64,000 bases of DNA, taken from assembly GCA_018902385.1 (NCBI GenBank), contig JABSSW010000063.1, positions 124,001 through 188,000 of the forward strand, in the 5' to 3' direction. Origin of the DNA: Physcia stellaris (Eukaryota; Ascomycota; Lecanoromycetes; Caliciales; Physciaceae). The position numbers and the translations under genes are program-made. Positions 1 to 64,000 of this stretch are shown here, in pieces. The first letter of the stretch is position 1, and each line of letters opens with the position of its first letter. Below the pieces are notes generated by a model. The model ran no database searches. It saw only the letters and a list, made by a program, of their open reading frames with translations, and had not been told where the DNA came from.

Positions 1-449
1 TACATGAGCTGAGTGACCTGCCTCACATGACCATGAGCATCTACTGGTTCAAACATTGACCAGAATATCTCGTAGGAAATTTCGAATTCATCCTAGCTGG
101 TCTTTTAATAAAGTATCAACAAACCATCATGACATTTCGTGTATTATTATTGAACTGGAATTTACAATCCACTTTCAGCAACCACTGCCCATGGAGTGAA
201 GATCAACTACCAAGTAATAAAACTTGTGGTATCCCGTATTTTACCGGAGTAAACTATCACCGAGCCCGGAGCGATCTAGATCTCGATTCTCATTGAAGCT
301 AAGCTAGCCTCGCTACCCCACCATCCCGAGCGCCGCCTCTACCAACGACAAGGATCACCACCCTGTCACTATCCGCTCACAAGTGCTGATCTTACACTGA
401 CCAGCTAATTCGCCAATTGTTGTCGCAAGAGCCCAGCAAAGCGGTCGTC
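1..449. other. Intergenic region upstream of the Taf14-type gene
   Basis: No coding exon could be supported here. Base composition is that of the gene-rich side. An AATAAA-like string near 107-112 could belong to the 3' end of a gene outside the window. The last 150 bases or so should hold the promoter and 5' UTR of the following plus-strand gene, but I see no clear TATA box. Confidence 0.5.
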
Positions 450-1504
450 ATGCCTGATGTGAGTTCCAACACATCCAGCAGCTCCCATTCACTACATGCA
501 GAGCGCGCCGAGCTGACTTCAGAGGCAGAACAAAGTCACACGCAAAATCAAGATCGTTACAGAGCAGCAGATCATGTCAGTCCTCAAGCCCAGCTCGTGG
601 AGCGCCCTTTACTATTATCACCAAGCTAATCTACGACACATAGCGATAAGCCATCCGGCGTCGAAGGCTACCCTCAGCGCTCATGGTCGATTCAAATCTT
701 CCTGCTCGGTGCGAATGATGAAGAGCTTCCAGCCAACATCTTCGACAAGGCGAAGTACATGCTTCACCCAAGCTTTCCTGTTCCCGAACATAGTACGTTG
801 AGATCCTACAGAAAGGCGACAGCATTGGAGAGTCGAGCTAAAATCTGCTCCAGCGCTCAAAAAACCGCCATTCCACCTCAAGCAAGAAGGATGGGGCGAG
901 TTCGACATGCAGATCATCCTCACTGCCATTGATCGAGGCGGAGACCATACCATAACACACGATCTCAACTTCCGAAGCCCGCGCTACGAGGCGTTTCACA
1001 CTGTGGTATGGTTCAGAGTGAATCCTTGACCGCCCGCTATAAGACTAATTCCGTGGAATCATGCAGACCTTTAAGAACCCCAAGCCAGCGCTTGCCGCAG
1101 CTCTGGCAGAATCTGGTCCTATGGAGAACGGAATCAAGAAGAAGGGCGACGAGTCGGCGAAGAAGAAGAAGAGGGCTGATCGAGGGGTGAGTGGCCTCAT
1201 CCTTAAGGGTCATCAACATAGAACAGGACTGACTCAATATATAGGTCGATATGGAGAAGCTGGCCGACAACCTGCAGCGCCTGACCGAAGATGACCTTCT
1301 ACAAGTCGTGCAGCTTATACATGACAACAAATCCCCCGAGACGTACACCAAAAATGATGTTGAGCGTAAGATCGATTGTTTACATGCCCTGTCCCTTTTG
1401 TGAAGCTGACAGTACCTACAGAGGGCGAATTCCATGTCGACCTTTATACTCTTCCCGACAGCTTAGTTCGTCAGCTTTGGGATTTCACGCAGGAAAAGCT
1501 ATGA
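450..1504 (+). CDS. taf14: YEATS-domain protein of the Taf14 type (TFIID/TFIIF/chromatin-remodelling subunit)
   Basis: Spliced by eye as exons 450-458, 529-575 (or from 523), 644-792, 854-1005, 1067-1186, 1245-1365 and 1422-1504, giving about 226 residues, close to yeast Taf14 (about 244). Phases join cleanly and all introns are GT..AG, 56-70 bases. The YEATS domain covers about residues 4-125, with the SWSIQIFLLG strand, the HPSF motif and EGWGEF, which holds the tryptophan of the acyl-lysine pocket. A Lys-rich linker (about 140-158) follows, then a C-terminal ET-like domain from VDMEKLADNL to the stop, containing EDDLLQVVQLI and GEFHVDLYTLP. In the family this nuclear protein reads acylated histone H3 and is shared by several transcription and remodelling complexes. 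The three-residue first exon makes the start the least certain part. It converges with the next gene. Confidence 0.9.
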
Positions 1505-1953
1505 TGGGGCATTTAACGGCTTCGGTTGCAATACCCGAATGGATTAAGTGTGAATATAATCGCACAATGTGGGCGTTCAGGTAAAATGGTGTTTATGCCG
1601 GGGCATATCAATGGAAAATTCTTGTTGCAATAATTGATTTCTTAAGGTGTATTCACAGGGGAAAAATTGAGTCCCAAGAATGAGATATAGAGGCCTGGCC
1701 TCGATCAAGGTCTCTCTGCTCGAATCCTCTTGTAATGTGCATAATGCACCCTGCAGTGACGCGCCCTCAACGTCCTCCTGAATCGTCTATCAGAAACGGT
1801 GCGTTGGACCCAGTCTGATATCGAAAGGGGCCCTCTGGATCAGTCGATCTATTCCACCTAGCTGCCAATTGTTGAGCACCAAGCCATCAATGTGCTTCGA
1901 TTGAAACAGCGCATTCTCAATGTTTGTTCTCTTCATCGCCGGATAAGTCACAT
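1505..1953. other. Intergenic region between convergent genes
   Basis: This 449-base gap holds the 3' ends of the Taf14-type gene (+) and the Ebp2 gene (-). No further coding exon is supported. The open frame that runs over the end of this gap on the plus strand is a shadow of the Ebp2 last exon. Confidence 0.6.
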
Positions 1954-3317
1954 TTACGTTTTCGCCCTTCTACTCTTCCCCAATCGCCTCGTTCCTTGCT
2001 TCTGTCCCTTCATCTTCTTCGCCGAAAAGCCGCTTAGATCACCCGTCGACACCGCGTCTCCGCTTTTCGCAAAGCGTTTCTTGCCCCCAAATCCAAATTT
2101 CTCATCCTTTTTCTGTCGTTTGTTCGGCCGTCCTCGACCTCGGTCGCCGCTTCTCGATGCTTTCCTGGATGAGCGATCGGCTTTATCTGCCTTGCTAGCG
2201 TCTTCGAGAGCGATGTCGAAGAGGTCTTCTTCGTTTGGCGCGGTGACATCTGCGTTTTTACGTTCTGGGAGCAATTAGTACCTGCACCGACCCCCTAAAG
2301 CCTGAGCAGGATCTCTGATCGGTGTTCCAGAGGAAGAGACAGGTCAACGTACTTCTCTTCAAGATGTCGATTTTCCCCAGCATGTCTCTCTTCTGCCGAT
2401 CCCTCTCCTGCAGCTTCGCCACCTGCACCTGTTTCCCGAACTTCTTTAGATCTCGCTGCTTCCTCGCCTCGGCGGCGGCTTTCTTGTTCGCCGCCTCGTC
2501 CGTCATCTTCTGCTTTATCTTCCCCATATGCTCATCGCTCTTCACCATTTCCGCGAAATAATCATTGGGTCGCGAGAATGGGATCCCTTCTTTCTTGAGT
2601 AGTGCGCGTGCTTCATTAGAGGAGTCCAGGCATTGTTTGTAGAAGGCGAGTTCTCGAGTTAGATCGTCGTTGACGTCTGATATCACGATTGGGGAGGCGG
2701 AGAGGAGGGACTGGTGTGTGGAGAAGGGGAGAGAGGTGGAGGGGGCTATGGATTTGTGAGCTGCGAGGAGGGCGCTGGTGTTGTTTATTGTGAGGCGTTG
2801 GTGGGGTAGAATATCCGCTTTTTCGTCTGAAGCGAGAGACTCGATGTCTGAGAGGGGGATGTCGTCTTCGTCTTCGTCTTCGTCGTCTTCATCCTCCTCT
2901 GCCTCTACAGCAGGTCCTGTTCCATTCGAAGTTGTGGCAGCTTCGGCAATAGCCTCCTCCATTTCCAGGCTGCCGTCACTATCACTATCGCTGTCATTTA
3001 TCCGCGAGGTATCGATCTACAAGAGGTTTTCAGCACCTAGTTTACTAGTGCCTTGGATTGGTACGACATACCTCAATTGGCGCTGCTTCTTCGCTCTCGT
3101 CACTCTCCCATCCATCGCTCTCCTCCTCAAGCCTCGACTTCGTCCCGTCGAGCTGAGCTCCGTCTTCCCCTATGATTTCACCATCTGAAGCATCCTTGGA
3201 GACTCTAGACGTCTTTCTCCTCTCGGCTTGCTTCTGCAGCTTCTTTTGCTTCTCGAGCTTGTAATCTCTACCTTTATGTGCATCCAGCGCCGCTAGTAGC
3301 TTGCTTTTCTTTGCCAT
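1954..3317 (-). CDS. ebp2: Ebp2, rRNA-processing / 60S ribosome biogenesis factor
   Basis: Three exons, 3317-3072, 3016-2353 and 2264-1954, give 406 residues (yeast Ebp2 is 427). Introns of 55 and 88 bases have GT..AG ends; the second has a textbook TACTAAT branch site just before its acceptor. The N-terminus is Lys-rich, a long Glu/Asp run lies near residues 110-125, and the conserved core includes ELAFYKQCL, RPNDYFAEMVKSDEHM and the Lys/Arg-rich helix ending in DILKRKRKNAD, which is rebuilt exactly across intron 2. EEDLFDIALED and the basic tail RGRGRPNKRQKK complete the family pattern. Ebp2 acts in the nucleolus in 27S pre-rRNA processing and 60S assembly with Rrs1. It shares a 653-base divergent promoter with the Hsbp1-like gene. 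Confidence 0.93.
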
Positions 3318-3970
3318 TGAGTTTTTGCGGTAAAGGAAACCTCTACACTGAACTTGAAGGAATTAGGAAGAGTATTATAGCCGAGATATCTCTTGGATCC
3401 TCGGCGCAGCTGGATGTAGTACCGTGGTCAGACTATAGGTTATGATAGAGAGAACCATGAGTCCGATGCTATTGTTCTAAATGTGAATTTGATATTGTTT
3501 GACTGTTTTTGATCGTATGTTCTTTTAGTGACTTTCCTGACTGGATTTCGCCACAATCCCGCGAAAGGTGAATTCAAACCCTGAGAAAAAAAGACTCCAC
3601 ATTAACAGAGCCATACACCTTCACGAATACTCTGTGATTTTGCAGAAGGTTAAGACACAACTCTCTGATGCAGAGAAATCCTCAAAGCTTCAACCCTAGC
3701 CGCTATCGACACGATCAACCCTTATCTTAGAGCCTCCCCCACGATCACCCCACGTGGCGGAAGCACTAGCTCGGGATGGCAGCTCTAAGCTGGGACCTGC
3801 ATCATCGTCTGAACCGCTTCGAGCGACCTAACAGCAGCGCCATTGTTACAACCCTGTTCTGGGACGCTCCCGTTTATCCTCTTTTCTGCGGCGGTGCTGG
3901 TCGCTCCAGCTTGGTCGAGATCGAGGCTCTTCACACCCGGCCCCTTGCTATCTACAAAGTCACCGTTGAG
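3318..3970. promoter_or_regulatory. Divergent promoter between Ebp2 and the Hsbp1-like gene, with a CACGTG box
   Basis: The 653-base gap separates two divergent start codons. A palindromic CACGTG E-box lies at 3751-3756, about 215 bases before the Hsbp1-like ATG. In fungi this is a bHLH site of the Cbf1 type, but a single match is weak evidence. The part from 3776 is an open frame in phase with the chosen start and is more likely 5' UTR. Confidence 0.5.
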
Positions 3971-4367
3971 ATGGCCTCGCAAGAGCAGGACAGCGTGTCT
4001 GAGGATGGTCATTTGCATGCTGCTGCTGTATGTCAAGTCTTTTGAACTTGCTGGTGTGACATGGATAAGAGTGACAATTTCAGGAGGCTAACGACTGACT
4101 TGAGCTGCTCTAGGATCTGAGTCCCGAGGCGAATGATATGATCAAGGCTGTGGACGAAATGCTCGAGACCATGACGACAAAGTTCCACAAGATTTCTTCT
4201 GAAGTCTTTGCTAAAAGTGAGACTGAATCATTCGTGGCTTCGGGTAGAGCTACTAGAGCTATACTAATATGAATATAGTGGATGAAATGGCCCAACGAAT
4301 CGATGATCTCGAGGCAGCAATCAAGGCAGGGAGCGACCAAACTACCAGTGACGGCGTTGGGTCTTAG
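3971..4367 (+). CDS. Heat shock factor binding protein 1 (Hsbp1)-like small coiled-coil protein
   Basis: Exons 3971-4027, 4114-4216 and 4279-4367 give 82 residues, matching the small size of the Hsbp1 family. Introns start GTATGT and GTGAGA; the second carries ATACTAAT before its acceptor. After an acidic N-terminus, the core runs from DLSPEANDMIKAVDEML through TMTTKFHKISSEVF to DEMAQRIDDLEAAI, a continuous heptad-patterned helix whose RIDDLE string is the family signature. Animal Hsbp1 forms a coiled-coil oligomer that binds the HSF1 trimerisation region; the fungal role is less clear. An in-frame ATG at 3776 would add 65 residues, but these have no family resemblance, so I prefer 3971. Confidence 0.88.
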
Positions 4368-4695
4368 AGCAGGCGTGAAGAGGAAGATGGCATGGTGCCC
4401 GCATTCATGACAGCGACTTCTCTTTAATAGCGGATACCCGGACAGATCGGTGAATCGACGACTTAGTAAATTACATCTAGAGAACATGTTATACCACCTA
4501 CAGCATTCAGGGTATGGATACTCAGAGAGCATAGCTGATTGTTGAAACAAAGTTCAATCAAGACTCGAGCACTATTGATTATCGAGGGACGACTTGGTTT
4601 GCCAATAGCATATGCACCTCCACAATTTGGGTTCTCTATGCAAGCATCCAGTATATTGATTCTCCAGGACTATCCCAACGGATCTTCTTTTAGAC
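4368..4695. other. Intergenic region between convergent genes
   Basis: The 328-base gap holds the 3' ends of the Hsbp1-like gene (+) and the disulfide isomerase gene (-). I see no coding exon, RNA gene or repeat in it. Confidence 0.6.
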
Positions 4696-5842
4696 CTACA
4701 ACTCGCTCTTCTCTTCTTCCTTCTTAGAGAACGACCTCAGAATATTGGCTCGCGACGTGAGATCATCCAGCTTCTCAGGTGCCAGTCCACCTTTCTTCAT
4801 TATACCCTCTAGCCGCGCCAGTTCCTTTTCAGCATACTGTTGGCTGTCCCCGAGCTTTGCAAAGACTTTGATGTAGTACTGGGCATATTTGTCCTTGAGA
4901 CCATTGGCTGCTTTCGTAACCTCTTCCGAGAGTGACGAGATGCTTTCGCCAGCAGCGTATTTAGACACGATAGCGTTCATGGACTCGATGATGCCAGCCG
5001 TGGGGCCTAGTCCACCACCAACAGCGCGGTGGGTGCCGGCCTTCTCATTCATGAATTGGACTAGGTCGGCTTCTGTGCGTCCGCCGTTGTACGGTTCAGG
5101 CGTAGTAGATCCCTTGGGAAAGTACTTGATGGTAGGGTATGAGCTCACGTCCTGACTCTTGGCCGTCGCCTTTGAGTTTTCCGCTTCGGCGTCAACCTTG
5201 GCGATCAGGACCGATGGTTCGGAAGCGAAGTCTTTCGCCACCGTTTCCCAAACAGGTGCCAAACTCTTGCAGTCTATGGCGGAGTCAGTATGAAATCAAT
5301 AGTGAAGTGGGGTTCAGGGAATTCGTACGCCCACACCACGGTGCAGTAAAGGCCACCAAGACATCCTTTTCGCTTCCAATCTGAGTCTTGAAGGTAGAGT
5401 CCGTCAACATCTCAACAGCACTCGGTGCTGCCTTCTTGCTCTTGCTCTTGATGCCGACCTTGCCCTGAATAAATTCCGTCAAGCTCTCAATATCTCGTCC
5501 GCCAGTATAGTCCTCTGGGGTTTCGCTCTTGCCGTCGAACCATTTCAATGTAGGAAATCCTTGGACACCAAATCTTCGCCCGAGCTCTTTCTCTTCGTCG
5601 GCGTCAACCTTGGCGATTGTGACTTTATCCTTAGCGGACTCGAAGCTGGTCGCTAACTCCTCGTAGACTGGAGCCAGCTTCTTGCAGTGCCCACACCATG
5701 GTGCAAAGAATTCAACGAGGGCTGGCTTGCCAGACTTGAGGACAATGTCATCGAAATTGCTGGGTATTAAGTCGATTACCGAGGAAGCATTGGTGCCGAG
5801 GATAGCGAGGGAGGCGAGAACGAAATAAATTAGTCGAATCAT
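4696..5842 (-). CDS. tigA: ER protein disulfide isomerase with two thioredoxin domains and an ERp29c-like tail (TigA/ERp38 type)
   Basis: Exons 5842-5329 and 5273-4696 give 363 residues. A hydrophobic signal peptide occupies residues 1-20. Thioredoxin domain a holds the WCGHC active site (Cys50, Cys53) and domain a' a second WCGHC (Cys170, Cys173). The only intron (55 bases) splits the His codon of that second site, and splicing restores it exactly. A helical C-terminal region (about 270-355) matches the ERp29c-like D domain. The protein ends in KSEL, a variant of the HDEL/KDEL retrieval signal. It should oxidise and isomerise disulfides in secreted proteins in the ER lumen. Its upstream region has a CACGTG box and a long imperfect palindrome. 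Confidence 0.94.
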
Positions 5843-6379
5843 GACTGGAGAACGTGAAGATTCAGAGTACGTGAAGAGTTAAAGTGCTGTTAGACAGTAT
5901 CAATCTGAGTGTGATCGGTGGTAGTATAGTGTCGCTCGTCAGAAGTCTTAAATGGCTGAAGATGCCACCTTTTTGATACGCCGAGGCGCATCAAAAAGGC
6001 GGCTCGGGCGGTTATGATACGAATGCACGTGATTGCCTTACCCCTTTCCAGCCCCTTTCATTTTGGTACCTACATACATATGCAACGGTTTGATTCACAA
6101 GCCTACTCATAATTCAGCACGTCCATTACGATGTTGAGAATGTCTGAACTATGGTGGCTACATCTTTCACAAGTCTTGCCAAAGGCCTTGGCCCTGTGAA
6201 CATTCGCAACAACGGAATTAGCGACGAGTAAATGTGACTGAGCTTCTGCTATCGTATCCACATCTAGCCACGAGATCGCATTGAGAAGGTAGATGGATCA
6301 CCTGATGTCGTAGTCTAAATCATGAGCTTTAGAATCCTTCTTGCACCCCAACTCCCTCGACATCTGGAGGATATCCACT
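5843..6379. promoter_or_regulatory. Promoter of the disulfide isomerase gene and 3' flank of mkt1
   Basis: Both neighbours are on the minus strand, so this 537-base gap holds the isomerase promoter and the mkt1 3' end. A CACGTG palindrome lies at 6026-6031, about 185 bases before the isomerase ATG. The imperfect palindrome at 5964-6003 is listed separately. I see no coding exon. Confidence 0.55.
5964..6003. repeat. Imperfect 40-base palindrome in the isomerase promoter
   Basis: CCTTTTTGAT (5968-5977) and ATCAAAAAGG (5990-5999) are perfect inverted repeats. Inside them CGCC and GGCG pair around a two-base centre, and outside them GCC pairs with GGC. Only two base pairs of the 19-pair stem are mismatched. 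It lies about 120-160 bases upstream of the isomerase ATG and could be an operator for a dimeric regulator or a hairpin in a 5' UTR. Confidence 0.6.
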
Positions 6380-9082
6380 TCATCTCCGTCCAGCAAGCCA
6401 TTCATTCACCTCGTCCCACATACCCTGTTGTTTTACGTCTTCTCCTGCTAAGCTCACAGCGCTGTAGACCTGTTCTTGTTAGTCTTATCATCGGATGGTA
6501 GAATTAGCATTGTTGAGCTTACAGCGTCCCACAGTTGCAACGTATCGCCCAAGCTAGCTTTGAAGTCGCAATTGGGTATCCAACCCTGGGCCGTGGTTTG
6601 CTGTTTCTCCCGAGTGTAAGGATTCATTGGGTCCTCCTTCCCATTGAGTTCGTCTAAATAGCTCATGATAACAACACCTAACGCACAAGAATGTTCTTCA
6701 TAAAGCGGGAGCCTGGGAATTATCAGCGGATAGCTAAGGAAATTTAACCTCTCGACGTCGTACCCGAGTGCCAGATCCATCCAATCTTCACGATCTCGAT
6801 CAACGTGACCCTTGAGAAACAAAGTCGCAAGACTCATTTCTAGGAGATCACGGAGAGCAACATGCAGTACGGTGATCAATTCGCGATAAGCCAGGAGGTG
6901 ACGGCTTAGAGGACCACGATAGCCTTTCGGTTGATGTTGTAACTTACCCAGAGTGGCAATTCGAGACACCAACATACAGTTGCGTTTATCGATATCTAAT
7001 ACAGGTTAGTCACGATGACAACCAAGTCGTTGGCAGGGAATGACGTACGCGAACCGCGTATGGGTGCCCCCGAATAGCCCTCAAACATAGTATCAGCATT
7101 CAACAGGCCAAAACGCAGTAGCTCAACCGCGAGGAATGCGGCCTCTTCCTGCTCTTTACTTGGGCCGACCTTGGATAACGCGGCCTGCAAGACTTTGCCC
7201 CATGAGGTCAAATAGTGCTTCTCATCGATATATTCTCGCATTTGGAGAAAGCGCCATATAGCGTTCGCACTTATTTCGTGTCGAGTTCTTAATAGCTGTC
7301 GACAATTAGCGTTATGAAGCTGACACAGTGCAAATACTTACCTTATCTTCGTCTTTAGATTTTGCAGTCACGGTTCGCTCAGCAAAGGAAGTGTCGGCTA
7401 AGCTACAGATGGCGAAGGACAAAGAGCCTGGCACGAAATTTTCTGATGATGCCTAAAATATCGACGATGAGCGCTTACGACTTCAGGACGTATTGACGTA
7501 ATGACACTTACCTCGAGCTTTCGGCGCTGCTCGACAATAGCATCACCTCGCACATTCCACTGAGCGAGCAGTCCTTCATCAAAAGGGATGATACTTTTGA
7601 TAGTTTTCTTCTGCTCATTATCGGGTTCAAACCAATATTTGGTAGTTATTGTTTGCGCATTCTTGTAGTAAAAGTTAAGCGAGCCTGCTAACAAGGCAAG
7701 CGTCTGGTCTCGAAGTGGCTGTAGCTGCGTTTTAACCAGTGTCCGGTATACGAGGCTGTCGCCACCATCGAAGGGTGCGGGAATGTGGACGGTGCCGGAG
7801 TTGAGAGCCCCTAGGAATCCTGGGCGGATCATGCCACGTGAAAGATACATATTCAATTCCTCTGGTAGTCGACAACCGACACAGATGTGCATATCATCAG
7901 GAGCATGGTCTTTGTCGAGTACCTCAACGTCACCTTCGCTTGTAATGACCGGGTGGTGTTTGATTCCGGTCATCGTTCGCTTATATCTGTCAAGATAATC
8001 GATTTTTTGTACCAAAGGATCACTGGAGTACTGTGAGCATAGGCGGATCACGCTGCGATTATTCGACATGAGGAGGTTCACCACATCGCGAAGCATGTAA
8101 CCCTTTGGATAATTTGCTGGATTGCATAGAGGAGGAAATTGCTTCAGGAGGCTAGAGCCAGCGAGCAAACAGGCATTTCGGAAAACGTCGACCGGGATAT
8201 GGCCAAGTTCATCCAGGCATCTTCGTTGGTCGACCCAGCGGAACGATGACGCATCCATATCGAATTCCAGAACATTTGGCGTATTGCCCTTATCGGGAGC
8301 ATCTGGTGTTACATGCGCAAGCTCAAACCTCGTAATGATTTTATCGATACCAAAGACAAAAAGTTCCGAAGGACCATAGACAGCGTCAATGAATTGGCTA
8401 GGGTGTTTTTCGAAATATACAAGCTGTGGCTTGAGTCAGGCTATGCGGTGCGAACGATGGACATCACATACCTGAGCCAATGCACTATAAGGCGCAACAA
8501 TGAAGGGGATGTCATTCTCATGGAGGACCTTCTTCAGGAATGGTACTAATGCCGCTGGAGTGGGAGCGCCTGCGTTCACTGTTAGAGCATTGAATCCATA
8601 ATTCACTGCATCAAGGGCGCCAAAAGGACCAAAGGGTGTAAGACCGGATTCCCGAAAGACAGCAATAGCCTCTTTGGCTTGATCTCTCTCGTATATATCA
8701 AATGCTGTGGTATTTGCGCGGGCGGACGCAATCGAAGCAGCGAAATGATCATCTTTGATGCCCCAGTCGAGCCCATTGAAGACGAAGTAGAGCTTCAAGC
8801 CACAAGACTGGATTTCCCCGAGGTCCTTCAAGATCTTCTCTTCGAGCGCAAGCGGAAAGCCTCCGAGAGCAGAAAGTAGGGGTTCCTTATGAGAGGCGAG
8901 CAGGACTTCAAGGTAGTAGAGTGCGTCGATGCCAATGACACTGCCTTTGAGACAGGTAAGAGGCATCGAGCGTGTTACGCGGGTCGCAACATGGGTGTCC
9001 AAGACAGGGACTGAAGGTAGGTATGATTAGCGTGAAGAAGAAATAGTTGCAATCCCGATGACTTACTGCCCTGAGGAGCCAT
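6380..9082 (-). CDS. mkt1: Mkt1, XPG-like post-transcriptional regulator
   Basis: Seven exons, 9082-9067, 9010-8472, 8423-7512, 7452-7342, 7295-7049, 6995-6523 and 6469-6380, give 795 residues (yeast Mkt1 is 830). All six introns (46-59 bases) are GT..AG and all phases join. The N-terminal XPG-like part contains VIGIDALYYL (Asp34) and the XPG-I-like strand VAPYSALAQ (178-185) followed by YGPSELFVFGIDKIITRF. The acidic residues expected in an active flap nuclease at that strand are missing. The Mkt1 C-terminal domain has KGYRGPLSRHLLAYREL and LRDLLEMSLATLFL. In yeast Mkt1 works with Pbp1 at polysomes and affects mRNA fate and M2 killer dsRNA maintenance. The six-base-overhang first exon encodes only five residues. 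The AT-rich transposon block starts about 320 bases upstream. Confidence 0.93.
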
Positions 9083-9400
9083 AGCGACAAATTGTAAGGA
9101 CTGTATTAAACCAACAAAGATTATGCACAACCAGAAGCTCCAGACGCCCTTTCAATGCAAAATGCTGGACACATAAATATTGCGGGGTGAGATTGGAGGA
9201 TACTTTTCTGATCTGGGGTTCAGGCCTGAGGCCAAGGGGTCCAGGGGAGCGAGGGGATGAAGTTCCGGCGGGCCGAAGTCCGTCCGGACTTTTGTTAGTA
9301 AGCTAGAATCTTATTGGGCATTTCTGTTGTCTCGGGCCGTGTAGCCGAAGCGTCACAGGGTTCGGGCTTCTTACCTACACGTCTGGATCAAAAATCGGGT
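9083..9400. promoter_or_regulatory. Promoter region of mkt1, ending at the AT-rich block
   Basis: This is the whole space between the mkt1 ATG and the mutated block, so the promoter is at most about 320 bases long unless it extends into the block. A 16-base interrupted palindrome, AAGTCCG-TC-CGGACTT, lies at 9276-9291. Its CCG/CGG halves recall Zn2Cys6 half-sites, though spacing and orientation are not diagnostic. The last GG dinucleotides before the change in composition are at 9397-9399. Confidence 0.55.
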
Positions 9401-11672
9401 AAATAATCGTATTTATCTTCGCGTCATCATTCAAATTCAGCACTTTTCGAAGCTTTTTTTTGCACATTTCACATCGAATACAATTAATTGAAAACGAAAA
9501 AATCGTTATTTCGATATCGAATTACAAAATTTCACAAAAATAATTTCATAATACGTTGTGATTGTTGTTCAATTCAATTGCGAAATACGAAAAAACAACG
9601 CGACAAACATATTTCGTTTCATTTTCAAAATCATAAATCATCAAATTCAACATTTTTCGAAATTTTTTTTTGCACAATTCACATCGAATACAATTAATTG
9701 AAAACGAGAAAATCATTATTTCGATATCGAATTACAAAATTTCACAAAAATAATTTTCTAAAACAACGTGATGATTGAAATTGACGTATCGCAAACAAAA
9801 CGAAAACAAATTTTGTTCAATTTCAAAATCATTATTTCAAAGCAATTTTCGAATGCGCAATTGATCAAAAAATCTCATTTTACGCATATTATTATCGATT
9901 TTTTTGTTATATATCATGATTTTCGCGTTTCAATTTTTTAAACGATTTTACGATATCACAATAAACATCGACATGTCTGTTGAAACGATCAATTCATTTC
10001 ATAATTTTCGAATTTTTACATCGAATCAATGAAATTCATTGACAACATTCAACGTAAAAATAACATTTTCAAATGATACGCACGATCGCGATTTGTGAAT
10101 TTCGATTTTTCATGTACAAAAATCAAACGAAAGTGTTTATGATAATGAGTTAAAATGATCGAAATTTTTGACGAACGAACACAATTTTTCAACAAAAAAT
10201 TTTTCGATTTCAAATAATACGAAATTCGAAAACATAATTTTAAATCAAATTGCTATTCGTATTTTTGAAATATTCGATTTCAAAAAAAAAAAAAACAAAT
10301 AAAAATCATACATGTCGTTGCGTGTTTCAAAAAATTTTTGATTTTGATAACGAAAATCAATTTCGACAAAAATTTGATTTTCAATATGTTGTTTTTGTTA
10401 CATTTTCGAAATACGAACATCGTGTTGATGATAATGTTTTTGAAATTCATTGCGAAACAACAATACGAAAAAATCAATAAATTTTCTCGAATTCGATTTT
10501 TCGTTTATGATAAAAATCATAAATTCAAATTGAATCGTGAAAAAATTGTTGTCGAAATGTATATTCATGATACGAAATTTTCAATCGATTGTCAAAATTT
10601 TTGTTGACAATAAACAATGTTTCATCAATTTCGAATACATATTTTCGATCGAATTCAACGAAAACATTTGCAAAAAATCGAAATTTCGAAAACGTTTGAT
10701 AATTGTGATCGTAAATGAATTGCATTTGATTGACGATTGACGAAATTTTCGTTCAAAATTCAACGAATTTCATGTGTTCAAAAATCGATTTTTTTCGAAT
10801 GTGTTATATTTCGACATCTTCGTTATTTTGAATAAAAATACGTTGATCGTCGTAAAAAAAAACGTTGATTTCGAAAATTGTCGAATAATCAAAATTTTTA
10901 TCGATAAATCGAAAATCAATATGCATATTATATTTATCGAAAACAATCAAAAAAATTTCGAAAAATTTCGTCGTTTTTTTTCGATTCATGCGATTGATTT
11001 TTATAATATTTTCAAAACAATTTTTTATTTCGACAACAAATCGAACATTCAAAATTTCGTTTAATTTGCAATCGACGTTTAATTTCTCGAATGAAATTAT
11101 TCTTTCGTCGTCAAACGTTGAATAGCAACGTATCATGCGAACATGATTGATGACGACAAAAAAAAATTGTTGATACGTTCGAAAAATCGAATCAAATGAA
11201 TTTTTTTGAATTTAATTCATCAATTCGATTTTTGATCGTCAACGAAACATATGAATTGAGCGCGAATAATTCAAATATCAAAATCATTTGTAATTGAATG
11301 ATTTTTAAAAACAAACACGTTTTGATTCAAAGAAAAAATCGAAACGTTCGTCAAATTTTTTTTGAATTTTGTTATCTGTTGATTTCTCGATGAGTTTGTG
11401 ACAAAATCGATTTATCGAAAATCAGAAAAAATAAAAAAAATCGAAATTCATTGTTGAAAATTTACATATTCGAACAAAACGATAACGAATATGAATTCGA
11501 TCAAAACAACGTTATTAATTTTCGAATCAAATCAATAAACAAAACGACGAAATTTGTTCGCAATGCGCAACAACGTCAAAAACAAATATCGATATACATC
11601 GATTTAATCAATTTTTTTGCAATAAATTGTGCGAATTAAAACGATACGACGACGAAATTTACGTCGAATATA
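9401..11672. other. Strongly mutated relic next to the gene side
   Basis: I recognise no protein or LTR here. It is the most heavily altered stretch by eye. The only internal structure I can support is a 210-base tandem duplication at its left end. Open frames of up to 110 codons occur on both strands, but they have no family resemblance and contain no Gly or Pro. Confidence 0.6.
9431..9770. repeat. Tandem duplication, period 210 bases
   Basis: The sequence from 9431 (TCAAATTCAGCAC...) recurs from 9641 with an exact 210-base offset and about 120 clearly matching bases. Both copies contain CACATCGAATACAATTAATT. Their differences are mostly transitions: CAGCACT against CAACATT and GAAGCTT against GAAATTT are ApG/ApA and CpT/TpT changes. 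These may be remains of an LTR or leader repeat. Confidence 0.75.
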
Positions 11673-11676
11673 AAAA

Positions 11677-11790
11677 GGAGCGTCTATCCGAACTTGAAAT
11701 CGCTATTTGAACTTGTCAAGTTCTTTATATTCGATATATTCGATCTGCAACATAGAGTTTCAAATGCTCGATTCTGAACGATTCAGCATC
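11677..11790 (+). repeat. Left terminal inverted repeat of the 850 bp element
   Basis: Pairs with 12413-12520 in reverse complement. The match is strongest over the outer 55 bases and continues through TTCGATCTGCAACAT against TTCGATTTGCAACAT. Mismatches are mainly C/T and G/A. Confidence 0.75.
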
Positions 11791-12412
11791 ATATCACGAT
11801 TGTACATGCTATCGAATTGAATCTAACGTGAATAGATCAATTGCATTGATATTGACGTAAAGAAAATTCGATTTTCTATCTAACAACAGAACCTCGTTCA
11901 ATCAAATGAGATTTGCACGATCGCAAAGATTATTTCTTTTCTTTTCGTCTGCTTTTTATTCTTCGCATGTCTTTCATCTTCTAGTCAGTTTTCGCTCGCT
12001 TGTTGATATTTGCATTGATGTTGATTTTTCGTTTGCGTTCGATGATGATTCGCACTGATTTGATTGTGATCGCCGTGAAGTCAGTAAATTTTTCATCGTA
12101 TGACATCGATTGACTGTACAATTGACTTGATGAAGAAAACATAATCGTGTAACTAAACGAAAAAGATTGACTCGAAGAATTATTTCGTCAATCGTTAAAT
12201 CAATTGCTTGAACGTGCTCGAAATCGAAAAACATTCGTTGTGTAAAATTATCGAACGCTCGTTGACGTTTTCAAGACGAACTTGTTTTGCAGCAGTCTTC
12301 GACCGATTCGATGCGAATTTGAAACGATTTTTCGAGCGCATCTTTTGCGAGTTTTGTATGTTCAATAGTGATCATAACAGAAATATGAATCGCAATGCAA
12401 ATGAATGAATGA

Positions 12413-12520
12413 ATAAATAAATAAAATCGAGAATTGAAAAGTGAATGTTGCAAATCGAACGTATCGAAATTAAGAAACTTGACAAATTCAAATAGCGATT
12501 TCAAGTCCGAATAGACGCTT
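12413..12520 (-). repeat. Right terminal inverted repeat of the 850 bp element
   Basis: Reverse complement of 11677-11790. Just inside it, a short AATG/AAAT microsatellite (about 12400-12425) replaces the homology. Confidence 0.7.
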
Positions 12521-13459
12521 TCTATAAAAAAAACAAATTAATCAAATTCGCGATGTGTTGTTCATTTTGCAATTCGAATCATATTTCGAAACATCGATTT
12601 TATTTTGAATTCAAAAAATTCGACAATGTTTTTCATACATATTTTACGAAAAAATTGACTTTATGAAAAAATGAAAAAATTCGAAAAATATATGTTGATT
12701 TTCATATTTTCATGTTCGAATCGATTATATTTTTCGATCGATTTTTGCGCATTATCGTTTAATTCGTCGAATTTTTGACAAATCGAAATGCTTTGTTGCG
12801 ATATTGCAAAAAATGATTCAATAAAAAATTGTATGAAAATGAAATTGTGAATATGTGTATCGATTTTGATAAACAAAAAAGATCAAACAACGAAATTTAT
12901 ATAACATGACGAGTTGATTTTGTCGCGAAAATTCGCAAAAAAACAAAATTGTCGAATGAAAAAAAAATTGAAATTGAAAAATTTATTCGAAAACGTAAAG
13001 AACAACGAGAAATTTGATTGATTAACAAAAATGTGTCGATCGAAAAAAAAAATATCAAAAAACGCAAAAAAAAAATCGTTTTAACGTTTAACGTTTCGTT
13101 GACGATAAAATCAAAATCACAATCGCAAAAAATTTCGCAATCAACAAATTTTTTTTCGTTTTCATTGTTCACGATAAAAAAAAATGAAAATCAACAATCG
13201 ATGTTTCAATCGCAATTTTCGCAATTTGCATCGATTCGATTTTTTTTATTTGTTATAAACGATAATGTAAATAAAAAATTTCGTTCACGAACAAATTCGA
13301 AATAAATTAAAAACAATTTTCATCGAATTTAAAAATCATGTTGTTTTTGTATTGTGATCATGTTTTCGTTCGAAATCGTGAATTTATCATTTTTCGCAAT
13401 TATTCAATTTTTGATATTCGTGAAATCATTCGTTATCGTTCAACGAAAATAATCAAAAA

Positions 13460-14090
13460 ATAAACAATGTTTTTGAAATAAAATTATTTGTCAACAAAAA
13501 TGAATTGTACAAAAACACAAAATCGTTTATTCGATCGAATAATGTTTGTTGTTTTTATACGAAACGATGTGATTTCGACGATATTGTTTGACATCGTATT
13601 GATGTTTGAAAAATAAACATTTTGAATTTTTATCAAATATTAATCATTGTTTTTTTGAATATCGTTTTCGTTGAAAATATTCGATTTCGCACAACGAAAA
13701 TGATTCGATTGTTATCAATTCGTCAAACATACGATTATTTGTCGATACAAATGAATTGTACAAACGCACACAATCGTTCATCAATTCAAATAATGTTTGT
13801 TATTTTTATTCGAAACGATTTGATTGTGTCAATATCGTTGTTTTCATGACGAAATTCGAAAAATTGATTTTTAATTTTGCGTGATTTTGATCGTTGACAT
13901 TTCGAACATCGTCGTCGTCGAAAATATTCGTTTTCGCGTGACATATTCGAGTCAAATGATAAAAAATTCGTTGTAAATAAAATTATTTGTCAATACAAAT
14001 TAATTGTACAAAAATATAAATTTGCATATTTTATCAAATAATGTTTATTATCGTCACTCGAAATTACGAGTGTATGACGATATTGTTTGT
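13460..14090 (+). repeat. Three tandem copies of a unit of about 250 bases
   Basis: The string ATTATTTGTC followed by an ACAAA..AATTGTAC box occurs at 13483, 13734 and 13982, spaced 251 and 248 bases. Each is followed by AATAATGTTTGTT-like sequence and a run ending GATATTGTTTG. No coding sense is apparent. Confidence 0.7.
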
Positions 14091-14254
14091 TTTTGTGATT
14101 TCGATAATTTTATTGTTTTGATGTGAAAATCATTTATCAACATATATTTATCATTAACGTCGTTTGCAACATCATTTCTATTTATTTGAATTTCGATTTT
14201 TTTCTTTTTCGTTTTAGCATCACAATCATGTCGCGCAACGCGAATTTTCTGATT

Positions 14255-14366
14255 ATAGAACACTTTTTATAAAAAAATGTTTTGCGTTTTCTTTTGAAAT
14301 TCTAAATAGAACACTTTCTATAAAAAAATGTCTTTGATTATTCTTATTTGACTTTTTTGTCAAATC
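14255..14366 (+). repeat. 49-base duplication followed by a T-loop hairpin
   Basis: TAGAACACTTT(T/C)TATAAAAAAATG occurs at about 14256 and again about 49 bases later. Just downstream ATTTGAC and GTCAAAT (14346-14365) form a perfect 7-base stem around six T. The function is unknown. Confidence 0.6.
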
Positions 14367-14774
14367 AGAAAGTCAATCTTTTCGAGTCAGAAACATCAAT
14401 TTTCATCGCACTTTCACTCACAATCATTCAGTAAGCACACAGATTCATGAAACAATCAAATTGTAAAGTTATTCAAGCGCATTTCAACGCATCAGTAATC
14501 GCATCAATTCGAGCAATACTGAGTTTGTTATGAGATTTGAAAATATCGAAATCTTGAAGCTTGTCAAGTTTGTTTCGCAAATCAGAATCTTTTTCGTTAA
14601 ATTCGATGTTTTCATCAATTGAGAATTCAAGTTCTCAATCGGAACATATGTCAAGATCATTTAAGATTTTTTTTTAAAAAAATTCGAGCAAACTTGTTAA
14701 TCGAATAAAAATCACAAAATTTTCAAAATTCAAATCACGAACATCAAAATTTGACTATTGCGTTCATGTAATAT

Positions 14775-14905
14775 TTCGCAATTTGCACATCAATCAACAA
14801 TCACATATGATTTTCATTTATTTAATTTCAATTGTAAAGCAAAATGAATGCAATTCAACGTTGCAACAAAAACAAAAATCGATTCATTATCGCAATAGTT
14901 ATGAG
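14775..14905 (+). repeat. Repeat module shared with element N, copy 1
   Basis: It contains CAATCACATATGATTTTCA, then AATTGTAAAGCAAAATG, then AAATCGATTCATTATCGCAA. The same order recurs at 16209-16335 and, reverse complemented, in element N at about 38800-38895 and 38990-39095. It links this relic to the N family; I place it in the gag-side part of that family. Confidence 0.65.
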
Positions 14906-16208
14906 ATGAACAAATAGTTTTACACGCGAAATTGTTATCGAGAAATCAATTTCGAATTCATTATTCAAAACACGTTCACAAATTCATTTTCGAAACATTA
15001 TTTCAAACATTTCACATTCATCATGCAATTTATTTTGAATTTCGATTTGTTTATCATTGCAAAAACACGTCAAGCGACATTACGAAAACAGAAAAAGCGA
15101 AAAAAACAAAAAAAACAACGACAATTTGAGCAATTGTTCGTTCAAAAACAATTTGTTCAACAATCAAAATTTTCTCTTTTTGATATCGACGATATCGACG
15201 TTTTTTTTATTTATTGTCATTCATTTCAAATCAACGAACAATTTTTTGTTGTATTTCGAGAATTTCAATACATCGTCAACGATCAAAACGAAATGATATG
15301 ATATTACGACGAATTGTACGTTTTCATATCGAGATTTTGCTGTCAAGATTTTGTCATTTTCAATCGTTCACTATTCGATGTGATTTTCGATGTTTTTGCG
15401 ATGAACAAAAATACGATATTTCAAATCAAATTCGTTCAACAGAAATTGCAAAAAAAGCAAATTGAATAAAAATTCGAATTTTTTTGTCATTGATGACGTA
15501 TTGAAAAACAAACTATAACGAAAATAAAAAAAACGATTTCGAAGAATTTGAAAAATAAATTGAATGATTCGTTCGAGTGATCATACAAAAACAATTACTT
15601 TCTCGAAAAATGTGAATTAAAAGATTTTGATATCGATTGCGTTTACGACGATATTTGAACTGTTCGAAATAAATGAATAGATGATCACATGAGTGAACGA
15701 AATATAACGAAACGACTTTATTTTTCGCTTTTTACGACTATTCGAAACAACGATATCGAAAAAATGCGTATACATATGAAAAAGAAAATAATACACATTT
15801 GAACGAAAATCAAAATCTTGAAACAATTGTTTGAACATTATTTGTATGACGAAATTCAGAGACGTTTTTGCTTTTACTATTGAAAATCGAACAATTGATT
15901 TATCAATATGAATACAGTCATGAAAATGTTTTCAAATCAAAGTTCATTTGATTCAAAATCAATTGATTCAAATTATTGAATTCGATATCACGTGTCTTAT
16001 CGTCTATTGCATTAAACTCGATTAAAAATCATGATATGTTTCGAAAATATAATCAAATGATTTCAATTTTCGCAATTGAAAATTCACATGATATGTTTGA
16101 CATGAATTTCGCTTTTTTCAATTGCGAATTGCGACATTTTTTTCAATTTGATTAATTCAAAGTTTGTTTGACGCTCAATCATCGAATTTATTGCGTCGTA
16201 CAGTTGTT

Positions 16209-16335
16209 TCGCATTTTTCATTTCAATCAACAATCACTTATGATTTTCACTTATTTAGTCAGAATTGTAAAGTAAAATGAGCGCATTTCAACGTCGCAAA
16301 AATAACAAAAATCGATTCATTATCGCAATAGTTTT
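16209..16335 (+). repeat. Repeat module shared with element N, copy 2
   Basis: Second copy of the module described at 14775-14905, about 1.43 kb downstream. It has AATTGTAAAGTAAAATG and the same AAATCGATTCATTATCGCAA end. A palindromic AAAG-T-run-A-run-CTTT follows at about 16428-16450. Confidence 0.65.
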
Positions 16336-18235
16336 GAAATTTCGAAAATTACGTCGTTGTCAAAATTGTGTTCGTTTCGAATTTTGCAATCTTATCAAAT
16401 CTGATTTTAATTCTACGAATTCTCGACAAAGTTTTTTTTAAAAAAACTTTCGAATTTACTTGTTTGTAAATGTATCATTTGACATTCGAAATTATATGCA
16501 ATTTTTAATGTGTATTCAAACGTGTTCGATGACAATGTCATCGACGTTGATTTCGACGTCGTGAATTGAATTTTGAAATTATCATGATAATTTGATTGAC
16601 GATAATGACATTTCAATTCAAAATTCGCATAACATCAATGAAACGATCGCAATTTACGAATGTTTTCGACAAACACATCGTTTTTTTGCATTTTATCAAT
16701 CGCATCGATTTCGACAACATTCATCAATCGTAACAATTCGACGTTTTGATCATTCAAATAAACATGTTTTTTTTTTATAAAAAATCGTTCGTTTAACAAA
16801 TTTTTAAACGATTGATCGAAATGCAATTCAAACGTGCATTCGTTGCGTTCAAATTGAACAAAATCAAATTCAATTGATTTTTCGTTTATGTCGTCAAGTC
16901 AAAAATCAATTTGAAACGTGCAACAATTGCACGTACATACATAAAAAAAATCAATGTTCGTTGAGTATGCAATCATTCAATTTTATATTTGTATTTGATT
17001 TGATTCGATTTTAAATTCAATTGACATTCAAATATCGTTTGCGATCGCAAAAATAATATTTTCGATTTTTCTCAAAATTAAAAATTTTTTTGTGCATGAC
17101 AAAAACACGCGAATTCGTATTAGTGTTGTGAAAACAACATTGTCGAATTTCGAAACGTGTTTTTCGCAACGACAATCAAATCGTCAAAAATTGTTCATCA
17201 ATCAATTTACGACAAATCGCGAACGATTGCAAAAAATCGATTTCAATGTCGACAAAAATAAATCATTATTTTTGTTTCAAAATGAAAACGAATTCATGAA
17301 TATAAACACAAAAATTTATTTTGAACACGACAACAATTTCGACGATTTCGAATTTGAAAATTTCGAAATCGAACGATTCGATTTTATCGAATTTCAAATC
17401 GTTATTTTCGCATCAATTGAAAAAACAAAAATTTCGAATTTTCGTTTTACAAAAACATTTACAATTTGAATTTCAAAATCGCGTCGTTTTCGCGTCGCAA
17501 AAAAAATTGTAAATGTGTTTTTTAAAAAAATTTGAAAAAAATTCATTTTTTTGATTTATAAAAGAAAATATCAGACGTATTTGAATGAAAACGAAAAAAA
17601 AATGTTGAAAATTGTGTTGACGAAAAAAATTAAACAAACAAAAATGTACGAAACGTTGACGAAAACATCGTTTTCGAATATTCAAATGAAAAATGTCGAA
17701 TCAAACGACGAGAACGAGAAATAATGAAATAAAATTGTAATTTGAAATGAAATTGAACACAATCAAATTTTTGTTTCGAAAATAATCATGTTGTGTGTCG
17801 ATTTCATTGCATTTTTCGTTATATACGAAATTGCAAAAAAATTCTTTTGCAATGTTGTTTGATTATGAATTTTTTTGAATTTTTTTGAAACAATCATGCT
17901 TTTTTCGCGATTGTAAAACATCATTTTGTAATTCATATCAAATTTTTCTAACGATTGTAAAACATCGATTTGTAATTTATATTAAATTTTTTCAACAATT
18001 AAACGATGAAAATAAAACGCGAAATTTGAAAAAAATAAAATCGAAACAATACATTTTCAAATTTTTTTTTCATTTTTATTTTATTTATCGCTCATGTGTA
18101 TGTTTCGATGTTGAAAATTCGTTTTCGTAAATTGTTTTTGTTCACGAAATTGTAAATTGCTTGTTTTTGTTTATACGTCAAAAATGCAAAAATTTCGAAA
18201 AAAAAATGCAAAAAATATACGAACAAATTTATTGT

Positions 18236-18376
18236 TGTTATGACACTGACATAGCTAATTAGATGACTAGATGATTGTTTCGAAATCATAATGTTTTAAC
18301 ACGTGTAATATTTAATCAGCAATTTTTTTTAATTAATCAATTCATTTTTTACATTACAAACATTTGTATCATAACA
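18236..18376 (+). repeat. 5' LTR of element A
   Basis: 141 bases, TGTTATGA...TCATAACA (perfect 8-base terminal inverted repeat), preceded by ATTGT. Matches 25895-26036. Confidence 0.92.
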
Positions 18377-19400
18377 TATGATAGCATCATCAAATTTTGC
18401 TTTGCATCATTGATTGCTAACAAATCGATCAAATGTTTTTTTATTAACATTTGTTTTGTTAAAACAATCAACATCAAAATCAACATCAGACGATTCGACA
18501 CATTCGATCAGTCAATTTTTATCAATTCGTTCGTTCGTTCGTTTCGTATTGCAATTTGATTTACACGACATTCGCACGCAAATAATTTACGAATTACTGT
18601 TTATATTGATTAATTAATATTGCATCATCGTCGTCGTCAACAATACATATTAACAATTTGATTTATTTATTTCATCAAACATCGAATTTTGCTCAAAAAA
18701 TGAATGATTATTTATCAATTGAATGTTTTTTTGTTTTGTGAAACGTACGTCAACAATTCGTCATTTTAAACGTGCGTATTTTTCGATTATTGATCAAAAA
18801 ATCTCGCATTTGCACACGTATTTGTCTCATTGTGTAACATAAATAATGATAAAATGAATTGTTCAAATCATTTTTTTTATCTTTTTTCTTTTTCAATTTT
18901 TCATTTCATTCGCAATTTTATCATTCGTTATTTTCTGTATCATATTTGTTTGCTTTAATTCGTGACTATAGTATATTCGTTTGTTTCAATTCATTGATTA
19001 TTGTACGTTACAATTTGTACGTTGACTATCGTACGCATCATTGATTTGCATTTCGTTCGTTTTTGTATCAATTTTTCAAGTTGACATTTTTTTCAATAAA
19101 ATCGAATATAATCAATAAAACGTTCAGATTGTACGATTTTAAAATTTTTGCAAACGTATCGTGATCGTTCGAAACATTCGAAACAAAAATTACTGTTTTA
19201 AACATTGTATTCAATTCAATTAAGTCAATTGATTTACGATTTCAATTTTTTCGATTTAAATTCGATTTCAAAAAATTTATTGATTGATTTTCGAATTGAA
19301 AACAATCTCGTGTGTTCGTTAAAGTCGTTCGAAACTTTTGCAACGTCATTACAATTTATCGTGACTCGAATTATTTCAAAAACTAATTAGAACGTTACAG

Positions 19401-20450
19401 TTGCATTTTTCGTTTAGCAATTTTGTAACATTTTCGCTCAATGATACGTCACTCAAATCTAAACTGTTTGAATCAGTGAATTCGTTTGTCAAAATTTCAC
19501 GAATATCACGTCGAAACAGATTCGTAATTAACACAGAAAACGTTTTTATTCGTTTCGATTTACGTTCGATTTCGTCACAAACATCAAATTATTCGTTTGT
19601 GATAAATTCATTTTTTCGACGTGTTACAAACGTTACGTTTGTTGACGAGATTATTCATCACGAGTTTATTGAATCACAATCAACACGAAATATGATCGAT
19701 TTCATTGTGAAACAGCAACGAATCATTGCAATCATTGTACGAAAAATTATTCAAATTATATTTCGTGAACGTGATGATGACGATGATAACGTTAAATCAT
19801 TTGATTCGTTTGAATTTTTCGAATCATCAAATCAAAATGATGATAATATTGACAACAATATCAAATGAAATTTTGCAAATTTCGATTTTTTCGACTCATA
19901 TTACGATGACAAATCACTGACTAGCGAAATTAGTTCTATTGTTAACATTGATAAAGATACATACTTTTGAAACGTACATCTATTCATTGTACGAGCGAAG
20001 AAAATGATTTTTACACGTGACGAACAACTAATTAAAAACAATTTGTGACTTAATTTAAAAAATATTGCGTTGAAATGATGAACAGATAAATTGTTTGACG
20101 TCGAGCGTCGAATGACTAAAATGATTATGATTGAGCAAAAAAAATTGTTTGAATGAATTAATTTGTTGCACAATAAATTTATATAATCTATTAACGTTGT
20201 CATGAATAATTTAATGCAACAGCGTTACACATTGAAAAATGTCGTTGTACAGCGTGAATTTCGTGAATACGCATAGAAAATCATTCGATTAATCAAAAAT
20301 GCGAACATGATTAGCGTATTCAATCAATTCGATTTCATTTATAACGACATCGACATTGATGTACGAGTTGATACGTTACGTCGTTTCAAAAATAATATTA
20401 TTATCAACGAAATGCTTAGCGATATGAACGAATTCAAACACGATTGATGA
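19401..20450 (+). pseudogene. Decayed gag of element A
   Basis: A 155-codon open stretch (19401-19868) and its continuation to about 20450 in the same frame make a charged, gag-like region with an Asp-rich run (ERDDDDDN). I counted nine stops in the continuation; seven are TGA, one TAA, one TAG. This ratio is what loss of Trp codons would give. Assignment as gag rests on position between the LTR and protease rather than on a recognised domain. Confidence 0.6.
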
Positions 20451-20457
20451 ATTAAAG

Positions 20458-21011
20458 TTGCTAAATTACGCAGCAATATCAATATCAATACTCAAAATAG
20501 TCGCAATCAGTTATCTAAACAAAATGTTCGTTTTCAACAATTCGATCAATATAATAGCAATCGTCAATCGCAATTTCAGCGACAATCATCTCAATTTCAA
20601 TCGTTTCAGCGACAATCTTTTCAATCTCGTTATTCGAATAATGCTTATCAAAATCAATCTTTTCAGTCTCGTCAAAATTATCAGCAAGCAAAATATCAAG
20701 TTTACAAATCAGCTGATTATCAAGTCGACTATTCAAACAATCAAAAAGATCAATACTCAAACGCTCGCACGTTGTTTATTTCATCGAATCGACTACAAAT
20801 TACAATCGATTCAACAAACGTCAACGCGTCAAATTCGAATCAACAGCAATTTATGTCATCACGACAGTTTTTTAAATCGCTCAACAATACTCAACGAGAC
20901 GATTATAGTGATTATGATGAATACGCACAACGTTCGCAAACAGCATATCAAATTAACGTGTTTGACGAAATAAACAAAAATAATTACATAAATGATATCA
21001 GCGATGCTCAT
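20458..21011 (+). pseudogene. Gln/Ser-rich linker of element A
   Basis: In the frame of the neighbouring gag and protease, about 20460-20830 reads as a low-complexity Gln/Ser/Asn/Tyr region with more than 20 intact CAA/CAG codons (for example FQRQSSQFQSFQRQ). Such linkers separate gag and protease in fungal Gypsy elements. Survival of so many Gln codons shows that CpA was not a main mutation target. A TGA at 21012-21014 ends the open stretch. Confidence 0.65.
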
Positions 21012-21155
21012 TGATTATTTGAATATCAAGATATTGATGATAGCGTGTTCTTGTACGAAAATCAATCAGATTTACTCGATGATTACAGTCAGAACGTTGA
21101 AATTGCACAAAATGTCAATTTTTTGACGTTTGTTACAGAAATTTCTACACACAAT

Positions 21156-21221
21156 TGTATTCACTGTAATAGCATTTTCACGTTTAGAAATCAATTATTC
21201 AAACATTTACGCAATGCGTGT
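21156..21221 (+). pseudogene. C2H2-like zinc finger of element A
   Basis: Reads C-x2-C-x12-H-x4-C (CIHC...HLRNAC) and is followed directly by a TGA at 21222. Position just before the protease and spacing match the fingers in the E family in this window. The last ligand is Cys instead of His. Confidence 0.65.
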
Positions 21222-21260
21222 TGATTTTTTGACACGTTTGAGCACGTCAATCACGCAACA

Positions 21261-22025
21261 ATGCACGATCTCATTGTATCGCACGTTGATCACGTTGACG
21301 TTGTATCGATAATAAAATTATCATTTTCGTTTATTTCAAACATTAAAATTTTTCGCAAGAAGATTTACGAATTTTCACACGCTTTTTTTTCAGTCAATCG
21401 TCGCGTTATTCAATTTATTGTACGTTTTGATGAAATTAATTTTAATTACGTTTTTCGTGAATATCAATACGATCAAATTATCGTTAAATTAAATAATAAT
21501 ATCGAAAACATCAAAATATGCATCGATATTGATTGTTTTGTTATTATGATTGATCGCAAATTTTCATACAATTATTATTTAATGTATCGATGCAAAAAGT
21601 TAATTTCATTTATATTTGTGCGAAATGTGAATGACAAAATTGTCAAATCAAACAAATTTATGCTTGTTAACATAACGTTTAATAAAATGCTCAAATCAAA
21701 ACGCGAAACTATTGACGTTATTGAAGTTGAAATGCATTTTATTGACGATTTTGCAATTAACATGCTGTTTGCTAATGACGTTATTTATTCACAAAACATC
21801 AAAATAAATTTCGAGAAACGTCGTTTTATTATAATTAAGTGTGAAAATTTTCGTGTATCAATTGAAATATTTAGTCGAATTATTTCGCACGTTAAACGTA
21901 CGATTCGTTTTCGTCAGACGTACATTTTACAATCTGATAATCTTGCGAAGATATTCGTTACGTATCACGACTTTTTTTTTGACGATAGAGATTTTTGTTC
22001 GAATCTCATTGTCAATACGATTTAG
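21261..22025 (+). pseudogene. Retropepsin region of element A
   Basis: A 254-codon open stretch without a single Gly, Pro or Trp. The catalytic D-T-G reads D-I-D at 21525-21533 inside CIDID..VIMIDRKF, explained by ACT to ATT and GGT to GAT. A second conserved block, HFIDDFAINMLFANDVI, follows. A one-base deletion at about 21985-21995 moves the coding frame, which continues from 21995. Confidence 0.85.
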
Positions 22026-22600
22026 AATACGATAACGACGTGTATGTTCACGTTGTAAATAGCAATTTGTTCAAAATGATTGTTCGCAACGTCATATTTC
22101 AATCTATTACGCTTGCGAAACGTGCACGACTAAACATGATTATCGAATACAATCAAGCTGAATGTTATCTGATCATGTCAAAAAATCGTACAAAACAATC
22201 AATGATTGAATGAACGATCGTTCATGAAAAAAACAATTGATCGTCAATTTCGTTATTTTTGTCGCAACGTATGTTACATTAAATATCGTTTCGCACGCTT
22301 TGCACGAATCGACATTGAACGAATTTATTGCATCATTTACATCGAGCGCGCAATTCGTTGTATTTATCGTGTCACAAATCGATTCGAATCTGAAGCACGT
22401 TTTATTCAATGACGTTATCGTGTATGAAGCAAAAGTGTTCGAATTAATTAATTTAATGAACAGTTATCAAGACATATTTCGTGATTTTGATTTTATCGTA
22501 AATATATCTGAAAAGAAATGAATGTCGATTAATTTCAAGTCAGAAACAATATTTAAATTCAACAAAGTGTATTTTCTAAAAGTCAAAAATCGCAATTTTA

Positions 22601-23265
22601 TTGACGTTATTTTCGACAAATTACATCAGCAAAACAAATTGCACTGAACGATTCAATTTATTTCGTTCAATTATTCAGTTTTCGTTGTTTGACGTGACAC
22701 TTTCACAAAAAAAAAAACGTGTAATGATAAATATAAGAAATTTAAACGACATCATCGAAAACGACAATTATTCGTTCTCATTGCAATCTGATATCATAAC
22801 TGAAATTGTCGATTCGTTTTACATTTTTATCATTGATGTCGTGAATTGATTTCATCAATTCAACGTACAACGCAAAAATCGTCACAAGTTCATCATTGTG
22901 ACGCATCGTGATCAAGAAAATTCAATGTAATTTTTATAAATTACAAAAACTCATTTTTTTACGTGCAACGACAAACGAACAAGCTATTATGTTCGTACAA
23001 ACAATTCGCTAAAACGTACGTGAATGACATTATAGTTCATTTCAAGATTTTACAAAAACATTTGAAACATTTACGCACGTTTTTTCAAATGTTTCGCACG
23101 AAACGCATTAATTTAATTGTCACGAAATCGTTTTTAACGTATTTTTTTGTTACTTTGTTAAATCAACGAATTGATAATTTAAACATGTTTATTATTGCTG
23201 AAAAAATAATCGTCATTATTTTTTATGTTTTTCTTTCAGTTTGCGTGATTTCGAAATTTTCATGA
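22601..23265 (+). pseudogene. Reverse transcriptase region of element A
   Basis: Blocks of the Ty3/Gypsy reverse transcriptase are readable in short frames: RGLND-type (IRNLNDIIENDNY), YVQR-type entry and the active site YVDD as YVND at 23017-23028. The D-to-N change is GAT to AAT after a G, so GpG to GpA. Between 22850 and 22960 stops and frameshifts break the reading. Confidence 0.87.
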
Positions 23266-23275
23266 AATTTACAAA

Positions 23276-24109
23276 TTGATTACGTTCATCAATATCTCGT
23301 TACGCTCAACGTACAATCGTTACAAAAACGTAAAATCACGTTCACGAAAAACGTTACTGTCAGTGAATTTGCACGAAAAAACAAACAATCAAAACGCAGT
23401 TGTACGATTTTATTTTCGAAAAACGTATCGTTTTTCGAAATTTGCAAATCGCATTCGTTTCATCAACGTTCTTGATTCAATTCGACAAAAACGTCGACTT
23501 TACATTGATTTGAATGTTTTCAAACAATAAAATTTTGCAACAATAGTATATCACGTGCTAAATGATTCATTTAACGATGTCACGTATTCACGCATAATCA
23601 TTCAATCTATCATGTTTCTTAGTCGTTGTTTAAACGACGTCGAAAAGAATTACTGATCAACAGAACTGAAAATAATTGACATCGTGTGAATAATTCGTAA
23701 AATTAAACACATGATCGAATCAATTGAAATATTTTCGATTATTATTTACATTGATCATTCTGTCGTTGTATTTATTAATCGACAAATAATTTTCATTATT
23801 TTCAATAATGATAAACTAAATTTGCGACTTGTGCGAATTTCGCAATATTTATTCGATTTTAATTTGTTTGTTAAACACAAAGCTGACAAAACGAACGTAA
23901 TGTCAAATGTTTTATTCAAACTACAAGTTGACGTGATTATTATTGACAAAATCGACGTATTCGAGTCATTGTACGAACATATTTTGAAATTCACGCAAAC
24001 AAATTTGATTTTGAAAACATTTTTGTATTTTCATCATGTGACTTTAGTTGAAATGTCGAATGATTTCAAAATTCGATTCAAACAAACATATCAGAATGAC
24101 GAACATTGA
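23276..24109 (+). pseudogene. RNase H region and connection of element A
   Basis: Frames 23276-23530 and 23711-24109 cover the region after the RT; the second contains YIDHSVVVFINRQ and KLNLRLVRISQYL, typical of Gypsy RNase H. The 3' part (24110-24306) is a low-complexity linker of ACTACGAACG-like repeats, probably once Thr/Pro/Ala-rich. Confidence 0.8.
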
Positions 24110-24307
24110 TTCAAAATTTTCGCTATTGTACGATTTGTTGTCGTAATTACATTTGCGCACGAAATTACGTCAACTACGAACGAAATTATCGTTTCGCACG
24201 AAACTGCTTTTACGTCAATTACGATTACGAACGAAATTACATTTATTAGCGCAACTGTATTTATTATTGAAATTACATTTGCATTTGTAATCGCATTTGT
24301 TAACATT

Positions 24308-25200
24308 TTGTTGAAAATTTACGAACTTTTTGATTCTCGTGAAATACGTTTTCGATACAGAAATGATTTATTGTATTACATTTTTGATTTCGATTCGAAA
24401 CGTTTGTGCATATTCGCAATCATGAAAATTGAAATATTTCGACAAATTCACGATTTTACACATCACGACGATTTCATGCGCACGTACGATAGATTACGCA
24501 ATTCTATTTACGTACATTCAATGATTAAACATTTTAAAATTTACATAATTTATTGTTCAAAATGTCAAATTAATCAAATCAAACGTCATTTTGCTTACGA
24601 CGAATTCACATTTATAAATTTTTTGCAATATTTTTTCATACAATAATCATGAATTTTATTGTGAAATTATCATTTAGTCGCGATATGAACGTATTGCTTA
24701 CGATTACGTACAAATTTTCGAAAAAAATTCTGTTAATTTCGAATTTCGATACGTGATTTGCAACTGATTGAACTAATGTAATCATTGTAACGTTTATGAA
24801 ACACGATTGAAATATTTCACACGCTATTGTATCAAATAAAGACAATAAATTCATATCGAATTTTTGACAAACGATATTCAATAAATTTAAAACAATTATA
24901 TTCACGTTCACAATTTATTATTCGCAAACAAATAATCAATCGAAACGAATCAATCAATTTATCGAAATTCTTTTGCGTTTTCACATCATTGCACATTTCG
25001 ACGACGAGTGAATCGACGTGTTGTCGTTCATACAAATCGAAAACAACAACGTTGTTCACGTCATTATCGAATACGTTTCGAATGAATTTGTTTATGAAGT
25101 TCAAAATCAATGGTACATTGAGCATGTTAACAGATTTATCATTTGAAAATTATAGTCAATTGCGTCAAGTCAAACGAAAAAACGTCGAAATTTTATGACA
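24308..25200 (+). pseudogene. Integrase of element A
   Basis: The N-terminal zinc-binding domain is intact in pattern: H-x3-H (residues 48 and 52 of the 24308 frame) and C-x2-C (83 and 86) in IHDFTHH...YCSKCQINQ. The catalytic core from about 24650 is broken by stops and frame changes. Confidence 0.85.
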
Positions 25201-25720
25201 TTCGTTAACGCTTTGAATAAAACTCGTTACGATGCAATGCACAAAACGTTAAAATTCAAAATTGACGACAAAATGTATTTACGTTTACATCATGATTACA
25301 TTATATTCGACTTATTTAATCACAAGTTGTCGAAACAACGCGTAAGATTCTTTTCGATTATTGAAAAAATCGACAATTTAGCGTTTCGATTACAGCTATT
25401 TTTTGTCATGAAAATACATTCTGTTGTATCAATTGCACAGTTAGAATCAATTATATCGAATTTCGATTTTTACGATAAAACGATCGATAGAAATTCGTCA
25501 TCAATTTACGAAAAACAGTTTATTGCACTAATCGAACAAGTTTCATTGTACGAAATCGAACGTTTATTGAATCGACGTATTATTTTTACAAATCGCATCA
25601 ATTATTTAATCAAATGAAAAAATACGATTCGAAACACAACGTTTGATATTCTTTGCACGTTCTCGACACGTTTAAAAATTTTGTCGATGTTTACGATTTG
25701 CAACATTTTGTTGCTCAAAT
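25195..25720 (+). pseudogene. Integrase C-terminus and chromodomain of element A
   Basis: The frame 25195-25617 holds the GPY-like integrase end (KLSKQRVRFFSIIEKI, VVSIAQLE) and the chromodomain start (YEIERLLNRRI). It stops at TGA 25615-25617, where the chromodomain motif WKGY has its first Trp. After a one-base deletion a second TGA (25644-25646) sits where the second conserved Trp belongs. Confidence 0.87.
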
Positions 25721-25894
25721 TACTGAAAAAAACGCGAAAAACATAATAGAAATCGTTTTAGAAATAAATTTCGAAAAGCAAAACGTGAATAGATGATTGA
25801 TGTGTGATATATAAATCATAATTCAAAACATGATTATATGTATAAATTAAATGTGTCAATGAAAACATTGAGTTTTTTTTTGTTGTTGTGCATT

Positions 25895-26036
25895 TGTTAT
25901 GACATTGACATAATTAATTAAATGATTAAATGATTGTTTCGAAATCATAATGTCTTGACACGTGTAATATTTAATCAACAGTTTTTTTAATTAATCAATT
26001 CATTTTTTTTACATTACAAACATTTGTATCATAATA
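25895..26036 (+). repeat. 3' LTR of element A
   Basis: 142 bases, TGTTATGA...TCATAATA, followed by the target duplication ATTGT (26037-26041). Confidence 0.92.
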
Positions 26037-26041
26037 ATTGT

Positions 26042-28726
26042 TTAAATATTGAAAAATTTAAATTGTACAAAAACAAAAATGCATGCATTAAATCGACGTT
26101 TTGTTGATAACGTTAATCATGATACGAAATATGAAATCAAATGAATTTTTTTCGCAAATATACGAAATTCTAAATGTGATAACAGAAACATATTCTTGTT
26201 GTTCGATTATTGTTGAAAATAAAATATATAAAACGACGTCGAATTGATCGATCATTTACGATTTTTAATCGTACACAAATCGAAAATTTTGTTTCAAAAT
26301 TTCATTCGATTAATCGTTTAAATGAATGAATGATTTAATGATTCAAACAATTGTTTTCATTATGCGCAAAAATGTTTCACGATCGTGAAATTGTGATGTT
26401 GAAATTGAAAATATGACGAAAATGATTTCGTTTCGTCGTTCAACTTTTCGTTTTTTTTTTATTTTTTAACTTTTTTTCATCATTTTCATTTTTTTTTACA
26501 CGATGTCTTTTTCATCAACACGACGATGAATTGTAATACGAAATTCTAAATTTCAAAAACGTGTTTTTGACACGATTTAACGCGTTTTTGAAATTTTCAT
26601 CACGTCGTAAATTTCACATACGTCGAGAAATGATCAAAATTTTTCGTCACGATGAAACGAATTCTTTTTTTCAACACGACGAAATGAATGATATCAAATT
26701 TCAATTATCGAAAAATCGATTAACAATTGTACAAAAATTTTTTTTTTGCGAAATTTCTTTTTTTTTTTCAATTTTTTTTTTTCAATTTTTTTTTTTCAAT
26801 TTTTTCTTTTTCAAATTTTTTTTCAAATTTTTCGCTCATACGATCACATTGTTTTTATTTTTTTATAATTTTTCGTTTCGATTTTTTTCATTTTTTATTC
26901 AATTCATTTTTATTTTGTTATGATTTTCGATTTCGATTTCGATTTCGAATCATATCAAATTTATTTTATCATTATTTTTTTTCCTTTTTATTTTTTATTT
27001 TTTCGCATTTACAATTATTCAATCAAATATTTTCGAGTAAATTTTTTTTTTTATTTCGAATTTTGCGCATCGAAATTTTCATTTTCAACATTGTCACAAC
27101 AATCAAAAATGATGTTTTTGTGATATTTCATATGTTAATCGAAATTTCAAATTATCAATTCAATTATTTCGAAATTCTGTCATGTGTTCAAAAATGAATA
27201 TTGTTTCATTGAGTCAAAATTTTCGAAATTATCACAAAAATAAATTTTGAAAATATTTATTATTGCACACGCGATTCGAATTCGCAATCATGAATGAAAC
27301 GATCATGAATGAAAAATGTTTATTTACAATTTTAATCGTTAAATCATTCAATCAAATTCGTTTCATTAAAATATTAATTTTTTATTTGTATATATAAACA
27401 CGATGCGTCATTCAAAAAATTCTACGCGTTTTTTTTTTTCATTTTTTTTTTCAACAAAATTCAAAAAATTTGTCGATACATTTTTTCGTTTTTTTTTTTT
27501 TTATTCATCGTTTTTTTCAATTTTTTTTTTCAATTTTTTCGATTATATCGTTTTTATTTTGTCACGATTTTTTTTTTTATTCGTCAATACGAACACGTCG
27601 TTTTTATTCACTTTTTATCAAAAATACGAATCATTAACAAATCGAACGAAAAAACAAACATTAAAAACGTTCAAACATCGATTAATCGAACAAAAATCGA
27701 TGAATCAAAATTTCAAAAATGATATTGAAATGAAAATTTATGCGCACGCGAAAAATACAATCAAAATTTTATACAAATCGTTAAACGTTTGTTCGTATGA
27801 TTTAACATACATGATATAAAAATTTATTGTAAATATGTTTAATACATTTGCATTTGTACAAATTTTTCATTAACATGAAACAATTTAAATGACATCGTGA
27901 ATTTAATAATTAATTTATTTCGATTCACGTTTCGAAAAAACAACAACATTTTGATTTCAACAATTTTCGTTTTTCGTAAAAAATTATACAAGTTTATTTA
28001 TATCATTTAACATACGTGATATAAAAATTCGTTATAAATATGTTTGATTCATTGTATTTGTACAATTTTTGTCTTAGCGTTAAAAAGCGCAAATGACATC
28101 GTGAATTGAACTATTAATTTATTTTGATTTTTATTGTGAAAATCAAAAAAAATAATGAATAATGTAAATTTTTGACATGTGTTTATATGAACATTTTTTT
28201 TTTCAAATCAAACAATATCAGATATTTCAAATCGTCATTTTCATACGAAACAACGTCAAATTATTTTATTGACAACATAATCGTCATTGTACAATTAATT
28301 TAAATTAAAATCAACATCATTAAAAAATTGTCAATCGATCAAATAATTGCTTGTTGTATGCGAACAAATTCGCGTTTTGAAAATCAAATTCATGAATTTG
28401 ATTTGATATCAAATTTCACGTTAAAACGAAATCGATTTTTTTTTCATATTGTAATTTTTCGTTTTGTTTTCATCACGTTTACGATTTTTAAAACATTTCG
28501 TTTTTATCATTACAATTTTTTATTGCGCAAATTCAAATTTTTAACATGAATTTAAATATTCAAACATCGATTGATTTTCGAATTTTTTTCAATTTAAACG
28601 CAAACGTTTTCGAAAATCGAATCGTAAATCATTTATTACACAAAAATTCAAATTGCAATTCGTCGTGAACATGATGAAAAAAAAAAAAATTTAAACATGC
28701 AACATTTGTTGCGTGTTTTGACAAAA
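26042..28726. other. Relic between elements A and B, with T-rich tracts
   Basis: No gene. 26440-26840 and 27410-27600 are T-rich with C-poor spacers; read on the minus strand they give Lys/Glu-type runs, so they may be charged gag-type coding sequence reduced to A-runs. A tandem repeat with a 205-base period lies at 27801-28138. Probably the continuation of the relic left of A. Confidence 0.55.
27801..28138 (+). repeat. Tandem duplication, period about 205 bases
   Basis: TTTAACATAC(A/G)TGATATAAAAATT occurs at 27801 and 28006, followed in both by AATATGTTT, a TTTGTACAA box and AATGACATCGTGAATT. No coding sense was found. Confidence 0.7.
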
Positions 28727-28920
28727 TGTTATGCGTAAAGTTTGAATTGATTAATTTAAAAATTATAAACGACAAAATGTCAATTTATGTACAATAATTG
28801 CGAATCAATTGTTTGATCATCATTCATTTAATATGAAACGACGACAAAATTTTTGTCAAATGTTTTGCAAAAATATTCGATTTAATTTCAAATCATTCAA
28901 TTTGATTTTGTGTTATAACA
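28727..28920 (-). repeat. 3' LTR of element B (left copy)
   Basis: 194 bases; preceded by CAAAA. Differs from 44074-44267 at about six sites. Confidence 0.9.
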
Positions 28921-29099
28921 ATTTGTCAATAAAAAAAATCAATGTTTTTATTGAATTTCATGTTTTATTATTATGCGTAATCATATCATGCATCAATTTT
29001 TTTTTTTTGTTTTTCGTTTTTCGTTGCGATCATCAAAATTTTGCGAATAATTGAATTCGTATTGTTCAATGAAATTTTGAAAATTCTGTAATTCGAAAA

Positions 29100-29215
29100 T
29101 AAATCGTCATTCGTCATATTTCGATTCATAATCGATTCATTTGATTAAATGTTGAATTACGAAAATTTTGTTGTATTTTTGATACGTTTGTCGATTAATT
29201 TTTCAATTTCATAAA
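29100..29215 (-). pseudogene. Chromodomain of element B
   Basis: On the minus strand FYEIEKLI.KRIKN is followed, after a short gap, by two TGA codons at 29139-29137 and 29109-29107, exactly ten codons apart around a Tyr at the WKGY position. The first and second conserved Trp of chromodomains have this spacing, so both are Trp-to-stop changes. Confidence 0.8.
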
Positions 29216-29342
29216 ATTTGTATTGATTCGTATCGTTTTCGATTTCAATGAAATCAAAATAATAAAAACGCGAACGATTGTAAAAATCAATTTTGACAAA
29301 TGTTGATTCGAATTGTGTAATAAACACAACGAAATGAATTCG

Positions 29343-29891
29343 TTATGTTGATGACAATTTCAATCGATACGTTAAACGTTCGATGCGTTCAAAAATTCGA
29401 AATGATTCGCAACGTTGTTGAAATAATTTCGAATTTGATTTGTCAAACAATTTGTATTTTTTGTTGAATTGTAAATAAATTTTTTCATTTTGTTTCAATC
29501 GAATAAAAGTATGACGTGAATCATAATATATTTTGATTTTGACAATTGCAAAATTCGTGACATTCGTAATTTTTCGTTGATATTTCATGCGTTAAATTGA
29601 CAAGTTCTGTACATTTGTTGTGTTAAATTCGATTAAATTTGATATCGCGTTTTTGACTTTGAATTCGTATATGATTTCATTGAATGATAAATTTGTAACG
29701 ATGTTAAGCGTGTTGTTTAATTGAGTTTGAATTGCAAAAAAAATTAAAATGTAATCGATATTCGAAAATTCGATGACGAAATATTTGATAACAATTTCAA
29801 CAATTTGATTGATTCGTTTTGACGAATCGTTCGTTTGCGAATGATATGTCATTGAAATTAGCAATTTCGTGTTTAATTTGATGAAAAACAT
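29343..29891 (-). pseudogene. Integrase C-terminal half of element B
   Basis: The frame 29891-29592 contains MTYHSQTNDSSKRINQ, the end of the integrase core with its usual HPQTDGQSER-like block, and 29588-29343 contains YYDSRHTFIRLK and QQRCESFRIFERI, the GPY-type end. The integrase N-terminal part upstream (29.9-30.5 kb) is too broken to define. Confidence 0.83.
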
Positions 29892-30589
29892 TTGTCAAAA
29901 ATTCGATATAAATTTTGAATTTCGATTTGAAATTATAATTTCAAACACATTTCAATCGATTATTAACAAGTTGTTCAATAATGCGTTGATTCATTTTTTC
30001 GTTTCATAAATTTTTTTGTCGAAAATCAATGAAATTCGACGAAAATGTTTACATGTTGCGAACATAATAATGTTCATTTCGTCGAACATAATTAAAATGA
30101 AATCAATCGCAATGATGTGAAATGAACGCGAAACGAATATGATAAACATGAATTTTTCGTACAATCGATAACGTTTGATTTGTGTTAATTGACAAATAAA
30201 ACAATATTCGATATATTTTTTAATTTTTCGCGAAAATCGAAATATATATAACGTATTGAAAATTTTGTCATAACATCGATGAATTTTTGAATATTGATTT
30301 TAATCATGAATTAAACGAAATATTTTTCGTTTTATTGTGACAAATATACACGATCGACGCGAATCAACGTCAACGTGATATATAATGTCATTCGTATTTA
30401 TCGCGAAATTGATTTTTGTTTTGAATTTTTTTGATATAAATTTCGTATCGTCATTTTTTTTGCTCATTAACGTTTCGATTTCTTACGTTGTTTTCGAATA
30501 ATAACGAAATTTGAAAATTTCGAATCGACAAATTTTTTTTTTTCGTGCATTCGAATCGTCAACGATTTTAACATTTTAATTATGTTTCG

Positions 30590-31418
30590 TCATGTTTTTT
30601 TTTTTTGATATTCGTTTTTGATTTTCTTTTTTAAATTTTTCGACATGACAATAAAAATGTTTTGAAAAACGTAACAATCGAAATTATTCGAAAAATCGAT
30701 TATTTCGTCATGATATGTGTTCAAATCAAATTTATTTTTTGAATTTTTATCGATTTGTTCATTTTCAAACGTTAATTTTGATAACGCATTCGAAACAACA
30801 TGATTTTTTTTTAATTTATATTTCATTTTCAATTTAAATTGTGACAGATAAATGAAAGCACGAACAAAACGAAAATTGAATTTATCGATGTTGTTCGAAT
30901 TCATCGTGATTTGTTTAACGATAAAAATATTGACGACATGATTCGTGAATACAACAATGATATTTTTGATTGCTTTTATCATATGTCGAATTTTTTTGAC
31001 AATTCATATTAAATCACACATTTCGAATTCGATGAATCAATATTTGATTTCGATTTCGTTTAACATTTTTTAGAAATAAAATGAATTCGATGTCGTTACG
31101 TTTGAATTTGTTTGAATTGTTGTTTGTTTTAAAATAATAAATTATCGCGTCGAATTCGCGTCGTTTAAACGCGTCGATATCGATGTACAATTTTCGATCG
31201 AAATTGAAATGTATCAAAAATGAAATTTTGTTAAAAGTTTTTTGCAATAATCGATATGATTTTAATTTTTCAATTGAAAAATTGTTCATTACAATTTTTT
31301 GCGAATAAATTTTGCGAATGATTTTTTGTTGAACGATGATTGACGTAAAAATAAAATTTTGCGACGTTATAACGCGTTCGTTTTTTGAACGTAAAACGCG
31401 ACAAAATTTCGTAATCAT
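30590..31418 (-). pseudogene. RNase H region of element B
   Basis: Frames 31418-31014 and 30982-30590 join into the connection and RNase H part: FDRKLYIDIDAFKRREFDAIIYY and, further on, FNFRFVRAFIYLSQFKLK with HVVSNALSKL. Order and motifs match Gypsy pol. Gly and Pro are absent. Confidence 0.8.
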
Positions 31419-31762
31419 TTTGTTAAATTTAAATAAATTTTCAAATTTTTCAAAATATAAAAAAAATTCAATTTGATTATTGTTTTCAATTTATCGATTG
31501 CGATAATGAAATCAAAAACGTCAATTTTTTGATCAAGAAATGCGATCGTAAAATAGTCGAAAAATGATTTTTTCGACGATAAATTAATTTCATAAATATT
31601 CAATCGTTCGAACATCGAATGAAAATGAATCATATGTTTTTCAAAAATATTGAAAAAAACGACAATGTCGTTTACGTAAACACGAACAAATTCGCGAAAA
31701 TTTCGAAAAATGAAATCGATTCGTCGTTGTACGTACGAAAATGAATTTTTGAATTTCATCAT
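31415..31762 (-). pseudogene. Reverse transcriptase fragment of element B
   Basis: Reads SYVQRRIDFIFRNF, then the active site YVDD as YVND at 31678-31667, then KHMIHFHSMFERL. The frame overlaps the next downstream frame by four bases through a frameshift. The 5' part of the RT (31.8-32.2 kb) is broken. Confidence 0.85.
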
Positions 31763-32230
31763 CGCAACGTTAAATTGTTTTTGTTTTTTGTGTGAAACGA
31801 CGATAAATTTATGTTTGTTTGCAAACTTTATTAATTATTGATGAAAAAAACTCGTTGCGTCGAAAACAAAAATGAATTTGCATTCGACGACGATTGAAAT
31901 AATGTTTGATTGAAAAAACATAAAATAAAAATCGATGAAAATGATTTTGTTTAATTCGCGTATATTTACGACGATTCGTTTTTTGCGTTTTGAATCGTTC
32001 GATTCAAATATTGTTTTTCATATTGCGAAAACAAAATAATCATGCGAAATGAATTGATTGATGTATTTCATGCGATTTTGAACGTGCAATTTGTCGAAAA
32101 TCTTATCAATTAATTTTCGATTTGCGAAATCGAAAAAATAAATTTTTGTTGTTTTTATTTTCGCGTCGAATTTGAATTCAATTGACATTCATTCATTTTT
32201 CGAAATTCGCACGATAAATTCATTGTCGTT

Positions 32231-33227
32231 TCATAATTTTGAATAATTCAACGCAACGTTTGCAAATTTAATTCGAACGTTAACGTCATCGTAAACGATA
32301 ATTTCAACAAACAAAATTTCTTTCACATTAATATTAAAATTTACAGCAATAAAAGCGTTAAAATTGCGTGCAAAATTGAACGCAAAATTGATCAAATTTG
32401 CGACGAAATTAATCGCGATCGCATCGTGCAAATTTTCATAATTAATCGCGATAATCGCGTCAACGATCAAAATCGAAACATCAAATTTCATAATTTGTTT
32501 GAATTAATTGCGTGAAACAAATTTATGAACATTAACAATTAAATGAAAATATTTCGAATCAATTAAATAACATTTTTTTTTCGTATTTTTGTACGAATTT
32601 CAAACGCGTATTTTTGAAAATGTAAACATTTTCAAAATTAATGTTGTTAATTTGAATCATTTTTGTACAAACATCAATAATGTGAAATAATACGTTTTCA
32701 TTTGAATTTAATCGTTTAATTTTCGAAAACGTGAACATAAAATCGCGTTTCGTAAATAAATTATTTTTTTCACGTAATTTGAAAAAAATCGTAAAAATTG
32801 ATTTAATTGAAATTTTAATAATTTCGCTGACACGAATCACGCGTTTGATCGACGATTCAACATTCGTGACATTTAATTGAATTTTAATGTTTTTGCAATT
32901 TTCAATGATAATCATTTGTTTGTTTACATTTATATTTATTCGTTTTGAATTCAATATATCATTGTCAAAAAAAAATTTTGTTTTCAATTTTTTTATTATG
33001 TAAATTTGTCGAATGAACGTGACAATCGCATTTTCGTCATTAATCGAAATTTCGAAAATTCGAAAAATTAATGATATATGATTCGTCGTGATTACGACGA
33101 CGTTTTCGATATCGCGAATTTTGAAAAATTTCATATTTTGTCGCGCATGAATTCGATAATCAAATATTTTTTGCATCAGAAATTTGCGATCGATTAATAA
33201 CGTATCGCATTCGATGTCGACGCACAT
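32231..33227 (-). pseudogene. Retropepsin and linker of element B
   Basis: The 222-codon frame 33227-32559 begins with the protease active site: D-T-G reads D-I-E at 33218-33210 in MCVDIECDTLLIDRKF. The second frame, 32491-32231, is the linker to the RT and is rich in Ala, Ile, Asn and Val. Confidence 0.8.
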
Positions 33228-33733
33228 ATCGATAAAAAATTGTTTTATGTTTGTTTTTATCGTGACGTAACGTCACGAACGAAATTCGAAATTGAATCGT
33301 GTATTTGCTTTGACGCTTGATTGTATGATAAATGTCTGATAATTATAAACATTTTTCGTCGACGATGTGTCAAATTTAATCGAAATTTTTTGACACGAGC
33401 GCAAATGTCGATGAAATTTGTTATTAAAATAAAATTTCGATTGACAACGTTTGCATGAATAAATTTTCGTTTATTTGATTGAAATATTCACAAAATATTC
33501 GAATAATTCATGAATCACATAATTTTCATTAAATTTTTGAGTTTCGAAATATTTTTCGTCATGATATTCATTATTTATCATAGATATTTTTCACGCGTTT
33601 TCAATATTCATGTTGTGATCATTTTGATAGTTTTTTTCATCGATTGAATAATTGTTTTTTGCTTTTTCTTTCGCAAAGTACGTTTGTCAATATGATGTTT
33701 CATTTTGATTAAACGTTTTATTTTGATTAAAAT

Positions 33734-33886
33734 TGTAAAAAAATTATCATTGATGAAATAATAAAAAAATGATAAAATGTTAAATACAAAAAGTTCGAAT
33801 AAATATTAATGTCAAGTCGACTAGTCAAATCAATAAAATCAAACAAAAACAAATTTTTCAAATCAAACAAAAGTCGATTTGTAACA
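33734..33886 (-). repeat. 3' LTR of element N (left copy)
   Basis: 153 bases; preceded by AAAAT. Copies share GATGAAATAATAAAAAAAT and ATTTTTCAAATCAAAC. Confidence 0.88.
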
Positions 33887-34349
33887 GTTTGTTTCAATAA
33901 AGAAAAATCAATTACGTTTTCGTAATTTCTAATCATTCTAATCATGTTTCAATAAATTTCTAGTCATACGTTTTTTTTAACAATAATTCTTTTTCAAATA
34001 TTTTTCAATTTTTAATTAATCGATTCGAGCGACGTAACATCAACGTTTCGAACGAAAAAATTAACGATATTTGCGACGTCGACAAAATAATTGAAAAAAA
34101 CTTTCGTGACACGACGACTAAAAATCTGAAAACGAAAATCGATGACGAAATAATAAATTTGTTGTTAACGAAAATCGTTTTATTTTGATTTGCGAAAAAT
34201 TTTTTAATAATAAATTTGATGTCAACGAAAATTGCTTTAATTTGATTTGCGAAAATTTTTTCAACATGATTGATTTCGACAAACGATGACGATCAAACAA
34301 ATCGATCATGTGACGAATTGAATTTTCATATTTTTGTATCAAATTCATG

Positions 34350-34480
34350 ACATCGTTCAATTTCGATAAATTTTTTCAAACATCATATTTTGACTCATAA
34401 TTTTTTCATTTAATTAAATATTCGATTTCACGTCGAACAATCATTCGTTTGTTGATAATACGTTTCAATTCAAAAAATTT
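34350..34480 (-). pseudogene. Chromodomain of element N
   Basis: IINKRMIVRREIEYLIK is followed by TGA (34408-34406), then KNYESKYDV, then TGA (34378-34376). The two stops are ten codons apart, exactly the spacing of the two conserved Trp residues of a chromodomain (W-K-x-Y...W). Confidence 0.85.
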
Positions 34481-35266
34481 GATCAAATCAATGTTTTTTT
34501 CGACGAAAACAAAATTCGATTGAATAAAACGATGACGTCGAAAGAAATTTTTGATTGAATCAAAACATGATTTCAATTGAACGATAAAAAAAATCGAATG
34601 AATAGTTCATTTTTTGAAAATATTCAATCGATAAATTAATTTATCGATTTTTTTCGTGACACGAAAAAAAGCAATGTATTGTTGATTAAATTTGTTATTT
34701 AACATTGCGATCGAAAAAATGTCGTAATTTTTGTGAAAACGAATTTGTGTTCAATCGTCGACGACGAAATTAATCGATTGATGTTTGCGATCGTAATAAA
34801 ATTTGAAATTCATTTGTGCAAAAATCAAAACATTTGCAATTTTTTGTTGAATCATTTGCGATAACGACAACGACGATTTTTCGAAAAATTTCAACAAATC
34901 GAAAATTTGCGTGAAAATAAATTCATACGAAATTTCGTTAAACGTTTTGTCAATAACGATGATTATCGAATTGTTAATATTTCGTTGAATATCAAATATG
35001 ATTTCAATTCAATTTGCGAAATTATTCAACATATTAATGAAAAATTTGAAAACAATTTCGATTGTTTGATTAATTTTTTTCGATTGTTTATCGATTTGTG
35101 AATGATAAATTGTATTGTACAATAATTTCACATCAAGACGTGTGAAAATTTCTCGTCAAAAATTTTTTATAAATTTTCGATTTCGATCAAATATCAAAAT
35201 TTTAAATAATTTTCAATCGTCGAAATCAAATTGATTCAATAAAATTCGATTTCATTAAACGATTGT

Positions 35267-35743
35267 TCAAATATTTTTGTTTAACACAATAATAATTCGT
35301 TTCGTGAATTTGCATGTAATCGACATAACGACGTTGAATTGTTCGACGCGTGATATTGACAACGCAAAAATGAAATTTAAATTAAATGTGTGAAAAAAAA
35401 TGATTGACGACAAAATAAATTGTAACGAATCGTGTGATTGATGACGTTTGATTCGATTAATTTGACATTTTGAACAATATTTCAAATAATCGCGTAATTG
35501 ACGAATCAAATCACGAATATATCATGTCGAAACGATTTGCTCATAACATTTTGCGTATTTTGAATGATCATTTGAGTCGTCATGAACGATTTTCAACACA
35601 TTTTTGACGACAGCATTCGATATACAAAATCGACGAAAAACGAAAACGTGATCGTCAATAGTGTCATCAACGCGAAAAATAAACTCATGATTTTTTTTTT
35701 CAAAAGAAAAATTGACGTCGTTCTCGATGTCTAAAACATTCAA
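35267..35743 (-). pseudogene. Integrase N-terminal part of element N
   Basis: The frame 35743-35522 has the end of the linker and H-x3-H-like residues (HDDSNDHSKY); 35509-35267 has C-x2-C (YCSKCQINRIKRHQSHDSL) and FFHTFNLNFIFALSIS, the start of the catalytic core with its Asp changed to Asn. The core beyond, 34.6-35.2 kb, is broken. Confidence 0.83.
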
Positions 35744-35752
35744 AATTCGATT

Positions 35753-36519
35753 TCAGTTAAAATCGATTTTGTAATCATCTAGAATTTTTTGTCGAAAGAC
35801 ATCATTCATTTTCATTAACGAACAAATAAAGTTTTTTTTCGACGATGTTTGTGAATCGTTGAAATTAACGAATCTAAACAAGACATTCGACACAAAATGA
35901 AACTTGTTTGATTTATGACGAATATTCAGATCGAAACGTTGAATATAATCGTTAACACGAATTAATCGAAAATTCAATTTATTTGTCGACGAAAACGAAA
36001 AAATAATCTGTTTGATTATGTTTAACGCAACGTCATGATCAATATAAATAACGATAAACGAAATGAATAATTCGATGAAATGACGAATTTTTCGCAATAT
36101 TCACATTATGTCAACGATTTTCATTTCAATCGATCAATAGCGAATTTCGATCGAATTCAATAATTTGAACAAAAACATTATTGATTGAATAAAGAATTTG
36201 ACTGAATATTCGTTTAATTTGATAAAAAATTTTTAACATGATAAATTACAACGTCGATGTCGAATTTTTTGTTGATATTCAAATTCACATAAATTTGACG
36301 TTTCGAATCATGATGAATGAAATAAAAAAATTTCGAAAATAAAAATTGAAATATTTCGTATGAAATTCGTTTTTTTGACGTTGCATTGTCGATTTTAATT
36401 CGATTAACGAAAATTTTTCTAACGTTTTTTTTTTGAAAGCAAACTTTAACAAAATAATTTTTTTTTCTTGTAAAGATTTTGACACGTCGACGTAAAATGA
36501 AACGTATTTTTTCATTCAA
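35753..36519 (-). pseudogene. RNase H region of element N
   Basis: Frames 36519-36214 and 36097-35753. The first includes SKRQIYVNLN-like sequence in its overlapping frame, the second has FIVIYIDHDVALNIIKQI and KLNFRLIRVNDYIQRF, the expected Gypsy RNase H blocks. Confidence 0.8.
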
Positions 36520-36870
36520 TCAATAAAATCAAAATAAATTTTCAATTGACGAAAAATACGAAAAAATTGAAATTTAGCAATGATTTTCAACTTTTTTTCA
36601 TTAATGAATAAATCAAATGAATCGACTTTTTGATTCAATAATTGCATTGATGAATAATCAATGAAAACTTTAATAAATTTGATGAATATATTAACGTTAA
36701 TCAATTTGATAAATATTTGACGCAAATGATTAACGTGTTTTTGTCAAATTCGTGAAAAAATGACGATATTATCAACGTATGTTTTGACAAATTTTCGATA
36801 AACACGAAATAATCGATCAATTTGTCGTTGCACGTAAACAAACGAATTTTTATATTTCATTACGACAACG
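36516..36870 (-). pseudogene. Reverse transcriptase fragment of element N
   Basis: On the minus strand MKYKNSFVYVQRQIDRLF leads into the active site YVDD read as YVDN at 36779-36768, followed by a TGA and HVNHLRQIFIKL. The 5' part of the RT toward 37.2 kb is broken. Confidence 0.83.
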
Positions 36871-37481
36871 TTGAATGATTTTTGATTTCGATAATTCATC
36901 ACAATAAATTTGTGTCGATTATTTGAATGTATTCGTCATTGATAAAAAAAACGAATGCATTCACGACAATAATATAAAAACAATTTTTGACGATTGAAAT
37001 GATTTTTATTTGAAACGACAAAAAATAAACATTCGATTGAATGATGACATTAAATTTTCGAACATTTACGACAACGCGATTTTTACGTTTTTCATTAACG
37101 TTTTTTCACACACAAAACATTGAATAATTAAATAATGTAAATTCGTTGATTCAAAATAATCGATTTAAATCGTGTAATTTGTCGAAAATTTTATCAACGA
37201 AAACACGATTTTTAATTTTCAAAAAATACATTTTAATTTTTTCAAAATTTTATTTTTTCAATCTGTTTTAAAGAATATTTTCATTCAATTTTTTTTCGAT
37301 AAATCAGCAAATTCGCTGTTTGTTTACAGAATCGAAAATTCAACGATCAAATTGCGAAAGATTTTCGTTTCGTCGAAAAAATAAATAGTGACATCATTGA
37401 ATAGCACAATGTTCGACGATGAGATGATAAACGTAATCGAAAATTTTAATTTTTCTGAAAAATCGAAAGTTTGATCTGTGA

Positions 37482-37535
37482 AAAAGTTTTCGCAAATCGA
37501 AAAACTTTCGCAAGTCGAAAAACTTTCGCAAATCG
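37482..37535 (-). repeat. Three 18-base tandem units in element N
   Basis: Units at 37482, 37500 and 37518 share AAAA, TTTCGCAA and TCG. On the minus strand they encode three near-identical hexapeptides (CESFST, CESFSI, CENFFT) in the linker between protease and RT. This is an expanded codon repeat, not a CRISPR array. Confidence 0.75.
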
Positions 37536-38128
37536 TTAAATAAAATGAAAATTTGTGACAGATTAACGTTGTCAACATTAATCAAAAACGAAATCGATTC
37601 GATACGTATCGTCAACGAAATAACAATGATAATTTGAATTGACGTAACGACGACAATGATAACGATTAACGTCGTGACGAAAATGACGATAATTTTTTTA
37701 AATTACGAAATTTTGTAAATAATGCGCGATGTTTTCATGATTAAATTAACATCATCGTCGTTGACGAAAAACGCGTTTAAATAATCGAATTTAATGAAAT
37801 AATTTAAACGATAATTACGTGAAATTTTAACAATTTGTTTGTCGTCATTACGAACAAAAATAATTTCGATAAAAATGTTCATAAAATGAATATACAAAAT
37901 AAATTCAATTTCATTTGATTCGAAAAAATAATTTCGATTATTAAAAATATTGTCGACAAAATAATGAATTGAAATGATCATTTTTGATTGCGACGAAACA
38001 ATGATTGTTTTTTTGATATGTATTGATTTGTGCATCGATTGATCAATTGACGATCGACGACGAATGTCAATAAAAATAATAACGTCGCAATTGTCAATCG
38101 TAATTTTGTTATGTTCGTTGTCAATGTT

Positions 38129-38437
38129 TCATTTTTCAAAATCAATAACATCATTGTCGATAAACATGTTGATTTTGAAATTGTTCATCAAATGAATTTC
38201 GCGACGAATTATAATTTTGACGATTTTGTCATTTTTTTGATCAAAAAAATACATCGAAACAATAACGTATTCAAAAATTTGATGTTGATCAATGATTATT
38301 TTTCGTACAATAAAAAATGTAATCATAATACGTATAAACAAATCAGAATTTTGACGAAAAAAAAATCGACGATTCGCAATAATGATTTTTGATTCAATAT
38401 CAATACAAACGAATTTTGATTCAATTTTTTCGAACAA
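38129..38437 (-). pseudogene. Retropepsin region of element N
   Basis: The active site D-T-G reads D-I-E at 38401-38393 in KFVCIDIESKIIIANRRF; the C-terminal block reads REIHLMNNFKINMFIDNDVI. The catalytic Asp survives while Thr and Gly are changed. The frame continues with interruptions into 38035-37703. Confidence 0.78.
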
Positions 38438-38799
38438 AACAACGTCAATTTTCGCGTAATTTCAATCACGATATTCACAATTAATTTCAATATTTTTTGA
38501 AAAATCAACATTTGACGAGATAATCGATATTGAATCATGATTAAAACAAGTTTGTTCGAATTTTTTCAAAAAATTTGCAAATTTTCAGAGTTAAATTTAA
38601 ATTTGATAAAAAGATCGATATTTCGCAACGACGATTTCAACGAAATCATTCAATAATAAAAAATTTCGAAAAGTTTTATTCAAATAATCAATAATATCGA
38701 AAATCGAAATTGAGTTATGATCGAAATTTGAAAAAATTTTTCGAAAATCGAACGACATTTCAGCAAACACAAAAAACGAATTTTCGAATTTTCGAAATT

Positions 38800-39095
38800 A
38801 TTGCGATAATGAATCGATTTCGATAATTTTTGAAGCGTTGAAAATTCATTCTGTTTTAAATCTTGATTATATGATGAAAATCATATGTGTTTGAATTTTC
38901 AAATTGCGAAACAATTTACAAATCACGAAAAGTTGACGAAATTTTTCGCAAACATTTCAATTGACGATTTGACACAAATTTGACAAACATTTTTCGAAAT
39001 CGCAAAAATTGCGACAATGAATCGATTTTTATCATTTTTGCACATTTTGCTTTACAATTTGAGTTAAACAGATAAAAATCATATCGATTTTGATT
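38800..39095 (-). repeat. Two copies of the shared module in element N
   Basis: Reverse complements at about 38800-38895 and 38990-39095 show ATATGATTTT and AAATCGATTCATT(A/G)TCGCAAT in the order seen at 14775 and 16209. The copies are about 190 bases apart. Confidence 0.6.
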
Positions 39096-39725
39096 GATTC
39101 AAAATGTGAAATAATTGCACGCTATTGAAACGTTTTAAAATGATTTTGACATATGTTTTTGAAAATTTGAATTTTCAATTGATGAAAATTATCGACTTTA
39201 AGCAATACGAACGCGAGATTGATCAGAATTCTTTGAATCGATGATTAAATTCGCGTCAAACGAATTTACAGAATATTTTATTATAGAAAGATTCTATTGA
39301 TTCAAATAAATTTTTGATAATTTTAATCATAAAAATAATGACGACATGTGAATCGATAATATCGATTTCGATTTTTTTAAAAAAATTCAATTGTTAATTT
39401 GAAAAAAATTTTTCAATCGAACATTAAAATCAAAACATTCGACATTACGAATGTGATTATGAAATTTGTTGTTTGAAACGAAAAACTTTGTACAACGACG
39501 ACAAATAAAAACGATTGACAAAATAAAATGATTAATTGTCGATTCATGATCAAAATCGTCAAAATGATCAAAATCATAATAAATTAAATTTTCGAAATAA
39601 TATGTTGATTGATTTTCGCTAATTTCGTCGATGAAAAAATTTTTTCAATTGATTTTTGATCGTTTTTTTTTTCAAATTCATTCAAAACATAAATTTTACG
39701 TTTGAAATTTTTGTCATCACGATCG

Positions 39726-41023
39726 TCAAATTTTTTTTTTTGTTAACGTGATTGATTTTTGAAATCGAACGCGTTTTTTGACGTTAACAACAATAATTGT
39801 TTTGCGAATGACAAAACGATTTGACGACGTTTTGATTGAAAAACGATTGTTTTTGATAAATTTGTTTTTGTTGAACGAAAACGAAATAATCGACAAAACG
39901 ATAAATTTGAAAAAAAAAACGTTAAATTCATTTGACGATTGAAAAAATTCGTTTTGTCGATCACGTTTGTTTTGTTTATTGAAACGATTGTTATTGTTAA
40001 ATTTCGAATTAAAAACGAATTTGCTAATCATGTCGAATCATATGTCGAATTTTTTTTCAAATAATCAAAAAAAGTTCGTATCGTAATATTCGATTTTGAT
40101 TTTGAAATGTCGCGTCGAAATTCATAATCAAAATTAAATCAAATTAAAATAAATTGATTGAAAACAGATTCGAATTCAACGATTTTGACATGTCGAAAAA
40201 TGTTTTGAACGTACATACGAAAATTACGTTGTTGTTTAACGTTTGACATGATATATCGTTTTTTTTGTAAATTTTGTAATGTTTGAATTGTTCGTTTTTT
40301 GAATGATTTGATTAAAATTTGATATCAAATGATTAACGAAACGATTCGTAACAAATTTTTTTTCAATTCGAACAAAATCAATGAATGTCATTTTTGAACG
40401 TAATCACGAAAACATTGTAACAAAACAATACGAAATTTGTTTTCATTTCGTAACGAAATTAAATTTTTCAAACGATCGACGAAAACATAAACATCAACAT
40501 AATAAATGTGTTTGTCGAAATATTTTATTGATTTATTCACGTTGACGACAATGTCGTTATCGTAATCAAAATCGAAAAAATTAACATTTTTCATTTTTCA
40601 TTCGTCAACATTGTTGTTATAATCAGCTGAAAATTGAAAATTGTTGTCGAAATTCGACGAATTGTAAATTGAATTTTTATCGTCATTTTGATCACGACGT
40701 CGATAATTTAAAACGACAACAATAATTTTCGTTATTTCACGACGTTGAATTTCGTTGAAATCAAACGCAAACGATTGAACTGAATTGTCAATTTGCGTAT
40801 TCTAATTCATGTTGTCACGAGAAATTTTTTCAATAATTAAAATGATTCGAATATCAATTGAATTTGAATCAAATGTTTTTGCAAAATTGCTATTGATATC
40901 GTTGAATCGAATAAATTCGAATAAAAATAAATTTCGATTTCGTTGATTTTGATTGATGATTGATGAAAAATTGAACGTAAATATTCGTCGTCGCTCGATT
41001 GTTTTTGCAATCGATTGTAACAA
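39726..41023 (-). pseudogene. Gag-side remnants of element N
   Basis: Minus-strand frames 41023-40802, 40594-40388 and 40031-39726 lie between the 5' LTR and the protease. They are Asn/Asp/Phe/Arg-rich and have no readable zinc knuckle. Their gag identity is inferred from position only. Confidence 0.5.
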
Positions 41024-41693
41024 AACGTTACGATGACGTGAAATTCAAAAAAATTTTGTAATTGACGAATCGTTCGACGAATTGAAATTGTTGAAAATTG
41101 AATTCGTAATGTGTGAATTCAAAAAATTTCGAAAAATAATCGAAATTTTGTAAACAATAATATATTCACGAAATTTTTGAACAATTCGTCGAAAAACATT
41201 GATATTCGTATTTCATTCGACAGAAAATTCGATCGATTTCGAAAAAATTGATTTGATTGTATTTCGAAAATTGAATGCAAAACGATTAAAAAAAATTCGA
41301 AACGACGATAACAATTATGATTTGTTTGATTTTTTCGTTAAATTTTTCGATTTCACGATGTTTGATTTGAAAAAAACGATAAAATTCGTGTGTTTTCGAA
41401 ATGAAAATTTATGTCACGAAATTGCTGATAAAAATCAATTTGAACGAATTGTGAAAAAATTTTAACACACAAAAAAACAAATACAATTCGTTGTTGATGA
41501 ATCAAAATGAAATATTCATACAATGAACAAACAAAAAAAATTGATAAATAAATTGACGAAATCGATCGATATAACACGAATTGAAAAAAAAAAAATTTTT
41601 TGCAAATAAATTACAAAAATTGATTTGATTGATGTTATTACGCAATTAATTGATACAATAATAACGATTGATTGATAAAATGATGTTATCAAT

Positions 41694-41847
41694 TGTTAAA
41701 ACATTGATTTATTGATGAAATAATAAAAAAATATAAAATGTTAAATACAAAAAATTTGAATAAATAACAATGTCAAATCGACTAATCAAATCATTCAAAA
41801 TTGACAGAAACAAATTTTTCAAATCAAACAGAAATCGATTTGTAACA
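41694..41847 (-). repeat. 5' LTR of element N (right copy)
   Basis: 154 bases; followed by AAAAT (41848-41852). Confidence 0.88.
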
Positions 41848-41852
41848 AAAAT

Positions 41853-44073
41853 AAATATCTTGTTTAAACGAAAACGAAAATGAATTTGAAAAATCAACAA
41901 AATGATTATTAAAACGTAAAAATTGCGAATATTGAAATCGCGAATCGAACGTGTTTCGATTTTTTTTGAATTTCGTCTTGTTGCGTTTGTTGAAATCGAT
42001 ATTGTTGATTTGCGTATAAACGTTTTTGCATATTTTGTGTCAATTGTTGTCGATTTGAATAATCTGATTGATACGAACGTTGTTGTTGTTAAAAAACGTA
42101 AACGTTATTTTGTTTGTCAAATTGATACGAAGTTGAATATTGCGTCTGTCGTAATTGCGAAAAAATTCATTGAAATTTTCGTAATCATTACGTTCATTGA
42201 TGAAAAAGAAAATATTATACGAATCGAATGAAATTGAAACTTGAAAACGATAAATAAATTGAAAACGACGATCGTTTTCGAATGAATGATAAAAACGATA
42301 TTTGTTTTCAATGTTTCATCATATTTTTTTTTTTTATAAGTTGTTGTAAAAACTCGTTCATTGTAATTTTTTTGTCGATTTAATTAAATTTCGTCGAAAT
42401 TTCAATTTCAACTCATTGTAAATCAAATAAAGTTGTGAATAAATTGACATCATAATCGATTTAACATTTTTGATTATTATTTTAACGAAATCGAATGATT
42501 TTTTATGTTTGCGAACATTTTTCATAATGTATTTTTTTTTCGTGATCATCGTCAACGTCGTGAACGACGATTTTTTATAACGTTTTAACAACAAACGTTT
42601 TCATTTTTTTACGTTTTTTTTTAATTTGATCAATTTTTTTTGATCGTCATTGACGATTTCAATATATTATCGTAATGCGTGATCACGCATGCAATTATAA
42701 AAATTTGTTCGAATCATATCAACATTTTTGAACAATGTCATATTTTTAATTTTTTCAATATAGAAATGAACATTTCGAAAATATGTATTTTTGTTCGAAT
42801 GTTCGATCGAATTGTCGATAATAACGTTTTTTTTTTCGTATCACGAATCGAAAAATTTTGTTTTTTGAACATTTCATTTGACGTCATCGTCATTGTCAAA
42901 AAATTCGATTGAATTTGATGATTGACAAAATTTTGAAATTTTGTTTGAATATTGTTTCGAACATTCGTAATCAATGTTTGAAAAATTTGTCATTGTTGTT
43001 GCGTGAATTTCGTATTTTGTCAATTGTTATTTTCGTTTGTTATGTTTGAATTGAATGCGAAAATAAATTCGATATTTTTTGTGTTTCGAAAAATGATTTC
43101 AACGAAATTATGATGTTGTTTCGTCGTTGAAAAAACGACGTCGACGAAAATGATTTGAAATTTACGACGTAAATTTTTCGAAAAATGAATGTAAAAAATA
43201 TCAAAAAAAATATTTGCAATCGTCGATTTTAAATCAAAAATAAATGACGTAACACGATCATTAATTCAATCGAAAAAGAATTGATTATTTCGATAAACTT
43301 TTGTGACAATCATAAAAACTTTAAGATTTTTGCGAAAACGAATTTTGTCGACAATTCATTTTGTTGAATAAACAATGTTTGTCGAGATTGAATGATTAAT
43401 AATTGACAACGATGTTGATTTAAAACAATTAATTACGATATTGTTCACAGTAATTTTTGTCGATGTATTGACAAAAAAATTCAATTAATTGTATCGATGT
43501 AATCGAATAATTCAAACGCAATGCGAATGATTTGTGATGTAAAAACAATCAAAATGACTTAAATGAAAATAATGTGTCGTATTGAAATTTGAAATAAAAT
43601 GATGATAAACAAAACAAAAAAACGAATTGAAATTTTCAAAACTTGTTGAACAAATTATTTGTTGATGAAAAAACAAATAAAATCGTTAAATTGAATTGTT
43701 CAAATCAAACAGAAATTCGATGATAAATTGATTTTCAAATGTGTCGTCATTGAGCGATGACAATGCGAATTTTCACGAAAAATCGAAATATTTTGAATAT
43801 TTGAATGAAAAATCAATCGTCTTTGTTGAAAATTGTAAAATATTGAAAAAATTTGATTGAAATTTTAATTTTCAATTGAATGAAATAAATTGATTGATTT
43901 CGATCGACACGTCAAATCGAAAAAGCAACGAAATTTTCGATTGCGACAACGACGTCAATGATGAATAATTGACATTTTAAAATCGTGTGTTATTTCGAAA
44001 ACTGATACGTCAAAAACAATTGATGATGTCGATTTGTTTACGTACAAATTATCGTTTGAATGATGTTATCAAT
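41853..44073 (-). pseudogene. Gag-side remnant of element B
   Basis: This is the part of B between its 5' LTR and the N insertion. No conserved domain can be read. Frames 42594-42358 and 42974-42738 on the minus strand are short and lack Gly, Pro and Trp. Assignment rests on position. Confidence 0.45.
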
Positions 44074-44267
44074 TGTTATGCGTAATGTGTGAATTGATTG
44101 ATTTAAAAATTATGAACGACAAAATGTCAATTTATGTACAATAATTGCGAATCAATTGTTTGATCATCATTCATTTAATATGAAATGACGACAAAATTCT
44201 TGTCAAATGTTTTGCAAAAATATTCGATTTAATTTCAAATCATTCAATTTGATTTTGTGTCATAACA
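44074..44267 (-). repeat. 5' LTR of element B (right copy)
   Basis: 194 bases, TGTTATG...CATAACA (perfect 7-base terminal inverted repeat), followed by CAAAA (44268-44272). Confidence 0.9.
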
Positions 44268-44504
44268 CAAAACATCATTCAAAAAAACGATATCGCAAAT
44301 ATTGATTACAATTTCGAAAATTCGTTTATCAAAAAATGTTGAACGAAAAAAAAAAACAATTTTTTATTTCGATTTGAAATGCAAAATTGAAACAACATGT
44401 TGAAAATCGACGAAAAAACAAAACATCAACGACAAATTCGAAAAAAATTGATTGAATTGACGAACAATAAACGTTTTCGTTGAAAATTTTTCAATTTCAA
44501 TATT
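44268..44504. other. Short spacer between elements B and D
   Basis: It begins with the CAAAA target copy of B. The rest (237 bases) is AT-rich sequence without a recognisable feature and should be the right continuation of the DNA into which B inserted. Confidence 0.6.
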
Positions 44505-44730
44505 TGTTACGAGCATGTCTGACAGATAAATTTGACAAATAGATGATTGATATAATATGTAATCGAACAACGAATTATGTTTTAATTTTTACGTTGAAAT
44601 TAACATGATTTGAAATTTGACGTTGAAACATTGTTTGCAATTTCAACATTTTGTATTTATTTGTTTTTGCAAATTTATTGTTTTCGTTTAATTAATCAAT
44701 AATACGTTTATTCAAGCACGACTCATGATA
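44505..44730 (+). repeat. 5' LTR of element D
   Basis: About 226 bases. If the LTR proper ends at GCACGACTCA, the next bases TGATATTAC could be a primer binding site with TGG changed to TGA. Confidence 0.8.
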
Positions 44731-45001
44731 TTACAATAAGTTTTCAATTTTATCGCTCGTCGTGATACGCGAACGTTCAAAAATAAAATCTCAAATCGAT
44801 TAAGTTTTTTTGACGAGACAAACGACGAAAAATTCTGTTGATCAGACAAACGATCAAAAATTTTTTTGACGAAACATTTGACGAAAATCGTGAAATAACA
44901 AGTCGAATTTTCACGCAAACGACGATATTTTCGACGATAAAAGAAAATTGATTCGATTAATTTTTTTTCTTTTATCATTTTTCAATTTTTCATTTTTAAT
45001 T

Positions 45002-45926
45002 ATGACTCGAAGTCATCACGAAACAATTTTTTTCGAATCTTTTATTTCGGTGAAACAACGTCTCAGAACGTTACGTTTCAATGTGAATCGTATGTTACAA
45101 AAAATCAATGACAATTCTTTCGACGAGAATTTCGTCGAGCAGTTCAAGCGTCGTCGATCTGTTTCAACGATCGAGTTCATAAAAATGAAAAATGACGAAG
45201 TCATTTACTTTTTGAACATCGTCATCATCGATCAGTTGAAATGATAAATCAATCAAAAAATTATCGATTTTTTGAAAAATTTGATCGATTACGCATTAAT
45301 CGTGACAATTATTTGAACGCTTTGATTCAATATCAAAATTTGTACAATATCGTCAACGTCGATCGTGACGAACTGATTAATACAAACGTTAAATTCGATA
45401 AAATTCGTAAAAAAATGAATATTTTGAAAATTAATTACGAACAAACGCGTGATCGATTTTTAATCAAACAACACGATTACATTTTTTCAAAAAAATCATG
45501 ACGTTTTGTTAGTCACGATTCGCGATCGTACACGAAATTTTGATAACGACGATGAAAACAACAACGACGAAATCAACGTAATTAGTTTTTTCAATAAAAA
45601 CAAACGACGTTCAAAAGTTCATTCAAATTCTTTTAAATTCATCGACGAAATGAAATTTATTTGACGTGTTTGAAAAACAAAAATGCATGATAAAATGACG
45701 ATCAACGTCGATCATTACGACACGAACATAATCGCAATCACTATTGTGATTGATTGAATTGAAAATAATATCGATAATCACATACAATCGATACGTGATA
45801 TCGACATGAATCATTTCAAAAATTGACATATGATGTTGAAATTTTTGAATTTCATTTTCGAAAATTTTGATTTCAAACGCAATATGCGTATTCAATTTCG
45901 AACATTGATCATAAATATTCAGAATT
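45002..45926 (+). pseudogene. Gag 5' part of element D
   Basis: The frame from ATG 45002 to 45244 (MTRSHHETIFFESF...) and then 45241-45501, separated by a TGA-TAA pair, encode a charged, probably coiled-coil gag start with LNALIQYQNLYNIV and FDKIRKKMNIL. Beyond 45501 it is broken up to the E insertion. It keeps more AG, CT and a GG than most of the block. Confidence 0.65.
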
Positions 45927-46121
45927 TGTGAAATGTCATGCATTGATATGATACTAATACATAATTACACGAAAATATCGAAGTGAAAAGCAAATACATG
46001 AAAATTTGACAAAACATATGTAAAAGATTTGATCATAAACGAAATTCGATTTTGTCACTCGATGTGATAAAATAAAAATGTTAATTTTGTCAAATGTTGA
46101 ATTCGATGCACGCTCGTCACA
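45927..46121 (-). repeat. 3' LTR of element E (left copy)
   Basis: 195 bases, TGTGAAATG...CGTCACA; preceded by GAATT. It differs from the right copy mainly at CpT/TpT and ApG/ApA sites. Confidence 0.9.
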
Positions 46122-46531
46122 TTATTTTTCGTTTTTTTCAATTTCGTTTCGAAACGATTAATCATTTTTTTCATTTCTTTCATCGATCGACGATTCGAGA
46201 AATATCGTTGATTAAAACGTGAATAATTGAACGAATCATTGCGAAAACTGAAATGATCGAAACAGATGCAACAAACGTGATCTGAAATCAGAAATCGAAA
46301 AACGACGAAAACGTAAACGAAAACGTAAATCGAAATCATGCGAATGAGAATCTTGACTGCAAAAATGAAAATTTTGATGAAAATCTTGATTGCAACGAAA
46401 TATAAAAAATGTTTAATTTTTTGTATGATGAAATGATCGATTTTTTTGACAAAACAAAACGACAAAACGATATCGATTTCGCGAACGTATGTTGTTGAAA
46501 ATTTTTCGAATTCGAACTTTTCAAATTTTGA

Positions 46532-47113
46532 CTAATCGATGTTTTCTGATTGATTGCAAACATGAAATAAAAAATTATTCGTGATTGATACATAAAAAAA
46601 ACGTGATTGACGAGATGAACGAATGTCGAAACGTTGCGAAAAAACACGACGTTTTTGATGCGAATGTAAATCAAATGATTTAAGTTTTTCACGAAACATG
46701 CGAATCAAATCATCGATAATAAAATAAAATTTCTGATGTTTTGATACAGATTTTCGAGAAAAGAAATCCGAAAATGTAAATGAATTGACTGATAATTTCT
46801 TAAATCGATTTTGATGTGATTCTATGTGTCGCAATCGGAAAATTTGAACATTTCGATGATATTGATTCAAATATCGATGTAAATGTTGAAAAAAAAAAAT
46901 CGATAAAACAAGCGAAACAAACGAGCAAATGATTGTTGACTTTTTTTTGATTTTGTACGTGAATTCTGATGTAAAGAATCGAAAATTCGACTTGATATGT
47001 TGTTCGCGTATGTGAGTTTTCGTGAAATTGATTCTTGAAATTGAAATTCTGTTAATTTTGCAAATCACTTTCGAAAAATTGATTTGTTTGATATGTTTCA
47101 GAAATCGAATCAT
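46532..47113 (-). pseudogene. Element E module with damaged finger and IDDLIRMF motif
   Basis: The 193-codon frame runs through the remains of a finger, where a shifted frame replaces the C2H2 pattern but THIREQH remains. It continues with FTSEFTYKIKKKSTIICSF and KHQKFYFIIDDLIRMFREK. The same blocks recur in the E-family copies at 58.2 and 63.6 kb. It contains no Gly, Pro or Trp. Confidence 0.65.
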
Positions 47114-48111
47114 CGACGAGAAATAAGCGAAACATTCGCGAAGAATGTGATGTAATGAAAAGAAATTTTATTTAAAACTCGCGTATCTCGACGAAAATGT
47201 AAAATAATGAGTAGATAGAGTCGAAAATAGATGTACGAAATGAAATATTGAAATTCGTTGATGATTCAAATATTGAAATTTGATCGACGAATTTCAATGT
47301 TCAATTCGATGTCTTATTTGCGACTATGATGAAAATGTACGAAAACATATCTCGATTGAATTTAAAAATCTAAAATAATGTAAAAATCGAAAATTCGAAT
47401 TTTTGAATGTAATGAAAACATTAATGTAAATGTTTCGCATTAATGTAAACGTCGAATTTTTGCAACATCAAACGAATTATACGATGAGACGAGCAGTTTC
47501 GTCATGTTGATAAAATTTTCGCAACAACGCTTAATGCATTGATATTTACGCATATGCGAAAATTGATGAGTACATTGCATTCAACAAAACATGAATGTAA
47601 TAAATTTTCTGAAAGATGATCAATTCATACAATTTTTTACGAATAGTTTCGACGACAGTTAGTAAACAAACAATGAAAATCTTCGAAAATTTCAAATCAA
47701 TTATATCGTGAAACAAACAATTTTATCACATTAATAAAATCAACGTAACAACGATTAACGCATCGATATTTGAAAATGCGATAATCGATGTGTACGATTC
47801 ATTTAATAAAACGTGTATGAAATAAATTTTCTGAAAAATAAATAGTTCTTGCAAAATGAAGAATCTTATAGATATTTTCGATGAGATAATAAGACATTAA
47901 TGTAAAAAAACATTAATGTAAACGTTTTATTTCTCGTTTCTTTTCAGTTTCGTTTCGAAACGACAAATTCATTACTTTTATCGAATGACACGATCAATGA
48001 TCGAAACGACTTGTTCGTAAACGTTAATGCAATTCGTTTTTGTAATTGAAACGATCGAAACGAATGCGAAAACAAAAAAAAAAATCGAAAAAAGACGAAA
48101 AAATACGAAAA

Positions 48112-49029
48112 TTAAAAAGAAATTTTTACAAAAATACGAAATTTCGAAAATTTCGATTTGTAAAAATTTAAAATTTGCAAAAATCTGTTTTTAACGCAAA
48201 AAACATTTGTCGATTTGTACGATAAATTGATCAATTTTTCAAACAAATTTTTGTTGAAAACAATGCGAATTGATTTCGCAAACATGTGTTGATTCAAACT
48301 TTTCGATTTTGAATTTTTCGAATTTTGATTAATTGACGACTTCTGATTGATTGTAAATTTAAAATAAAAAATAATTTTCATTTGACTTGAGAATGTTTGA
48401 AAAAATACGTTGTTTTGATTTTGAAATAAATTTTTTTTTTTTCTGAATTTCTCATCGAACATCTCGAACAGATTTTCGATAATGAAATAAAATTTTTTCG
48501 AAAAAATTAAATATGATCGATCGAATTGACGAAAATCAAAATTTTGCGAAAAACGACAACGATTTTGATGTTGTTGCAAATCAAATGATTTATATTTTTC
48601 GACAAACGTGCGTTTCAAATCATTCACAATCAAATAAAATTTTTGAATGTAAAATTCTTGATGTTTTCGAACAAATGTTGAAAAAATAAATGAAAAAATG
48701 AACGAACAAACGACGATTGCGCTTTTCATCGACTTTGAATTAATTTTGTATGTCGCAATCGAAAAATTCGAACATTTCGATAATAAAAATTGCGTAATTG
48801 TTTGCGTCGAAAATATTTGATTTCGTGATGTTGCAAAAAAAATAAATGATTTTTGCGAAACAAACGAAACAAATGAACAAATAAATACTGATTTTTTCTT
48901 GATTTTACATGTAAATTCTGATGTGAAAATTCGAAAATTCAAATTTTTGACAAATTTTCGAACATGATGTTCGCGTATATGTTCGTGAAACTTGTTATTG
49001 AAATTGAATATCTTGTTACAACGTCGACA
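48112..49029 (-). pseudogene. Element E module: C2H2 finger plus two IDDL-type motifs
   Basis: A C-x2-C-x12-H-x3-H finger is readable at 49029-48967 (CRRC...HEHIREH). The 276-codon frame 48942-48112 follows, with FTSEFTCKIKKKSV, YLIVNDLKRTFVEK and FYFIIENLFEMFDEK. The frame has no Gly, Pro or Trp. The finger and the frame are in different phases, so at least one indel separates them. Confidence 0.7.
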
Positions 49030-49216
49030 TGTTGTTGAATTTTTTTGAATTTCGCATATTGATTCGATTATATCGTTCGAAAAAAAAAACTGACAATTGA
49101 AAATTTCTGAATTTGATTTTCTGAAAATTCAAATATTTGTTTTGATAATGTTACAAACGCAACAAAAAATGATGATTTCGACGAAACAAATGAACATTGA
49201 ATTGATATGTTTTCTA

Positions 49217-49849
49217 TCAATTCTGACACAATTTTGATGTATTAAACATGAAATGCGAATTTTTCGATGAATTGATTGTTTCGAAAATCATGACAAATTC
49301 GAATTTGTGTTTTGATGTTGCAACAAAAATATCGAATTTTTGTTTAACAAATTCAGCAAATACATTAATGATTGTTGATTTTTTCATCGTTTTGCATGTT
49401 AAATTGATTGCATTGATCGAGAAATAAAAATTTTTGACGAATTTCAAAATTTCATGATTGCGAATATGTTCGTATAATTTTTTGTTGAAATTGAAATTTT
49501 GTTTGCAAAATTTGCAAATTGTTCGAATATTTGTGATTTTTTGATTTGATGCGTTCTTCATGAATTTTGATATTATTTTGAATTTTTCAATCAAAAAATT
49601 CGAATTTTTCGACGAAACGATTTCGAAAATTATTTGATTTCGTAAAGTTGTATGTAAAAAATGCGAAATTTGTAAAACGAACGCGTACGTTTCAATGACA
49701 ATTGAATTTTTTTCGATTTCGCATACGAATTTGATTGTATCGTTCGAAAAAAACGAATTGTTGACAAATTTTTTTGCATGTTGTTCGCGCACGTGTTTTC
49801 GAAATTTTTTTTTAAAATTGAAATTCGAATCGCAACGCATGCAAATCAT
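49217..49849 (-). pseudogene. Element E module: two C2H2 fingers
   Basis: A 210-codon frame with two fingers: CMRC...HVREQH at 49849-49778 (His spacing x4) and CKFC...HIRNH at 49519-49451 (C-x2-C-x12-H-x3-H). Each is followed by a similar linker ending in a Lys-Lys-Ser-type box, which suggests internal duplication. Confidence 0.75.
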
Positions 49850-50026
49850 TGCTGAAATTGATTTCGCAAATATAACGAATTCGATTCGTAAAGTTTCTAT
49901 TCATTCGTTTAACGATGTTGACGTCATGACGTTTTGTTTATTGTATCAAATATCGAACGCAACGTCATCGAGACAAATAAATAACAACATGAACAAATCT
50001 GATTTTCGATATAAACGTTGACAATG

Positions 50027-52188
50027 CTAAAAATGTTGCAGAAATTTCGTGAAATCGCTAAATCGTCGATTTTCACATGTGAAAATTGAATCGAAAATAT
50101 CGACATTTTGAACAATGAATGTTGATTTTGTTGTTTTTTTTGTTTTTGATGTTTTTGATTTGATTCGTTTGACATTTTTGATCGCGTTGAATTTAATTTT
50201 CTTCGCGATCTTTAAAAATTCGATTTTTGTTGTTTTTGCTGTTTTTGTGAAACAAACGAAATAATCAAAACAAAATCGATTGAACTTTCGAAAATTTCGC
50301 ACGTTTTTTTTTCAAAAAATTGCAAAACGAATTCGTATGTTTGTTGAATTCGAACAGCAATACTTGAAAAATATTGAAAACGATGTATGATATAAGTTTC
50401 GTAATTCAATTGACATCATTGACAACGATTTGAAATTGAAATTTTCAATTTTTGTTGTTTTCTTGACAGAACAGAAAAATCGACTGAATTTCAAAGATTT
50501 CGCGCGTTGATTCTGATGCAAAAATTAAAAAAAAACGAATTATTGTTTTGTTTGAAAAAAAATGCATTTGTGAAAATTATATCGAATTTATGCAAAAAAA
50601 TAAATTTCGACTGATTTTTAAATCATTCGAAAACAAAATTTCAAAGACAATCGATCAACAAATCAATTTAATAAAGCAAATTTGACTTTCGATATTGATG
50701 TTGAAATTGTTGAAATCGTTGTAAAATGTTTGTGATTTCGCAAAACATTTCAAATTCTGAATCATTCTGTGAAAGTCTTGAATCGAAAAAATCGAAAAAT
50801 GCAAAAAGTGCAAATTTCGCAATTTTCAACTTTGTTTGTTTTTTGAACTTTTCGTTTTTGTTGTTTTGAATTCATCGTTGATATGAGAAAAAAAAAAAAC
50901 GATTTGTTAAAAAATTAAATATGTTTTCGAATTGATTTTCTTCGACGTGATTCAAAAAATGACTCGAATACTGAATTAAAAAGAAAAATTTTGAAAAAAA
51001 ATGATATTGATTTTATCGCAAAATCGAAAATCAAAACTAATTGCTAAGTAAACAAATGTAATTTTGTAATGTTTTCAAACAATTCGAATGATGTTGATTA
51101 ACGAATGTTGAAAAAACGTTTTAAAAATTTTTGATGTTTTTGATGCAATGATCTTTGACGCAAAATTTCGAAAATTTGATATTGAAATCAACATCGAGAC
51201 AGAAAACAAATGTTGATTTTCTAAATAAATAAATAGAATATCGAAAAACTCTCGAAAAAAAAATGATTGCAATATCAAATGTTGATGATGATTCGAACGA
51301 TTTTGAAATCGATATTGAAACTATCGTTAAAAAAAAAATATGATCGATTGATAAAAAAAACAAATATGTTTTGACAATGTTCTCGAAAAAATAAATAGTT
51401 TCGATATTGAAACAGCGTGAATATGTGAATTTTTTTGATTTGATATCAACAATCATCTCGAAATTTTCTAATCGAATATTGAAGTTATCGAACAAATAAA
51501 AAAAAATGATCGAATTGCTAATAAAATGAAGCAATTTTAAAAAGTTCTCGAAAAAAAAAAAATGATTCGTGTTCGATCGTGAAAATGAAAATTCGAAAGA
51601 AAATTTTTGATCGAATAACGAAATTTCTGATACGATTTTTGATTTGATATTGAATTTATCGAAAATATTGAAAAATGAAATGAATTGATGAAAATCAATA
51701 AATATGTTTTCGAATTGATTTTCGAACGAAAAAATGTTTCGAATATTGATGTTTTCGTGATGTAAAAAAATTCGTTGACTTGATGATTCAAATTTGATTT
51801 ATTGTTTAATGATTATGTTAATTTGCTTGACGATTGTTTTTGCAATTCGTTTTTCGATTTTACATCGATTACTAAATGTTTATCGATAAAATTTCGTGTC
51901 TGATTGATACTGATAATTCTGTTTGAAACTATCTTTGCAATTCGTTCTTCGAAATTTGAATAATCGATTTTCGCGATAAATATTTTCTTGAAAGTTCTTC
52001 TTACAGCGACTAGAACGAGCGATTGTTTTTTGTTTTTTCTTTGTTGATTTGCTGAATAAAGTCGAGTCTTCTTGTTCAATTCGACTTTGAGAATGACGTT
52101 TTAAATTTTCGAAATTGATTTTAATTTTGTTTATTGAATAGATTGTCGTATCTCGAACAGTTTGAAAAGATGAATGATTTCGATATAA
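50027..52188 (-). other. 5' leader and gag-side part of element E
   Basis: Minus-strand frames here (for example 51534-51121 and 51791-51537) are Ser/Phe/Ile-rich and unrecognised. Strings such as TATTTATTT near TTCGAGAA and TTTCAATATCGA repeat at 51.2-51.6 kb and also in the leader of the copy at 62044, so this part is conserved in the family. I cannot tell whether it was coding. Confidence 0.5.
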
Positions 52189-52396
52189 TGTGAAATGTCA
52201 TGCATTGATATGATATTAATACATAATTACACGAAAATATCGAAATGAAAAGCAAATACATGAAAGTTGACAGAACATATGTAAAAAATTAAATCATAAA
52301 CGAGATTCGATTCTGTCATTCGATGTGATAAGATAAAAATGTTAATTCTGTCAGATGTTGATTTTCAAAACATTGATTCGATGCACGCTCGTCACA
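52189..52396 (-). repeat. 5' LTR of element E (right copy)
   Basis: 208 bases; followed by the target duplication GAATT (52397-52401). Confidence 0.9.
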
Positions 52397-52401
52397 GAAT
52401 T

Positions 52402-53301
52402 TTTAATTTTTTTATTTCATTTTTTCGTTTTAGCAATTCAATCGATTATAACGAAATCATCAAAATCGAAAAATTAATAAAAAAAGATTTTCTGAAATTT
52501 GAAAAAAAAAACGATAAATGTATATTTTCGCGAATTCATTACATTCGACGAAATTCGAATCATTTTGCAATAAATATACAATCGACAATCGAGTTTTCGA
52601 AAAAAAAAAATCGCGACACGTTAACAACGTTTTGAATTGTTTCAATTTAAATCAATTTTTGTCGTTTCGATTTCGATGTCGTTTACGAAATTTGTTATTT
52701 CGATTTTTTCGTGAAATTTGTCGTTCATTTTCATTTCAACGTTGAAATCAAAATTCATGATTCGATAACAAACAAATTGATCGTTACGAACAAATGTTTA
52801 CATGCGATGAAATTGATCACGTATAAAAAATATATTCGAACGTTCACAAAATATTAAAAACGTCATTGACACAAAATGCAAATGTTTTACATGAACATAA
52901 TAACGAATCGAGCGAATTTGATTCGAAAAATTGATAATTCACATCAAAAACGCGATTGATGAATGTTTAAAAAAATTTTTATTCATCATGACGAATTGTT
53001 TGATTTTTTTGTCAAACGATTTTTAATTATCAATTGTACGTTGTCATTCAACGATAATAAATATAAATTAGAAATTTTAATAAACATTGATGCAATTGAT
53101 TATGATTTTTTTAAATTTGATAAAGAAATTGCGCAATTTGTATGCAACATGTTGAATATGAATTTCGTATTTTTATTAAAATCGAAATTCATTATCGAAT
53201 TCGACGATCGTCAAATTTTTTCAATAATTCATGTTATTTATTTCAAGTTGACAATTGATTTGCATTTCGAATTGACAATTTTTTGTTCATCATCGATTTG
53301 A
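52402..53301 (+). pseudogene. Gag 3' part and retropepsin of element D
   Basis: After the E insertion the gag frame resumes. The frame 52963-53301 is the protease: the L-[IV]-D-[ST]-G-A active site reads LINIDAID (53083-53091 for N-I-D), so Asp became Asn, Thr or Ser became Ile, and Gly became Asp. Unlike in A, B and N the catalytic Asp itself is lost. Confidence 0.75.
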
Positions 53302-53819
53302 ACAATCATTCGATAATTTTAAAAAATCGTGAATGAACAAACATGAAATTATTTTGAATATGATTTACGATAAATTGATTTTCAAATCGTTCAAATGTAA
53401 TCATCATGACAATATATTTATCAAAACAATGTAAATTCGACGTTTGAAAACTTCTGATTCAAATCGTCGATAAAACGTATTTAATTGACGTCGCGATGTT
53501 TTTTTATCGAAAACAAATAACGCGAAATATATTGTTGCAATAAAATTTCGATATACGATTTTATTTCGTTCGCAATTTAATTTTTTAACGTTTTATGTAC
53601 AAAACGAATCAAACGTATTCGATTCAAAATGTTTCGATTGTTTTATTTATTCGAAAATCGATCAAAATGACGAATTGTTCGTCGTTGAATCAAATTATTC
53701 AAAAATTGATATCACAACGATTACGAAAACGACATTCGTCAAAAAAAAAATTGAAAAAACAACGCAACAAACGTTGAAAAATCAAAAAATAACAATTCGA
53801 AATTTTTTCATTTTCGAAA

Positions 53820-54740
53820 TTGAATTCAAACGATTCGATGAATATCGCGATAATTAATGCGATTTTTTTTTTGTTTATTCGTCGATTTCAAAAATCGAAA
53901 ACAAAAATGCAATGTTTTTTCATTACGATCAATCAAATCGATTTCGCATTCAAAACATTGCGAACAAATTTTGAATCGTTGAAAATTGTCGTTGATCAAA
54001 AAAATTTTGAAACACGAACAAATCAAATCGATTTTGAACGTATAATGAAAAAAATATCGAAATATTTCAAACATTTGTCAAAAATATTCGATTTTCAAAA
54101 AATCATTGAATTGTTGTCGTATCGAATTTACGATCACAAAATCGAATTTTTAAACGATAACAATACATTGTTTCGAAATCGAATATATTTTTTGTTCGAA
54201 TTCAAATTTCAAAAATTCAAAAAATATTTGAAAAATAATTTTCAAAAAAATTTTATCGTATTCAATCAAACAATATATGTTTCGTTCGTTTTATTTGCAA
54301 TCAAATCAAATAATCAATTACGTTTGTGTGTGAATTATTGACGATTTAATCACATCACGAAACGCAATCGATATTTTATTTTTTTGATCGAAAAAATTTT
54401 AATTAAAATGCAAAATTGCAAATATTTGATCAAATTGAATATTATATCGATTTTCAACAAATTTCGAATGAATGAAAAAAATGAAAAATTTATTACATTC
54501 GTTATTTTCATAAAATCGTACAAATATCGAATATTATTTTTCGAATTGATCAACGAATTCGCGAATTGACAACATTACATGAACGATTTGTTGTTCAATT
54601 TTTTGAACGATTTTTGTCAAATTTATTTAAATGATATTTTCATTTACAACAAATTCAAAAAAAAACACATCGTTCACGTTCGTAAAATGTTAAAAAAATT
54701 CAAAAAATCGATTACAAATGAATAAAAAAATGCGAATTTT
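53820..54740 (+). pseudogene. Reverse transcriptase of element D
   Basis: The frame 53820-54341 contains SYRIYDHKIEFLNDN, IYVSFVLFAIKSNNQLRLCVNY, a very well-preserved Gypsy RT entry. 54384-54569 follows with IKLNIISIFNKFRMNE and ITFVIF.. to FFELINEFAN, ending at a TGA where the family has Trp (x-W-Q-H-Y). After it the active site YLDD reads YLND at 54624-54635. Confidence 0.88.
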
Positions 54741-56050
54741 TCAAAAAAAAATGACATTTTTGAACGTCATATTATCGATAAATGATTTTCGCATGAATTC
54801 GAAAAAATAAAAATCATTGTCAATTAAAAACGTTTTACAAATTTGAAAAAATGCAAATTTTCGTGAATTTCGTCAATTTTTACAAACGATTCATTCGTGA
54901 TTTTTCGAAAAAATTCGAATTTTTATTCGAATGATCAAGAAATTCGTGAATTTCGAATGAATTGTTGAAATCGAAAAAATTTTCAATTTTTTCAAAAAAA
55001 ACGATGATCGAAAATTTTCATATTACGACATTACGATCGAATCAAACAAATCATTTTGAAAATCGATTTTTTTGATTACGTCAATGCGAAAATATTATTT
55101 CAATACGACGACGAAAAATTTTGCATTTCGTTGTTTTTTATAATCGCAACATGATTTCAATCGAATACAATTACGAAATTTATAACAAAAAATTGTTGAT
55201 CATTATTCGTTGTTTAAAACATTGACGTTTTGAATTTGAAGCGTTATTGAAAAATCGATCAAAATTTTTATCGATTACAAAAATTTGAAAATTTTTATGA
55301 CGTCAAAAAAATTAATTTTTCGTCAAATTCGTTGAACAAAATTTTTTCGAAATTTAATATTGTCATTCAATTTCAATTCGAAATTCAAAACGTTAAAACA
55401 AATTTTGATTCGTATATCGAAAAAATTCGACGATTCAAAAAACGATATTGACGAACGACATCAATATCGAAAAACAAATATTGTTTATTTCGAAACGATT
55501 CGAAATTCACGCGATAAAAATTGACGAATTTATTTATGAACGAATTTTGTTGATCAACAAAATTGACGATAATTGCACGATTTATCGTGAAATCATCGAA
55601 CAAAATTTATTTCAATGAATAAAATGATTTACGAAATTGCATTGAAAAAAACGACGTTTTATATCGAAAAATCGATTTTGAATGTTCGTCGATGTTTTTT
55701 TATTCGTTGATTTTTTTCAAAAAAATTCATGAATTTTTGTTTCGAAACATTCAAATTTTAATCGCATGAAAAATTTTATACGTCGCGATTATTATTGATT
55801 CAACATGCGCAAAACGATTCGTCGATACGTACGTAATTGTTATAAATATCAACGCACGAAAATTTTCAAAAATCAAAAACGATTTATTTATTTTTTTGAT
55901 CATATTTTTGCAACGTTAAATCGACATATCAATGAATTTTATCATCGAATTGTTCGACGTTCACGATCATAATGTCATATGCACGATAATTGACAAATTT
56001 AACAAAAAACGTCATTACGTGTTTTGTATCGTCGACGACGAAAATATCAA
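54741..56050 (+). pseudogene. RNase H and integrase core of element D (broken)
   Basis: No long frame survives. Short plus-strand stretches such as the one around 54.85-54.95 kb (FVNFYKRFIRDFSKKFEF-like) and the integrase-like run at 55.7-56.05 kb show that the order continues. Exact limits cannot be given. Confidence 0.6.
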
Positions 56051-56121
56051 TATTGAAATCACGATCAAAATATTTCATCAATTACGTATTTCGTACACAT
56101 GAATTATTTTTTCGATAACGT

Positions 56122-56714
56122 TTGATCGAAATTTTCAATTCATATCGTTCGTTTGACAAACATTTTGCAAAATTTTCGACATCAAATGTAAATTTTTCAT
56201 CGTTTTTCATTCAAAAATCGATGAACAAATCGAAAAAATCAATCAAAATATCGAAAAACAATTGCGACAATATTGCAATTACATGCAAAACGATTGAAAC
56301 GTTTGATTATTTATGATCGAATTTGCAAACAACAACGCGATATTTGCAACAACAAAATTATTATCATTTTTCATCAATAAAAATTTTCATTTTCGTATAA
56401 ATTTTTCATCAAATTTTATTTCGTATGTTACAACGAAAAAACGATTTTTGATCGTCAAAACAAAAAATATCATCGACACGATGCAAAATATTTTCAATTA
56501 CGTACGAAATCATGCAAAAATGATTCAAAAACGTATAACAATTCAAATCAACAAACATCGAAAAATCGTAAAATACGTCGAAAAAAATTTCGTTTTTTTC
56601 GATCGACGAAATATCAAAACGATCAAATCGTTTGACAAATTCGATGACAAAAAATTAAATTTTTACAAAATATTACAACGTATGAAACAATTCATATCGA
56701 TTCAAATTGTTTGA
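56122..56714 (+). pseudogene. Integrase C-terminal half of element D
   Basis: The frame 56313-56714 has MIEFANNNAIFATTKLLSFF, NIIDTMQNIFNYVRNHAK, QINKHRKIVKYVEKNFVFFDRR and KLNFYKILQRMK, the standard end of fungal Gypsy integrases. The frame 56122-56316 just before it overlaps through a frameshift. Confidence 0.83.
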
Positions 56715-57472
56715 AATCATGCATATTTACGATGTGTTTCATTGTTGATTTTTTGCGCAAAAATTTTCGTGATTTATTCGAAAATCAAATCAATGAATTT
56801 TTTGATTTTGTTATAATCAACGAAAATTTCGAATGAAAAATGAACGATATTTTGAAATTTCGATATCATTACAATCGTTTTCAATATCGTGTCAATTGAT
56901 CGAATTGATCGCATGATCGAACATGATATTATGTCGACAACGAAAAATTTGATAATGTTCGCGACGTGATAAACGATTTTCATCGAAATTCTTATTTCAC
57001 GATTGCAAATTCAAAATCGTTCAAAACGTTGATTTCAATATTTCAAAACGTCGTCGACGAATCAAATTTTTCAACGAATCGTCGTCGTTTTCGAAAAAAT
57101 CGTTATGTTTGACATTAATCGAAATTACATTCGATTAAAATTTGAAAATTTCGAATTCAATTCATTCATTTCGATTTCATTTTCGCAACGTTTTCAACAA
57201 TTTTTAGTTTTCGTTATCGTTTCGATGTTATTTACAATCAAAATTTACGTCGCATGAAAAACTGAATCGTGTCAAAAACATTTTCAAAAATTGTTGTCAA
57301 ATTTTATCGAACTTTGAAGCAATAACGAAACATTTGAAAATGAAAAATGATAATCGTGAAATTTTTGAATTTTGCAAACACTCATATCAATCGACAAAAT
57401 TTTCAACAAAATTTTTCAATTTCGAAATAACAACGAATCGTCGAGACAACGCTCGCGAAAAAAAAAAAATAA

Positions 57473-57696
57473 TGTTACGAACATGTTTGACAAATAGATT
57501 TGACAAATAAATAATTAATATGATATGTGATCGAGCAACGAATTATGTTTTAATTTTACGTTGAAATTAACGTGATTTGAAATTTGACGTCGCACATTGT
57601 TTGCAATTTCAACATTTTGTATTTATTTGTTTTTGCAAACTTATTGTTTTCGTTTAATTAATCAATAATACGTTTATTCAAGCACGATTCATGATA
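57473..57696 (+). repeat. 3' LTR of element D
   Basis: About 224 bases, TGTTACGAAC...TCATGATA, directly after a long purine tract. Confidence 0.82.
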
Positions 57697-57743
57697 AAAT
57701 CGATGAAAAAATTTCGATTAAACAAATCGTTTGCGTTCGAATT

Positions 57744-57806
57744 TGCAAACGTTGCAAACAAAATTTTAATTTCAATAACAAATTTCACGAACATATACGT
57801 CAACAT
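57744..57806 (+). pseudogene. C2H2 finger of the E-family fragment
   Basis: C-x2-C-x12-H-x3-H (CKRCKQNFNFNNKFHEHIRQ then H), closely matching fingers at 49029-48967 and 63552-63614. Confidence 0.75.
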
Positions 57807-59821
57807 CATGTTCGAAAGTCGATCAAAAGTTTTGATTTTCGAGTTTTAACATCAGAATCTACATATAAAATGAAAAAAAAAAAATCAACAATTGAATTTT
57901 TTTTTTCATTAAAAATTTTTCGTTTATTTTTTTTGCAACATAACGAAATCAAATATTTTCGACGAAAATAGTTTCGCAATTTCTATCATCGAAATGCTCG
58001 AATTTTTCGATTGCGACATACAAAAGATTTTTTTCTTGTTTTCGCATTCGTTTCGATCGTTTTCGCTGCACGAATGAATTGTATTAGCGTTTATCAAAAT
58101 TGTCATTTCGATCGTTTTGATGTCAATATTGAATTTATCGTTTCGAGACGAAATTGAGAAAAAACGAAAAATAAATTTTGAATATTCAGTCACGAAACAT
58201 CAAAAGTTCGAGTTTTCAATTCTTTACATTCAAAATCACGTACAAAATAAAAAAGATATCAACAATCGTTTGTTCGTTTGTTTCGTCAATTTTTTCGATT
58301 TTTGCAACATTTACATCGATATTTGAATTAATATCAATTGAATTGTTCGCATTTCTTTATTGCGACACTCAATATCACATCAAAATCAATGAAAAAAAAT
58401 TATCAGTTTCGTTTTTTCGAACATTCGTATCAAAACATCAAAAATTTTATTTCAAAATTGATGATTTGATTCGCATGTTTCGTGAAAAGTCTAAATCATT
58501 TGATTTACGTCAACATCAAAAAGATTTTGTTTTTCGCAAAACTTTGACGTTCGAAAATTTGTCATATATCAATTTCGCATCATCGTTTATTTTTTGTTTG
58601 CAATCAATCAAAAAACATCGATTAATCAAAATTTGAAAAACTCGAATTCGAAAAGTTTTCAACAACACATGTTTTCGAAATATTGCTTACTAATGATTGA
58701 CGAAGTTATTTGTAAAATTCGTGTAAATTATTTGATTTCTAGAAAATTTATTACATGCACGTTTTGCTAAATTCAATGTACGAATCAATTTTTATATATG
58801 CGCGAAGTATCAATGCGTTAAACATCGAAACAATGATTTTATCGACACGACGAAATCGCTTTTCTCGTGATGAAATCGATTTGATGTTTCAAACGATCAT
58901 TTTCAAATGATCGTCGAAATTGCGAATTTTTTGAAAAATTGTTTAAATCAATTATCTTTCAAAAAATTCATTACATTCAAATTGCGTTGAAAAAATGTAC
59001 TAATTATTGCGTATGCATAAATGTCAACGCGTTAAACGTTGTTGCGTTGATTTTATTAACATGATCAAATTGTTGATTTCATCGTATAATTCGTTTGATG
59101 TTGCAAAAATTCAATATTCACATTAATGTTTTCATTACATTCAAAAATTCGAGTTTTCGATTCTTTACATTTTAAATTACGTACTAAATTTTGAAAAAGC
59201 AAATTTTCGTTTAAATCATTTACGTCATCGTTTGCATTTTTCGCGAATTGATTGCGAATCAATCTTTTTATCAATTGCAATGATTTCGATTTCAAATATT
59301 TCACATAAATTTCATTCGTCATCAAAACACAGATATTTCTATTCACATCGAAAGTTTGATAGAAACGAATCGCTATTTTGATCAAAAATTCAACACGTTG
59401 AACAATTTTTTCATTTCGATCAATCGATTTCAAAATTTTCGAACTTCAGATATTTTCAAATGATCTATTATATCATTTATTCGCAAATATCATGATTCAT
59501 GTCTCGCAATCAAATTTCGAACAGAAATTCGAAAACGTTTTTTCATGTTCTTTCGTGTATTTGTATTAATTATTAATGAATTTCGCATGCATGCTCAAAA
59601 ATCTGTCGAAAAAACATCTTTTCATCATACGAAATGACGCGATATTTTTCACATTTCAATTGTTTTAATAATTTTTCACATCTCGATTCAAACACAAACA
59701 ATTTCGAAAATTTTCATGCGCGAAAAAAACGATCGTTTAAAATCATATTAAACGTCAAATATCTTTGACATTCAACAGTTTTCGCAAATACAAAATCAAA
59801 TAATTTGCAAAAATTTTCTTC

Positions 59822-59848
59822 GTCGTTTTCGTCGTTTTCGTCGTTTTC
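59822..59848 (+). repeat. Nine-base minisatellite
   Basis: Three perfect copies of GTCGTTTTC within the E-family fragment. Confidence 0.85.
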
Positions 59849-59997
59849 ATTCAAATTTTTGAACGTTTTTACGATTGTTAAAAATTATGAACTCAACGCG
59901 TCTACGAACAAATTATCGAGATCACGTATTCGATCGATCGACAAAAAAAAAATCAATTGATCGTTTCGAAACGAAACTGAAAAAAAACGAAAAATAA

Positions 59998-60200
59998 TGT
60001 AACGAGCGTCATCGATTTCAACATTTGAAATCAACATTTGATCAATCATTAAAATTAACATTTTTATTTTATCACATCGAATGACAAAGTCGAATTTCGT
60101 TTATAATTAAATTTTCTACATATGTTTTGTCAGATTTTTGTATTTGTCTTTTCATTTCGATATTCTCGTGTAGTTATGTAGTAATATTATATTTCTGCAT
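59998..60200 (+). repeat. E-family LTR (3' LTR of the fragment)
   Basis: It aligns with the reverse complement of the E LTRs through TTAACATTTTTATTTTATCACATCGAATGACA and ACATATGTTTTGTCA boxes, shown here in parts, up to about 60200, where the match is lost; the exact end is uncertain. Confidence 0.75.
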
Positions 60201-60205
60201 AGCGA

Positions 60206-62043
60206 AATTCGTCTCAAATGATTTTCGATCGATTGAATCGAAATGTTCGAAAAAACGTCGAAATATGAAATATGTAAACGAGAAAAAATGTTGAAATTGT
60301 CGATTCGTTGATCGATCGAAATTCAACGTACAATAAAACGTTAATGAATGCGATTTGTAAACGAAAAAAAAATGTTGAAATTGTTGATTCGTCAAACGAT
60401 CGCAACGAAACGTTCGATAAAACGTAAAAAAATTTCGAAAAAACGTAAAAAATATTGAGCAATGTTTTTGCACGATTTGTAATGAAAAAATCGTTAAATT
60501 TATATTTTAATTCGCGATTTGTTCGTATCAAATTCAATTGTAACAAAAAATTTGTCGTAAAAAATGTTGCATTGTCGTATTTTTTTTTAAAATTTGAATT
60601 AAATTTTTGATTGAAACATTTGAATTTTTTCGTTTTTTTGAATTTTCAAAAATATTTAATTTGTTCATTATTGCGTTTTTTATCATTGAACGTATTCGTT
60701 CGACATTCGAATATTGTTTTGCGACATTGTTAAAAATATTCAAAATTTTTGCAAATGCGTGCGATGACATCATTTGTTTCACGTTGTCGAAATTTCAAAA
60801 TTGTTTTAATTTTTTTTGTTCGAAATTTTCGTTTTTTTTCAAAACGAAAAATCATTTTTTTTATTAACGTTCAACGATCGTTTTGCAATTTCGAACGATT
60901 TATTAATAATTTTTTTATCAATTGATAAAAATTCGTCATAAAACGTTTTATTTCATGACACATAATCATGACAAAATTTCGAATATTTCGTATCAAATTT
61001 TCAACATTTATGTCGCGTATTTTGTGTTTCAAAAATATTTCAATTCGTCGATATGATTGAAAACATTGAATTGAATCATCAAGCGTTGATTCGTTCATTT
61101 CAAAAAAATATTGATACGACGTTCGATTGTCATTACGAATGTTGATTTTACGAATGTTTTTACGAATGTCATTGTTAATTTGAAATTCATTAATGAAACA
61201 TAAACAAATCAAAATTTTGTAAATTTACGCAATTTTTGAAAATTGAATTATGAAATATCAAATGAAAATTAAAATTTTGCAAATTTAAACAATTTTTTTT
61301 TGCAAATTCAAACAAAATTCAAAAATTAATTTGTGAAATATGAAATGAAAAAATCAAAATTTTGCAAATTTGAACGATTTTTGAAAATTAATTTGTGAAA
61401 TATCAAATGAAATGAAAAATGTATTCACAATTCAAAAAATCAAATTCGAAAAAACGAAACAAACATTGAAATCATTAAAAAAAAATGAATTTGTATGTCG
61501 ATTATTAATTCAAATCAAATAAATTTTCACGATCGTTGTTTTTCATTTTTTGACACGCAATTGTTAATGTTTATTATTTTTATTTCATTTGATATTTTAC
61601 ACACATTTTATTGAAAAAAATATTTGTTTTGATTTTAAACAAAAACAAATTTTCAAAAATTACGAATTGAAATATTTTATTTTGTTTTCAAACAATTCAA
61701 TTTAAATGCAATTTTTTTTGTAAATTACACATTTATTTGTTGAATTTTGATCGTATTTTGAAAAATTCAATCGACGTAATGATATTTTCAAATTATAACG
61801 ATTTTTAAAATCGAATTTGTGTATTAACGCGATATTTTTTTTTTGCAATAAATTTTTTTAATTGATATGTATTACGAAACAGATTTTTATTATTATTTTT
61901 GACGTTTCAAACGTGACGAAATCATTGCGCAAAATTCATAATTTCAATTAAAATGCAATTTTTTTTTCGTGATTCGAACGATAACATTTATATCGTTTGT
62001 AAATTTCGACAAATTCTTTTCTTGCGTAACGAAACGATGTTAT
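60206..62043. other. Relic with short tandem repeats
   Basis: No recognisable gene. Two imperfect copies of a unit of about 75 bases (AAACGA..AAAATGTTGAAATTGT..) lie at about 60275-60435, and a tandem array lies at 61205-61409. Minus-strand frames 60546-60214 and 61212-60871 are unrecognised. Confidence 0.55.
61205..61409 (+). repeat. Tandem array, three units of about 60-85 bases
   Basis: Units share AAAATTTTG(T/C)AAATTT and end in GAAATAT(C/G)(A)AATG. AT-rich and non-coding. Confidence 0.7.
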
Positions 62044-62223
62044 TGTGACGAACGTATTATGTGTTGATTTCTGATAAATGTTTGAATTTTTATTTTATCA
62101 CATCGAGATTCGAATTCGAATTTCGTTATGATTTAATCATCTACATATGTTTTGTTAGATTTTCATAATTAGTTTTGCAATCTAGACTTCTGTTGTTATT
62201 TATATCATTGTGACATTTTACAT
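62044..62223 (+). repeat. 5' LTR of the E-family element at the window end
   Basis: 180 bases, matching the E LTR boxes TTTATCACATCGA and ACATATGTTTTGT. It is 15-28 bases shorter than the LTRs of E. Confidence 0.75.
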
Positions 62224-62879
62224 TATTCTAGATTTTTACAAACTCACTCGAGATATGTCTTCGTACATGTCTCAATCATAATTTGTAGCAAACAATTGAA
62301 TCGAGCATTGCATTTCGCAACAGAATTTCGTCGATCAAATTTTAGTTTTTAAATCATCAAATTAACGAATCTCGATTTTTTTTTTCTACACGTTTACTCA
62401 AATCAATACATCTATTTATTTTCTTTCAGAAAGTCGATTTCGAAATCTCAAATTAGATTTCAAAATCGTCACGATAATTCAAAAAGCACTCGAATCATCT
62501 ATCTGTTTCGAGAATTTTTCAAAATCATATCTATTTATCTAGCAAATCAGCACATGTTCTCTGTCTAAAAATGATAGTTTCAATAACATTTCGAGTCACA
62601 ATCTACGAGTCAAAACACTCAATCAGTATTCAATATTTATTTCATCATTTCTGTTTGAAGAATTTTTCGAAATTCTTAGTTATTTTTTAGCAAATCGTTC
62701 GTTTTCTTTCGCAATGAATAATTATGATTCATCGATCAAACGCGAAAGTCGATTACGTTTTTTCGACAACGTCAAAGATTGATTTTCGAAAACTTTTTCA
62801 TTCGAAAAGCTAATCGTTGCTGAATTTTTTTCAGAATGAGTATGAATTGATTGAATGCTATGAATGTCATATCACTTGA

Positions 62880-63400
62880 CATAAGATTATCTTGATAGAA
62901 AAGAAATCTGTTCAACATTTTTTGCGAATTGCTCAAGAAATCGAACAAAATTTGAACGAGTCAAACGTAAAGCTGAACAGATCAAGAAAACTCAAAAAAA
63001 AAAAAGCTCAATCGATTGAGCAGAAAATTCAGAAACAGATACAACGTGAAATCAAATTGACTGAATGTCAAATCGAATGAAAAACGAAAAACGCGCTGAA
63101 ATGATCGAACAAGAAATTCAAAAAAAAAATTGTCAAATCAACATCAACATCTCGTGATATCGATATCTTCGATTCAACGTTTGTAAACGATATTTTGAAG
63201 TTCGATTTATATAGCAAAATAATAAAATTTTTGCAAAATTTTCAACAAATTCAATATCAATATTTGAAATCAAACGTGCTCGATTTATTGTTCAAATATT
63301 TTCGAAATTTTGCATTCGCATGATTCAAAAATTAATCAAATTTCATCATCATACAGAATTTTGATCGAGATTTAACATGTGCATTTTCTATTATCTCATT
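62880..63400 (+). pseudogene. Gag-like coiled-coil region of the E-family element
   Basis: The frame 62892-63080 is a Lys/Gln/Glu helix (FLRIAQEIEQNLNES, IEQKIQKQIQREIKL) with strong coiled-coil character. It continues in frame past a TGA with a further Lys-rich stretch and IDIFDSTFV. I regard it as capsid-side gag by position and composition; I cannot name a domain. Confidence 0.6.
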
Positions 63401-63461
63401 CGAATTTACAGCGAAAACATTTGTTTCGTTCGTTTCACAATTTTCGATTCAATATCACTCG

Positions 63462-63614
63462 TGCGTTGAATGTTTCGTTCAATTTTCGTCAATGAATCGA
63501 CTTTTAAAACATATCAAACAAGAAATTGCTTGTTGCAACATCAAAGTCATTTGCAAACATTGCGAAAAAGATTTCAATTTCAAGAATAAATTTCACGAAC
63601 ACATACGCGAACAT
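63462..63614 (+). pseudogene. Two adjacent zinc-finger motifs of the E-family element
   Basis: First CVECFVQFSSMNRLLKHI (63462-63536; C-x2-C, then His and a Cys-Cys pair), then CKHC...HEHIREH (63552-63614; C-x2-C-x12-H-x3-H). Both are in the same frame, so this copy shows the original arrangement best. Confidence 0.75.
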
Positions 63615-64000
63615 CATGTTCAGAAGTTTGTCGTTTCGCTCGTCACATCAAAGAATTCGAATTTTCGACTTTTTACATCAGAATTTACGTACAAAATCGA
63701 GAAAAAGTCAGCAGTCATTTGCTCGTTTGTTTCGTTTTTTTCGTTTGTTTCGTTTATTTTTTTTGCAACATCTACATCGATATCTGAATCAATATCATCA
63801 AAATGTTCGAATTTTTCTATTGCGACACTCAATATCACATCGAAATCGATGAAAAAACTATCAATCAATTCATTTACATTTACGATTTCATTTTTTCGAA
63901 CATCTGTACGAAAACATCAAGAATTTCACATTCAAAAATTTTATTTCATCATCGATGATTTGATTCGCATGTTTCATGAAAAGTTTAAATTATTTGATTT
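63615..64000 (+). pseudogene. Post-finger module of the E-family element, cut by the window end
   Basis: In the frame of the fingers: FTSEFTYKIEKKSAVICSF, SKCSNFSIATLNITSKSMKK and KFYFIIDDLIRMFHEKFK. The same blocks in the same order occur in element E at 48.9-48.1 kb and 47.1-46.5 kb. Confidence 0.7.

Follow-up and report, generated by a model that had tools for sequence, protein, structure and literature searches.

Reversed target context in the RIP-like mutation of transposon-derived repeats in Physcia stellaris

Repeats of the lichen-forming ascomycete Physcia stellaris carry C-to-T mutations in a target context that is the reverse of that described for such genome defence: cytosines before a pyrimidine are lost and those before a purine are largely kept. 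We consider it probable that a RIP-like, repeat-directed system is responsible, which acts in the order CpC > CpT >> CpA >= CpG and whose putative catalyst belongs to the RID family. Such a near-complete inversion would mean that the choice of targets in RIP is open to evolutionary change.

The window, the whole 64,000-base stretch of DNA that was analysed, opens with a unique, gene-bearing and unmutated flank (1..9325; GC 49%), which carries an EBP2 family gene (2258-2962; PF05890), a protein disulfide isomerase (4696-5842; PF00085 and PF07749), and an MKT1-like gene (6454-9002; PF12246 and PF12247), all on the minus strand. Dinucleotide odds ratios across 1-9400 are close to 1 (CC 0.92, CT 1.06, CA 1.08, CG 0.93). 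Matches to other genome places begin at about 9326, and over its initial ~72 bases (9326..9398) the repeat is unmutated, with CC and GG retained; the mutated stretch starts at 9399, inside the repeat, and leaves the unique flank outside. The switch is abrupt, with CC and GG together numbering 38 in 9199-9398 and 0 in 9399-9598. From here an AT-rich, transposon-derived block (9399..64000) reaches the window end. Across 9401-64000 (GC 26.2%) we counted CC 7, GG 5, CT 580, AG 579, CG 3184, CA 3388, and TG 3397, corresponding to odds ratios of 0.007 for CC, 0.22 for CT, 3.39 for CG, 1.28 for CA, and 0.43 for TA, a skew for which chance is out of the question. Rfam at gathering scores gave no match within the window.

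An earlier note on this DNA had described CpT and CpC as erased, which holds for CpC and GpG, almost absent with 12 sites, but not for CpT, which together with ApG is down about five-fold. Its statement that CpA and CpG are kept agrees with the odds ratios above, the lack of GG and CC that it gave up to 11676 was borne out for 9401-11676 (the first is a GG at 11677, where a younger DNA element starts), and the five rows it quoted do lack CC, CT, AG, and GG, these rows having been chosen. Comparable edges were found at L009, L013, L026, and L028, where CC plus GG per 100 bases drops from 4-21 to 0-1; at one locus, L012, the border is patchy, not sharp. Exhaustive CpY-to-TpY conversion of 1-9400 in silico brought the odds ratios near those observed, with a GC of 24% vs the observed 26%, and neither a CpA rule nor a CpA plus CpT rule applied to the same sequence reproduced the observed odds ratios.

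Both retroelements and a DNA transposon are targets. The left part of the first repeat (9399..11677) has matches covering most of it at six other places in the genome (86-96% identity), and its opening few hundred bases match further places. It is separated from the right part (12523..13400, where 13400 is the query end and the repeat may continue) by a nested and less mutated DNA transposon of ~847 bases (11677..12523), bounded by terminal inverted repeats of 95 nt and by what looks like a 9-base target duplication. A Gypsy-like copy of family 1 (20400..26000, plus strand), recognised by an SH3_Tf2-1 match below the cut-off and by visual inspection, was aligned with 19 other copies of 80-89% identity, and transitions were counted by context. 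Further downstream lies a heavily mutated retroelement copy (53475..56747), placed on the plus strand via an RNase H match in L035, with 70% identity to its intact relatives L035 and L036 and differences that are nearly all CpY transitions.

Set against intact L035, this copy has changed at 419/429 CC, 415/423 CT, 59/418 CA, and 15/434 CG sites, that is, a loss of 97.7% of CpC, 98.1% of CpT, 14% of CpA, and 3.5% of CpG, next to 27 transversions and 19 reverse transitions (two alignment sets vary by at most three sites, e.g. CC 419/429 vs 419/430; the search behind the copy and its relatives scored 150 of 575 candidates). The changes run from C to T, and because the intact relative retains the CpC and CpT that the window copy lost, they reflect mutation, not inherited composition. 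Within family 1, L013 against 19 copies yielded CC 306/337, CT 4013/5376, CA 1121/9586, and CG 713/8468 (CA 12% vs CT 75%), with CpT above CpA and CpG in every one of the 19 copies, and within family 2, L047 against 19 copies totalled CC 303/323, CT 3131/4198, CA 384/7572, and CG 272/8921 (CA 5% vs CT 75%), although these cells are not independent events, because copies of the same family share mutations. For family 1, 48 matches gave 30 loci, of which 24 were tried and 20 kept (four below 1,000 bases were dropped); for family 2, 25 loci were tried and 20 kept (five for which no single match reached 2,500 bases were dropped).

The same pattern appeared in all six pairs whose reference had few or no mutations, which, together with both families, supports the proposal of the note that substitution hit C before a pyrimidine. 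CpA change across the same comparisons amounted to 3-25%, vs 73-100% for CpC. CpA-to-TpA changes as common as CpT-to-TpT, which would speak against this proposal, were absent, CA being far rarer in every comparison, and so were intact members already devoid of CpT and CpC: the CpY/CpR ratio is 0.88-1.07 in L035, L036, L037, and L048, which carry 351-451 CC plus GG in 3.3 kb. Copies of the nested DNA transposon elsewhere, used after small indels had spoiled the comparison of its inverted-repeat arms, also differ mainly through CpY transitions; this is the weakest data set, with CpG columns also common in two of four copies (L071 21, L072 16). As a side observation, CpA changes in the window copy fell on CAY (41/172) more than on CAR (18/246); in L056 only CAC was raised, and family 1 showed no such preference.

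The 5' neighbour has at most a weak effect. CpY loss in the window copy is 97-99% whatever the 5' base, and in the lightly hit L066 a 5' G alone reduces it somewhat (0.84 and 0.44 vs 0.92-0.94 and 0.54-0.59). Mutation proceeds in strand-autonomous tracts, hundreds of bases long: along 927 bases of L066 one strand is nearly untouched (7/117 CpY changed), and the other strand of the same tract lost 76/83 CC, 26/50 CT, 5/80 CA, and 1/65 CG. CpC is hit before CpT. An 11-base periodicity of the spared CpT sites in L066 was not apparent, at 7-18 pairs per distance, too few to judge.

The mutator leaves TGA as almost the sole new stop (~270 TGA, off by at most 2, vs 12 TAA and 1 TAG in 150 rows) and strips Pro and Gly, a trace readable in protein databases. 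In other (ENA) data sets, 23 proteins with 39-82% identity to a window ORF contain 5 Pro and 12 Gly among 6,486 residues, and P0240 alone accounts for 10 of these Gly. Missing Trp fails as a database signature, only 13 of the 23 being without it.

The note had suggested looking at RID and DIM-2 homologues, and the genome holds a canonical RID, an additional RID-like, and a putative DIM-2-like gene. With all three present, the mutator may be either the canonical RID-dependent enzyme or, as the note had offered, a different one. Features of the RID/Masc1 class, as listed in PMC6709928, are a C5-MTase domain, a PCQ motif IV, and EQT or EET in motif VI. These are present in L003 (PF00145, PPCQ, EQT), which with L004 corresponds to P0001 and falls into the Lecanoromycete RID clade, and likewise in L001 (PF00145, PPCQ, EET), a second RID-like methyltransferase that forms a separate clade with 100/100 support. 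Joining L001 with the canonical Lecanoromycete RID as one clade was rejected (AU p 0.017), and joining it with a third lineage (B) was not (AU p 0.067); its one named close relative is from Heterodermia, of the same family as Physcia, and further relatives come from ENA samples. L002, which we take to be DIM-2-like, matches PF00145, has intact MTase motifs including SPCQ and ENV, and is the outgroup to the RID rows of the tree. Physcia stellaris shows two features of RIP, C:G to T:A transitions in repeats with genes spared (checked in the window flank and at three methyltransferase loci) and a RID homologue, and lacks a third, the CpA preference.

As in Neurospora RIP, duplicated DNA would be recognised in the sexual phase, which targets and edges suggest, and a RID-family cytosine-methyltransferase-like protein would convert the cytosines, presumably on a single strand at a time and over several rounds. 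Candidates for the catalyst are L003, a canonical RID whose specificity would have changed, and L001, the second RID-like protein. Tentatively, an L001-type enzyme may have taken over repeat mutagenesis in one lineage of lichen-forming fungi, as a CpY-specific (CpC > CpT), strand-processive defence that standard RIP indices would fail to register and surveys would accordingly overlook. L035 and L036 speak against a system that strictly acts on each duplication: the two share 95.7% identity over 3.3 kb, and neither is mutated (transitions at CpY 62/1741 vs CpR 43/1720, p 0.07). The assembly source is given as a culture raised from ascospores (PMC7513301), and because the pair is unmutated there, the system would be incomplete, slow, or no longer active.

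Could the DIM-2-like methyltransferase (L002) be the mutator instead, comparable to the DIM-2-dependent second RIP pathway in Neurospora? The gene is present with its motifs intact, yet we find this rather unlikely. The DIM-2 pathway spreads into unique flanks, whereas here mutation is absent from the flank and even from the initial 72 bases of the repeat, and the edges at four further loci are sharp. The preference of DIM-2 methylation for CpT, stated in a review (PMC13297926), would favour it, but CpC is hit ahead of CpT here. Improbable, too, is a mutator with little context preference combined with protection or repair of CpA and CpG, e.g. by a glycosylase restoring T:G mismatches before purines. 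The data record the net outcome only, and the 3.5% of CpG transitions in the window copy is near the L035-L036 background of 2.3-3.1%; however, the repair specificity would have to be exactly complementary, in all copies and on both strands. We regard it as very unlikely that an AID/APOBEC- or DddA-like cytidine deaminase edited DNA or retroelement cDNA, although the strand-restricted tracts look like deaminase footprints. Known deaminases of these kinds pick targets by the 5' neighbour, whereas CpY loss in the window copy is nearly uniform after every 5' base, and cDNA editing alone is insufficient because both strands and a DNA transposon are mutated. Profile searches with PF08210 and PF14428 gave no match, the controls being equally silent.

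Late, saturated RIP of the CpA type is scarcely conceivable: in Botrytis, Sclerotinia, and Magnaporthe CpT changes do go along with CpA changes (PMC4352252), but the family alignments reject it here, and a CpA-first process is excluded because CpA 1.28 and TpA 0.43 cannot result from it in simulation. UV or dipyrimidine damage is equally so, since UV would also strike a C that follows a pyrimidine, yet the C of TCA (22/130 changed) and TCG (2/142 changed) is mostly kept. An assembly or base-calling artefact, or an original composition of the elements, has nothing beyond the strangeness of the pattern to recommend it and is hardly credible against GC-normal intact family members in the same assembly, the Nanopore plus Illumina data reported for it (PMC7513301), and the Pro- and Gly-poor ENA relatives.

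The RIP-like system proposed here shares with RID-dependent RIP of Neurospora crassa C-to-T mutation of both strands in repeats of transposon origin, sharply bounded compartments, RID and putative DIM-2-like homologues, and spared flanking genes, but departs from the Neurospora order, given as CpA > CpT > CpG > CpC in PMC5496416. In Trichoderma reesei, where the same source has RIP demonstrated in crosses, CpA and CpG come first and CpC last, whereas CpC is the top target in Physcia stellaris. Botrytis cinerea, Sclerotinia sclerotiorum, and Magnaporthe oryzae possess RID/Masc1-class enzymes and commonly show CpT-to-TpT, yet alongside CpA and, in the relevant sections of PMC4352252, with no CpC signature described; here CpA is spared and CpC the best target. 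The same paper assigns CpG-type mutation to Microbotryum and rusts, also a context-biased C-to-T change in transposons, but of the very dinucleotide best preserved here. Endocarpon pusillum, likewise a lichen-forming ascomycete with mutated repeats, has classical indices of 1.47 and 0.70 (as quoted from PMC3897900), vs 0.44 and 1.37 here, values that score as unmutated; this is a warning that index-based tools score such genomes RIP-free. CpA preference is common to RIP-like defences according to a 2025 survey that covered 1,239 fungi (PMC12543289). For RID-type proteins, whose in vitro catalysis a review gives as "not detected" (PMC13297926), Physcia stellaris offers a natural comparison for finding what reads the 3' base.

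The transposon-derived block at 9401-64000 retains only 7 CC and 5 GG, together with 580 CT and 579 AG, compared with 3184 CG, 3388 CA and 3397 TG. The claim of an earlier note that CpT and CpC had been erased while CpA and CpG were kept is largely borne out by these counts, except that CpT is reduced about five-fold across the block rather than erased, and the 16 dinucleotide odds ratios follow the same pattern, ranging from 0.005 (GG) to 3.39 (CG), with TA at 0.43. The gene-bearing flank (1-9400) has an ordinary dinucleotide composition, and the edge is sudden, as CC plus GG number 38 in 9199-9398 and 0 in 9399-9598, with CpG per kb equal on either side (56 and 58). Since matches to the repeat start at about 9326 in most listed places, whereas mutation begins only at 9399, so that the first ~72 bases of the mutated repeat (9326-9398) retain CC and GG, the process stops within the repeat without touching the unique flank. 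About 55 bases of 9326-9398 recur in many other places at 87-98% identity, as if repeat ends were spared. Similar drops in CC plus GG per 100 bases, from 4-21 to 0-1, occur across edges at L009, L013, L026 and L028, and the border of L012 is patchy. Elsewhere in the block, a 153-base stretch at 41848-42000, which may be where a young repeat ends, is 95-97% identical in at least 22 other listed matches, amid heavily mutated surroundings.

Two intact retroelement copies, L035 (C5:1164547-1167834) and L036 (C12:58337-61625), are GC-normal; their frames stay open for 1,024 and 1,151 codons, and they have about as many cytosines before pyrimidines (CpY) as before purines (CpR). Relative to L035, the window copy at 53475-56747 has changed at 419/429 CC, 415/423 CT, 59/418 CA and 15/434 CG sites, comprising 435 C-to-T and 473 G-to-A changes, next to 19 reverse transitions and 27 transversions. 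Its rare CpA changes fall more often on CAC and CAT (41/172) than on CAA and CAG (18/246), an excess that family 1 (see below) lacks. Two intermediate copies, L056 (CC 396/432, CT 321/428, CA 31/421, CG 15/438) and L066 (312/428, 184/422, 13/422 and 10/438), complete a graded series from which the target order follows: CpC, then CpT, with CpA far behind and then CpG, whose change stays close to the L035-L036 background of 2-5%. Three further families whose reference copy is unmutated or nearly so all agree, namely L048 versus L067 (CC 269/351, CT 148/383, CA 24/468, CG 22/362), L037 versus L068 (402/416, 327/437, 20/418, 7/380) and L039 versus L063 (262/326, 247/400, 86/423, 51/376).

Family 1, which includes window 20400-26000, was scored with its least-mutated copy (L013) against 19 others, giving CC 306/337, CT 4013/5376, CA 1121/9586 and CG 713/8468, with CpT change above both CpA and CpG in 19/19; family 2, with L047 against 19 copies, totalled 303/323, 3131/4198, 384/7572 and 272/8921, the copies in either family being of common ancestry and hence not independent events. 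Thus, family alignments and intact-reference pairs alike uphold the earlier proposal that substitution struck C before a pyrimidine. Targets include both retroelements and a DNA transposon (11677-12523; 847 bases, nested in an older repeat), which has 95-nt inverted repeats and an apparent 9-base target duplication, by whose size we take it to be Mutator-like. Compared with four partial copies, CpY accounts for 177 of the 250 transition columns whose neighbour could be read (3 others excluded), CpY dinucleotides being a minority in the element (73 vs 220).

In the window copy at 53475-56747, CpY loss is 97-99% whatever the 5' base, and G is the sole 5' base that reduces it in L066; the choice is therefore made by the 3' base. 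Exhaustive CpY-to-TpY change simulated on the gene flank closely reproduced the observed odds (CG 3.79 vs 3.39, TA 0.32 vs 0.43, TC 1.43 vs 1.42) and GC (24% vs 26%), the main gap being CpT (0 vs 0.22), because the real block is incompletely mutated. Simulated CpA or CpA+CpT rules gave patterns differing from the observed odds ratios. We regard the CpY rule as practically certain. In tract 175-1101 of L066, a lightly hit copy, one strand is quiet (CpY 7/117) and the other has lost CC 76/83, CT 26/50, CA 5/80 and CG 1/65; further one-strand tracts lie at 2480-2774 and 1248-1359. On the patchy strand, same-state neighbours (286/415) far exceed shuffles (212 +- 10), an excess found neither on the other L066 strand nor in the other pairs tested. 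Each strand can thus be mutated on its own over long tracts, with CpC favoured over CpT across the three (102/112 vs 41/74).

New stops are nearly always TGA, from TGG (~270 TGA, 12 TAA and 1 TAG among 150 RNase H matches, counted by hand and including stops common to related copies), and within the block 61 open stretches spanning 100 codons or more encode 8,602 residues, among them one Pro, one Gly and no Trp. Twenty-three database relatives (P0232-P0254, ENA assemblies, 39-82% identity) of the ORF at 21261-22022 total 6,486 residues, of which 5 are Pro and 12 Gly; 20/23 lack Pro and 20/23 lack Gly, 10 of the 12 Gly sit in P0240, and only 13/23 lack Trp. By their composition they look like translations of CpY-mutated transposons; as the query itself favours such matches, they show that other data sets contain this state, not its frequency. 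Pro- and Gly-poor proteins could flag other affected fungi.

P. stellaris (Physciaceae, Caliciales, Lecanoromycetes) was sequenced by Nanopore and Illumina from an ascospore-derived culture (46.57 Mb, GC 43.3%; PMC7513301), and the term RIP is absent from the searchable text of that paper. For the 43,974,083 bases in 147 contigs analysed here, in which the window is C63:124001-188000, GC figures suggest that ~26-29% is in the CpY-mutated state. L035 and L036, 95.7% identical and both unmutated in this ascospore-derived genome, point to a defence that leaks or has ceased to act; little CpY bias is seen in the differences between them (62/1741 vs 43/1720 at CpR, p 0.07).

A PF00145 profile search gave four matches in three genes, and a homologue of RID and a putative one of DIM-2, which the earlier note had proposed to look at, are present as candidate mutators. 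L003/L004, with PPCQ and EQT, is a canonical RID and groups within the RID clade of Lecanoromycetes, and a RID-like gene on C5 matches P. stellaris protein G7Y79_00005g016670 at 100% over 300 residues. L001 (C6:791557-792528; PPCQ, EET) is a second RID-like gene, whose two TGA look, judged by eye, to lie in introns; L002 looks DIM-2-like. Both EQT and EET are known motif VI variants of the RID/Masc1 class (PMC6709928). Among the best 120 of 2,472 matches, L001 forms a separate clade (100/100) with Heterodermia (Physciaceae), the one named close relative among the matches listed, and other entries; it adjoins Eurotiomycete-type DmtA (fork 91/92, other entries included, in the larger tree and 100/99 in the reduced one). 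A single clade of L001 and canonical RID was rejected (AU p 0.017), and one with a third Lecanoromycete lineage was not (p 0.067). L001, L002 and L003 are candidate enzymes judging by their sequences, any of which may be the one that acts, and we consider the statement as a whole, including a RID-family mechanism, probable.

By standard RIP indices (product 0.44, substrate 1.37, composite -0.93), the block would score as unmutated against the usual cut-offs of 0.89 and 1.03 (PMC3897900). In the available text of the studies cited, Neurospora RIP follows CpA>CpT>CpG>CpC, Trichoderma RIP takes CpA and CpG first and CpC last (PMC5496416), Botrytis, Sclerotinia and Magnaporthe mutate CpT together with CpA (PMC4352252), and a survey that spanned 1,239 fungi describes a CpA preference as shared (PMC12543289). 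Known RIP can yield alignment counts skewed towards CpT, as the authors of RIPCAL saw for Neurospora Tad1, where CpT-to-TpT exceeds CpA changes (PMC2621366), and as in RIP-capable controls, where CpT-to-TpT is the dominant alignment class and indices are still positive (PMC7882544); such a bias is inapplicable to P. stellaris, because there CpA stays intact and the first target is CpC. No report of CpC-first or CpY-specific RIP was found in the openly accessible literature searched. This is a real and strong inversion of the RIP context, unreported as far as we found. Repeats of the lichen Cladonia rangiformis have a GC peak at ~16% (PMC12542154), which would lie below the 24-26% floor permitted by the CpY rule.
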